NCBI RefSeq assembly: GCF_965363235.1
Contig: NC_134845.1
Location: forward strand, 68,973,261 to 69,037,260
Length of the DNA stretch: 64,000 nucleotides
Source: Mytilus galloprovincialis
Lineage: Eukaryota > Mollusca > Bivalvia > Mytilida > Mytilidae
Direction: 5' to 3'
Part shown: piece after piece, positions 1 through 64,000 of the stretch
How positions within the stretch are numbered: position 1 is the first letter of the stretch
Layout of the letters: the number at the start of each line of letters is the position of its first letter
Made by a program: the position numbers and the translations under genes
Notes under the pieces: model-generated
Seen by the model: only the letters and a program-made list of their open reading frames with translations
Database searches by the model: none
Told to the model about the DNA's origin: nothing

Positions 1-395
1 GCATGACTTCTGAATTGAACTACGGTGATAAAGTAATCAAAGACTTTCAAATTACCTTGTTTATATCTTTGATAAAGAATTAATTATTATATTTAAATAT
101 TAAACGAATCACAATTTTAAATTGTGCAATATAATATTATACAAAGGTGGTATAAATAAATAGATTGATGACAACATCACACTAACAAGGGAGGTAACTA
201 CTTTTAAAACTAACAAGAAAACTAGCCCGGTCGTTAAAGTATACATGAACAGCGGTTGTCAGATCAATATTATTTTAATCGAAGAAAATGTCGACGGATG
301 CAAAAGTCTTTATCAATTTAAACACTAAGGATGCGTGATCTTAACTTTTAAGTTTGGAGAGGTTGATATAAGATGATAATATAGAAGCGTAACTA
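1..395 (+). repeat. Left arm of a large inverted repeat
   Basis: This arm matches the reverse complement of 6540-6931 with roughly 80-90% identity by eye. Both share atgtcgacggatgcaaaag, gggaggtaactacttttaaa and, at the outer end, gcatgacttctgaattgaac. The window begins exactly inside the arm, so it may extend further left. Identity fades after about position 395. The pair encloses 6.9 kb with no convincing gene. It could be the terminal inverted repeat of a large non-autonomous DNA transposon or an inverted duplication; nothing here identifies a transposase family. Confidence 0.8.
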
Positions 396-1540
396 GCCTC
401 TATTACAAATAAAGCAAACTATATTTTGGCGAGGGAAAGGCTCAAGGACCCCGGAAGAACTGGAAAAAATTTTACAAAATTTTCGGACCTTTTCTTAATC
501 TAAAGCGCAAGTTTTGTCTTATTTATTTTATTATGTTCTGGTCTCGGAGCAAAATATATAGATCCAGTGTAAGACTTTTAGTATTTACATGTAGAAGCAA
601 TATCAAAATACATATGTAGGATGAAGAAAAAACAATGTAGTCTACATAGTCAAGTGTGTGGCTATTGTTAGTTTAAACATATTTATTAATAGTGGAAAGG
701 CAATGTTCTCCCCGGAACGGGGATGGAACCAGGAACTTCTGTTTTTGTAGTCCGATGCACTAACCCATGTTACTTTTGTATAATGAGTATCAATGGTCCG
801 GTTCCTCGTTGAAGACCCTCCCGCTACTTTCAAGATGAAGAGCAGGAATAAAAGCCCTGTTCATTAATAATTTGTATTTTTTCTATATATTGTGTGCGAT
901 TTTGTCCCGTGTACATTTACTCCACATCTCTTTATTTTCTATTTAAAACCTGGATACGGCTCAATGCTAGTTTTAGCCCTCCAATGCTAAAGGCCTAGGT
1001 CATATGTTTTTTTAAAATTATTTGATGCCGTGGGATTGGGATTTTTAGCTTTAATGTAACCCTTGTCAGCTTTAACTTGTGTTTACAGCAAAGATAGCCA
1101 GTTTTGTGTTCTGTAATATACTGTAACAGTTTAATTTTCCATGTCCGGTAGCATCGTAACTTCTCAAAACATCTTCCGAGCAATATCTGGACATCTGTGC
1201 CGTGGGCATGTACAAATGTACAATTGCCAAACCACACATGCCCGTTTTTGAGTCTTCGTAGATCTATTCCAACTTAAGTATTATTGAGTGTACGACAAGC
1301 AGAACATGATATTTTATACCATTGAATATTGAATCCATAGTCATAAAGATCGATTACTTGATTGGTGTTCCTTTAACGTAGCTGCAGAACAAAACGAGAG
1401 AGCTACTTTCGAATATTTCTACAATTTCAAGCAGTTTTCCACTCACAAACACAATAATATTTTCAACAATTATTAAAATAATTTTTTTTTACACTTTTTT
1501 ATTTTTATGTTGTTTTAAAATATCAATTTGACTTGAATTT
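396..1540. other. Non-coding, AT-rich interior of the inverted-repeat unit
   Basis: No exon or supported ORF is seen apart from the tRNA-like remnant listed separately. The short open frames here have no homology I recognise and are interrupted in every direction. Confidence 0.5.
700..790 (-). repeat. tRNA-like remnant, probably a tRNA-derived SINE head
   Basis: Read on the minus strand, gggttagtgcatcggact resembles a tRNA D arm and ctggttccatcccc resembles a T arm (box B). The spacing between them is about right for a tRNA-derived promoter. The acceptor stem does not pair convincingly, so I call this a SINE-type relic rather than a working tRNA gene. Confidence 0.4.
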
Positions 1541-1544
1541 TGGA

Positions 1545-1865
1545 TCCCGCTAAAATGTTTAACCCCGCCACATTCTAAATGTATGTGCCTGTCCCAAGTC
1601 AAGAGCCCGTTATTCAGTGGTTGTCGTTTGTTTATGTGTTACATTTTTGTTTTTCATTCAATTTTTGTACATAAATTAGGCCGTTAGTTTTCTTGTTTGA
1701 ATTGTTTTGCATTGTTATTTCAGGCCCTTTTATAGCTTACTATGTGGTATGGGCTTTGCTCATTGTTGAAGGCCGTACGGTGACTTATAGTTGTTAATTT
1801 CTGTGTTATTTTGGACTCTTGTGGAGAGTTGTCTCATTGACAATCATACCACATCTTCTTTTTTA
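1545..1865 (+). repeat. Mussel interspersed repeat (gccgtacggtg family)
   Basis: The copy contains gaaggccgtacggtgactta and ends near ggagagttgtctcattgac and cataccacatcttctttt. The same block recurs at 3700, 8640, 11230, 14530, 35935 and 63235 on the plus strand and at 2240, 8310, 19980 and 53155 on the minus strand. It also carries a 5' segment with cctgtcccaagtcaagag. It has no coding capacity. Family membership is judged only from recurrence inside this window and my memory of mussel sequence. Confidence 0.8.
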
Positions 1866-2239
1866 TATTTATATGAGTATATTAAATATACATGTATATA
1901 CCAAGCTAAGTCAGTTTATATCTTGTTTATCGTCTGACTGTACAAAAGGCTAGGAGAGCTACTTTGATAGATCAGGTTGACTGATAAGCTGTCTATATAA
2001 AGTAATGGGACAATGCATGACATGAAGACATCACCAAATCACCGTACATGTATGTAATACTCAAAAAGACATCCAGAGCTTACCAAAGTCATCAACTACC
2101 CACCAACAGGCCGTGAGCTCTGGTTGGCTCTTAATTCAAATCCAAGAGCACAGCAAAATGTCAAAATATTCTATTCAAACTGGGTGACCTGGGAGAAAAA
2201 CATTGAAACTTTCCAAAGAAATACACCCCCCCCCCTCAA

Positions 2240-2420
2240 CTTTTTAAGAAGGAGATATGGTATTATTGCAAATGAGTCAACTACATGTATCCCACAAAGT
2301 TCAAATGTAGTGGATGTAAGCAGTTATATACAAGCAACCATATAACCTTCAACAATGAGAAAAAAACATACGGTATTGTCGGCTACAATAGTCCATGAAA
2401 TGAAAAATATGAAACAGTTC
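2240..2420 (-). repeat. Mussel interspersed repeat, inverted copy
   Basis: The reverse complement shows the same tail (catacc... tcttctt) and the block around cattgttgaaggttatatgg. The copy is diverged and preceded by a C-run at about 2228. Confidence 0.65.
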
Positions 2421-3699
2421 AATTGAGAAAAATAACGGCCTATTTCAAAACAACATAAATTACGAAAAACAAATATGAAGACATCAACAAACGACAACCA
2501 CTGAACTACATGCTCCTGAGTTGGAACAGGCACATGCAATATATGGCGGAGTTTAACATGTTTGTGAGTGCTCACTCCTCCCCTGAACCTGAAACAGTTT
2601 GTTACAGCACAGCATAAGAACAAACTATACAAATCATCGGAAAAGGGCTTAACGCATGAGATCGATACAAAACAGATGAAAAAAAAAAAACATCTAACAA
2701 AAACACATACCGAATGTGGCAGGGTATTTATACATCGTTTTCAAACAATCAAAGTACTGAAGTACTGAACATCGAATGACTGCAAGTTCTTTTGGATTGT
2801 CACCAGCACTTGTTTCAGAAAAAAATATCACATCTCTATACCTGAAAGTGAGGTTAATATACAGATAAAATTTTCTTTCTGAGACAAGTTCTTGCGTGTA
2901 TGGTGAATAAATGACAGGGAATCAACTTCAACGTAATATCTTGTATATGTCCTGTAGTATATTGTAGTGATACAAATCAGTACATTCTGGTTTGTTTGTA
3001 TATGTTATATTAATATTTGTATATTACAGTTACTACATCTTGTATATATGATTTTCATCCATTTGTATATCATTCTATTTTACTATATTAATAATAGTAC
3101 AGTGCAAGTGCATGGTGGACACTCTTCTGTAATAACTCGATTTTTCTAATAGATTGGATTTGAGTAGGTCTTCATATTTCTCCCAAAACTCAGTACACAT
3201 ATTCTCTATCATATGATCTTTTTAATTTTAATGCCAAATATAGAGTTTTGACCCTCAATTTCACGGTCCACTAGACATGGAAAATGATAGTTCTAGTGGG
3301 TCATTTATGTACTATGGACATATTCTTATTCAAATTCTTTATTAAAGAAGTTAGTAAATTTAGTTCAGATAAAAATACTAAATTTGTAAATTAGACGAAC
3401 TAATCTAATAAAAAGGTATATCTCTGATTTCGTTATACTTATGTGTATGAGAACATTAATATAGATATGAATTTTAATAAGATTATTGAACGAACGCGTT
3501 CAATCTTAGGATTTTATTCTTATCAATTTGGCCGAGGCAAAAACAAATAAACGTCTTTCAAGCCAAAGTTAATATGTTTGCTATACACACACTAGGTTTT
3601 TATTAAACTTGGTAATCAATCATTAATCAAAAATACAGTCCTAGATAATAAAAAATCATAAAATATTTGGTCTAGTAAATAATCACACACAAAAACAGT

Positions 3700-3940
3700 A
3701 GTTGTCGTTTGTTGATGTGGTTCTCGCTTCTCGTTTTTTACATAGTTTAGACCGTTGGTTTTCCCGTTTGAATGGTTTTACACTAGTCATTTTTGGGGAT
3801 CTTTATAACTTGCTATTCGGTGTGAGCCAAGGAATCGTGTTGAAGAGGGTACTTTGACCTATAATAGTTTACTTTTACAAACTGTGACTTGGATGGAGAG
3901 TTGTCTCATTGGCACTCATACCATATCTTCTTATATCTAT
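3700..3940 (+). repeat. Mussel interspersed repeat
   Basis: It carries gttgtcgtttgttgatgtgg at the start and tggagagttgtctcattggc, then actcataccatatcttctta, at the end. It belongs to the subtype that also lies inside the foldback element at 14530 (shared gtgagccaa ... cgtgttgaaga). Confidence 0.7.
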
Positions 3941-3959
3941 ATGTCATTTCGATATGTTT

Positions 3960-4470
3960 AATGGGGGTCTGGGGCTGGCATGTCAGTTACGGCTAGTAGT
4001 TCTTTGGCAATTTATGAATCATATTTATTTTGCGTAGTTTCTTTTGTTTACTTTTCTGACATCGGACTCGGATTTCTTTTAAACTGAGTTTTTCTGTACA
4101 TATTTGTGTGTGTTTGTTTATTTTACATTAGTTGAATAGTTGGAGGGTTGAGATCTCACAAAGCATGCTTAACCCCGCCGCATTTTTGCGCCTGTCCCAA
4201 GTCAGGAGAATCCGGTCTTTGTTAGTTTTTTGTGTGTTTTTTTTTTCTAAGTTAAGTGTGACGTCCATTTTCACATTACTAGTATATATTTTTATTTAGA
4301 GACCAGCTGAAGCCCGCCTCTGGTTGAGGGATTTTCTCGTTGTGTTGAAGACCCATTGGTGGCCTTCGGCTGTGCTCTTTGGTTAGGCTGTTGTCTCTTT
4401 TACACATTTTTTGTTTCCATTCTCAATTTTATTGATTGATCAATCGATTGATTGATTGATTGATCATTTT
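3960..4470 (+). repeat. Second mussel interspersed repeat, with (gatt)n tail
   Basis: Recognisable blocks are cggactcggatttcttttaa, gttgagatctcacaaagcat, cctgtcccaagtcaggag and gaagacccattggtg. It ends at ccattctcaattttattgat followed by a gattgatt microsatellite (about 4430-4467). A 3' fragment of the same family occurs at 10525-10640. No ORF is seen. Confidence 0.7.
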
Positions 4471-4844
4471 ACTTCAAGCAAAGTCATTATCATTTGAGAA
4501 TCCTTTATTTGTATCGTAGTGTTAATTTCACCAATGAAACTCTACAGTAATTTTTGTCTTAATATTAAATTTCTTTGTAATGACCGTCTGATTAAAATAA
4601 GACAGGCAAGAATATGAAATATGAAAACTTATTTGGCCTTCAATGTCTCAACCTTTTTTAATGTGAGTAACTTCATTGTTCAGTTAGATTTCGATTTTGA
4701 TATTGTTTTCGCAAGCTTCCATAATAGATTTCCGGTAATTGTTCTGCATAAAACCCTATGGGAAAGCACATTGACTTCATTTTCCAAACGTTTATTGGAA
4801 CCCAATAATTTGGCAAGGTGTTGCAACCTTTTATGTAAAGAAGT

Positions 4845-5098
4845 TACAGCCGATTGCATTGAGTGTGTAGGCAAAGGTAGCATCCTTGGTTAGCTTGCTT
4901 GTATTATTCGATTAGGTAAACTACCCTCCTTTCAGAGTAGGCTAGTTCGACAGATAACCAATCAATCTGTCTGTAGGACTAGGATCCTTCTACAGGAGGG
5001 TAGTATACCTTACCTAATAATGACTTCACAGTTCAGCTAACAAGCAAGCAAACAAAAGATATAACCTTTGTCTACACACTCTATGTAATCAGCTGTAA
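4845..5098. repeat. Long hairpin (imperfect palindrome)
   Basis: The left arm (about 4845-4938) contains gagtgtgtaggcaaagg and gttagcttgcttgt. The right arm (about 4995-5098) contains their complements, acaagcaagc and ctttgtctacacactc. The loop is about 55 nt. A further inverted match links 4720-4770 with 6075-6130 (ggtaattgttctgcataaaa and its complement), so hairpins are nested inside the larger inverted repeat. Confidence 0.8.
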
Positions 5099-5669
5099 TG
5101 AAAATGCGGAGTTTGTGAGACCAGGCTCAATCAGCCAGTCGGTAGCAGCCAGTTTTCAAATATTTGTATAAACACAAATGTTGCATAAGACTCAAATGTA
5201 CTTCAAATGTTTTAATTAATAAATAACCACTATATTATCAAATCAATCGCTTTCGATATATTACACAGCGTACTGCCCGCTTTACGTTTTAAATAGTCAA
5301 CACTTTTGAGTGTTTATAGAATCGTAAATAATAATGATTTTTTTTTAAATGATGGCAAAATTGCACTATTGTGTGAAATACTTTCCTTATTATCGGCATC
5401 CTGTCAAATAGCTCATGAAACTGAATAATAATTATTCTGCATTAAAAGAAACCTTTAACTTTTTGCCACACAAAACTGTTTTTACAAAACATTCTACCTC
5501 TGAACTAGTGGATTCCGCTTAAATATGATTGGACAAAAGATTTATTTTTTTGTATTCGAAGTATGGTGGGCAAGAACATTATTTATTAGCTAAAAAAGAT
5601 TAATCCGTGTTATAAATTAACTTGTAATTTTGATCAAGTAGGCCCTAGATCTCTAACTTACGTTCTCAC

Positions 5670-6065
5670 CTAGTGCAGAAAAAAGTATTGCCGCAGATTT
5701 TTTTTATTAACTGTCCGGTAAGGGTTGGGTAGGGTATCCGACCTCAACTTTAGACCTACTTTAGAAAAAAAAACTAAGCAGAACAACAACCTGGATTTTT
5801 CTACTGTAGACCTCAGCTACCCAGCTTCCCTTTGCACCTAGTGGGGACAATTTTTATTACATTTTCGGTAAAGGTGGGGCTGGGTGTTCGACCCCAACTT
5901 TGGACCTATCTTTGAAAAAATAAGCCAAACAGCAACCTTGTTTTTTTTTATCCAGCTTCCCAGCTCCCCTTTACACATTGTGCGGACAAAAGTATTGCCG
6001 TAGAAATTTGTTTATTAACTTTTATGTAATGATGGGATAGGTTGGGTAACTGAGGTCCACTTGAA
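5670..6065. repeat. Diverged tandem repeat, about three units
   Basis: Three successive blocks contain variants of agtattgccg, then a poly-T stretch, then gtaaggtgggg-like sequence and ccagcttccc. Unit length is about 150 bp. Copies differ from each other by many substitutions, so the array is old. Confidence 0.6.
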
Positions 6066-6539
6066 AAAAAAAAATGCAGGGACTCCAATGTGGTTTTATG
6101 CAGAACAATTACCTGAAATCTATGGTAGTTTGCAAAATAAGTAATATGTTGGCAAATAATGAAAGCACGCTTCTTAATTAATAGACATAGAAATAAAGAG
6201 AAACCGTATAATAACCAATAACAATCTCCCAGAGACAAACTACATTACATTTTAACACCATTATTCTAGCTATTTGATTTATTTCTTGGTCCATTGTCTC
6301 TATCATTTATATTTTTGTCCACTATTCTCAATTCCAATATCCCCCATCAACGGCCTCTAGTTAATATCACCTTATAGTCTTCACAAATAAGCAAAACTAA
6401 TACCGAATAGGCTCCAAATGGCAAAATAATTGAATGCTTTAATATCCCCGTTTGAATTGTGAAATTGCAGAAATTTGTTTTTTAATCAATTGATCAAGCA
6501 AAATACATTATCGTCCTCGATGTTCGTAAAATACTGGCA

Positions 6540-6931
6540 GATGGACCTTGGTATTCAATTCTAATAATCTTGGATCGACCTTTCTAAACTTAAAAGTAAA
6601 GTTCACCCACCCATATTGTTCAGATTGTTAAAGACTTTTGCATCCGTCGACATTATCTTCGATTAAGTAGTATTGATCTCACAACCACTGTGCATGTATA
6701 CTTTAACGACCGGGCTAGTTTTCGTGTCAGTTTTAAAAGTAGTTACCTCCCTTGTTAGTGTGATGTTGTCTATTTATTTGTACCACCTTTATATGATATT
6801 ATATTGTACAATTTAAATTTGTGATTCGTTTAATATTTAAATATAATAATTAATTCTTTATCAAAGATATAAACAAGGTAATTTGAAAGTCTTTGATTAC
6901 TTTATCACCGTAGTTCAATTCAGAAGTCATG
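6540..6931 (-). repeat. Right arm of the large inverted repeat
   Basis: Reverse-complement partner of 1-395. The match is best from 6630 to 6931 and continues more weakly to about 6540. It ends sharply at agaagtcatgc (6931), after which the sequence is unrelated to anything else in the window. That sharp edge looks like an element boundary, but the matching left flank lies outside the window, so a target-site duplication cannot be tested. Confidence 0.8.
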
Positions 6932-7214
6932 CGGTCTATTTTGTCTACATTATGTTGAATGAATACCGGAGTGTTTGCATAAGCAACATTTACTATCAAT
7001 GACTGTACATCAAGAAAAGAAAACATTTTACATTATAAATCGAGAAATAATTAAAATTATATACAAAACTTTATGTTCACCCTTTTGGTATGTAACAAAA
7101 ATCGACAACATTGTTATAATTTCATTATCTGAAGCACCTTTAATGAATGACAAATGCCAACATTGTCATTTTTTGAATGACAATTAAAAACAGTGTGGGG
7201 AAGATAAATTGAAC

Positions 7215-7535
7215 ACACTTTCGTTTTTCGTTTTTCGTTTTTTGTTTTTGTGAAATCAAAAATGAAAAATGAAAACACTTTCATTTTTCGATTTTAGTTT
7301 TTGAGAAATCAAAAATGAAAAATGAAAATACTTTTGTTTTTCGTTTTTCGTTTTGTGAAATAAAAAACGAAAAACGAAAACACTTTTGTTTTTCATTTTG
7401 GTTTTTAAGAAATCAAAAACGAAAAATGAAAACACTTTCGTTTTTCATTTTGGTTTTTAAGAAATCAAAAACGAAAAATAAAAACACTTTCGTTTTTTAT
7501 TTTTTGTTTTTGATATTTCAAAACGAAAAACGAAT
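7215..7535. repeat. Hairpin-forming minisatellite
   Basis: About six units of 52-60 bp. Each unit is itself nearly palindromic: a T-rich half such as cgtttttcgttttt, a short centre (gtgaaatc or aagaaatc), and an A-rich half such as aaaacgaaaaacgaaaaca. The open frame across it is a by-product of the low-complexity repeat and not a gene. Confidence 0.85.
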
Positions 7536-8305
7536 GGACGCAGATATACATGGACCTGTCTCCTAGGTTATAAATACTGCATTGTAGAGGTTAATCATTT
7601 TACAACACTATGTAGACAAACCATACACTTATAATTTAACTTCAATTGGCTGTTCATAATTATCATAATTATTTTGTTACGCTACGTAGTCTTTATCAGT
7701 CGTGTATGTTTACGTTTATATTGGATATATAACATGTTTATCTGATGTGTATGTTAGAAAAAAAAATATGTATTCGGTATTCATGGTATTATACACAATG
7801 TATTTTAAACCGTTTTTCCCGTATTTTCCTCATACATTTCTGGTTGCTGCAATTGATTATTTGGAACATGTTGAATCAATGCAATGTGATATACTTTCTT
7901 GTTTGTGAACAATTAATTAAAGATAAATTCAGGTATGTTTCCTCCTAAACAATCATTTCTTCCATTTTCTTATTTTATATAATAGTAAGTTTCCTATTTT
8001 TCTTTTAAATTCAACCTGTATTATACCATGCACAATAAATTGTATATTTCAACAATGAAATTTGACAAACTACCAAAACTGTTCCCTAATACTGCACCAA
8101 CACATCCGTTTACGACGTTTCCCCACTGTGATTAGTTTGCTTTTCACATTTCCTCCCGCAATATACATGGCTTTTGGAGAGAAACAAACTCACCAAGGTC
8201 AAGTGTTCTTCCAATTTGATATTTGTGGAATATTTAATCATTTATGTTTTGCAGGAGACCAGTATTGTGTTGGCATTTACATGTTTTTTCACTTGAACTT
8301 ATGTT
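7536..8305. other. No gene seen
   Basis: AT-rich sequence with short chance ORFs only. I see no splice-bounded exon, RNA gene or repeat that recurs in the window. Confidence 0.5.
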
Positions 8306-8309
8306 GTTA

Positions 8310-8885
8310 AAAAATAAGGAGATGTGGTATGATTGCCATCATGAGACAACTATCCACCTAAGTTCATGTCAAATGGATGTAAGCAATTTAAGGCAACTAT
8401 ACGGCTTTTAACAATGAGAAAAAAATAAAAAATGCCTTGACAAAACAAGTAGGAAACAAACGGATTTATTACAAAACATTTTACGACAAAAAAGAAGAGA
8501 GACATGACCTAAGGATAACTACTGCACAACATGCTCCTTACTTGGGATGAATATCGATGAAAGATTTAATCTAATTATGTCTTTGCTCCTGTTATATAGA
8601 GCTATTGATTTTTTAAAGATATGTTATTGGTTAAAGGGAAAAATGGAAACATTCTGTATGTACATGAATGCGACTGTCCCACGTAAGGAGCATGTTTTTT
8701 GTTTGGTATATTAAATAGTTTTCTCGTATGGATTGTTTAACATTTCTGAGATTTAGAGACCTTTGCGGTATAGGCTTTGTTCATTGCTGAATGCCGTACG
8801 GTGATCTATATCTGTTAATATCTATGTCATTTGATCTCTTTTGACGAGTTGTATCATTGGAAATCATACCAAGTCTTCTTTACTT
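8310..8885. repeat. Two opposed copies of the mussel interspersed repeat
   Basis: 8310-8425 is a minus-strand copy (agatgtggtatgattgcca ... gagacaactatccacc). 8640-8885 is a plus-strand copy (gaatgccgtacggtgatcta ... catacc). The pair forms a loose inverted repeat separated by about 200 bp. Confidence 0.7.
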
Positions 8886-9049
8886 TATTTACAAGATTTA
8901 ATTTTTTTATTGTCAAGAATAAAAAGTCCCTAAGGAAGTGAGTGAGTCATCTTCAGTCTATGATAACATAGTGTAAGAAAAAGGAACTCAATAAAAAAAA
9001 AAATTCGAGCTATACAAGTGAATAGATTTTGCTGTATAAGATTGAAGTT

Positions 9050-9300
9050 GGTCATATATTTTTATATAAATGGTTAAATGAAATTTGATGCGACTGTCAT
9101 ACAAGTGACAGGTTTAGCGCTATATAATCAGGTTCAATCAACCCTTTTCTACATTTGAAAGTGCCTGTACCATGTCAGGATAAAAACAGTTGTTGTCCAT
9201 TCGTTTGATGTGTTTTATCATTTCATTTTGTCATTTGATTAGGGACTTTCCGGATTTAATTTTTCTTGGAATATAATGTTTTGTGATTTTACTTTTAACA
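9050..9300 (+). repeat. Interspersed repeat (gatgcgactgtcatacaag family)
   Basis: It shares gatgcgactgtcatacaagt, cctgtaccatgtcagga, cagttgttgtccattcgttt and gggactttcc with 56425-56660. No coding capacity is seen. The family is unassigned. Confidence 0.75.
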
Positions 9301-9789
9301 ACGTCTTATATAATTTCAGATGACGATTGTCGTCAAAATACTAGCAAGAATTCAATTAACAATAAACGTTTTCGCTTCAGATATTACTGTATTTTTTTTT
9401 AATTATTAGTGGTGACCGGGACGGGGATTCCTGAGGCAGCTCAGCAGCGTCTCATGTATGCTTGAAAAGAAATTGAAAGAGAAACGAGATTTATCCAGTT
9501 ATATTTCAATAATTGATTCACTTCTTTATTTTGAATTTACTATAGAGAGCCGGCATGATTTCACAAAGGTGTAACTAGGAAAACGACTATCTGATTTTCT
9601 TAAGCATATGAAAGATAAAATTCAGATTAAATGGTGACTTTCTACTACAACGCATGTGTTTGGGCGTAAAAAAACTTGAACACCGATTGTGTGATGTGTA
9701 TTAATAATTCTACTATTATATCTTAAATATTGTTTGAGAAAAAATTTACGTTTCGAATTGGCATAGTAACAATAGTATTGAAGGGTGTT

Positions 9790-10150
9790 ATTATAAGTCT
9801 GATACCTTTTTAAACCACTGGGTCGATGCCACTGTTGGTGGACGTTTCGTCCCCAAAGGTTACACCAGCCCGGTAGTTAACACTTCGGTGTTGTCATTAA
9901 TATCAATAATGTGGTCATTTTTATAAATTTCCTGTTTACAAAACTTTGAATTTTTCGACAAACTAAGGATTTTCTTATCCCAGGCATAGATTACCTTAGC
10001 CATTTTTGGCACAATTTTTTGGAATTTTGGATCCTCAATGCTCTTCAACTTGTTTGGCTTTATAAATATTTTGATATGATCGTCACTGATGAGTTTTAGG
10101 TAGACAAAACGCGCATCTGGCGTACTAAATTATAAGCCTGGTTCCTTTGA
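9790..10150 (+). repeat. Hammerhead-bearing short retroelement, single unit
   Basis: The unit begins actgggtcgatgcc and ends with a decayed hammerhead at 10080-10123, followed by ctaaattataagcctggt. The core ctgatgag is present, but the GAAA box reads caaaac, so self-cleavage is not expected. A headless, tail-less relative lies at about 58140-58320. The 5' block resembles that of the tandem dimer at 38580-39295, so both belong to one broad family. Confidence 0.7.
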
Positions 10151-10524
10151 TAACTATTTAAGGGGATACTAAACATTTATATGAGCTCTCAATAATGACG
10201 ATTTCAGTATATACACAAACGAGAATTAACCTGCAGAACTGAATTTAAATAAATTAAATACTAACAATGAACACTGCCCTTTCGTGGCTCTTAATATCCA
10301 TATCTTTCATGGGAAGCCTAATACCAAAATGTATGATAAAAGAGATGTTACTGAAAAATTATTACACCAGGGTTTTCGATATCACAAACTAGTCAAACCA
10401 TTTACCAACTGTTTTCATCGGTACAAGGACATCATTCGTAAATATACATTAACATGCATACATCATATACAGTGTACGTTCAGGTAGTTTACATCCCATA
10501 TTTCATGGTAATATTCTTTACAAA

Positions 10525-10640
10525 GCATAAAAATATCGGGATTTTCTCGCTGCTTTGAAGACCCATTGGCTGTTTTCTACTCTTTGGTAGGGGTGTTGTC
10601 TCTTTGACAAATTCACCATTTCCATGCTCAATTTTATATA
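10525..10640 (+). repeat. 3' fragment of an interspersed repeat
   Basis: gaagacccattggctgtttt ... gtgttgtctctttgac ... ccatgctcaattttat matches the end of the 3960-4470 repeat. The open frame crossing it on the minus strand is therefore not a gene. Confidence 0.65.
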
Positions 10641-10905
10641 ATTTTAGATGTAGTTCTGTGTTAAAACTTTTATATGAAAGACAAATATTGTCGACATTGA
10701 ACTTGCTGAAGACACAAAAAAGAAATCCTTTTGGAAAGAGATCGAACATAACATAAAAAACGAATGAATTGACTGAAATAATTTTATAAAAAGAATTGAA
10801 TTAACCACATTGGATACATTTGAAAATTGAATGAAAGATATAACAAGACAAAAAATATATCATTCAAACTTTTAGATAGCATCAATATCAAAGTCCATAC
10901 TTTAA

Positions 10906-10911
10906 TTTATT
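10906..10911 (-). terminator. Polyadenylation signal of the receptor gene
   Basis: AATAAA on the minus strand, 215 nt after the stop codon. The same hexamer occurs at the equivalent place (63637-63642) downstream of the paralogous last exon, and similarity between the two copies fades out soon after both. Confidence 0.6.
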
Positions 10912-11125
10912 TTTTAGTGAATCCGAACAATATAACAAAACACAACAATAAATAAAATATTCAAGCTAGCAACTAGTTTTACAAATATCATGTACAAAAC
11001 CAATATGTTATTTGGTATAACATCCTTATATTCATCGTGCAAATAAGCTGAATGGTTTCACTTATTATCAAATATAAAAGTTTTGACTTCTTTATTGGCT
11101 TGTATATTCTCTCATTTTATTTCTT

Positions 11126-11173
11126 CTATGCCCGAACATTGTCGTTGATGCTAAGTCGGGATTTTGGACGGTC
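11126..11173 (-). CDS. Receptor terminal coding exon 21
   Basis: The acceptor (ccatgtag) precedes GACCGTCC. In phase 0 the exon encodes DRPKSRLSINDNVRA and a stop. The paralogous exon at 63854-63910 gives DRPKSRLSINDNSRAQAK. The TCC/TCA difference between copies is silent in this frame, which supports it over the alternative open frame (TVQNPDLASTT). A 3' UTR of about 220-330 nt follows. Confidence 0.8.
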   Translation of the reverse strand, partial: DRPKSRLSINDNVRA

Positions 11174-14100
11174 CTACATGGAAAAAATAGTATAATTTAT
11201 ACTTAAGTAGGAAAGAAAGTAAGCTGATCAATATAAATATAAATCGAACTGTTAGTTTTCTCGTTTGAATTGTTAAACATTTTTTATTTCGGTATCTTTC
11301 ACTATGCGGTTTGAGATTTTCTAATTATTGAAAGCCGTACGGTGTCCTATATTAAATAGTATGTGTTATTTAGTGTCTTGTGGAGGGTTGTCTCATCAGC
11401 AATCATACCACATCTTCTTATTGTTATATTATATTGTATTATTGAAATGGAATTCTCCCTAAAAAGTACTGATGAAAGTATAGCGATATTTTGCTTTTGA
11501 TATTGTCGGGGCTACGTATTTTAAAAACAAAATCACTAATACCTGTACTTGTTTTTGTAACGGAAAATATTACGAGCAAAATTTTGACTTTTAAAACAAT
11601 ACACAAGATTTCCAAATATTACAAAGTGTTCCATTCTTAAAACGGTGCAGTATATTTTTTTCTTTTCGATATCTGACAATATTGTTAAAAAAAATGAGCC
11701 GGGATACGCTTCCATGAGAGTTTATTTTACTATTACAAACAAATTATTGAAGCGTCAGCACAATGCTAACATGTAAATTGCAACGGCATCGAAATTAGAT
11801 CTAAATAAGTTCAAATAGGAATGAAAAAACCTATTTGCTGATTTGCAGTTATAAACACACTTTATGCAAATATCAAAATGCTGAAAACCTTATCAAGATT
11901 TTCTAAAGATTCAGATAGCATACACCACTATAACTACTACATACAATAGTTACTGTCCTCAACGTTAAATTTAAGTTTCCAGTTATACATCTATAAGTAT
12001 ATAAATGGTGAAAACCAGTTCACCATAGACAAAATCATTTTAATACAGATTATTATATTGCATCGCAAGTTAATTAACGATCGGCGGCGATTCCATCGAC
12101 TTTTGTGATTGAAAAAAAACCAGAGGAAGTGTCATTTTTTATAAATGAAGACAAATATATGGACCAAACAAAAAAGTTATTTTTACTTTAGAACTGTTGT
12201 ACCAATTAAAAGACATATATATTTAAACTGCGTAATAATAAACAGGCTTGTAAGCTGCTGTATATTAAGATATACAGAAGACTTGTATTCATGGAATAGT
12301 TATGATCCAGTTTGTTTTCACTGTTGTTAAATCTAATTTCTACATGTATATACTTACCAAATTACTAAAATCAGTAGAATGTTTCGAATCCATGCGATTT
12401 GCGTGTCGTCGTCTCTGATATTGTTGGTAGCCTTGTCTAACCTTTACATCAAAATTAGTTGCATGATTAGAAAAAATACACAACCAAGGCGACTGACAAT
12501 TTCAGAACATCTATCGATAAAATTTCAGATGTGTAATGCTTTATAATATATGATATTTATAATGATCATATCAAATAAGTTGAACACGACGTGTGTCGTA
12601 TATGGAGTAGAGAATGCTCATCCTCTATTACCCGATAGCATATGGTGCACCTGTGCTAGTTCATATTTTTGATATAATTGGTAAAGCAATACCAATTAAC
12701 TTAAAAGAGGAATCTTCCAGGTATTTGGCTAGCAGCGTGCATGAAGACGTAAATACTCCTTTAGAATGCGGTAAGATTAATTGGTCGTTTATAATGTTTA
12801 AACAAATTATGTTTTTAATTGTTATTGGAATTAAAAGATTCAGTCTGTAACGTACTTAACTACATATATGACTAAAAATAGTTTATGATAGCCATGGCTT
12901 GGTGTTATTTCATTCTAAAGTTAAGATACATACCTGTTTATTCAGGAAACAGTGGAACACACATATGAAAAGACCCTATAAAAAGGTTATTAAAAACTGT
13001 AGACTATATGTAACAAAATTATAATACAGCTATTTTACAATAAAACAGTTTCCTAACTCAACACGTGCAATGAATTATTTTATTCGTGTTTGTTGATATT
13101 GATACCAACATAAATCTCTTTATCATCTTAAAAGATTTTTTTTGCTGGTAATACACTGTTTGTTCTCATAAAACCTTATACTTGTCTTAGGCATTTAAAC
13201 AATAGAGGCGAGACCTGCGTTTTCCATAGTTTTGGTTTGTCACTCTAATTTGTATCAGAGAAATTCATTTGTGATTGTGGAACAGCAGTATACTGATATG
13301 TCAAATGTTTAAACTGTTGACAAGGTACTAATTGTAAGTTTTCGATAAAAAATCGATTTGTAGATGAATTGTTCACTTCATCAACATCTTGGAGGCCCCG
13401 ATATATGTCCGATATACACATGTATTTCAGCGCAGACGGTATTATACAGGTTTTGTTTCGTATTATGATTCCTGTAATTGAAGGTGACTTCTTACACAAA
13501 AGCTTTCAAGAAAAATATTTAACAACTTGCCATCACAAGTTTCTGATCACATTATATACATATATATTTCGCAGATAGCAAAGACACTGTTTGTATTGTT
13601 TTTTCCAAAATTTCGTTTTCTTCTCATCAAATGTGCAATTGTCATGAAACATCAAATTAGACTTATCACCAAATCCCATTTTGTAGCATTTTTCATCACT
13701 TCCAACTTTTGTTTGGTTCGTTTTTGTAATTCCGTAAGTTTTATTTCTTGAGTTTTGTTGACTGTTTGGTACGGAAGCGTATTAGCGCCACACATTTTTT
13801 TTTATTTTTCTTCTTATGTTTGCGTTATAACGCAAACCTTTGCGATATAACGCAAGGTTTGCGTTAAACCTTTTGCGTTATAACGCAAACCTTTGCGATA
13901 TAACGCAAACCTTATAACGCAAACATCTTTATTTCAATTATTCATTAAGTTTTGTATATATGTCCGTCTGTCATTCATTTCGGATGTGATTTACTAGTAG
14001 ATAAAAAAAGAAACATACATACAAGGCCAAATCATTATAATAAATATGCATAGGAATAATGGAATAATTGAAGTGCAATTATACATAAATTAAGACTGAT

Positions 14101-17100
14101 TTGTGCATCAGAAAAGTATATAATTTAACAAGAAAATAGATATAGTATATAGTCATATCAAAATTGAAAGATCAAAAATAATGTCATACAATTGTGAAAC
14201 CTCCAAGTCAAATAGACAAAATGATCTTTCTGCTTTAAAATGAATTATTAATAAGGAAACATTTTTTTTAAATCTCAGAATATGATCAAGATTCTTTGAT
14301 AGAAAGTCATTGAATTTTCATTTCAATATAATGAAGTATTTTTAAGATGCTTGGGTAACAATTTGAATAGAGAGAACATAATTTTATTAATAAAACATCT
14401 TCATTCTATACATTTATTGCCAAAGGGTAGCTTGTTTGAATGTAACCTACTTTACACAGTTGATTTTTTTCTTAGGTATAACCTCAATTTACTCAATTTT
14501 CTTTGTAATATATATACTAGTAGTAACTTGGATATCGTTTTTGGGGACCTTTATAGTTTGTTGTTTAGTGTGAGCCAATGCTCCGTGTTGAAGACCGTAA
14601 TTCGGCCTATGATGGTTTACTTTTACGAATAGTGACTTAGATGGAGAGTTTTCTTATTGGCACTCATACCACATCTTCTTATATTATTCTGCTCATTATT
14701 AGTCATTGATATGATCTAATTATTCAAGCAGTTTACTTTGCAATTACTGCAAAGGTGATCAATTTTATTATATCCAACCTCCTCCATTAAAAACTACTGT
14801 TTCCTTTGAATCTTAAATAAGAAATAAGATAAAACAAACCTTTGCGTTATAACGCAAAGGTTTGCGTTATATCGCAAAGGTTTGCGTTATAACGCAAACA
14901 TAGGAAGAAAAATAAAAAAAAAAAAAAAAAATGTGTGGCGCTAATACGCTTCCGTAGTTTGGTGTCTTTACATCGATTTTGCATTTTTATTACATTTCGT
15001 GTTCGACTTCTGGGTTTGAAATGTTTTTTTTTTATATAACGCCTCTCCATCAATTTATGATATAGAATAAATTAATCAATTTGATGTTTATAAACCTTCG
15101 AATATATTCTAATTGTAAAACATGAGATTCAAATTGTTTTAATTAAAATTATAGAAATTGGTTCTTATTTAGTTTATATGCATTTTACAGCGTGATCTAA
15201 AGTATTCAGTACCTGAAGCGAGTTGAAAATTGCAAATAGGTATTGGAAAATGACCAGATCATCATTCACAGAATAAGCTCCTAGTACCCACGTTACTCCA
15301 AACAACGGCAAGATGACACAGACACTTTTCAAGCCGATCCTATGAAAAGAGAGCATAAAGTTTTCATAAAATTTGTCAACTTTCTGCTATGGCTTTCAAA
15401 TATTTTCAGTACTGCTCAGATAATAGACTGGATGTATCTTTTAGAACTATGTATTGATTGATTAGTAGTTGTGATTTACCTGTAAGCTTTTTTCATAAAG
15501 TATTGTCTAAAAAGATAATAAACAGTTATATCGTAACTGCAGACTAATCGTACTAAATTTACCACCGGAAAAAGTCCGAACATTGACGGAAATACTAAAA
15601 ATGACTGAATAATATATTGTTCGGAAATTTAAGTCATCATTATATTGAAATGATCGTTTGAGAGGTTGAATAACCACTCATGCTGTATTATACTGATTCG
15701 ATATTATGATGATATCAACTTTAACGGTAATAAAAAATGCTTATAAGTTTACTTCCAATAACAAACTTACTTAGATTTCACTTTAAGTGTTTTTGCAGCC
15801 AACCCTCTACTAGTCATCATTTTATTTACCGTAATGATGATGATAATGAAATTAACCTGAAAAAATGCGATATTGAAGACGAAAATTGAAATTTTATTTG
15901 AGAAAACATAATTAACAAAAAAAAAAAGGTTTTCCTCCTGAGAATTTGATTTTAGTTTTTTTTGGTGCATAACTCATTGTTACTCAATCTTTAATTTTTC
16001 TGAATTGGTAATTTCGTTTTTTTTCGGCTTTTTGTGTTGTTTGTATGTTGTTGTAAATTTTTTTCTGTGATATTTGTTATTGCATACAAGCTATGTTCGT
16101 ATTTTTTTTAAAATGTGTTAAGAGTCATTTTGCAATTCGATAATGAAGTCGAACAGTTGTAACCAATCGTTATAATAAATAAATCAAAAAATGTCAAAAC
16201 GGAAGTTCAGTAACTGTTGAGCAATATTATCTAATGTCACATCTACAATTTATAAGTTTTCATGATATTCATGAACCTGTAATGTTATCGTATTGAAATA
16301 CATCCACACATACCAAAATAACAAGTAGCGCTGGTACAATGAAAGCCCAGATGAGGTAAGATTCAAGGGTTAACCAACAACTGCATTGATCAAAACAATC
16401 ATCATATGGATCATGATTGCATTTCTTTGTGTATTCTTCTATTATTTTACAAACTCTTAGAAAGGGGACACAGAAAAATGGATGAACGAAAGTGTTTCTG
16501 GTGTATGTAGGTGTAGTAAACGCTTCGAACGCATACAATTACTGTGTTTGATGGAAAATCACTGTTAATTGCAAGAATGCTAGTTTGTGGCTGAATTTGG
16601 TACAGAATGGTTTTTTTTTAGAACAATTTCTGATCTACAGTTTACTTAATATGGAATATTTATCAGTTGGATAGAATTGCACGAATTAATCAATATAAGA
16701 ATGTTATATCCATAAAAAAAAAACAGTAAAATCGACAGAAGTTGTTTACATTCAAAAAGAAACAAGAGCGGTTTTTATCCTTAATTTTACCTTTATTTAT
16801 CGTTGCTGACATACTCTAATTTGTCTAAGTAGATTCAAAGACCGGTAGCAGCGAGTATGGATAAGTATTTTGGTATGAGAAAAAAATCGGACATCAACCG
16901 TGCGAGTCGGAAATCTTGCGTTGCATATCGGTTAAATCGAAAATAGTTTCATAATTGTATATCCACATAGACATGTTGTCACCCATGGTATGCGATTAAT
17001 TTGCCACTGCACTCAAATCAGCAGTATGTGCACGTCATTTTCATCATCATATACTTATAACATTTTCTTATTTACAAATATTTTTGAAACATTATATATG

Positions 17101-20100
17101 CCAATTTTCTAGCATAGGACTTTGTATAAAGCACAAATTGATAAAAACCGATAAATACGTACAACTGTTCATTGCCATATCCCTTTAGTTTAGTCACTAC
17201 GGCAGAAATTCCAACTATACAAGCAGGTACAACTGGAATAAAATAACATCCCCTCGAATATAGTGAAACTTACTAACCATCTTTATAAGTTTGTTTACAC
17301 AGTAAAGATTTCAATCCGGATTGGGCAAAATAGTACACATCCGTTGCATTTACACCATTTTTATAAGGACTTCTGCGTGATTTGCGTCATGCTTTTTAAT
17401 TTTGATGTTTTAAAGCACCCCGTTTAGGTTTCCTGTTTTTTATGATTTTAATTTTGTTGTAATGATGCCTGTCATACACTGACTAAGAGCTAGGATATTT
17501 CTCTTGTAATAATAATAAAAAGATAAATAGATAAATGTATGCAATACACTTTTAGTACCTACAATGTTTATGAAATAGCAAAGTTCCATAGGACATAGCA
17601 AATGAGTCATCCATTTTTTTTGTTATTTATTTAATGAAAAAAAAAATAGTAATTGATTTGCTTATCTTATTTCCGGATCAGAAACAATTATAATTTTGGT
17701 AGATTTGCCATTTTAATTCGAAATGGATATGTAGATGGCTTCAATACTTACTCCAACATGCAGGTAACAGTTTATGAACTATAGATTTGGTTGGGAAAAC
17801 AATGATTACCATTCTAACTATCTGAATACCTTCAGCAAGCATCAGAGCAAAGTCTGTCAGGAAAATATAGTGCATAGCAACTGCGATTGCTGTGCATACT
17901 ACCTATAAATAAGATCATAAACAAAAGCATTACAAAATATCTACATGTACAATGTAATAATGTGGCCAATGTTTGAAGATAGAAAAGCAATACAATCGAC
18001 ATCTTCCTGTTCTTAATAACGTTTAAATTATCGGCATAATATATGTCGGAGTTTCCTCACGAGAAGTTGTTGCCAAACAGCCAGTGGAATGGTATTAGTA
18101 CATTCTATGTTTCGAATATGAGAAATTACTTAAAACTATTAAATATGAGCAAAAATGTGGTCACTATTTGGTAGTTGACAGATACGAACACTTATGATTA
18201 AAATATGTATTTGAATTAACAACTGTATTGACTAAGTCACTCGGGATGTTGAATTAAACCAGCTTTCTGTTCGAAGACTTCTGTCCGGCTTCGATTAATG
18301 ATTTTGAATATTAATTTGCGATGTTTTTCTGCAAGTTTCTGTGTTTGTTACATTTTAGTGTTGTGTCGTTGTTCTCCTCTTATATTTAATGCGTTTCCCT
18401 CGGTTTTAGTTTGTTACCCCGATTTTGTTTTTTGTCCATGGAATTATGAGTTTTGAACAGCGGTATACTACTGTTGCCTTTATTTCCTCTTTTTCAGTTT
18501 TGAATCACATGTATAACCAGTTATATATTATATGACTACTCTCCTAGTTTTCTTACTTTATTTTCTGTTCGTGTTATGCCTGCTAAGAATAGTATATACG
18601 ACAGAATTAATGCCACACATAAGTTCATCAATATTTTTGATCTATCATTTCCCAAGTACCTGTAAAACATTACCTGACAAATCAACTTTCAAATATTTAT
18701 TATATCTTTGAAAGTTTCTGCATTGTTATAAATGTAGCCCATACCACCTCATTACATTAGCTATATTTTGCAAAACCTTTTGGGATTATTTTTTCTCAAT
18801 GCTTGGCTTTATAAATATTTTGATATGAGCGTCACTGATGAGTCTTATGAAGACGAAACGCCCGTCTGGCCTACTAAATTATAACCCTGGTACCTTTGAT
18901 AACTCCTCTCAAACTTCATAATGTATTTTTTAAACTTGATTTTATTCTAGCGTCACTGGTAAGCCTTTTAAAGACAAAACACATGTCAAGTCTTCACATT
19001 TCAAACCTGATAACTTTGGTGAGTTTTGTTATGGAACATTATTTCGTTAAAAAAGAGAGGGATAATAGCACGGGGTTATATTTGAAAAATAAATGGTTAA
19101 ACATCATAAATCGTCCCAACAAAATTCCTTCAAAACAGAAAAAAAAAAAAAACAAGACAAAAATTGAGGAAACAAAGATATGTATGGAACATGGGATGAA
19201 GTTGTGTCATAACAATGTTAACAGGTTGTCATTTTTATACATATTTTCTTGTTTGCAGTATTTGGCATTTCATTAAACCATGATATAAAACGCATGTCCT
19301 GACATTTACAATTATAGTGGATCTCTCTGGTAAGTCATCTGTATCTTGTAAAGTAAAGGTATTAACAGACACTCACAATCAATATTCAGGGATATGGCAA
19401 TATATCATGTATATAAAGCTTATCTAAACGAAGCAGTGCTATCAATAATTGAATGGTTAATTCATAGATGAGTCTTTTTACACAAAATAGCATTCAATAA
19501 ACCTATATTGTACATACAATTTATAAAGTGTTATTTTCTGATTTCAAAGAGGAAAACACTGTTTGAGTTAGTATTGAAGTTGCTGCCTTTTTTGTTTTAG
19601 ACAAGAAGAATAAACTATTTTTTTCATCTTAGGTGTTGTTTTTCTTGTAGATGGAATAAGGCTACGTATACCTAAAACACTTTTTTTTCTAATTTAGAAG
19701 TGCACTGATCTGATCAAAATCATATTAAGTGATTGTAATATAAAGAGAGAGATATCTTTCTATTATCACAGTGATCGATTACTTAAAAATATTTTTTTAA
19801 ATTTAAATTATCAAGTTTAAAGTCCGAGCCTCGGCTACGACTTAAAAATTTATAATTTAACTATTGAGATTGGATAAATCCGATAACCCACGAGTAACTA
19901 TGTAAGAATCTGTTTCTCTAATGATTAAAAAAAATATTTTCTTTTTTTGTTATCCGAAAATCCCCTTCGATATAAAAACAAAGATGTGGTATGATTGCCA
20001 GTGAGACAACTGTCCACAAGAGACCAAAATGACACAGACATTAACAACTATAAGTCACCGCACGGCCTTCAACAATGAGCATAGTCCATATCGCATAGTC

Positions 20101-23100
20101 AGCTATAAAAGGCCCCGATATGACAATGTAAAACAATTCAAACTAACGGTCTTATTTATATAAAAGAATGAACGAAAAACAAATATGTCGAGCTCCTTTC
20201 ACATTCCACGAAGTTGTCAATTTCATTAACACCTGTTAGCATATTTTGATTCATTCAGTTTGCTAAAAAGGTTATGACCCTTAAAATCATCCAATGATCT
20301 TTTGAGATCACCGACAACTACACGTTGATTAAACTTTTGAATACAATGGGTTCGGAAAGGGATAAATTTCCATTCATGCATGTACGAAACCTATTTATAA
20401 CGATTCTACCCCACATGCGAGTCCATACGACGTTATTGAGCTTCAAAAGCATATCTAGCATAGCTACATTGAAATATGCGCAAAAGAAGTGTCCCTTTCA
20501 AAGAACGCCGTAACGTTTCGATTCCCAAAACGTGTCTACATCAAGCTTAAACGGCTCTTTGTGATGAACGGTCAATATTGTTTGATAATTTAAATGTACA
20601 TTATTTCTTACCTTAGATAACAAATAACATGTTGACCAATATTAAATGAGTAATGTTGTTAAATAACAAATTTGAATATTGCTCTTTCATTGACTTATAC
20701 TCGTTTTGCTCTTTCGTCTATAGTTCTAATCGAAATGTAACTGGAGAATAGAAATATGGTTAATATTTTCTTTTATATTTCAAATGTATACATTATGTTT
20801 GGCATTGGATTACAAATGACAAGTTTTACAATCTTAAATATGTAATCTTGTTAAATAACAAGTTTGGATATTGCTCTTTCATTGACTTATACTCGTTTTG
20901 CTCTTTCGTCTATGGTTCTAATGGAACTGTGACTGGAGGATAGAAATATGGTCAAATAGATCTTCTCCTGACGGACAGTAAAACCTTTGCGGAATCGGCG
21001 CGTTTATTTGGCTACGCGGGATGTAGAAGTACGCAGCCACGTCAGGTCTGAATGGGCATAGTTATTCCATAACCTTGCATTACCTTGTATATACATGTAC
21101 GTAAATATAGAGTCTTTAATATAGACCTATCTCTTGCGTATATTGTTAACTTGTTCTCGTCATGCATACGCATATAGTATTTGCCACTGGACGTTAAGCA
21201 ATCAATCAATCAATCAATTTATTGTCTTAAATAGACACGATAGAATTGCTACTAACTTGAAGCAAGCAACTATCAGTCAACTTCTAATTTTCTATTAATT
21301 AATAGGATGTTGCACATTCCTCTCCCGGGGTCACACCGCAGATATTGATTTGCAGAAAAATTAAAGAATATATTATGAAAAGTGTGAGAAGCCAAGACAA
21401 TATTATAAAAGGAATTTTTTGGTGTATAAACTCGACCAATTCACTCACAAACAAACAAAAGTCCAACAGGACTTTTATGATATGTTTGTGAGTGACTTGG
21501 TACAGTTTATACACCAATAAAATGCGTTTGATCCTTATAATTCTTTAAAATTGGAGATAAGGAAAATATTTTTCCGCAATCGTTACTTCTATCTCGCGTA
21601 AATTGTTTATTTGTGTCATTGAAAAGTCATGGCGCATGAATTTAACTGTTGACTTACGCAAAAATATGTACTCCAGGAAGTAAGCAAACTGATAAAAGAA
21701 TAAACTACCGAATCTGTTTTCATTCAAACGAATATTTTTGTTTTTGTTATTCAATGTAACGATTAACGTGCAGTGAAATGAATTTTGTTAAAGTCGGTGT
21801 TAATATCGCTGCCATCTTGTTTACATTGGTTACGAAAAGAAGTTCGGTCAACGTCGTCTATAGAAAAATAACCTACCTCAAGATCAACTACCAGAAGTTC
21901 TCTCGACCAATCCTATCAACGTATTCCCTAACATGCAAATCATATGGTGTTGTTGCTGTTGGTGGTAGTTTTGGAAGGCGACTTACTTATATAGTAATTG
22001 CGCCTTAAATTCATATAACATAAATATTATGTATATATACTTTCAGTCCTTATTTTATTTTTAGTATTACGGTTTGGCAAGTAATTATATGAAAAATCAT
22101 ATAAGAATTATAAAAGGTTAACTAGTTTGAGCATTCTTGTTATTTAACATTTTCGATTGACTGTCGGGGAACACAGGAAATTGAAGGATTCAATCAAGAT
22201 GTAACTGGTACAAAGACAACAACTTTACATCTAACAAAAATGTGCAAACTACAATTTGTGTATTACAATTGTGTTCATCGTGTTCATGATAAAAATCTTC
22301 AATAATTTATTATTCATAATGGATAAATATTATTAATTGATTAATTGTAAATATAAAGTTTTTATTGGCAATGTAGCATTACTATGAAAGTAAGAAAAAC
22401 ATGTTGAAATCAACAAGAATTCCCCTGTCAACTCGGGCTAGAATGTATAGTTCCAACAGAGGTATGACGTATAATTCGTTTCAAGAATATGCATCATATA
22501 GATTAATTCCAACAGAAAGCATAGTCATAAAAGAAATCAAAGCATCTGCAAAAAAAAAAAGTATTGGGCAAATAATTGATATTCTAATAACTACAATTTT
22601 TTTTAATTTTAGATATGAAAAATTCAGTCACAATGTTTTATTATATTTCAACTTAATCCGTATAATCACATATACAGATGATCGTGTGTATCAATGGAGC
22701 CTCCCGGGCCTTTGATAAATGAAACTAAACTTTTAGTCAGCACTCCAGTCATTATTACAGATAAAACCAAGCCAGCTGATATGAAAACAACACTCAGTAC
22801 ATATCCTGTATTATCAGCTTCTAAAGTACAAATAAAATAATACAAAATGATAAACAAAAATAAAGTAATGGTTAACATATTTATCATTGTCGAATTATAT
22901 GAGTGCCTTTCCTAATTTGGAGTCTGTATTACAGTGATTGTCGTTGGTTGATGTTTGCAATATGTATCTTATTTGTTTACTCTCTTTGGTCGTTTGTTGC
23001 TGTTTGCAATATGTGTTATTTGTTTTCTTTCGTTGGCGTAAATCAGGCTGTTCGTTTTCAATGTCATACTGTGTTGATATTCCTGTAGCTGTTAACTTAT

Positions 23101-26100
23101 ATATTTGTCTAATAAGGGACAAATTTGTTGTCTTGGAGACAACAATCCAAACCTTCAGTTTGACATCAACCTTTTTGTATTATTTATAATATGGTAACAT
23201 GTAAGTTAATTTCAAACAGCTGTTTACTATTTGCAGATAACTGTATATACTCACCAAGCATTGGTAGTTTAGTTCCCGGTTTATCTGAACAACATTATAT
23301 TTATTGAAGTTTATTTTCATGATATTCTTAGCTCTTTTCTTTTTGTCTTATATTGCATATATAAATATCATTCAGAAACATGATGGATATACCAAATATA
23401 GTGTTTCTTTTAACAAATATTATGGTTTAGCATCGTGCATAATTTCATACTACATACAGAATTTTCTGTTTCGCATGTGATATACGCATCAAGACTTACT
23501 CCATATATATTTATTACTCTGATTTTGGCTTCATAAATATTTTGATATGAGCGTCACTGATGAGTCTCATGTAGACGAAACGCGCGTCTGGCGTACTAAA
23601 TTATAATCCTGGTACCTTTGACAACTATTCCATTGACAATCTGTAACAGGGATTTGCTACTGTCTTATCTGATATTTACCTGTTACACAATGGTCACCAG
23701 TATGCGTTAAAGGACATATACATGTGTAATCAAAGAGACCATCTACACAAGTACCACCATTATGACATGGTAGATCCTTTAACTTGCAGAAATCTATATC
23801 TGTAATATAGCACAAACGTGTCTGAATATAAAAAATGAAAACAACACGTTCAATAATTCTATGCGTACAAAGCGCTTTTCTGGATTTACCTTCATCAGAA
23901 ACGCTCAAAGCAAAACATTTGAAATCCGAAGATGTATATGTACCGAAACAGTTGAAGGGATAAATGACAAAAATACCTAAAATATATAGCTAAATTCATC
24001 TAAAGTCAACTTTGCACGAGGGAGTTGAAACCTTAGTTTCTCAATACTTTCAAAATTTATAAACGGAACTATCATACGATAATACGTATAACATGTATAA
24101 TACTGCAATGTACAAATAACGTTAGCAAAAGCTCTTATTATTTACATGTTTTGAATTTAGTTCACAACCCATAACATTTCTTGGTTGTATTGAATAGGAC
24201 TGTGGGAATGAATCGATTTTTTTCTGTGAGAAGTACCGGTTTACAATTTCATTACAAAAGTTGAATACATTATACATGTTATAAATTTTAGAATATAACA
24301 CTGGTTAAATTAGGCATTACAAAATCATTCATTGATTATTTGATTAGTAGGCATTAATTAAAGAATAAAAACATCAAAACAATGACAGACCATTGCAGAT
24401 AATTTCGATGTTATGTTACGTCTTTATAATGTATTGTGCCATGTCAAAATTCTTAAAAGTTTAACAGTTATAATCAGTTCATTATATATATAAAAACGGA
24501 ATGAGTGGTTATTCTTAAAATGTAGAAAGTCGTGTAATACAAATCAAGTCTTGGATCTATACCTTGCTTGAGTTCCAACTTAATAAGTAGTAGTTGTTAC
24601 AAATAATCAAAATAAAAAAAAACGTTATTTTTGCCACTTCTAACCAAATTCTTACTCGTCGGCATACATTTACCTGATTCGCAGTGAAATCCAGTGTGGG
24701 AAGCCGGACAAATGCAACTGTTATTAAAAACACCATCAACACAAGTTCCGTTGTTTTCACATGTAACACCATCACAGAATTCGATATCTAATAGGATATA
24801 GGCAAAGTTATGAATCTAAAAATTTAAACCGTTTAATATTCAGGAATAATTTGGTTGGATATATCATGTATATAGCATTTTGATTAACACAAATTGTGAT
24901 CTTTGAAATGCTTGATTTCTCCTTATTAATGCAAAATGTATGTGATTAAAACACTTAATTATTTTTTAAGAGTTAGCCCTCTAAAGTGTTTTGTACCCCG
25001 TAAGGAAAAACTTCAATACAAAAGGATATATTTTAGCTGTGATGATGTCTTTTGTATTTTTTTAAATGCTTTATTGCCAATACAGAGAACGATATCATGA
25101 TCTTCAACCAATATCAGAGATTTATCGGTAGTAGGCCCAATTCTACACGACTCAACAATGAGCAGACGAATTGCTCAAAATTTTTTAAAGAATGTCCTGT
25201 TATCGCATAATTTCTTCTTCCAATGATGACTTCTATAAGAATAATATTTTTTAATAATCTATACTGGCCACGTATACTACAAATGTTAAATTAATGACGT
25301 TATGATTGGTTTAATGCTATTATGTGGTGACCCCCTTATGGATCTGTATTTATCAATAAAGTAAGATTTCTGACGTCACATCTAACATTATTGTTGAAGT
25401 CATCCATAACTGTAATTGCATTTCATTGATTATTTTCCTCCAAAACAGAAATATAGCGGATCAATATTAAAGAGTTAAATTTATAAACTGCAAGGGTTTT
25501 TGTCTTCAACTTGCCAAGTTTGACATTGAATAGAAAATGACGTGATTCACAAAATAGTAAAGACGGTCAGTAAACTCGCTCAAACGGGTTGTTTGTGATT
25601 TTTTTAAAAACCGTTGCATGTACTGATAAGATTGACGATTCAGTATGTGTAGTAGTAGCAAACCTACTTATAATAAAAACCTTCTAACTTACACGAAATG
25701 TTTGCCACTTTTAACTAAGTCTCTACATTTTGGCATACGTTTACCTGATTCGCAGTGAAATCCAGTGTGGGAAGGTGGACACATGCAACTGTTATTAAAA
25801 ACACCATCAACACAAGTACCGTTGTTTTCACATGTAACACCATCACAGAAACCGATATCTATTAGGATATAGGCAAAGTTATGAATAAATATTAAGAATC
25901 GATCAATTGCACTGTATTGCAATGATTATGCATAAAACTAAACGTTCGATTTAAGCGGTTGTCCAACACTCTAACTTGAATAGATTTAACTCGTTTAATT
26001 TACATTCAGTTTTGCAAAATATTTACTTTGACCTGTTTACAAAAAGATTTATACCTTGCATGACTTCCAACTTGTGAAGTTGTAGCAAACTTACAAATAA

Positions 26101-29100
26101 TCATAACCTTTCAACTTAAACGTTACTTTTGCCACTTTTAGCCAAATTCGTATACTTCAGCATACGTTTACCTGATTCGCAGTGAGATCCAGTGTGGGAA
26201 GCCGGACAAATGCAACTGTAATTGAACACACCATCAACACAAGATCCGTTGTTTTCACATTTAACACCATCACAGAAATCGATTTCTATTAGGATATAGG
26301 CAAAGATATGAATAAATGTTAAGAATCGAACAATAACATTGTATTGCAATGGTTATGCATAGGATGAAAAGTTCAATTTAAGGGGGTGTCCAACACTCTA
26401 ATTAAAATAGGTTTGGCTCGTTTAATTTTCATAAAGGTTTGCAAAATATTTACTTTGACCTGTTTACAAAATTATTAAAATTTCTAAAAATTTGAACCGT
26501 TCATTATTCAGTAATAATTTGGTTGGATAAATGTCAGTTTTACTAAAACAAATTTTGATCTTTGAAATGCTTGATTTCCCCTCGTTAATACTAAATGTTT
26601 GTGATTACAACACTCAACTATTTTTAAGAGTGTGTTGTACCCTCTTGAGGAAAAGTCTTCATTAAAAAATATATATTTTAGCTGTGAAGATGTCTTTTGT
26701 ATTTTTTTAATGTTTTATCGTCAATACAGAGAACGATATCACGATTTCCACCAATATGAGAGATGCATCGGTAGTAGGCCTACTTGTACACGAATAAACA
26801 TCGATCAGACGAATTACTCAAAGAAATTTCCTGTTATCACATTATTACATCTTGCAATGATGACTTCTGTAAGAATATTATTTTTTAATAATCTATACTG
26901 GCCACTTATACTACAAATGTTAAATTATTGACGTTATGATTGGTTTAACGCTATTATATGGTGACTCCCTTTGGATCTGTATCAATCAATAAAGTAAGAT
27001 TTCTGACGTCACGTCTAACATTATTGTTGAAGTCATCCATAAATGTAATTGCATTTCATTGATTATTTTTCTACAAAACAGACAAATAGCGGATCAATAT
27101 TTAAGAGTTAAATTTATAAAGTGCAAGGGTGTTGGTCTTCAACTTGACAAGTTTGATGTTGAAATAAAAATGACGTGATTTACAAAAAAGTAAAGACGGT
27201 CAGTAAACTCGCTAAAACGGGTTGTTTGTGATTTTTTTGAAAACCGTTGCATACACTGTTCAGATTGACGACTCAGTATATGTAGTGGTAGCAAACTTAT
27301 TATAATTAAAACCTTCCAACTTGCACGAAATGTTTTCCACTTCAAACCAAATCCTTACACTTTTGACATTAGTTTACCTGATTCGCAGTGAGATCCAGTG
27401 TGGGAAACTGGACAAATGCAACTGTTATTTAACAAACCACCAACACATGTTCCCTCGTTTTCACATATAACACCATCACATAAATCTATCAGGAATGAAG
27501 CATAGTAATGAATAAATATTAAGAGTAGAATACATGCGTTGTATGAACATTGCTATGCATAGAAATAGAAGGTCGAAATTAGGAACAGTCTGTTATACAT
27601 GAGCTTCTAGGTACATTTTATAGAATAGATAATAATGGGCTAAAACACAAAAGAAACGAGAAAAATAAAAATAAAAAGAGAACAAAATAGTGCTTTAAAA
27701 CAGAAAACTCAGACATTATTGAGGGATTTGTATTAGATATTGTGTAAGTATATGTTAAATCGCATTCTCATATCTAATACACATATTTGTATTCAGTTTT
27801 TCACGAAATGGCAATGATTAATCTAGAATATTTTGTTATTTCATCAAACATCGCAATAATAAATGCATGCAAGAATCATAATTTTAGTAAAGAGACGGAA
27901 AGGACCAACCAATAAGATATATTTTATGATCAAGTCACAATATAATTCAATATATAAAAGTTCACAGAATTTAAAATAACATTGGCGTACTCTATTATAA
28001 TCTTGGTATATATGGTGCTCATATTTAGACATACAGCGCTCAGGTACATGATTCTTGTTAAGGAAAGTAATATATTATATATATATATATATAGGTGTAC
28101 GAGTATCGTAATAACTTTTTTGGTAATTATTTTGACTACATAACCATTAATTACTGTCAAATAATGATTAATTAATTTTGTCTTTTTGACGAAAACAAAC
28201 ATAGGAAACATCATACGTATACTTACCATCTACTTTTATTGTAACACATGCTTGGTCAGAGGCTTGTCTGAAAATAATGTCATCTTTTATTAGAATATGA
28301 TGCTATTTAGGGAATGTCTTTGATTGTCATTCATATGTTATACTCCCTTTACTTATCAATAAAGATTGATTAACAATATTGTATCGTCTATTAACAATTA
28401 TTGACATAAACGACTATAAATGTAACTAAACAGAGCTGACAATCACTAGTAGATGAACAAAAGTTTACAATGGTCATTTTGATCCTAAAATTATCTGAAA
28501 AGTCTGAATAATGAACCTTTTAGTGATGCTCTTTCTTTCACTTCAATCAACTCTAAAAATATGAAAACCTACCACAATGTAACCTGTTCTTACCATTCAG
28601 AATGATTTAACGAATTGTTTTGAGTTTGCTGATATTCGTAGGAAGGTTCTCAATGATATGTATATGTATGATTAATGATAGTGTTTATTTGCAAATAAGC
28701 GACTTTACTATACAATTAATTTGTATCATACCTTTTGTCGGATTTAAAACAAGTTGTGAAACTAATTGAATAAGCCCTCGCAGCGATTTAATTTTTCGAG
28801 CTAATGCCGTTTAAAGCAAACACAAATCATTCTGTTAATCTTTTAGTCTCATTCACGGCAGTTTCCTTCGGTAACGTCTAGGAAATTTGCTTGCTGTCAA
28901 TTTATTAATCCTCAGTAGCTTTTCCGTATGAAATTGTTGTGTAACGTTGAAAACACGAATGAAATTTTGAATTAAGGCTGTAAAGATCTATATGCAGGTG
29001 AATTGTCCAAACAGCTATGAATATACAACAGTGGATAATTCTGAACATTAAATAAAAGACCGGAAATTACAGAACAATTTATTGTAGAGTGGTTTCAAAG

Positions 29101-32100
29101 TTTTCAGATAAAAGTTGCCGTTTTATATCAATTTGTAGTAAATAGCTCACCAAAGAGTGTATTGTTACATTCCAATGCTATTGCATTGTTATTACGCTGT
29201 ATTTAATTCAATGGGGATCAAATATCAGTCCCTTAAAAGAGGGACGAAAGAGACCAAAGGGACAGTCAAACTCATAAATCTAAAACAAACTGACAACGTC
29301 ATGGCTACAAATGAAAAAGACAAATAAAAAACAGCACGCATGATACAACATAGAAAACTAAAGAATAAACAACACGAACCCCCCAAAAAAACTAGGGGTG
29401 ATCTCAGGTGCTCCGGAAGGGTAAGCAGATCCTGCCCCACATGTGACAACCGTTGTGTTGCTTATATGATAGTCAAATTCGGTAGGTCACATTCATGAAA
29501 GGGAAGGGGATTTTTGTTACGACGTAAGGAACATATCCGATATCATTTGTGAAACAGTTATTCCATAACGGTCAACCAACTCATGATGGCGTCCGTAAAT
29601 TTTACGAAGGGATGATTTCAACTTTACCATTTGGAACTCTTGGTTTAATAGCTTCCTTGTGAGCAGCAACCCTCTATCAAAAATATCATGATAGGAAATG
29701 CAAGCACGGGAATATCGTATGAATTGGGGGAAATATACCCCGTATGCAGGTGCTGCTGGAATGACATAACAATCATATTTGAGTTATTTGCATTTATTTT
29801 CCATATTTTGTATTTTATTTTGCTTTTATATCTGTTTTGATTGGAGAATCAATGATGTCTCGTGTAGAAGGACGCGGGTCTGGTGTGTCAAATTTGATTG
29901 ACTGACTGATTGATTGTTGGTTGCTTTACTCCGCATAAGCACAAAAAGGCTATATCGCGGCGAGAGCTAATTCGAATATTTTTTACAATTCAAAGCATAT
30001 TTTAAAATAAGACAAAAGAACCTTCATTAAACTAAATCTCTAGACTAAATCAAGTGATTATTTACAAATAAAAATCAACAGTAAGATAACATGATAAAAA
30101 TTAAAATATTTTATAATAAATTCCAATTTCTTTTAAGAATGCAATACTATTTGTAAATGGAACATTATTAAATATATATATTATTGACATTTAAATGATT
30201 CCTACGAATATCAGCAAAGTCAATACAATTAATGAAAAACATGTTTTATAGTATTCTTGCAGTTACAAGGTATACATCGTGGTTCTACTTCATTCTTTAA
30301 AAGATATTCGTGCGTTTCCCGTTATTCTAGTATGACCAAAACGACATCTAGAAATAACACACTGATCTTTTCTGCACATAAAACTATTGAAGGTTTACCT
30401 AAATTAGGTTTAATTTCATGTAATTTATTATCATCTATTTTACTCCATTCATTTGTCAATATATTAAAAACATATTCTCTAATATTAGATTTAAAATCAG
30501 TATATGGTATATCACAGTTAGATAGAGGGTCAAATTTGAATCCAGGTATCTATGGTGAATGTTTGTCAATGTATGAACTTACCCAATGTTGTTCACAGCA
30601 GTATAACAAAATATATGACTTCCGCCTTGAGATGAAGACGGTGTCCATGTTACATTCACATACCACTCCATTCCTGATGACCCGTAGGGTAAAATTCCAG
30701 TTTTAATCATTCCAATGGGTGATACTGTTACAATTTCTGTAATGCTGAAAAAGGTAACCGCTTTTACGAAGAGCTTAATGTTAATCAGGCAAGGCATGAA
30801 AACATGGAAAAGGTGTCGGAGAATTTAACTTAACAATGTGTAACCATTTTATTAAAATGTCATGTACCAAGTCAGAAAAATGGCAATAGTTTATATTATA
30901 GTTTCGTCGTGTGTTACATTTTAATGTTGTTTCTGTTGTGTCGTAGTTTTCCTCTTATATTTGATGTTTTTCCTCAGTTTTAGTTTGTAAATCGGATTTG
31001 TTTTTTTCTAAATCGATTTATGAATTTCGAACATCGGTATACTACTTTTGCCTTTATTTAGGTACAACAATAACTAAATGGTTACTATCATATCACTCCA
31101 TCACAATTAGGAGGATTTATGTGATCAAGCTTGTAAAATCACATTGTAACATTGTAGATGTACTGTAAACTCAGATAAACTTTTTTTTTTATAATGTAGT
31201 TTAACTTTTTTATCTATTAAATTTTATGTGTATACATTAGTTAAAGATTTCCAACAACAATTTCATAACTGAATACTGTGGATCTATAATTTTTCCTGGG
31301 GGATCATTTTCCGTGGGTTGAGGAAAACTTGCGTTTTCGTGGGTTTTTGATTTCGTGGTTTTGCCAATCTTTGCATACAAAACCCAAAGAAAACTGTTAA
31401 TCGTTGAACATTTGAATTCGTGGTTCACATGTACCCACGAAACCACAAAAAATGGTATCTAAGTAATAATAATGAACCCACAGTGGAGAATTTTTACAGT
31501 TAGAATTAAAAATGTTATACAAGATAGATATCAGAATGAGAATATACCAATTTAAAGATTCCTACATCTAATACAATGTAGCTCATTTGATGTTTTTATA
31601 AAGTTTTACATGTTCCTCGCGAATCATGAAACGTTCCATTTATTTAAATAATGGAATGGCGTGAAAGTAGAATATTGCATAATATTTTTGGTGGTCATTT
31701 ACAAACAATACTGAACTACTTGTCCTTTGAATGAGTAATTAACCTGGATATTTACCTAACATTAGTCGATCCACTATTAGCCACAATAGTCTGAAAGAAG
31801 GTTGTGTTTAGTGCTATGGGAGCTACCGAACCATTTAAATTAGAAAGATTCAATTGCAAAACTAGGGGTTTATCATCGCATGAACCCGTTGTTGAAGATA
31901 TGTCGACCAAAAACTGTAGCGGAACACTGCTTAACGGTGTCGCAGTGTCGGAAACAGAATAATCTTCTATCTGCAGTGCAACAGCATGCCAACCAGTACT
32001 CCCCGAGGCAGTGTAGGATAATACACATGAAGTCTAAAAATGATTAATACATTCGAAATTAGTAAAAATCATATCTAGTAAAAAGATTTCCTGAATTTTT

Positions 32101-35100
32101 AAGAATTATCAAAGTGCAACATACAACACAGCGTGTCTCCCAATTATCTCACTCAATAATTTATGAAGTTATTGCTTCAATCGAAGAACACGTCTCTCAT
32201 GTCTTTCTGTGTTGACATGAATAAGCATTGATATGGTCATACTCATAAATTAACTGTCGACGAAACTTTGAATTACTAAATCCTTTTTGCCAAATAGATT
32301 ACCTTAGATGTTTTTGACAAAATTTTAGGACCTTTTGGTCCTCAATTTTTTTTTGAACAAGTCAACTTCGTACTATATTTTGCTTTTTTAACCTCTGTTT
32401 TATTCGATCTTCACTGATGAGTCTTGTGTGAGGAAATACGCGTCTGTCAAAATTACTAAATTTTAAACTTGATATCTATGATTAGTTTATTTTTACTAAA
32501 AGTGATCAATACTATTTCAGAGGATTATTGTTCTGCTTTTTTAGGTGGATATCATACATGTCATAGTCATCGTGTAGGTGAAAAAGATAAAATGAGACTA
32601 CACAAAACGTGTTTTCTTTAGTTTGATGCGGTGAGCATGATTTGCTAATATAATTTTTTTTTTGAGTTCTTGTTGCAAAACACACCATGCGTTGATAGTT
32701 ATTGAACGTGTGACACATTATGGATAATAATATAACATGTCATCTATATATTACTAAGAATATGCATAACAAATAAAATGCATAACTTGCCTCGTTTAAA
32801 ATTGCTCCTGGAAAAGCTTCACAGACACTATAACATTCATTACTCTGTGAATAATTCATGTTATTCATGCTATTAGCCCAACGACATTTAACAATGTCTC
32901 CATCATCGTCTTGCACTGCAGGAAAGCATTATTTTATTTAAATTCAAAGACCAAAAAAAAAAAATGACAGGTATACCATTTCTATTTAAATGAAAAAGTA
33001 AACTAATAGAAATATCGAACACATTTGAAGACTCCTTGTTTAATGGGAAGAAAAAAAAAAAACCAAAAGTTCAAACACATAAAAAATTTAAACACAACTG
33101 CTTTTTTGTAGACTTCGTGCAAGCATTTCCTTATTAGGAAAATGGTTGATTAAACATGTTTTTATATCTAACAAAACCTCTTACTTGTATTACTTTCGTG
33201 TATAATTTTATTATATGGAAAAATGTATGAGCAAAACAAATACACACAATAAGAAAAACTTGTCAAATATTTGAGTACAGCAGTCAACATTGTGTTATAG
33301 TCTTAATCACTATAAAACAAAAAGTCGACAAAGAAAAACAAAAAGGAAAGAGTATGCTATTTGTTAAACATTCAATAATTGAGGTAAATAAATACCCAAT
33401 GAAGGCAACAGTAGTATACCGCTGTGCAAAATGAATAATTTTTTTTGTGACAAACAAAACTAATGCAATCTGATTTATATCAATAAAGCTTAAATTTTGA
33501 TTAAAATCGAAAATTTATCTAAATTTTCGAAGAAAAAAAAACGAACATCAAGGTAAATTTAAAAAGAGGAACTCCTCTCTCCTTAAAAACTATTTTCATT
33601 GACGACTCATGTTTACAAAAAGGACATTTAGATTACCTGGTATTGTAAGTGAATAAGAACATCCATACTTAAAGCGAACAATTGGTTGCATTGCAGAAAT
33701 AGGTGATGTGTTGATTTTGCCAGTATCGTTCCTAATAGAGAGATTCGCAGTAACAAGCAGTATCCAACTACTATCTCTGCCAACTACAAGAGTACTTATC
33801 CAACAACAGCTACTGTATCTGCAAATATATATTAATCTATAGATAAACAAACGAACAATTTATAGTTTTATTAAGATTTTTGATCGATTTATGTCATCTC
33901 ACATTGCTACCTTGCAATATTTGCAAAACTCACAAGGGCGATTTGAGGGTAGAAATATAGTCGTTGTATGTCTCCCTCCGACTGGAAGTAAACTATTTTC
34001 CGAAATATGTGACGTCTGTTAAACACGATTTCTTTCTAAATTATTATCCTCTATTAGTATTATATCAGCAATCAAAGAAAGGCGTCAAATATATTGTGAA
34101 GCTGCATATTCTAGAGGTGGCGTGAATCAAATGTGGATACCTAAAAATTCAAAAGATCTTTTAGAGTACATACAATCTAACTCCCTTTCATCTTGTAATA
34201 GTATTAAAACATTGGACTTTTCTACACTTTACACAAGTATTCCACATTCCAAACTAAAAGACAAGTTGAAAGAGTTTGTATTGCTTTATTTCATGAAAAA
34301 GAATGGCCAACGTAGATACAAGAAAGGAATTAATTCTATTTTGTAAAGGATCACTCTGATTAAAAAAAAATAATCTCTGAAACTGACATTTTCAAGATGC
34401 TTGATCTTTTGATTGACAACATATTTGTTAAATTTGGAGGACGTGTTTTTCAACAGACTATCGGCATTCCAATTGAAACAAATTGTGCACCTCTTCTTTC
34501 CGACTTGTTTCTTTATTATTATGAGGCTGACTTCATACAGGAACTTCTTCGGAAGAAATATAAGAAGTTATCAATATCCTTTAACTCTAATTTCCGCTAT
34601 ATAGATGATGTTCTTGCACTGAATAATTCAAAATTTGGTGACTATGTGGAACGCATCTATCTCATTGAACTATTGATAAAGAATACAACAGATACAATTA
34701 AGTCGGCCTCATATCTTGACTTATATCTAGAAATTGACAATGAGGGTCGGTTGAAAACAAAACTTTACGACAAAAGAGATGAGTTCAGCTTTCCAATTGT
34801 AAACTTTCCATTTCTAAGTAGCAAATTTCCAGCAGCAGCTGCATACGGTGTATATATCTCCTAATTGATACGATATTCCCGTGCTGGCATTTCCTATAAT
34901 GATTTTATTGGTAGAGGGTTTTTGCTCACAAGGACGCTATCAAATCAAGAGTTCCAAATGGTGAAGTTCAAATAATTACTTCGTAATTGTTACGGACGCC
35001 ATCACGAGTTGGTTGACTTTTATGGAGTAACCGTTTCACAAATGATATCGGATATGTTTCTTACGTCGTTACTACAATCCCTTCCCTTTCATGAATGTGA

Positions 35101-38100
35101 CTTACCGAATTAAACTATTTACGGGATTTGTTATCACATAAGCAACACGACTGGTGCAACATGTGGAGCAGGATCTGCTTACCCTTCCGGAGCACCGGAT
35201 ATCACCCCTAGTTTTTGGTTGGGTTCGTGTTGTCTATTTTTAGTTTTCTGTGTAGTGTCATGTGTACTATTGTTTGTCTGTATGTTTTTTTTTCATTTTA
35301 TAGCCATGGCGTTGTCAGTGTATTTTAGATTTACGAGTTTGACTGGCCCTCTCGTATCTTTCATCCCTCTCTGTATCTCCCTCATGCAAAGCTCTGATTC
35401 CTTTCACGGATTTGGCTATACTTTTTGGACTATAGCTCTTCATCTTTTATATAAGCTTTGGATTTTACATATTTTAGCCACGAGCATCACTGAAGAGACA
35501 TGTATTGCCGAAATGCGCATCTGGTGCAGAAAAATTGGTACCGTTAATGTTATTAAATATGAAAATGTGTTTTTTCCTGATTTTTCTTGCTCCAATAGTA
35601 TTGAAGTGGACACTATTTGATGCGGATTTTATATTCATGTATATTAGTTGACCCTTCAACCTGATATTTTTCTCTATACTTTTATATACTAGTTTTGACA
35701 CTACTTTCATATTTGTTATAAGTATCATTCCACTGTTTAATTTGAACAGATTGATGAATTAAAACTATGACTTAAAGGAATTGTATTGAGATATATTCAT
35801 TAAGGACTTTACTTTGTGTTGATCGCTTATGTTTTAAGAACCAAAGTGTGTTATACATACACCTTCATATTAGAAGGACATCCCATACAATTATTTTTTT
35901 CAAGAATTAAGAATTAGCAATAACTTACCCCGCAAGATACCGTATGCAATGCCTGCCCCAAGTCAGAAGCCTGTAATTCAGCGCTAGTCATTTGTTGATG
36001 TGTTACATATGTGTTTTTCTTTCATGTTTTTTTTACATTAATTATGACGTTAGTTTTCTCTTTTGCATTGTTTTACAATTGTCATTTCGGAGCCTTATAC
36101 AGCTGAATATGTTGTATGGGCTTTTCTCGTTGTTGAAGGCCGCACGGTAACCTACAGTTGTTAATTTCCGTGTCACTACAAAACACTCTTATTTGCAATC
36201 ACACCATATCTTCTTTTATGCATATCTATAATGCATATACGAATTTTTAATTAGATGAATAGACAAACAGACTAATCTTCGCCATTGTAGGGTTTTGTAA
36301 CGAACGAAATGTCATCGTAATTTAAGTAATGAAGTTTAACAAAAGAACTCGATTTGATCAACGTTAGTTTTTGTTTATTTAAATTATATTGTTCAAAATA
36401 ATGAACCTAATACCTAATATATGATTTTCAACAATTAGATGTATTAGGTGAAACAATGCAGTCATATTTCACCTTAAGTGAGTTAGATACATGCAGACCT
36501 TGAACTGGTATAAGTACGAATACACTTGTGTATTATAATGAGAGACGCCTTTATATCGAAATACAGATATGAACAATAGAATAAGTATTGATATGAAAAT
36601 GAATACGAAACAATTCAAAAAATGTTCTTTTAGAATGTGCAAGTGATTTGTCCTTTTAATATTATTAAACCAGTTTATTGTGTCCATCAATAATACAATT
36701 TATAATGATCTTACATTAAACAGAAAGAGCACCGACTTAGGTATAATTATGTAGCAGAAAAGATGTATTTATGAATTAAAAATTGTGTTAACGTGATCGT
36801 GAAAAAATCATTTTTGTTTTTTTGCCTTCATTTGTCATTTGTAAGTATTCGATTTCGTTTGTACTGAAAAATTAGTAAGATCATAGTTAAAAAAGGGAAT
36901 TAACAGTTTACTTTCATTCATTAGAAAACAATTTACCCGAGCTGAAATATGTTGTCCGACGTTGGAACAGTATAATATATGCTCCGTTGACCAGCTGACC
37001 AGTTCTCATCTACGCTATAATCAGTGCAGTAGTAAGACATAGGGTTAACTATAGATCCACTACATCCATGATAGCAAGCCAAAACTCCTTCTCCATTCAA
37101 TATGTCTCCATTTATAATGTTGCTGTCATTACACATGTGACTTCTGGAATAATCTCTACGGAATGCTAATCTGTATGATATTTCTATTTCCTAGATTGAA
37201 AATAAGTATAGATCATTTCATTTAATATCATGTTCAAAATAATTGCATGTTGCATACGTCATATTTTTCTACCTTTGTTAAATCTTCTACGATTCTTGTT
37301 TTTATGCTTACTAGCAACATATTATAATTATTTGCGCAGGTAGAAAAAGAACATGCGAGTTTAGGAACAAATTAAGTTAACTGAAAAGCCTAAACATTAT
37401 CTGTTTTAAACTTTGCCCTTCTTAGGCATGTAAGGCTTTATAATTATTTTGTTCTCAACGTCACTGGTGAGTCTTATGGATATAAAACGCGTGTCTGGTG
37501 TATTGAAATATAAGCATGGTACCTTTCATAATTATAGTATCTAGAACGCTGTTTGATGGTCACAATATTTTTTCCTGTTTTGTTTTATTTCTTAACAGAC
37601 GAACTAAATAAGTTTAATATTTATAAGCTATATTTTTGAATTCCTTATAGTCCAAACAAACATTTAATGGTTTAACTTATTTACAGACGTTATATCAATG
37701 GCATATTCACTAGCATTTGATAATATCAGATTTCATTTGTATACAGTTTTGTTTTGACAACCAGATAAATCTTTATTTTTGGTGGAATGCAAACCTAGAA
37801 TTAAAAAAGCATCAAGTGAATCATTTTATGCATTGAATAATATGGTTTATGATTGGTCTTAAATTGATATCAAAATATTGCCGACGTTTTCTTAAATGTA
37901 AGGATTGATATAGTTGCATCTGTTTATAACAAATATTGAATCCTTTGGGGAGTAATAGTCGTATTAAAAGGGAAACAACGATGCCGGATTGTTTAGTTAC
38001 ATGTACGAAAATGCGATATATTTTCAATCACATCATTATAAAAAGTATAAGAAATTTTACCTTAGTTCCCGACTGTTTCCATGTTATTATTCCTCCTCTG

Positions 38101-38183
38101 AAATGACTAGATTGAATTTCAAGAACCACAAAGCAAAATACAAGAAAAACATTTAAACAAGTGTTAATTAGAAATTTCTTCAT
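11126..38183 (-). CDS. EGF-repeat adhesion-type GPCR lacking a GAIN domain (21 exons)
   Basis: A complete receptor gene assembled from 21 exons with agreeing splice phases. The coding length is 2667 nt (888 residues plus stop), divisible by three. Order: signal peptide (1 to about 24), HFRGG module and following cysteine-rich ectodomain (about 27-388), five EGF modules (389-578), seven helices (about 584-840), and a short tail ending NDNVRA. The helices have adhesion-GPCR hallmarks: HYIFLTDFALMLAEG in helix 3, a CW pair in the second extracellular loop, FGVTWVLG in helix 6 and FQYLFAIFNSLQ in helix 7. The EGF-to-helix-1 gap is one intron joined in phase, so no GAIN/GPS autoproteolysis domain fits. 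The ligand is unknown; the role is presumed cell-surface recognition. Introns carry a foldback element, a Penelope-like element and hammerhead repeats. The 5' UTR and promoter are not resolved. Exon calls are by eye without transcript support. Confidence 0.88.
11230..11425 (+). repeat. Mussel interspersed repeat in a receptor intron
   Basis: Copy with gaaagccgtacggtgtccta and ggagggttgtctcat, lying between exons 20 and 21 in antisense orientation. Confidence 0.65.
12358..22820 (-). CDS. Receptor seven-helix region, exons 13-20
   Basis: Exons: 22676-22820 (helix 1), 18557-18659 (helix 2), 17752-17902 (helix 3), 17163-17232 (helix 4), 16314-16380 (second extracellular loop and helix 5), 15771-15856, 15213-15339 (helices 6-7), 12358-12492 (end of helix 7 and tail start, KVRQGYQQYQRRRHANR). 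Helix 2 reads SKILMNLCVALILSYILFLA. The Cys of VVCTAIAVAMHY and the Cys of CWLTLE form the expected disulfide pair. The helix 1 exon reads into a stop if its intron is retained, ending DTHDHLYM, which would give a single-pass protein. Its donor (atcatct|gtatat) is weak, so both outcomes are conceivable. The helix 1-2 loop, rich in Gly, is longer than usual. Confidence 0.85.
13770..14956. mobile_element. Foldback-type DNA element with tandem palindromes in its arms
   Basis: The ends are tacggaagcgtattagcgcc and its exact complement, giving long terminal inverted repeats (about 13770-13930 and 14835-14956). The flanks on both sides read gtttgg (13764-13769 and 14957-14962), a plausible 6-bp target-site duplication. 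The arms contain several copies of the 18-bp perfect palindrome tttgcgttataacgcaaa. The interior has no transposase and includes a mussel interspersed repeat at 14530-14685. It sits in the intron between exons 19 and 20 of the receptor. The superfamily is not determined. Confidence 0.8.
18300..18490 (+). repeat. Interspersed repeat (agtgttgtgtcgttgttctc family)
   Basis: Shared with 30895-31065: gtgtcgt ... cctcttatattt ... ttttagtttgt ... ggtatactactgttgccttt. A short inverted piece lies at 33395-33430. Intronic here. Confidence 0.7.
18829..18872 (+). ncRNA. Hammerhead ribozyme motif in a receptor intron
   Basis: Core ctgatgag, stem II gtct/agac with loop tatga, then gaaac and cleavage triplet gtc (cleavage after 18866). 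Stem I pairs gcgtca with tggcct with one mismatch. Stem III is only three pairs with a 2-nt loop. It is preceded by ttggctttataaatattttg, the conserved element tail. A decayed second copy follows at about 18950-19000. Confidence 0.75.
19980..20180 (-). repeat. Mussel interspersed repeat, inverted copy
   Basis: agatgtggtatgattgccag ... gacaactgtccacaagagac ... ccgcacggccttcaacaatg is the complement of the family's 3' end. It shows fairly low divergence from the consensus implied by the other copies. Confidence 0.8.
20640..20950 (+). repeat. Tandem duplication abutting a SINE
   Basis: Two copies about 185 bp apart (20655-20760 and 20840-20950) share attgctctttcattgactta, tactcgttttgctctttcgt and gatagaaatatggt. 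The second runs straight into the SINE body at about 20925. Confidence 0.75.
20925..21225 (+). mobile_element. SINE, partial
   Basis: It contains gatagaaatatggtcaaa, gcgggatgta and cagccacgtca. After an internal deletion it has cttgttctcgtc and gccactggacgttaagcaat, with a (caat)n tail. The full-length relative is at 60892-61322. I believe this 3' domain belongs to a SINE superfamily known from many molluscs; I cannot confirm the name. Confidence 0.7.
23551..23594 (+). ncRNA. Hammerhead ribozyme motif, intact core
   Basis: gcgtca / ctgatgag / stem II gtct-catgt-agac / gaaac / gcgcgtc / tggcgt. All conserved core residues are present (CUGAUGA and GAAA). Stem I pairs over six positions including two G-U pairs. 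Stem III has three pairs with a two-base loop. The predicted cleavage is after C23588. It is part of an element tail (ataaatattttgatatgag ... ctaaattataatcctggta), antisense inside the intron just 3' of the EGF5 exon. Confidence 0.85.
23680..27485 (-). CDS. Receptor EGF modules, exons 8-12
   Basis: Exons: 27378-27485, 26172-26285, 25745-25858, 24674-24787, 23680-23799. Each encodes one complete six-cysteine EGF module and is phase 1 at both ends, so the modules can be duplicated or skipped without a frameshift. Modules 1-4 share the pattern FCDGVxCENNGxCVDGV (module 1: LCDGVICENEGTCVGGL) and end SHTGxHCES. Module 5 differs most (FCKLKDLPCHNGGTCVDG ... CVT). Only module 5 keeps an intact GGTC loop typical of Notch-like EGFs. 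I see no calcium-binding consensus with confidence, although DIDFC and EIDFC at module starts are suggestive. Confidence 0.92.
23863..23904 (-). ncRNA. Hammerhead motif of the second family, opposite strand
   Basis: The minus strand reads gcgttt, ctgatgaaggtaaatcca, gaaaagcgc, ttt, gtacgc. The core CUGAUGA and GAAA are intact. The cleavage triplet is UUU instead of UUC, an allowed NUH site. Stem I has one mismatch. It is the same family as the dimer at 38580-39295, oriented with the receptor gene and 64 bp upstream of the EGF5 exon acceptor. Confidence 0.7.
28227..38183 (-). CDS. Receptor ectodomain, exons 1-7
   Basis: Exons (high to low): 38061-38183, 36937-37190, 33637-33818, 32791-32915, 31756-32033, 30583-30744, 28227-28267. 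The start Met is followed by a hydrophobic stretch (FLINTCLNVFLVFCFVVL) and then SSHFRGGIITWK. Further on are GCCWISTLV-like sequence (seen as SSCCWISTLV), DDDGDIVKCRWA, a cysteine loop (NECYSVCEAFPG), SYTASGSTGWHAVALQIEDY and TPLSSVPLQFLV. I recall the same ordered motifs in uncharacterised secreted or membrane proteins of other invertebrates, but I know no named domain for them. Exon 4 ends in AG|gcaagt, a GC-AG intron. All other introns are GT-AG. N-glycosylation sequons are frequent, as expected outside the cell. Confidence 0.85.
29225..29690 (-). mobile_element. Penelope-like element, 3' fragment
   Basis: The reverse complement matches 34890-35370. Both carry ccgtaaattttacg-like and atcggatatgttccttacgt blocks, the ctaggggtgatctcaggtgc region and gagggacgaaagagaccaaa. 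Only the untranslated 3' part is present. A shorter piece is at 57597-57770. Confidence 0.75.
30895..31065 (+). repeat. Interspersed repeat, second copy
   Basis: Same family as 18300-18490 (cctcttatatttgatg ... cggtatactacttttgcctt). It lies between receptor exons 5 and 6. Confidence 0.65.
32345..32475 (+). repeat. Decayed hammerhead-element tail
   Basis: ctgatgagtcttgtgtgagg aligns with the hammerhead tail, but stem II and the GAAA box no longer fit. Other decayed tails are at 29855-29895 and 37430-37510 (ctggtgag replaces ctgatgag). Confidence 0.55.
34034..35560 (+). mobile_element. Penelope-like element with 3' hammerhead, 5'-truncated and broken
   Basis: It encodes pieces of a reverse transcriptase: MWIPKNSKDLLEYIQS, KTLDFSTLYTSIPHSKLK, then GRVFQQTIGIPIETNCAP, FRYIDDVLALNN, SYLDLYLEIDNEGRL and YGVYIS. 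The RT fingers and palm motifs (including the YIDD box) are recognisable, but the frame is interrupted and the 5' half of the element is missing. It ends with an untranslated tail and a hammerhead. It is inserted antisense in the receptor's second intron. Confidence 0.85.
35484..35527 (+). ncRNA. Hammerhead motif at the 3' end of the Penelope-like element
   Basis: Stem I gcatca/tggtgc pairs over six positions (one G-U). The core ctgaaga is a permitted variant (position 7 is free). GAAA is present. Stem III is aug/cau-type with three pairs and loop cg. Stem II gaca/tgcc has one A-C mismatch. Cleavage is predicted after C35521. Hammerheads in Penelope-like elements are an established association. 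Confidence 0.75.
35935..36215 (+). repeat. Mussel interspersed repeat
   Basis: It contains cctgccccaagtcagaag, gaaggccgcacggtaaccta and caccatatcttctttta. Intron 2 of the receptor, antisense. Confidence 0.75.
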
Positions 38184-38871
38184 TTTACTTGAAGACAAGT
38201 AGCATTATAGCATTTAAACATTTGTCTATGTTAAAGTGTAAATGATAAGCAGAAGAAAATCAACTTAACGCGATTTTGATTTTTGCTGATTTTACATATT
38301 ATCTATTGTTTGTAAATGAACTAGAAGTTCTGGAGTTATGACTTTATGCAGATGGTTGATTTTTCTTTACATTTTTAAAAAGGAAATCGTTAATATTAAT
38401 TTTTCAACCTTTTATGTTTATGCATCCTTTCGTATATGACTGTATATAATTCATTCGTGTCGTCTTATTAATTGGGAGTACCCAATTAATTGTCAAAATA
38501 TCTGTTTGCACATTTTAATGTACTCACTCTTAGGTAGTATCTGTTATATTTAGTAACAATTTCTTTTTCGATCTTTTAGATAACCTCAATTTTTTACATT
38601 ACTGGGTCGATGCCTCTGCTGGTGGACTATCATTCCCCGAGGGTATCATCAGCTCAGTAGTCAGTACTTTGGTACTGACATGATTTGAAAAACTTTTCTA
38701 AAATTGTCCGTTTCAATAAATTTTGAAATTATTTAGAAAGTAATGTTATAACTCCCTTAGACAAAGTTAACTTTAGATGACTTTGGCTATTTACTCTACG
38801 CATTTTTGTCATATAGCTCTTCAACGGTTTCATTACTTAAACATCTTTGTATTTCAAATGGTTGGGTTTGA

Positions 38872-38913
38872 GCGTTCCTGATGAAGGTAAATCCAAAAAA
38901 GCGCTTCGGACGC
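38872..38913 (+). ncRNA. Hammerhead motif, first unit of the dimer
   Basis: gcgttc / ctgatga / aggtaaatcc / aaaa / agcgcttc / ggacgc. Stem I is fully paired. The G of the GAAA box has become A, so this copy is probably weak or inactive. Confidence 0.7.
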
Positions 38914-39221
38914 ATATAATTATTTAACGTGTTGTTTTCATTTTTTTACATCACTGGGTCGATACCTCTGCTGGTGGACCATCAGTCCCCGAAGGTATCA
39001 CTAACTCAGTAGTCAGTACTTCGATACTGACATGATTTAACAAACTTTTTAAAAATTGTTTGTTTCAATAAATTTTTAAATTATTTAGAAAGTAAGGTTA
39101 TGGGTCCCCCAGGCAAGTTGACTTTAGATGATTTGGCCATTTATTTTAGGTATTTTTGTCATATAGCTCTTCAACAGTTTCGGTACTTAAACATCTTTGG
39201 ATTTCAAATGTTTAACTCTGA

Positions 39222-39263
39222 GCGTTCCTGATGAAGGCAAATCCAGAAAAGCGCTTCGGACGC
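39222..39263 (+). ncRNA. Hammerhead motif, second unit of the dimer
   Basis: gcgttc / ctgatga / aggcaaatcca / gaaa / agcgcttc / ggacgc. Core residues are intact, stem I has six pairs, and stem III has three pairs with loop cg. Stem II opens with an A-A pair and is short. Cleavage is predicted after C39257. Confidence 0.75.
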
Positions 39264-39526
39264 ATATAATTATTAAACGTGTTGTTTTCATTATTTTCTC
39301 ATCAAAGGTTCCAGAAGTAAAATTCCAAATATTTACAAAAAAATCACAAATTTTGACTATAATAATGTATGTTTATTATGCGGGTCATTTAAAACAGACA
39401 TGCCAACAGTAATTATTATGTGTATAATTAAAAGTTTAATCAAGTAGAAATACCACATTATAGATTACTGTGCATACAAATATCGTGTAAAATATCGAGA
39501 ATTCAAGATCATCTTATGAATATCCC

Positions 39527-40690
39527 CCTTAGGGTGACTGGGGAATAACAATATGGTCTATACAAATTTTATTCCGACCGGTAGTAAAACCATTGCCAAT
39601 TTGTTGTGCGGGATGTATAAAATCGCAGAAATGTCCGGTGAATTTGATGACGTCAAATCCGATTACCCGTGTAGGGAGACTGAAGTGCCCTTCCGACAAC
39701 TCCTTAATGGGTTCATAGCTTGCCTGTTGGAAAGCCAAATGAACTTTGTGTTTAAAGTATATCATTTAAAAATAAAAATGTAAACTTATAGATATGGGTA
39801 TCACACATATGGGATTTTTTTTTATATTACGATGCATCAGGTATAACCAAAATAACTGAAATCTTCACAATTTTAGCATTTGTGGTAGTTTTCAAACATT
39901 GTTTGTCTAAAATAGAAGCGGCCGCATATGTGTATGTTCCTATTGCAATAAAAACATATGTTCTCGTTATATGTACCCTCATGTTTAAGTAGAATTTCGG
40001 CAAGGTACGATAAGGTCCGTTTTAAGCCCCCTATGTTTTTCATTTTGTAATTTTTGCTTTGTAACGCTACTTGTCAAATTAAAGTTTGATTGAATGAACT
40101 TCAAAACTATTAATTTCAGAAAATGGACGAGGTTATGGGGTCACAAAGGCGTGAAGAACGTCAAAAGAAGGATAAATAACGTTTTTTGGCCATTGTTTCT
40201 TAAAATGTAACAGCGTACGCCTACGTGACCCAGAACACATTATGTTGATTTAGACAGCAAAAACAGTTCTCAAGGCATTGGAAATAAAATATCTTGGTCA
40301 CGTTGGCGCAGGAACTAAAAAAAAAATAAAATAATGTGGTAAAATCTCCTGTTAAATGAATAATATTTACAATATCTATACATGGTGTATAATAACAGAA
40401 AGTTAACCTCCTGACCTCACCCAGATGGAAAAGTTAGTGGTTTTGAACTTCATCTAAACAAACTTCAAACCTCAGGGAATGTTTTAACATTAAAAGTAGC
40501 TTTCCAGAACAGAATTTGTAAAATGAGAAATAAGGGGGGCCAAAAACAGGACTTATCGTACCTTGTCCATTCCCCGACTATCACGCCCGACGGTCTCTAT
40601 TAATGGTAGTATTTTTCGTATCTAATTTTAATTTTTAAAGTTCTGACCATGCATATTTTTTGCAATACACATTAAGCAACAAATAATCAA
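39527..40690 (+). mobile_element. SINE split by later insertions
   Basis: The SINE head (39527-39745: gactggggaataacaatatg ... cgggatgta ... cttgcctgttgga) and SINE tail (40566-40690: ccccgactatcacgcccgac ... attaagcaac) are separated by a MITE at 40001-40565 and by about 220 bp of other sequence. Both halves align in order with the intact copy at 60892-61322. Confidence 0.7.
40001..40565. mobile_element. MITE with ~50-bp imperfect terminal inverted repeats
   Basis: The left end caaggtacgataaggtccgt and the right end (complement) caaggtacgataagtcctgt continue to match for about 50 bp through a cccc(c)t block and cattttgtaa/cattttacaa. There is no ORF for a transposase. It inserted into a SINE. 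No clear target-site duplication. Confidence 0.75.
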
Positions 40691-41149
40691 TATTATTGTC
40701 TTCGTTTTATCTTTAAGTATGAGATTATGAATAAAGAAGACCATATTTGACTTGATACAATAACCAACCGTGCAAGACCCTCATGATTAGTCATTGTCAT
40801 TAAAATACCTTCGTCGATGTCACTTACGTTTAGCTTTACTACATGTTCATAACCATGTACGCCTTTAAAAAAAAAAATTTATTTTAACACAGGGTTAACT
40901 TTTCTAATTGAATAAAACATGTTAAACATTCAGTTGGGAAATGTTATCCTCTCGAGTGTTTTGTTTACTTTAAGCAAGTGCTCGTAGAAAATACTTTGTT
41001 TTCAACGCATAATACTTTTTACAGTTTGATGGTACTAGTAATAGACGTATACAAATGAAATGTTGTTTGTTGACACCCATTTCCCGATCGGATAAACATT
41101 CCATCAATTGTCCACAAGCACTGGTGTCTTATTGAAAATTATGTTCCTT

Positions 41150-42545
41150 AAAAAGAGATTATCCTTCACATTAATTAATAGGAATAAATGAGCACTCAGG
41201 TACATACAAAAACATATCATTCGACAGGGATGGGATTTGGCGAATCATAAGTCCTTTAAATTTATGGCTTCAATGGACATTGCATTGAACAACAAATCGG
41301 AGGACGTACCTTGTTTGCATTGGATACCTAAACTTCACAAAATTCCATACAAACAACGGTACATTGCCGACTTATCTTCATGTTCCACTAAAGAATTGTC
41401 CATTGGATTGACTAAAATTATGTTTGCAGTGAAAGAGGGTCTTCAGATATACTGTGAAACTGTTTACTCGCGTAGTGGTATTAACCATAAGTGGATTCTT
41501 AAAAAACTCTAAAGAACTTTTGGATAATTTTAAATCTCGGTCTTTTTCTGAAATTAGTTTTGACTTTTGATTTTTCAATCTTGTATACTACCATTCCCCA
41601 TGTGAAATTGAAAAACCGTCTAAAAGAAATAATCCCAATGCTTTTCATCATAAAAATGGTACCATACGCTATATATTTATCGCTTTGGGATACCATAAGG
41701 CATATTTTGTTAATAGGGGAAAAAAGGTAAAATATGCTACACAGAGAGTTTCTTATTGACAACATATTTGTTGAATTTGGAGGTAAACTTTTTCAAAAAA
41801 TTGTCGGCATTCCTATGGAAACGAACTGTGCGCCTCTCCTTAGCGACCTCTTCTAATTTTCATATGAATCGGAGTTCCTTCAGACACTTGTCAAAAACAA
41901 GAATATCAAAGAAGCCAGGTTATTTAATTTCACTTTCAGATATTTTGATGATGTTCTTTCCATTAATAATCCGAACTTTTCTGATTGGGTTCCATTAATA
42001 TATCCACCAGAACTAGAAATTGAAGAGACAACAGAGACGGCTTCCTCCGCCTCATGTTTAGACTTGTATATCGAATTTGACATACACAGTCATATCAGTA
42101 ACAAAATCGATGACAAAAGCAAACGAGACGATTTTAATTTTGAAATTATCAATTTACCCCACCTTAGTAGCAATATACCAACTTCACCTGCATATGGAAT
42201 ATACATTTCCCAGTTTATTCGGTATTCAAGAGCTTGCAGCTTCTACTCAGACTTTGTAAAACGTCACTAGTGTCTGAGCAGAAAATTTATGAACCAGGGG
42301 TATGTCAAAGAACGTCTCGTCCTTTTTCTAAAAAAGTTCATCGGAAGGTACCAAAAACTTGTTGATAAATATTCCGTATCAACTTCAAAAATAATACAAG
42401 ATGGTCTTGAAGTATACATTTTGAGTACTGACGTTGGTTATCATCTTAATAACGTGTTATATTATTATTTTATTTTTTACTTTTACTGTGAAGTCAGTTT
42501 TTGAGATATTCATTTGACGTGACTCTGTACTTATATATGCCATCC
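41150..42545 (+). mobile_element. Penelope-like element copy 1 (RT part, broken)
   Basis: Fragments in several frames: DVPCLHWIPKLHKIPYKQRY, VKEGLQIYCETVYSRSGINH, a GIPMETNCAPLLSDL match and SPEYGIYISQ-like sequence (seen as YGIYISQFIRYSRACS). The 3' tail has gagatattcatttgacgtga. The N-terminal part is missing. It is closely related to copy 2 (43180-46440) and shows the empty site for the MITE found there. Confidence 0.8.
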
Positions 42546-43170
42546 TTCTTCTTCTTGTCTCCGTATAAGCATCCTTTATAAGGATCACCACCATGAGTTA
42601 TGGCGTATAAAGAAAGCATTTGGAGCCTGTATCGGTACAGGTTAGTGTGAGCATTTGCCTACCCAATTCCACAGCCAGGCCGTGACGGGTCTTACTACCA
42701 GAAAGTTAACCTTCCCTAAACATAATACAAAATAAAACATACCAGCACACCCATTCAACGGATTCGCTCAGTCCTTAAAGTATAAAAAGTGTGTTTTTTC
42801 TATGTATCAAATATCCTTTTTTAAATATCTGTGTGTTTTAAATGGGAAAGGGTCAACCCGAATGCCCCATAAATGCCTTGGCAAAATACGTCTAAGGTAA
42901 TAAAGAGGAATCGGTTATGACAAAATCTATTCAAACCGACACTACCAAATGCCCTGCTGTATCAATGGTAGAGGAAAGCCGAAAATCCTACTGAAAAGGA
43001 TCTCGGAAAGAAACTACAGATCCATTAGGAGAACAGCAAGAACTCTCAGACTTCAAATGATAGGTCTGATAGTTTCCAAAGGAAACTACTAATGGATCCC
43101 ATATGGGTAGAGCACATGTCTCAAACATACCTGAAAATATCTGCAGAGGTTTTCCTCAACAAGAAAATAA
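42546..43170. other. Unassigned sequence between two Penelope-like copies
   Basis: No ORF with recognisable homology. Parts look like decayed mobile DNA, but I cannot assign a family. Confidence 0.4.
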
Positions 43171-43179
43171 TGACCGAAA

Positions 43180-44100
43180 TTGATCCATGTTGATGGATTT
43201 TCTCTTCAAAAATTTCGCGTCCGTTCTCATCGACATCCACCGGCTCTCCATCATATGTTAATCACGACTCCTGATTTCACCAGTAATTTAACAGGAAAAA
43301 CGTATTATACTAAATCTTTCGAGTCTCTGGACTGTTCCACGGACAATGTTGTTTACGGAATCGAATGTACTTTGTGTGGACTACTTTATGTTGGTGAACC
43401 TCGGCAAACTTTACGTAAAAGGATGAATCAACACTGGTCTGATAATAAAGATCCGCAATTCAGGGTTCTTTATAACCATTTTAATCAAGCGGACCATGAT
43501 CCTTCTTTATCTATGAAAGTACGCATCATCGAGAAAATTTATCACCACACAAATAGCCCTGTACTTAGTACTCCTTTCCGAAAAGATAGAGAAAATTTCT
43601 GGATAAGGAAACTAGGTACTGCAATGTCATATGGGTGCAATGATAATGTCAAAGCAGTAGGAAATTTGTCAAGTCCAGCCTGCAGTGATGTTAATGTAAT
43701 GAGTTTATTTAATACTACCTCACGAAACCAACGTAGTCAGGAGCAAAAACGTTTCCCTCGGCCTAATGTAAAAAAGTCTTCAAAATCTAGATCGTTCTCT
43801 GGAAGCTTTGATGACCTTCTTTCTCATCTTCATCATCCGCTAGGGTTATATTACATTAGAACTATTCTTTTGTCACTGCCTGTTAATTTTCTAAAATGTT
43901 TGAGAGATTATGCACTTGACAAAGGATGCATAAATTTATTTGATCCAATATACAGACTTGTCAGTATAATTTGTGATGTAGCTCTTTTCCGTCTTTTTAA
44001 ACCAGTAAGGTCGGAACCTTTACATGAGGAAAAGAGGAAATTCCTTCCTGTTTACTTTACCAATAGAGGAATTGATGCAATCAACATCAGCAACGTTTAA
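43180..44100 (+). CDS. GIY-YIG endonuclease region of a Penelope-like element
   Basis: An open frame of 306 codons; the true start is upstream or lost. The GIY-YIG core is VYGIECTLCGLLYVGEPRQT (about residues 58-77), followed by LRKRMNQH with the catalytic Arg and His. A downstream REN-FWIRKLGT segment supplies the Glu (about 138) typical of this fold. The paired cysteines in IECTLC are usual for Penelope-type endonucleases. The C-terminal half (SFSGSFDDLLSHLHHPLG and RKFLPVYFTNRGIDAINISN) is the linker towards the RT. It would nick target DNA during retrotransposition. The copy as a whole is broken downstream. Confidence 0.85.
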   Translation: MIHVDGFSLQKFRVRSHRHPPALHHMLITTPDFTSNLTGKTYYTKSFESLDCSTDNVVYGIECTLCGLLYVGEPRQTLRKRMNQHWSDNKDPQFRVLYNHFNQADHDPSLSMKVRIIEKIYHHTNSPVLSTPFRKDRENFWIRKLGTAMSYGCNDNVKAVGNLSSPACSDVNVMSLFNTTSRNQRSQEQKRFPRPNVKKSSKSRSFSGSFDDLLSHLHHPLGLYYIRTILLSLPVNFLKCLRDYALDKGCINLFDPIYRLVSIICDVALFRLFKPVRSEPLHEEKRKFLPVYFTNRGIDAINISNV

Positions 44101-45787
44101 CATCACAAGGAGGTAACATCTAAAATTCCTATTTATTTTCAAAAATTTTCCTTTTGTGTCCTATTGTTACACCAAAACCATTGCACCCAAAATAACCATA
44201 AACAAGCATTGCAGGACCTTGATTTAGAACAATACCTAAAACAAAACTCTGACATGTGACTGTTCCCACTCGCCTTACAATTACAGCCCATCTGGCCATG
44301 TTATTACTGGGGATCTTAACATAACTCAACATGAAAATCTCCGAAAGGTGATTTCTCATGGTCCTAAGTTCAGTTCCATTGAGGACTACGCCAGAGCATG
44401 GGCTAAACGAATATAAGTTCAACTGGACACTTTGTCAGAATGGGTCAAAACAATCAGGTCTCTGATAAAAGGTCGCATTTATAAGTTGTAAAATCGTGTG
44501 AATGTCCGTTTTCAGTGACAAAGAGGCTGTAAAATGTCTATCATCTCTTCAAGATAAGTATGTTGTTGTTCCTGCTACAAAGCTTCAAATAATATTGTCT
44601 TTATATGAAAATCACGATCGTATTACTACGAGTGTCTTGTAAAAGAATTAGGAATAAATGAGCACTCATGTAATCCCACATACAAAAAACATATCATTTG
44701 ACAAGGATGAAATTTTGTCGAATCATAAGTCCTTCATGGCTTCAATCAACATTCCATTGAACAACAAATCGGAGGACTTACCTTATTTGTATTGGATACC
44801 TAATTCACAAAATTCCGTACAAACAACAGTACATTGCCGGCTCATCTGCATGTTCCACTAAAGAATTGTCCATTAGATTGACTAAAATTCTGTCCGCAGT
44901 GAAAGAGGGTCTTCAGATATACTGTGAAACTGTTTACTCGTGTAGTGGTATTAACCATATGTGGATTCTTCAAAACTCTAAAGAACTTCTGGATAATTTT
45001 AAATCTCGGTCTTTTTCTGAAATTATTTCTATCAAAACTTTTGATTTTTCAACCTTGTATACCACCATTCCCCATGTGAAATTGAAAAACCGTCTTAAAG
45101 AAATAATCCACAATGCTTTTCATCATACAAATGGTAGCATACGCTATAAATTTATAGGCATATTTTGTTAATAGGGAACAAAAAGGTAAAACATGCTACA
45201 CAGAAGAACAAGTGATCACTATGCTGGAATTTCTTATTGACAACATATTTGTTGAATTTGGAGGTAGAATTTTTCAACAAATTGTCGGCATTCCTATGGG
45301 AACGAACTGTGCGCCTCTCCTTACCGACCTCTTCTTATTTTCATATGAATCGGAGTTCCTTCACACACTTGTCAAAAACAAGAATATTAAAGAAGCCAGG
45401 TTATTTAATTTCACTTTCAGATAAATTGATTATGTTCTTTCCATTAACAATCCGAACTTTTCTGATTGGGTTCCATTGATATATCCACTAGAACTAGAAA
45501 TTAAAGAGACAACAGAGATGGCTTTCTCCGCCTCATTTTTAGACTTATATCTCGAATTTGACATACACAGTCATCTCAGTACCAGAATCTATGACGAACG
45601 AGACGATTTTAATTTTGAAATTATCAATTTCCCCTACCTTAGTATCAATATACCAACTTCACCTTCAATTTATTCGGTATTCAAGAGCTTGCAGCTCCTA
45701 CTCATACTTTGTAAATCGTCACCAGTGTGTGAGCAGAAAGTTGATGAATCAGGGGTATGTCAAAGAACGTCTCGTCCTTTTTCTAAA

Positions 45788-46238
45788 GGTGTAATACCAC
45801 CAAATCATGGTACATCACATCCGGTTGTCTACGAAATTAGGTTGAAAAAAATATTCCCTTGAATGTGACAGCTGTAGGTAATTAATCCTACATTTTATTG
45901 CAGTAAAACCATTTCTGTGTCATAAACATATGTCTTGGGTATTTCAAAACACCATTATTTTTTATTTTGGATTTCTATAGAAAATTTTGTAATCTTGAGG
46001 TTACATGGTGACTAAACCTTGTACACAGATAAAATAAGGGGAGAAATTTGATTGGTTAACTTCCAATGATGGTTATTTTCTTATATGCAATGAATTTTTT
46101 TCTATAGAACTGGACCGGATAAAACTTTACTCATGCCAAGTATTTCTTTATTTGAAACAAAGATAAATTCTGCACATTTTTTTGAAAGTGCATATTTAAC
46201 AAGTACTAATAAGGGAAAATCAATGGTGGTATTACACC
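45788..46238. mobile_element. MITE with perfect 15-bp inverted ends inside the Penelope-like RT
   Basis: The ends are ggtgtaataccacca and tggtggtattacacc, perfect complements (16 bp if flanking A/T are counted). The interior of 420 bp has no ORF. The equivalent place in copy 1 (42320-42340, tttttctaaaaaagttcatc) is uninterrupted, so this is an insertion with a visible empty site. The duplicated target appears to be a short TA-rich sequence that I cannot fix precisely. Confidence 0.88.
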
Positions 46239-46639
46239 TAATAAAAGTTCATCGGAAGGTACCAAAAACTTGTTGATAAATATCGCGTATCAACTTCACA
46301 AATAATACAAGATGGTCTTGAAGTATAGATTTTGCGTACTGACGTTGGTTATCATCTTAATAACGTGTTATATTATTATTTTATTTGTCTTTATTTATAT
46401 TACTTTTACTGTTAAGTCAATTTTTTAGATATTCATTTGAATGTAGGAAAAACTTTAAAGTCACAATATATATTTTGTATGAAAACTCATATGATCTGCA
46501 CATATATATATATAGGTTAAAAAAAGGCAAGATACATTTTATATATATTCGTATCTGTTCCTTTGCTTATTGACTTTTGCTGTACATGTGCAGGTGCTGG
46601 TTTTATGTTTTTGTACCCCATATCCTTTTTTTTTATTAT

Positions 46640-48240
46640 AAAATTTAGAATGGAAAATGGAGAATGTGTCAAAGAAACAACAACCCGACCATATACAGTA
46701 CATTTTAAGTCTTGCTCCTATATATGTCCCAATGAGACAAGAAGACAGACAAGTCGGACATCCGCCGGACTGTAATTACCCCTGCAGTGATGTACCTGTG
46801 TAATACCTTGTTGGAAGGTCGTAAATTAATCTGTAGCTGTGATTGATAAATTTGTAATCTTACCTGTACATTTTATAGATTAATGAACGATAACATCCTG
46901 TAACATATTTCACCGTTTTAATGAATGAAATTACGGATAAAAAATATTTCAGTTTTTACTTAGCTAAAATATGAACATTGAAATTGTTTATTTCAGCTTA
47001 GTTAGATATTTCATCATGCTAGATATAAGTCATGTACAAAACAATTGTTATTCACTGAAAACTTTGGAAATTAATCAGTTTTAAACTTTAAACTAATTTT
47101 TCTTCCGATTTCATATTCCCCGTAAGAGCCTCTGCGTTGATTTTCTCATGTCAATCACTGGAATTTGACCTAGATCAGCGGAACCATTTTATGAAAGAAT
47201 TTACGGCTGAATAAACAGAAAAGGATAATTATTTTTTGTGAATGCATAAAAAATTTCTAAAAAAGAAACATTTTAAATACACATCCAAATTGTTCAATCC
47301 TACTAACTGAATCATTTTTCAAAATCGGGGAAATAAATAAGTTGTAAAAAAAATTAATTCCCACATCTCCATACCCGTAAGAGCCTTATCATTTTAGTTT
47401 TTCATCAATCAATACACTTATTTGACCCTGGCAATCGGACCCATTGATATAACTAGTGTTTACCGTTAAGTATTTTACCGCCAATATTAGCTCGTGCTGT
47501 CGGCAGGATTTTGTAAATTGTTGTCAGCTAGAAAACATCTTTTATAAAATGAATGAGGTCAAGTTCATTTTATGAATTAATAATTATTACTGATTAATTT
47601 AATTTAATTATATAATTACGAATTTGTTTGCATCGTGTCAAAAAATTTACGTTTCCGACAATCGAACATTAGATTGTAATGCATGATTAAATTTTGATTT
47701 GCACCTGATAAGCCGTAATTCACGGACTTGTTATAGAATACTTATAATATGAAATGTTATTTAATGACAAGAAATTGATTGTATGTTGTCATGTTTATAT
47801 ATGAGTTGTATAAAATTAATAAAATAATTTAAAACTGACAAACGTTATTTAAAATAAAATATTTATCAAATAAACGGCGTTTGTGGAGATTCACAAAATA
47901 TATTTGTATTTTGAATATGCTTTTTGCATTCATATATTTTGTCAAAAACTTATTGGTGAAAGAGTTTATATGACAATAAATATTTGAATCGAATCAATTG
48001 AGTGTGTTCATTAGTCATCGATTTAAAAAAAAGAATTTATTAGCTATAAAAAATATATTACATCACACTTTTAGCCAAAATTTGTATATTTTATAAAAAT
48101 AGCCATACATGAGAGAAGTTAACAAAAAGAGAGGAAATGGAGTAGAGCTAAATTGGTTTTTATTGATTGATGTACAACATTCAGACTCTTTTTGAAAATT
48201 TTGTGTAGCCCTTAAAAGGACTGTTTTGTATAGCAATAAA
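46640..48240. other. AT-rich, no gene seen
   Basis: After a repeat fragment ending near 46700 (catttaatt-like and caatgagacaag blocks), the sequence is unique in the window, very AT-rich and without a supported exon. The left end of the Tc1-like element should lie near the end of this stretch; I could not recognise its inverted repeat. Confidence 0.4.
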
Positions 48241-48249
48241 ACGTCTTCT

Positions 48250-49395
48250 TTATTTCAACTTTAAACTTGCAATCTTAACTTGGTATTCTGGTGTCTGGAG
48301 TTTTCTGTTGAAATACTGTAGGGACTTGCCACTCGATCTTTCTGGAAAAATTTTCCTGGGTAAATCTCCTGTAGCTCTTCCACCTGTTACAACTGCTACT
48401 GGTAGAACCTTATAGATGTGATCAATGAAGTTGTTGCAGATTGGAATTGTTAGATCTTCTCTCCAGAAAGAATTAATGCCGTTGATGAGGTCTTCTTTTG
48501 TTTTCGGTTCTTTCTTGGTTAATCTGGATTTCAACATGGACCAAACCATTTCAATGGGGTTGAAATCTGGACTTTCCGCAGGCCAAACATTCCACCAGTT
48601 GATATTCTGTTCAGTCATGAATGCTTTAGTTGCATTTGCTGTGTGTTTCGGGTCGTTGTCTTGCTGAAGACGATGACTAGAAGGATATACACGGTTTATG
48701 AAAGGTATCAGACCCGATGTCAGTATGGGGTTGATGTAAAACGCTGCAGTCATGATATTTTCGAAGATTAATATTCGTGTTGTACCTTTTCGACTGATAC
48801 CCGCCCACACATGAACCTTCAGTGGATGTTTAGGTTTTGGTAAAACCGGTGCTACAGAGTCTTTCTCTCGGTAGATAACTATCTTGTTGTTATGCAACTG
48901 TACGGAGCACTCGTCTGTAAAAATGACATTGTTAAAATGATCGTCGTTTGAAATGACCTCTCTGGCAAATTGGACCCGTTTCTCCTTGTTAACGTCTCTA
49001 ACCATTTGACCGTATCTGGGTTTAGAAGCTGTGAATCCGGCTGCATCAATGACTTTTCTCACAGTTGACTTACTGGTGTGAGTGCCTTTGTCTGCTAAGA
49101 TATGTTTAATATCGGTAGCTGTTCTTGTTGGATTCTCAGTCAGTGCTGTCTTCACAAAGTTGATGTCTTGATCTGTTATGTACTGAAATTTCGGTAGATT
49201 TTGGTCTTTATGATTGAAGTTTTCATACCCAATCTTTCCGTATTGGTATCGTTTGATGACATTCTTCACCGTACCCCAGGTTACATCTATACCTATTTCA
49301 GCTAACCTCCTAACAATGGCATGAACGGGCCAACTCTGTCTGTAAAGGGCAATAATTTCCAAGTTGTCTCGGTGTGAAAGTTTAAACTTAGGCAT
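48250..49395 (-). CDS. Tc1/mariner-type transposase, intact, DD35E
   Basis: An uninterrupted 381-residue frame. The N-terminal half has two helix-turn-helix regions (SHRDNLEIIALYRQSWPVHA; then a second around RTATDIKHILADKGTHTSKS). The catalytic domain has D161 (FTDECSVQL), D246 (LQQDNDPKHT) and E282 (SPDFNPIEMVW). There are 35 residues between the second D and the E, one more than canonical Tc1 (DD34E). The C terminus ends with the KVLPVAVVTGGRATGD block seen in related transposases. Length and intact motifs suggest recent activity. An AATAAA overlaps the stop codon. Terminal inverted repeats were not found by eye. Confidence 0.93.
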   Translation of the reverse strand: MPKFKLSHRDNLEIIALYRQSWPVHAIVRRLAEIGIDVTWGTVKNVIKRYQYGKIGYENFNHKDQNLPKFQYITDQDINFVKTALTENPTRTATDIKHILADKGTHTSKSTVRKVIDAAGFTASKPRYGQMVRDVNKEKRVQFAREVISNDDHFNNVIFTDECSVQLHNNKIVIYREKDSVAPVLPKPKHPLKVHVWAGISRKGTTRILIFENIMTAAFYINPILTSGLIPFINRVYPSSHRLQQDNDPKHTANATKAFMTEQNINWWNVWPAESPDFNPIEMVWSMLKSRLTKKEPKTKEDLINGINSFWREDLTIPICNNFIDHIYKVLPVAVVTGGRATGDLPRKIFPERSSGKSLQYFNRKLQTPEYQVKIASLKLK

Positions 49396-49439
49396 GGTTG
49401 TTTATTATCGCAATATTGAACTGTTCTGATGCAAATATT

Positions 49440-50175
49440 TTTAGGAGCTTTTTATAAAGTCATTCTAAAATGACATGTTAATTGTAAGGGGTACATGTAT
49501 GTACTGTAGAAGGGTTAATATCGTGGTCCCACATTTGTATTTTTGAATACACATGTCGACATCACAACTGACAATTGCCTTTGGGGGTTTACCTGACACA
49601 TATAAAATATGTATAATAAAGAAAATAATAATCTTATTGATTTGAATTTACCTTTCATTTATCTATTTTAATTGACTTTAATATAAAATATTTGGCGTTC
49701 ATTTATAATTTCATAGTATAACTTTATTATTTTTATTTTCCATTAAATAAACAATTTATTTTATTGAAATTTACATGCAGAAAAATAACCACACAATATT
49801 GTAATTGCTATTTTCTTAATTTACTTTTTGTTGAATAAATTAGATAATTACGTATTTTTCTTAAAAAGACAAAAAATTAATAGTAAAAAATATTAAATTT
49901 TGAATGAAATATAATTTATGTGGTAATTAATTCAATCAAATTATGTATAACCAATTAAGGAAGAAGCCAGGTTTAATCAAAATCAATGTTTAATCCGTTA
50001 ATACCATTGTTTGCCCTATTATTTTTTTTTATTCCGAATATCAACTGGTTTAAGCGTAATCACACAAGCTGGGTACATTGTTAAAAATAAATTCAATTGA
50101 AAAGCTGTTTTGATCAATCTTATCTTCAAAGAATATTGTTTTAACACATGAGTTGATATCATAAATTATCATTTA
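49440..50175. other. Shared upstream region between transposase and BEN gene
   Basis: About 790 bp of AT-rich DNA separate the two divergent start codons. I see no inverted repeat and no recurring repeat. The right end of the transposon presumably lies here. Confidence 0.4.
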
Positions 50176-50177
50176 AG

Positions 50178-50184
50178 TATAAAT
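50178..50184 (+). promoter_or_regulatory. TATA-like box before the BEN gene
   Basis: tataaat directly abuts the first possible ATG (50185). Transcription starting about 30 bp downstream would bypass that ATG and favour the in-frame Met at 50221. Confidence 0.4.
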
Positions 50185-51432
50185 ATGACCGCTCAAACGA
50201 TCAGCTGTATTAGTTTAACAATGTCATCCAGAGCCGCTACACGAGAGTATTCTCACTTCTTAGTAAAATATGATGATGGTATTCGTTATACCTGTCCAAG
50301 AATTAAGATTATGACCGAAGGTCGTGTAAGAGTAGGCAGTAGATACCCAGTGATGTACGGGAACAGTACCAGTTCCCCTGAATCTGCAGAAGTTATAGAT
50401 ACTGGTGACTATCTCCAGATGAAAACCAGAGAGACAGAAAACTCAGAAGTAACTTCTCCAACTTCTTCATCGCCGCAATCACCAGTAGCATCACCAGTAG
50501 CATCACCAGTAGCGTCACCATATGTTATACGCAAAAGAAAAAAAATGCCTAAAACCACTACATCAAAGAAACCCAGACAAGAGGCCGTTTTACTCAGTAT
50601 GGAAGAAGGCATTCACGATCCATATGCCTATCGTTCACCCTCCATCTCTCCACAACTGCCGTTGCACCTAGAAGCGCCGTCACCAACTTCACCAATTGTA
50701 CCAACACCTACTCCAACTTCACCAATTGTACCAACACCTACTCCAACAGAAGCAGAACCAACTGCATTTACTATACAGAAAACTCTGGCCGCTATTTATA
50801 AACAGTTGGAAATATACAACGCAAGGCAGACAGAGATGGAACGTATTATTCTTTCGCAAAATCAGAAAATCGACTACCTGGTGGCCATGCAAAGACAGCA
50901 ATCATTCCGTTTGACAGCACCTCCTACTCCAACTACGCCAAGAACTCCAACTTTCCACCAACGCCAGCTCCCACACTTTGATACTCCTACTAGAGATGAA
51001 AGACCAGATACACCAGTTACTCCTTCTATTGCACCAGTCATGCCTTTATTTCTTCCTACAACTCCAACAGCACCCACAACAGTAAGATCCGTACCCATGC
51101 ACCTATTCGCGGACATTCCAGAGGGAGTTCGTCTGTCAGAAAATGACCTAAACCAAGCAGCAAGCAGCTCGACCACACCTGGAGCTTTTGCCGTTTCGTT
51201 ATTAAAGTATTTGTTTCAAGAACTCTTTACTGCAGACAATCTTAGGGTGTATTTTTCCTATAGAGGCGGTGGAAAGTTGAACAAAAGACCACTAGACGAC
51301 ACCAGAAAACAATATCTACGACGATATGTAACTGCATTCTATCCAAGTGTGACTTTAGATTCAGCATACACCGCTATGGTGATTGAGAAAATCAACCAGT
51401 TTCTACGTCGTCCCATCCAACAGAAGAAGTAA
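50185..51432 (+). CDS. Intronless BEN-domain protein
   Basis: Up to 415 residues in one open frame, or 403 if translation begins at Met13 (50221), which the TATA position favours. The N-terminal part (about 24-60, HFLVKYDDGIRYTCPRIKI) resembles the short N-terminal module found before BEN domains in mollusc proteins. Then come a Ser/Pro-rich linker with three VASP repeats, a basic patch RKRKK (about 116), a duplicated 10-residue TSPIVPTPTP unit, a predicted coiled coil (about 195-240) and more Pro/Thr linker. The C terminus (about 314-408, LSENDLNQA ... KRPLDDTRKQYLRRYVTAFYP) is a BEN domain. BEN domains bind DNA or partner proteins in chromatin repression. GC content is visibly higher than in the flanks. 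It could be a retrocopy, a host gene or mobile-element cargo. Confidence 0.8.
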   Translation: MTAQTISCISLTMSSRAATREYSHFLVKYDDGIRYTCPRIKIMTEGRVRVGSRYPVMYGNSTSSPESAEVIDTGDYLQMKTRETENSEVTSPTSSSPQSPVASPVASPVASPYVIRKRKKMPKTTTSKKPRQEAVLLSMEEGIHDPYAYRSPSISPQLPLHLEAPSPTSPIVPTPTPTSPIVPTPTPTEAEPTAFTIQKTLAAIYKQLEIYNARQTEMERIILSQNQKIDYLVAMQRQQSFRLTAPPTPTTPRTPTFHQRQLPHFDTPTRDERPDTPVTPSIAPVMPLFLPTTPTAPTTVRSVPMHLFADIPEGVRLSENDLNQAASSSTTPGAFAVSLLKYLFQELFTADNLRVYFSYRGGGKLNKRPLDDTRKQYLRRYVTAFYPSVTLDSAYTAMVIEKINQFLRRPIQQKK

Positions 51433-51526
51433 ATGACATTTGTGTATTGATGACAATTGATGATTTTTTATTGTGTTATCTTAATATTTTAATATTGTTG
51501 ATTAAATATTTGAATTTTTGAGGTAA

Positions 51527-51532
51527 AATAAA
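51527..51532 (+). terminator. Polyadenylation signal of the BEN gene
   Basis: AATAAA about 95 nt after the stop codon, in an AT-rich 3' flank. Confidence 0.45.
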
Positions 51533-51599
51533 TTATGATACAACCATACATCGTATTAATCTAGTTGATAAAATATAGACTTTGTTAAATGATAGATGA

Positions 51600-51655
51600 T
51601 TGTTTGACGTCCAGTGGCAAGTTTTGTATATTCAGGACAAGTTTTAATCTCTTTA
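51600..51655 (-). repeat. SINE tail fragment
   Basis: gacgtccagtggcaa followed by atattcaggacaag is the complement of the SINE 3' domain (cctgaatat ... ccactggacgt). Confidence 0.6.
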
Positions 51656-51659
51656 ATGT

Positions 51660-53485
51660 TGGTGTTGACAATTACGGTTTTTCCGTTGGTTTTGATTACG
51701 AATTTTGGTGCCCGAAAAAATCATATTCTCATCCATACTCTTACCATTCTACATTTTGAATCAATTGAAACGAAAACCAAAATAAAATTATTCACACAAC
51801 CTTGTAATTCCGAGAAGAAGAAAAAAAATACAAAAAAGACCAATTAAATTCTGCTTTTTAATCTACAAAGAAAACGATACAAAACATGTACAACTTATCA
51901 ATATAACTATTATTTTGATCAGAAGCATAATTCCAAAACATTACCAGTACACATTGTATGAAAATAAATTGACCTATTTATTATAGGATTACAATACTAC
52001 GATGTTTCTGTTCTACATCCGGTCATAAAATTAATTGTGTGGGAATCGACAACTTGTGTCAATTGAACACCTTGGTTTTATTATAATATATGCATGGTAT
52101 GCAATCGTAAAATTCAAGGACCAGCAAAAGATTTATAGACCACGAAAGTAATGTTTTTAAATCGTCTTTTTAATTGACATAAATATGTCGAATTCTTAAT
52201 GCCGTAATTTTCCCACGGTTATAGTTAATAGAGTGTGGCTTATTCATGAATAATAGACTTCATGGACATAATTTATTGTGTTCTTTCCAAAATATTAATA
52301 GGCAAAACAAAATCGACTTTATTATTGGTATAAAACGTAAAAAGACATTAAGTACATTTAGTTCATGAAGTTAAAAAGTACAAATTATATATAAAAAAAA
52401 TCAAGATGGAAAACAATTAAAAGTGTTACCAACAGAAAAAAAAGAAAAACAAATTATCTCACACGACAAAACTAAAATATATTGTAATAAAGTTACATTG
52501 TACAATACATCTATATCATTTTCCGTCAATTACATCAGAATAAAATAATGATCATGTTTAAAAACAATTATCTGGTTTACACAGGTAGATAAAAAGCGTT
52601 CAACCGTAACAGATCGATTAACACGTGCTGGTCTTTAGTGTCGGTTAAGGATGAAAGGGGTCATGTAGGTAGCTGTACCTGACAAATAATTGATTTATGA
52701 CTGTCGGACATATGTCCGAAATGTCCGAGATGAGATGACGGACATGTAAGAAGTCCGACTATCGTCGTAGTAAGTCTCTAAATGTACTGTAACAGACAAC
52801 AACAGAAGGTCACCAACAGGTCTTCAATGTCAATGTAGAGGATTATATTTTGTAATGTTACTGAAACATGCTTTGCCGTAATTATTTTTATAATTATTTT
52901 GGTTTCATATCTTTTTAAATGAAAAGCAAATTAGACAGCTAGCATGTTTTTCTACAAAAGCAAAAGAAAACCTGTACAAGCTCGCGAACTGATACATGTT
53001 TTGTTGTAATTATTTTTGTTTCATATCTTTTTTGAATGCTACTAGTTAGACAGCTAAACGTATTTTTCTACAAGTCTTATGCTCTTTTGCTTTGGAAATT
53101 ACGCTTAAAATCACAAAGCAAAATAATACCTATACAAGTTCTTGAACTGATATAAAAAGAAGATGTGATATGATTGCCAATGAATCAACTGTCCAAGAGA
53201 CCAAAATTAAACAGAAATTAACAAATATAGGTCACCTGTACAAGTTCGTGTACTGATACAAGATGAAGTTCTTTTTGTTTCATTTCTTTTTTTTTATTTA
53301 TTACCTGTTGAAACAATGTTAAGGAAATAAATTAACCAAAACGAATTGAAGACGTAGTATTAGATTTAATGTGTACATCATAATAATATAAGTGAATAAC
53401 AGCAAAATAAAAAATAATCAAGCACAAATAAATGTCTTATGTTATCAACAACAGACAATGAACATTTGATGCACATAGCTTTACT
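51660..53485. other. No gene seen; one repeat fragment
   Basis: AT-rich and mostly unique. 52700-52770 contains short self-complementary runs (gtcggacatatgtccgaa). 52905-53110 holds two similar blocks (gtttcatatctttttt ... gacagctaaa). 53155-53240 is an inverted mussel repeat (agatgtgatatgattgccaa). Confidence 0.45.
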
Positions 53486-53491
53486 TAAAGT

Positions 53492-55015
53492 TCACTTGAT
53501 ATATAGCAAAGATGACAACTTATGGTTAAGCCTAATATTCCAACCAAAACCCCTGAGATATTCTGCAATGGTCTTGTTGCCTGATGTCAAGGCTCTGCAC
53601 AAGTTTTGAAGTTTTTGTTGAAGTTGGACATAACGTTGTTGGACCCGTTTAACTGGTGGGGTGCCTACAGAGTCTTGTTGTATCAATGTTCTCACTGTAG
53701 CTTCTTCTTTTTGGCACCATCCTACTACTCTCCATATTGATGGGTGGGCATAACCTACTAAGTTGAAGAATTTGTTGTTCCAACCTTCACATACATTATT
53801 GCTTCTTGAATCCCCGTTAACTGTCACGTCATGAACGTTCTATATAGTTGGTGGGAACATGGGTGGAATGCGGCGCATTACTAACGGAAACCTTGACCTG
53901 GTGCTGGGTTACGTCTCATGTTGCAACTTACATACTTTACATCAAAGTAACCAAGGAGTTCGGCTGCTTCTGGTAGGTCATCTGGACACAAAGTTTTTAG
54001 AAGGTGGACACCCTTTGGAAAATCAGCTACAGGCAGAAAGGCAAGGCCATCCATCATACCACAGAACAAGCGGAAGTCATCACTGATCTTGTAGTGGGGA
54101 ACCAAACCAAGGCTCTGTATCTTTCCCCAAATTGCTTGAGTAAGATGATAGAAACATCTCTGGTTGTTGATATGGCGGCCAAATACTGCCAACACTGCAC
54201 GTAGAACGGAATCTTCAAAGAATGTTACAGCAGTCTGAACATTTAACTGTAGGTGGCTGGCTTGGCATTTGTCGACCAATGACTGAAATAACTCTCTGTA
54301 TGTGTCCTGATTCTTGTTCGGCAAGACAGCATACACTGTGGTGACTGTAACATCTTTAAAAGGTACTCGGATTGTGTACAGCTGTTTGAAAGGATGTGGA
54401 GCTACAGAGAAAGTATCATCCATGATGTAAAGGTTATGGGCTTCAGCTAGACGTCGTAAACTGTCAGGACTACAAAAGACCAGCATTCTGTCCATTGTCA
54501 TACAGTAGGAACTGTTGGTTGTTGGTTGTAATGGTGAATTCTGCTGGCAGTGTGACATCTGCAAAGCTCTGAGGAACAGGTGGTGCTTGACGCTGGTAGC
54601 GCATGGTGATTTTACAATTCTCTTCTCTGGTCATCATTGTTTGCACATTATCTTCACATGTTGAAACAACCTGGGCGAAAATCTGGCTTGGTTTGTCTCT
54701 GGTGAAAGCAGCCTGCTCTTTCATTGCGTACCTGGATTTAGTGTACTTTATGCTGATATCACTTGGATCATGGTTGTGTGGCTGGCCAGGAGTTGGATTT
54801 TCATTCTGCAGTGAAGTTGTAATCGACCCTTTACATGCAGTGCTTGATCGCTTCACAAATTTCCACCACTGTACTGTGGTAGTATGCTTGGTATACATAT
54901 AAGTCTGGTAGCAAAGTTTTGAACCGCCTTTGTTGCTCTTGATGACTTCCATACTTGATTTAATAACACTTGAAATTATTCTTTCTTTTATAGATAAGTA
55001 AATGAAGTCATACAT
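53492..55015 (-). pseudogene. Broken FLYWCH-MULE transposase
   Basis: Three pieces in order. The first has a FLYWCH-type zinc finger (SNKGGSKLCYQTYMYTK, WWKF, CKGS, HNHDPS). The second is the MULE transposase core (MDDTFSVAPHPFKQLYTIRV ... QTAVTFFEDSVLRAVLAVFG ... CFYHLTQAIWGKIQ). The third is the C-terminal RSNNVCEGWNNKFFNLVG block. The reading frame shifts near 54490 and again near 53880, with an in-frame stop at about 53843 (MFPPTI*NVHD). The usual TDFE motif that supplies the second catalytic Asp reads TFFE here. Hence a decayed Mutator-like DNA transposon copy, not a working gene. No terminal inverted repeats were recognised. Confidence 0.88.
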
Positions 55016-55029
55016 TTTATTTCATTTGA

Positions 55030-55800
55030 GTCAAAGTAAGAAAGTTTATTATATTGTTTTACCTTATGTTATTGTGATTTTTGTTTTTCTAGAGCTGTTT
55101 TTACCAATATCATGAGAATCCTTCAATTTCATGTTCAACAAACAAAGCATCCCCATTAACAATAATTATGTTAATTACAAAATTTATTGACAGTGACTGT
55201 TGAGATTAATTAGTGGCTTCTTGTGGCACCTTCCCTTTTTTGTAGACCTTTCACTTCCTCTATTGGTAGGAAGCCCTACCCATGACAAACTAGGGCTTAT
55301 CATGAAAGAAACGGAAACAAATGGCTTACTAGTATCCTGTTTTTTTTGAAACAGAGAACATAAATTATTACACTTTTACCAATATCATTTTTTTTTATTT
55401 ATCTATTTTCTAAAAAAATGATAAAAAGAATATTTTTTTCTTTAACTTATAAATCAAATGAAATCTATTATATATTGTGAACTTTTCTTATATAAAATTT
55501 AATAGCTTTTACTTAAAATAATTGATCTGATACACTCTTACAAGTAGTATTATTTTTATTTAACAAAACTGCAATTTTTAAATATTTATTTCATACATAT
55601 ACAAAATGACTTTTGTCATGTGCATTCCAACATACTTCTTATAAAACAATTTATATATTGTGATATTTTAATTTTCTCATTTCATACATGTACAAAATGA
55701 CGTTTGTTATGTAAAATTGAGAATGGAAATGGGGAATGTGTCAAACATATATTTATTTATTGTGACTTTTTTTCCTAGAGGTTTTGTGACTTTTTTTCCT
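55030..55800. other. AT-rich, no gene seen
   Basis: Only short fragments of repeats, for example tgagaatggaaatggggaat at about 55718, shared with the tail of the 3960-4470 family. Confidence 0.45.
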
Positions 55801-55824
55801 GTGACTTGTTCCCGTTAACCATTC

Positions 55825-56165
55825 ATTTGATGTGACTCTGTGCTTATGTATACAATCATACTTTGAACGACAAAAATATTTTATTTATTTATATTACTTT
55901 TACGTATGTATCTTCTCATACTTTGAATGAAAAAAAGCTATTTTATATATTAATACCACTTTTTTCTATTAAGTCTGTTTTTTGTGATATATATTTGACG
56001 TGAATCTGTTCTTATGTATTCCGTCATACTTTGAACCACACAATTATTTTATTTATTATTATTACTTTTACTGTAAAGTCTGTTTTTGTTATATCTACTT
56101 TACTTGACTCTGTATTTATGTATGCCGTCATACTTTGAACGACAAAATTATTTTATGTCTACCTG
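55825..56165 (+). repeat. Minisatellite derived from a Penelope-like 3' tail
   Basis: About three units of ~110 bp, each with gactctgt(a/g)cttatgta, gtcatactttgaacgacaaa, then attattttatttatt, acttttactgtaaagtctgt and a gtgacatcatttgacg-like block. The same unit, as a single copy, forms the 3' end of Penelope-like copy 1 (about 42455-42545) and copy 2 (46375-46440). Confidence 0.75.
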
Positions 56166-56399
56166 TGCGAATTTCAAACGCGCAGTTTTACACCACTACT
56201 GAAAACCTTCCATCCTTTATGGTTGGATTTTACATAGATAAATAAACCGTATAATATAATCAAAATGAGGATGTTAAATTTGATGTATGCCTTTTTGTGC
56301 TTCTTCGCTACATTTGCTGTTTTTATAGTGATTAAGATGATAACACAATGTTGACTGCTGTATCCCTATTTTTTGACATTTTTACCTATTGTGTCTGTT

Positions 56400-56660
56400 T
56401 GTTTTGTTTACGCATTGTTGACAATGCACTTGAATTTGATGCGACTGTCATACAAGTGAGAGGTTTCGCTAGCTATAGACCAGGGCTAATCCACCATTTT
56501 CTACATAAGAAAAGGTCTGTACCAAGTCAGGAATATGACAGTTGTTATCCATTCGTTTAATGTGTTTCAACTTTTGAATTTGCCATTTTATTTGGGACTT
56601 TCCTTTTTTTAATTTTCCTCGGAGTTCAGTATTTTTGTGCTTTTACTTTTTATAGCTTAC
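56400..56660 (+). repeat. Interspersed repeat (gatgcgactgtcatacaag family), second copy
   Basis: Longer and better preserved than 9050-9300. Preceded at 56265 by a short ORF start (atgaggatgttaaatttgat) that is part of the repeat, not a host gene. Confidence 0.75.
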
Positions 56661-56664
56661 CGCT

Positions 56665-57590
56665 GACCCATAAATCTCAAAGACACACATGCATATTACA
56701 TTAATTTAAATTTTAAAAAATCCAAAATCGGATGTAATAAATAAGGAAAAGATGAGACACAGTGTCGTTAAGTGGTCAACGCTGAAAACACTTTCACAAA
56801 CCCCTCATACTGACAATAAACATAATCTGTAACGAAGAGGGTGTCCATGGAAAAACCAGGCAGTGGGTGGAACATGACATATTTTGTCAAACTTTTTTCA
56901 TCTATTTCATATCACAAATTCATTCTTTCTTAAAGTTAAGTTTTGTTTTTTATTAACTGCAACAAATAAGGAGAGAAAGAATACATAGAAAGCACTTAAA
57001 AATCATTGAAAAGGGGAGATAACTCTTCATTTTGTACAAAATTTTGTTGCATTGTTAGTGAACTTTAAAATCATTTTCTGAGCCATCCACTGTTGATTCA
57101 AAAATATCTTTGACATATATATCCTTTGTATGATATAAACATTGCATTGGAACCAAAAAATCAATGGGAAAAAATTATGTTGTGCCACCAAAATCATAGG
57201 ATTTGCCTGTTATTTACTTGGACAGCCTCTTAATAAAAAGAAACAAGAATCTGAAAACATTCAAATATATATTTTGTTGAACAGTACTTAAATGAAATCG
57301 AACCGTTAAATTGACACTTTTAAAGATTTAAGATAATTCAAATACACAATAAAAAAAATATGCCACAAAGTAATCATGTGAATAACGTTTGTTTAAAAAA
57401 AGACTGATAAGTTATAAACACGTCAACATAGTTTAATCGCTGATTATGAAAAGGATATATTATTATTGAAACACATGATGTCAGAAAAAGAAATCGTTTG
57501 TTTTAATTAAGTTAAGATTGAAGGTAGTTGTATTTCAATAGGTACAATATACATTCCCCATTTCCATTCTCAATTTTATTTAATCTCCTG
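56665..57590. other. No gene seen
   Basis: AT-rich unique sequence without exon-like segments or recurring repeats. Confidence 0.45.
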
Positions 57591-57596
57591 TTCTAC

Positions 57597-57770
57597 TGTG
57601 GATTATATAAAAGAGGGACGAAAGATACCAAAGGGACGAAAGATACCAAAGGGACAGTCAAACTCATAAATCTAAAACAAACTGACAACGCCATGGCTAA
57701 AAATGAAAAAGACAAACAAACAACAGCACACATGATACAACATAGAAAACCAAAGAATAAACAAGAACCC
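57597..57770 (-). mobile_element. Penelope-like element, short 3' fragment
   Basis: gagggacgaaagataccaaa (part of it duplicated in tandem), then ctcataaatctaaaacaaac and gacaacgccatggc, match the complements of 29225-29330 and 35270-35370. The open frames on both strands here come from this repeat. Confidence 0.7.
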
Positions 57771-57774
57771 CACC

Positions 57775-60430
57775 ATAAAGTGTCTATGTCTATTAAAGAT
57801 GAACATATACATATTAGTGTTAGCAAATTGAAATAATTGTCATCTAGTTAATATATAGACATGTATTGTTTTGTTTCCCTTGGATATTTGTTGAATTAAA
57901 AGATAATGTATTTTTGTTTCTTTTGTTTTTTCTAACTTTTGAACATAAGATTATCATACAACTTTATTAAGAAAAAACGTACACTTTTCATGGAACTTCA
58001 ACTGAATGTTCATTACGATTTATTTTTTAATGTTACTATTTTTGTCTTACCTTTGTTGTCTCTGCAATTGCTAATCTTGAACCGAAGTACCAATGTTAGA
58101 TAACGTAATTTGACAGTCTACTTTATTTAAAAGTGCTCGTGTGGTCAGCACTTTGGTGTTGAAATGAATATCAATTATGTCGTAATTTTATGAATTTCGT
58201 GCTAACAAAAGTATGAATGCTTTAATACAAAGGATTTTCTCATCCCAGTCATATATTACCTTAGCTATATTTGACACAACTTTTTGAAATGTGTGGTCCT
58301 CAGTACTCAATATCGGTCACATAACCCGTCATTAACATATACATAAATATATATACATAGCAAGCTGGCTTATTTGGATGCTTTTATGTCTGTCAGTTTT
58401 CATTGTATAGGTTCAAAAATCAATAAAGTATCGTTTTTACCTGTCTAAGAATTATATTTTGGTTAAACGAAACGCTTGGTTTACTTTTGTTTCACTTTGA
58501 ACGTTGTTTTTTCCATGATATGGCGGACAAAGATTTAAACATGCGCAATCTATAGCCATCGCTAGATTCCGGAATGAATTGAAGGTCATATGAATACAGA
58601 TGCTATCATGTAGAATTTGTACTTAAAGTAAATAATTCAGCATCGATGTTACTTTGCTTATTTTGACAAAATTGAGCCTAATTATTATTCAATTGTTTCA
58701 CTTTAATTGATGATTGAAACAAACAAATTTAAACACATTTTTAGCTGATCATTACTCACGGTAACTTGTTTTTGTCATTTTTTTATACAATGATACACAT
58801 TTAGATGGACAAAAAATGAATTCAAGATATTCAATTTCTGCCAAAATATAACTTCAATGATTTCATATTGTAAATACAAAATCTGTCATTTGTCTTTGTT
58901 TGTCCTCTACCGTTTTTCTCATTTTATTCATTCGATCATTGTAACTGATGACTGAATTAAATATTATCATATTTAGTTCGTGAATAACTATATTTTGCTA
59001 TTATGCGCTATAAATCCGGTTTTTATATTCGTTGTTCCTTGTTGATTAAATTCAAAATGAGAAAAAATGAAAAAAAAACCCATAATATAACTCATCAGAC
59101 GGTGTGGTTAGGTTTTTGTTCGTTATACGGATTTTCCAAAAAAGATGTAACACATCATGTGACACAATCAATATACATTCAGTGTAATCGAAACACGGAA
59201 GTATTATACACATGAACGACTTGACAAACGCTCTAAACGTACGGGAAAAATAACAATTGTAGTAAGTATGAATATCAAAATTATTTGTTGTGCGTTCATT
59301 TAGATTATCAAACTAATTTATTCTTACATCTAATCAAATTCTTTTAGATAATAATTATACACGAATTATGTTTTCTGAAGAAGAAAAAATAATACAACTG
59401 GTATATATGTAATAGCAGTCGTTAAAAGGTTTAAACATAACATATAATGCAAAACTAATCAATTCAAATATATAGTAGATAATTTCTTAAACTAATCACT
59501 GGGTAAAAACAAAAACTTGAATCACGTTTAAACAAATCGGGTTAACAAATTTTCTTTGAAATTTTGTGTACTCAATTATCTAAATTTTTAGATTGTTTTC
59601 AATTGTCAGCCTGATTAATAGTTGATGACTATTTTAATCGTGGTAATGTGCAAGTTACCTCCTAATTTAATTTCGTGTGAAATTTTACTTAAAAAATCCA
59701 TTATTTATAGATTAAAGCTTGGTACGAGGAAATTTATTATATGTTTTTTTTTTTCAAACAAATGATTATTTGGTTCAAGTGCATTTTAATCAAAATTGAA
59801 ATCCGTTAATTTGTATTTTTTCAAAATCATACACATTTATTGGATTGTAAGGCCTCAACATGTTTGTTCTGAAAGCTACATATCATTGGAGTTAAAATTC
59901 TACAAATAAATATATAGCGTTAATTTTCGCTATATTATAGTTGCCATGAAACCAAAACTGTTTTGTATTACCGCAAAAACATATCTTAAAACGATATTTT
60001 CCCTATGAATTTCATTTTAGTCACAGTTTCCCTGAAAGTAACATTACTTTTGGAAATAAATCAAATGAAAAAAGAAATTTTATTCATTTTTAAAATTGTT
60101 TGCAGTATTCAACCTATAATGATCAAGAAACGAATAGTATTATTATAATAATATGTGGATATTTGCATGGAACTCTGATAACCGAAATGCTTTATCATTT
60201 AAAAAAAATATATTGCACTCTCTAACTTATCGTAATATATCCAACAATTAGCAACGTGACCTGTATATAATTTTATCCTTAAACTGCTCTTTGAATGTAC
60301 CAACTATATAGCGGGTTAGAAATTGGTAAAGTTATTTAGCACAATAATGGCAATTTCGCAGGTAGTAAGATAGGCATCTGAATTAAATGATAAAAAATTC
60401 AAACAAAAGATTTCAATAAGGAAGACATTT
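57775..60430. other. No coding exon identified; upstream of the ubiquitin-like gene
   Basis: About 58140-58320 is a decayed piece of the hammerhead element family (ggtgttgaaatgaatatcaa ... cccagtcatatattacctta). The rest is AT-rich and unassigned. The non-coding first exon and promoter of the ubiquitin-like gene should lie in this stretch, but I could not place them. Confidence 0.4.
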
Positions 60431-60446
60431 TTTATAATGATTTCAG

Positions 60447-60704
60447 ATGCAGATTTATGTCAAAACTATAACAGGAAGGGAAGTACCTATTTATGTTTGT
60501 GCTTCAGATACTACAGACATTTTAAAATCACTAGTTGAGGACAAAGTTGGAATCCCTGGGGATCAACAGCGTCTCCTTTTTGCTGGAAAAGAACTTGAAA
60601 AAGGTCGAACTTTATCTAGCTACAATATAATAAACGGTTCAACTCTTCACTTGGTAGTGACTGAGAGAGGAGGGAATGCTACGGTTGAACATAGTTGTGA
60701 CTAG
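60447..60704 (+). CDS. Single-domain ubiquitin-like protein with C-terminal extension
   Basis: 85 residues, colinear with ubiquitin over 76 positions with no gaps; by hand count about 46 of 76 are identical. Kept: K6, K27, K33, K48 ([11 protein letters not shown]), H68, R74 and the final GG (75-76). Changed: K11 to R, K29 to L, I44 to L, K63 to N, R72 to T and L73 to E. A nine-residue extension (NATVEHSCD) follows GG, so a peptidase would have to remove it before conjugation. The ATG directly follows an acceptor (aatgatttcag|atg), the layout of animal polyubiquitin genes with an intron in the 5' UTR. Loss of R72 would be expected to weaken use of the ubiquitin E1. It could be a specialised modifier or a decaying polyubiquitin derivative, but the frame is intact. 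Confidence 0.88.
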
Positions 60705-60883
60705 CAAAAACATGAAAATCAAACATGGACATAAACATTTCAGATAAAAATAAAATGACTTCCTTTAGAATGGCTACGTTTGGCATACTATGGTGAAGAT
60801 AAAATGTGTGATGTGTTATTGTAATTTTTATATTATATTTGAAATATACTGTGAGGAGTAAATATGTAATATTGATTTGTTTC

Positions 60884-60889
60884 AATAAA
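60884..60889 (+). terminator. Polyadenylation signal of the ubiquitin-like gene
   Basis: AATAAA 180 nt after the stop. The SINE starts within about 10 bp, so the SINE sits at or just past the cleavage site. Confidence 0.65.
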
Positions 60890-60891
60890 TA

Positions 60892-61322
60892 TTGACCCCC
60901 AAGGTTGACTGGGGAATAGAAATATGGTCACTTGGTCTTCTCCCGACCGGCACTAAAACGCTTGCCGAATCGGGGCGTCCGTTTGGATGTGCGGGATGTA
61001 TCAAGTTCGCAGTCACGTCCAGTCAGAAGGGGGACGTTAAATCCGATGCCTCGTGTAAAGAGAGTGCCACGCTCTTTGCATGTTAAGAACCCGTGCAACA
61101 ACTCTTTGAGGGTTCCGTAGGTGGCCTGTTACAAGGCAAAATTTCTGTCCCTAACCAATATACCCTCATTTTGCAGTGGGAGTCCAAATTTCTCCGACCG
61201 TCATCCCAGATGGCCTCTATTGTATCAACCTACCTATTGTATTTATTGTGAACTTGTTCTCGTCCTGAATATGAATGAAATATATCCACTGGACGTTAAG
61301 CAATCAACAATTAATCAATCAA
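60892..61322 (+). mobile_element. Full-length SINE
   Basis: About 430 bp from gactggggaatagaaatatg to the (caat)n tail. It includes cccgaccggcactaaaacg, gtgcgggatgtatcaag, gacgttaaatccgatgcctc, tccgtaggtggcctgtta, cttgttctcgtcctgaatat and ccactggacgttaagcaatc. Other copies: 20925-21225, 39527-40690 (split) and 51600-51655 (fragment). Open frames crossing it are not genes. Confidence 0.8.
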
Positions 61323-61339
61323 TAAATATTGTTTATCAA

Positions 61340-63230
61340 TGACTTAATAACAAAAGTACGCAAGGTGTATTGCATAGAGCTCTAGCTAATAAAAGGATAT
61401 ATTCACGTATAGTCTATGATAAATACAACATTTTTAAATATAGCAATACAAAGAAATTAGAAAATAATGATAGTATGATCGGAAAAAATGCAATTACATA
61501 TGTAAATATGGGATCAATTAATATGTGTATCGATGTATAAGTTAAATGATAATACTTCAGATTGATTCCATTGGGAGGAAACACTCTTCAACCTTTTGAC
61601 AAACTGGATTCATGTTTCAGGAAATTATTCAAATCTGTATGTGAACTTTAAAAGAATTGATGTTAGTTATATTATGCTTATTAAATATAATTCCTCTATT
61701 AAACGTTCTGAAAGAAATGTGTATGAACCACTAATGATGTTAAAGATATTCAATATTTTAGTTTAGACGCTACACTTATGATTATAACAAGAGGCTTTTA
61801 TTTCCATATGCCGTTGTTTTAGTTGGGTTTTTTTATTTTTTATAATACATCTGATTAGTTAAGTTTTTGAAACTGATTTTTAAATTTTCCTGTTGTGTTT
61901 TCATACCATACATTTAACGCCTACACATTATTTTGTTTTCCTGACTTTTTCAGTTTTTACTTTGATGTCGATTGCTATCGGCTATATTTAATTCGCGATT
62001 ATTACGATCAGGCAACAGGTTCCCTTCAACATTATTTCAAACTGTCCGTGCCATTTTGTTTTTAATTATTTGGTAATGCTTACTGCTAACCAACCTATTA
62101 TTGCGGATACCTTATTTCGCACAAAAGTGCTTCCTAACCAATTTCGTGACGATTCAATTTAGCGATTTACAAATTTAGTAGATGTACATGTAGTTAAATA
62201 CAGAAAGATCCAAGTTTTACATGTTCGCGACAATGTGTATTCGCGTTATTTTTCTACTCGCAAAAAGTCGCTAAAAAAATCGCTCGTGAAAATAAGTTGG
62301 ATTATAGTATTAACAAATTGTGCAGTCATACCTGTATATTTATATTTTATTTCGTTTATCAATGCTGGGTGTTTTTCATGCAGTTGTCTTAAATTAGAAC
62401 ACATTTTTATTGCTTCGAGTCCCTATAAAAACCCATTGGAATAACGACGGCCTATCATAATATGAATCCATTAAAAATAAATTAACAACTAATTATCAAA
62501 CTCCTGTGGGACATAATGCAAAAAGTTATAATTATGATGACCATAACCGGAAACTTGTATGTACTCATGTAAATGTTTTATTCGAAGTTTGATGTGTATG
62601 AACTTAAAAAAAAAGTTTTTTTAATGTCAAATAGGTACAATCAATGTGCAGTATTAAAAATGTAAGAAAACACCTCAATTACTATATTTTTGCTTTAACA
62701 TTTGATTATGATGGGATTTAATCTACAACAGTTGATGACTTCATTAGAAAAAAATTTGGTCAGATAAAACCAGCATTAATCCACATTCGGATAATTTATT
62801 GAGAACAATCTGATTGGTTTCAATTTTATGGTTTCATAAAAGGTGTCCCCTCTTAGGCCATTAAAGTCCTAAATCCTCCCATACTTGAAATTATAAACGA
62901 TTTAAAGTACAGAAATTATTCTCAAATTTGTATCAACTTTAAACGCGAAAATATTTATTCTCATGGTATCCCTGCCGATTAAGGTTAGAATATCATTTTT
63001 TTTAATAAATATTGTGGAACAGGAAACATGTTTTACAACAGATTACTTACTTCCTCTGCCTTACTACATTATATATTCACTTCAAAGTGTATGTATTTTT
63101 GAACAAGGAAGTGTGTGATCATGTTACTAAATCAGTACAAATTTCTGGTTGAAAAGTAAGAAAAAGGAAATATTTATTGAAACAAATCAGTATAACATAT
63201 TTATTGTGAACAGTTTGTACAAATCTTCAC
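61340..63230. other. No gene seen
   Basis: AT-rich intergenic DNA with scattered chance ORFs; no recurring repeat recognised. Confidence 0.45.
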
Positions 63231-63234
63231 ATGT

Positions 63235-63335
63235 GTGCAAGGCCGTACGGTGACACATAGCTGTTCAATTTTGTGTCAATTGGTTTCTTCTGGAGAGTTT
63301 TTCTAGTGGCAAATCATTCCACATCTTGTTTTTTT
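63235..63335 (+). repeat. Mussel interspersed repeat, 3' part
   Basis: aggccgtacggtgacacata ... ggagagtttttctagtgg ... tccacatcttg; a diverged, 5'-truncated copy. Confidence 0.65.
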
Positions 63336-63636
63336 TTATATATATATAAAACATATTCGTCGTTTGTAAATGATACCATTTTAGATGTAGATTTTTCAAA
63401 CCTTTAATTTGACAGATAGTTACAGTCGATTTCGAACTCTCAAAATCACAGTTAAGCAATATTTCTAGAAATAGACCAAATAGAAAGTCTGAAAAGCTAC
63501 TGAAATGAATGCAAGATGATTGTATAAACAAAACTAAATTTACCACATGAAATACATTTGAAAATTGATTGAAAGATAAAAAGACAAAGCATATATAAAT
63601 CAAACTTTAAAGATATGATCAACATCCATACTATAA

Positions 63637-63642
63637 TTTATT
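63637..63642 (-). terminator. Polyadenylation signal of the paralogous receptor gene
   Basis: AATAAA on the minus strand at the place corresponding to 10906-10911 of the first gene. Confidence 0.55.
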
Positions 63643-63853
63643 TTATAGTGGATTCAATCTTTATTTCAAACAAGTAAATTAAATAATTGTTAAATACTAA
63701 AGCTATCAACTACTTTTGAAACTTTTTAAGTACAAGTTCAATCTTTAATTTTGTATAACATATTCGAATTCGTCATGCAAATAAACTGAATTGGTTCACT
63801 AAGAATCAAATATAAAATATTTGACTGCTCAATTGGCCGGTATATTCTCTCAT

Positions 63854-63910
63854 TTATTTCGCTTGTGCCCGGCTATTGTCGTTGATGCTAAGTCGTGATT
63901 TTGGACGGTC
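63854..63910 (-). CDS. Terminal exon of a paralogous receptor gene (partial)
   Basis: The acceptor ctatatag is followed by codons for DRPKSRLSINDNSRAQAK and a stop. The exon and about 320 bp of 3' UTR (63535-63853) align with exon 21 and the 3' UTR of the complete receptor, by eye at around 75-80%. The rest of the gene must lie past 64000 in the same orientation. Only the tail exon is visible, so nothing can be said about its ectodomain. Confidence 0.75.
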   Translation of the reverse strand, partial: DRPKSRLSINDNSRAQAK

Positions 63911-64000
63911 CTATATAGAAAAAAATATTAGGAAAGGAACAATGTATACTTTATACTTTTGTGCAGATAGAAAACTCTACTTATCATTAAAAATATAAAT

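Follow-up and report, generated by a model that had tools for sequence, protein, structure and literature searches.

Does one gene at this locus join an adhesive ectodomain, through a row of EGF modules, directly to a seven-helix core with no GAIN domain in front of it? The gene lies on the minus strand of the Mytilus galloprovincialis window (the whole analysed stretch of DNA, 64 kb) and runs from a start codon at 38183 to a stop codon at 11126. With a probability of about two in three it is one gene for a single-chain, GAIN-less surface receptor composed of a Sib-like domain, five EGF modules and a latrophilin-like seven-helix core.

Gene model and splice phases

The strand, start and stop given by the initial annotation are the same in the rebuilt model. 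Its exons also joined in phase, as claimed, but its counts (21 exons, 888 residues) are replaced by 22 exons and 887 residues plus the stop codon. All 21 introns of the final model are in phase; 20 have GT-AG ends and one, with the donor of exon 4 (gcaagt), has GC-AG ends. The features, with the evidence for each in brackets, are:

38061..38183, minus: exon 1, start codon, signal peptide-like sequence and SSHFRGG motif (splice model)
36937..37190, minus: exon 2, SIBA-E_N-like domain (Pfam PF24907, residues 31-146)
33637..33818, minus: exon 3, end of the SIBA-E_N-like domain and start of the unnamed region (splice model, Pfam)
32791..32915, minus: exon 4, DDDGDIVKCRWA, then the GC donor (splice model)
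31756..32033, minus: exon 5, GWHAVALQIEDY, unnamed ectodomain (Pfam: nothing above cut-off)
30583..30744, minus: exon 6, unnamed ectodomain (splice model)
28227..28267, minus: exon 7, 41 nt, end of the unnamed ectodomain (splice model)
27378..27485, minus: exon 8, EGF module 1 (splice model, Pfam)
26172..26285, minus: exon 9, EGF module 2 (splice model, Pfam)
25745..25858, minus: exon 10, EGF module 3 (splice model, Pfam)
24674..24787, minus: exon 11, EGF module 4 (splice model, Pfam)
23680..23799, minus: exon 12, EGF module 5 (splice model, Pfam)
22821..23679, minus: intron between EGF5 and exon 13, 859 nt, no GAIN/GPS found (three frames against Pfam; GPS patterns)
22670..22820, minus: exon 13, putative transmembrane helix 1, weak donor, in-frame stop directly 3' (splice model, transmembrane-exon scan)
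18557..18659, minus: exon 14, helix 2 (7tm_2, solved relatives)
17752..17902, minus: exon 15, helix 3 (7tm_2, solved relatives)
17163..17232, minus: exon 16, helix 4 (splice scores, 7tm_2, solved relatives)
16314..16380, minus: exon 17, extracellular loop 2 and start of helix 5 (splice scores, 7tm_2, solved relatives)
15771..15856, minus: exon 18, remainder of helix 5 and intracellular loop 3 (splice model, 7tm_2)
15213..15339, minus: exon 19, helix 6 and start of helix 7 (7tm_2, solved relatives)
12934..12975, minus: exon 20, helix 7 (7tm_2, solved relatives)
12358..12441, minus: exon 21, cytoplasmic tail (splice model)
11126..11173, minus: exon 22, end of the tail and stop, kept in the tandem copy (splice model, alignment)
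63542..63924, minus: tandem paralogue, last exon and 3' untranslated region (77% over 392 nt)

With the top-scoring donor and acceptor chosen irrespective of phase, using approximate matrices and exon cores preselected by the analyst, 19 of the 21 joins came out in phase (7 expected at one in three, p = 8e-8). The two exceptions are the EGF4-EGF5 and helix 2-helix 3 joins. The blind picks are identical to the final model for 20 of 21 donors and 14 of 21 acceptors; four of the seven deviating acceptors fall within final-model exons.

An earlier model of 913 amino acids was discarded. Its exon edges around helices 4 and 5 were wrong; with alternative splice sites the loops have the same lengths as in ADGRL2 and ADGRL3. 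With the revised edges the whole-chain 7tm_2 score rose from 127.6 to 155 bits (+27). The helix 5 acceptor at 16380 (score 3.8), which ranks third by splice score, was selected for loop length.

The sequence establishes the order of the parts and the phases, assigns helices 2-7 to their family, and shows the Sib-like match as well as the lack of a GAIN domain in the searched intervals. The cytoplasmic tail comprises 43 residues. Its terminal exon recurs in a tandem paralogue, the last exon of which lies at 63.9 kb (77% identity over 392 nt). The rest of this paralogue, if present, is beyond the window.

Seven-helix core, EGF modules and the search for a GAIN domain

Helices 2-7 belong to class B. 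The Pfam profile 7tm_2 (PF00002) matches the whole chain with 155 bits (cut-off 20.6) and the seven-helix part with 158-159 bits. The match covers profile positions 32-250, which leaves helix 1 uncovered. The best solved relatives are ADGRL2 (1.5e-46), ADGRL3 (6.5e-46) and ADGRD1 (8.9e-43), and the alignment with ADGRL2 contains two single-residue gaps before helix 5. The list of solved chains with E up to 1e-20 has 20 entries, the best 18 being ADGR receptors and the last two CRF receptor 1. Judged by this ranking, the core appears nearer to the adhesion than to the secretin receptors, in agreement with the seven-helix class proposed initially.

Each of the five EGF modules occupies one exon (exons 8-12) and is spliced phase 1 to phase 1. 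The same phases flank the 859-nt intron (23679-22821) between EGF5 and exon 13. Here the initial annotation was accurate, both in these phases and in judging the intron too short for a GAIN domain of ~300 residues. Self-cleavage in the GAIN domain and a tethered agonist are the supposed usual working mode of adhesion GPCRs. Pfam searches found no GAIN, GPS or HRM domain in the 887-residue protein, nor in three frames of three of the 21 introns (EGF5-exon 13, EGF4-EGF5 and exon 13-exon 14, the last in open stretches of at least 15 residues). A GAIN domain hidden in the introns flanking exon 13 was rejected on these empty searches. The HMM check proposed for the interval between EGF5 and helix 1 was likewise negative in protein and intron. 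The only GPS-like pattern in six frames of the whole window is out of frame and lies within the EGF1 exon.

It is extremely improbable that a GAIN domain is present with its exons missed or in an assembly gap. PMC11697300 describes GAIN sequences as poorly conserved, exons may drop out of draft assemblies, and PMC4302439 raises this possibility for sponge receptors. Against this stand the length of the intron before exon 13, the empty searches on both sides of that exon and the isolated, out-of-frame GPS-like pattern. As no GAIN or GPS was found, the chain should not cleave itself and should have no GPS-derived tethered agonist. In line with the initial annotation, a tethered agonist of the usual kind is unlikely.

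Exon 13 as putative helix 1

Exon 13 probably encodes transmembrane helix 1 of the receptor. Both of its splice phases fit, and its donor phase suits the helix 2 acceptor. A relaxed scan for transmembrane exons from EGF5 to helix 2 returned 16 candidates, of which 14 are versions of exon 13 and two are the helix 2 exon. Exon 13 is therefore the only usable transmembrane exon found in this interval, and another exon as helix 1 was rejected for lack of an alternative candidate. Its left-out coding score (0.35 bits per codon) is the highest among exons outside the duplicated EGF1-4. It carries the motif GLVLS, resembling GILLS in helix 1 of ADGRL3.

Other observations fit this assignment less well. 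The profile 7tm_2 does not recognise exon 13, alone or in the chain, and in the 7tm_2 and solved-receptor alignments inspected the match begins only at exon 14. Of the proposed join of EGF5 to a helix 1 exon, the phases and the 859-nt intron thus stand, but the profile does not bear out exon 13 as helix 1. From the helix 1 serine to the glycine of GNDR there are 33 residues, compared with 18 in ADGRL3; the surplus is 15 residues, or 13 with an alternative donor at 22676 (score -2.3). Deletion of 16 residues lets 7tm_2 extend back into helix 1, yet the score falls from 158 to 156. A crude score against helix 1 sequences leaves exon 13 outside the 15 best of the strand. No donor of the gene is weaker than that of exon 13 (1.9 in a generic matrix; the remaining 20 range from 3.5 to 10.6). 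Furthermore, shorter products are possible, as the frame contains ATGs ahead of exon 13 and a stop shortly after its donor.

One such product would be a type I adhesion protein with a single membrane pass (a Sib-like domain, five EGF modules, one helix and a tail ending in HDHLYM) that terminates with exon 13, either always, in which case there are two genes, or as an isoform, with the seven-helix part as a separate product. This is considered unlikely. A TGA right past the exon 13 donor yields a 22-residue tail (KSLVSFIKGPGGSIDTHDHLYM), and the weak donor and the failure of 7tm_2 to recognise the exon are consistent with such an end. An AATAAA is found at 22642, but it carries little weight, since the strand has 3.9 copies of AATAAA or ATTAAA per kb. 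If the seven-helix part were a gene of its own, it would lack helix 1: apart from the helix 2 exon, the interval from 23679 to 18660 yielded no transmembrane exon with a phase 2 end. The match between the donor phase of exon 13 and the helix 2 acceptor also argues for the splice.

Quite improbable is a combined version, in which the gene yields both the single-pass adhesion form, by read-through of exon 13 to the stop, and the seven-helix form, by the exon 13-14 splice. Splicing would then switch between adhesion protein and receptor, and an amoeba-type Sib ectodomain would be coupled to a GAIN-less latrophilin-type GPCR in an animal.

Alternatively, the seven-helix receptor might start independently at ATG 22887 or 22878, in the polypyrimidine stretch before exon 13, with MINMLTITLFLFIILYYFICTLEA as signal peptide and no large ectodomain. 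The frame is indeed open from 22911 through exon 13; however, a T-rich acceptor tract encodes hydrophobic residues anyway. The EGF gene would need a different end; its EGF5 donor scores high (8.7), and the phase suits exon 13. An independent start is very unlikely.

Ectodomain, proposed mechanism and comparison with known receptors

Residues 31-146 match SIBA-E_N (PF24907), a domain of the Dictyostelium Sib adhesion proteins. Membership is borderline: the scores are above the cut-off of 28.1 bits for residues 24-186 alone (31.6) and for the ectodomain (29.1), and below it for the whole chain (26.8). The exact reversal of the matching segment gave no SIBA-E_N match. The ectodomain had been described as lacking any family name. 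This does not apply to its first domain; it does apply to the ~240 residues between the Sib-like domain and the EGF modules. Comparison of the ectodomain with solved structures (E up to 10) and with NCBIfam (up to E = 1) returned nothing, and the string HFRGG led to papers on other subjects. No relatives were confirmed in viral and prokaryotic contig collections, from which little is expected.

In the preferred reading, the single-chain receptor, one transcript would hold all parts. The chain would consist of a signal peptide, the Sib-like domain, the unnamed residues, five EGF modules, seven helices and the short tail. The Sib-like domain may bind a surface or particle ligand, with the EGF modules serving as a stalk. 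Binding or pull could be transmitted directly to the helices via the short EGF5 linker (23 residues, counted from the last cysteine of EGF5 to the GLVLS serine in helix 1). Activation of this kind would be reversible and not one-shot. If true, an EGF-to-helix receptor with a long adhesive ectodomain would be a natural test of whether an ectodomain can influence the helices when neither cleavage nor a hidden agonist is involved. An animal GPCR with a Sib-type domain would connect the adhesion machinery of amoebae with the signalling receptors of animals.

The core shares with ADGRL2, ADGRL3 and ADGRD1 the cysteines of helix 3 and loop 2, the Trp of helix 6 and LQG in helix 7 (ADGRL3), whereas two residues of ADGRL2 and ADGRL3, the His of helix 2 and the Trp of helix 3, are replaced by Leu. 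Latrophilins have a lectin/olfactomedin ectodomain, the place of which is taken in the Mytilus model by the Sib-like and EGF ectodomain. In contrast to latrophilins, no GAIN, GPS or HRM was found and the first intracellular loop is longer.

A class B2 core preceded by EGF modules in tandem recalls the ADGRE receptors (EGF-TM7, CD97/ADGRE5), and ADGRE5 (5.2e-37) and ADGRE1 (4e-35) are among the solved-chain matches. The ADGRE family combines EGF with GAIN (PMC12922695), whereas in the Mytilus model EGF5 meets the helices directly.

Dictyostelium SibA-SibE, adhesion receptors according to PMC9197732 and PMC12686525, likewise have SIBA-E_N at the N-terminus. SibA, a talin A-binding protein, crosses the membrane once and has a VWA domain as well as two NPxY motifs. 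In the Mytilus protein a seven-helix core is found instead of the single glycine-rich helix and NPxY tail; VWA had no match up to E = 1, and NPxY is absent from all 887 residues and from the exon 13 read-through tail. Full-text term searches of one open library on bivalve, mollusc or GAIN-less adhesion receptors, with terms other than Sib paired with GPCR, listed no report of a GPCR bearing a Sib-like domain, which is weak evidence of absence.

Of the features of class B2, the large multidomain ectodomain is present (SIBA-E_N and five EGF modules), and a GAIN domain with GPS before helix 1 was not found. The uniqueness implied by the initial annotation does not hold in this respect. Human ADGRA1 (GPR123) is a class B2 receptor without GAIN (PMC11697300 and PMC12922695), although 84 ADGRA1 homologues from 47 species do possess it (PMC11697300). 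Among sponge Adhesion receptors, 12 of 40 lack a GPS; some of these have short N-termini and are, per the authors, perhaps incomplete models (PMC4302439). The putative Mytilus receptor differs from the latter by its large multidomain ectodomain. GAIN-less class B2 receptors are already known, and the Mytilus gene would be a further variant.

Gene model and splice sites

To rebuild the gene encoding the EGF-bearing adhesion-type receptor, each candidate exon on the minus strand was read in three frames. The final model comprises 22 exons and 21 introns and encodes 887 residues followed by a stop codon. Intron borders are GT-AG in 20 cases and GC-AG in one. The end points 38183 and 11126 of the initial annotation match the rebuilt gene exactly; its 21 exons and 888 residues are near the final counts without being exact. 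A first model (22 exons, 913 residues) was rejected after scoring of all candidate splice sites revealed poor edges for helices 4 and 5.

In a selection blind to phase, each exon was given its top-scoring donor and acceptor, using approximate splice matrices and exon cores of our own choosing. Nineteen of 21 joins are in phase, with 7 expected at one third (p = 8e-8). The out-of-phase joins are EGF4-EGF5 and helix 2-helix 3. These picks and the final model have identical donors at 20 of 21 joins and identical acceptors at 14; four of the seven non-matching acceptors lie inside final-model exons.

A tandem copy of the last exon (63924–63542, minus; 77% identity over 392 nt) retains the acceptor and is little changed in its coding part, which further supports the last exon of the receptor gene. 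The reading frame of the copy is three codons longer (NDNSRAQAK).

Features in the window
27562–24554, minus: duplicated block of EGF modules 1–4 (exon and intron identity)
63542–63924, minus: terminal coding exon plus 3' untranslated region of a second receptor gene copy in tandem; the remainder, if present, lies past the window
10053–10158, 18803–18904, 23525–23626 and 37434–37531, minus: dispersed repeat copies (sequence identity)
48250–49401, minus: Tc1-type transposase, open frame of 383 residues (DDE_3, HTH_Tnp_Tc3_2)
53881–54630, minus: MULE transposase domain (domain match)
43174–44100, plus: GIY-YIG domain frame of 308 residues (domain match)
50152–51432, plus: BEN domain, open frame of 426 residues (domain match)
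60441–60704, plus: ubiquitin-like frame, single exon, 87 residues (1.6e-20)

The dispersed repeat is about 100 nt long. Its four copies are 80–93% identical in the pairs listed, and three of them lie in introns of the receptor gene. The frames at 41–42 kb, preceding the GIY-YIG frame, are reverse transcriptase-like by eye; together with that frame we take them to be perhaps a Penelope-like element. A similar frame at 34364–34864 has no Pfam match.

Seven-helix core and the putative helix 1 exon

The class B seven-helix domain 7tm_2 of Pfam matches the final chain with 155 bits (cut-off 20.6), compared with 127.6 for the first edges, and the seven-helix part by itself with 158. Helices 2–7 align to the solved chains of ADGRL2 (1.5e-46, with two single-residue gaps ahead of helix 5) and ADGRL3 (6.5e-46). 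Of the 20 solved chains listed at E up to 1e-20, the first 18 are adhesion receptors and the last two are CRF receptor 1.

Helix 1, tentatively assigned to exon 13 (22670–22820), is the weak point of the receptor model. This exon is left unaligned by 7tm_2 in both models and in the displayed alignments of solved receptors, and a rough comparison with other helix 1 sequences does not single it out. By splice-site score, no donor in the gene is weaker than that of exon 13; with a matrix built from the first model's 20 other junctions, the donor (22676) scores lowest at -1.7 and the acceptor third lowest of 21 at 3.1. The donor implies a helix 1-helix 2 spacing 13 to 15 residues above that of ADGRL3, and a stop in frame lies directly behind it.

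On the other side, the phases fit at both ends and GLVLS stands where ADGRL3 carries GILLS. Between EGF5 and helix 2, no phase-2 transmembrane exon other than exon 13 has a donor score above zero. Among 16 relaxed transmembrane-exon candidates, 14 are versions of exon 13 and the other two are the helix 2 exon. In left-out codon scoring, a weak measure by which 5 of the 22 exons come out negative, it reaches 0.35 bits per codon, the top value outside EGF1–4. Seven phase-1 to phase-2 transmembrane candidates pass its own score thresholds in the window (both strands), so a chance transmembrane exon within 5 kb is not impossible. One of the seven is a truncated exon 13; the full exon is excluded with its acceptor sitting at the 3.9 threshold.

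In-frame ATGs at 22878–22887 (minus), in the polypyrimidine stretch upstream of exon 13, give a signal peptide-like reading. They are a possible alternative start.

Ectodomain and search for GAIN

SIBA-E_N, a Pfam domain of Dictyostelium Sib adhesion proteins, matches residues 31–146. The score is 31.6 bits for residues 24–186 alone (cut-off 28.1), 29.1 for the ectodomain, and 26.7 and 26.8 for the whole chain of the first and final model, respectively. The exact reversal of residues 24–186 has no match up to E = 10. This part of the ectodomain, initially considered to be of no known family, therefore has a name; for residues 187–389 that description stands, as TIL and Big_9 are the only matches and both are insignificant (E near 0.8).

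EGF modules 1–4 are recent tandem copies of exon plus intron, with 84.9% identity over 1088 nt including introns and 78–91% for other pairs. Module 5 is distant from these. EGF exons 2–4 differ pairwise at 6 to 12 of 114 nt, at least half of them third positions (3+3+6, 2+2+4 and 1+1+4). The differences fit coding constraint, but their number does not suffice for a test.

Neither the first nor the final protein has a Pfam match to GAIN, GPS or HRM. The same holds for three of the 21 introns: the 859-nt EGF5-exon 13 intron in three frames (insignificant Orf78 match, E 0.011) and the EGF4-5 and exon 13-14 introns (insignificant Vp20_capsid match, E 0.012). Within this scope, the initially proposed absence of GAIN before the helices is borne out. 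A six-frame search of the whole window for GPS-like patterns gave one match, inside the EGF1 exon and out of frame. The linker measures 23 residues, counted from the last cysteine of EGF5 to the serine of helix 1.

Putative signaling and comparison with known receptors

Most likely, the receptor stays uncleaved as one chain, and ligand binding to or pull on its Sib-like/EGF ectodomain would reach the helices directly via the short linker. The helix 6 Trp and helix 7 LQG of ADGRL3 are also present, which suggests from sequence likeness that the core could still signal. Leu replaces both the His of helix 2 and the Trp of helix 3 that ADGRL2 and ADGRL3 share, and the loss of these two residues may alter switching.

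SibA (PMC9197732, PMC12686525) crosses the membrane once, has a VWA domain and a tail binding talin A, and is most likely the main adhesion receptor of Dictyostelium. VWA, NPxY and the single helix were not found in the mussel receptor, which is therefore not a Sib protein; it has one predicted domain in common with them.

Published work describes a set of 40 sponge receptors in which 12 lack GPS, although some of these models may be incomplete (PMC4302439), and human ADGRA1 without GAIN (PMC11697300, PMC12922695). Since such receptors are published, the absence of GAIN by itself is not new. Also reported are amphioxus adhesion receptors with several N-terminal domains not known before in this family (PMC2246102), two unclassified sea squirt Adhesion models with EGF repeats, apart from 21 having GPS only (PMC2396169), and an octopus expansion of adhesion receptors recognised by GPS and/or 7TM domain (PMC6408891). 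The unusual feature of the mussel receptor is its long Sib-like and EGF ectodomain set directly on the helices.
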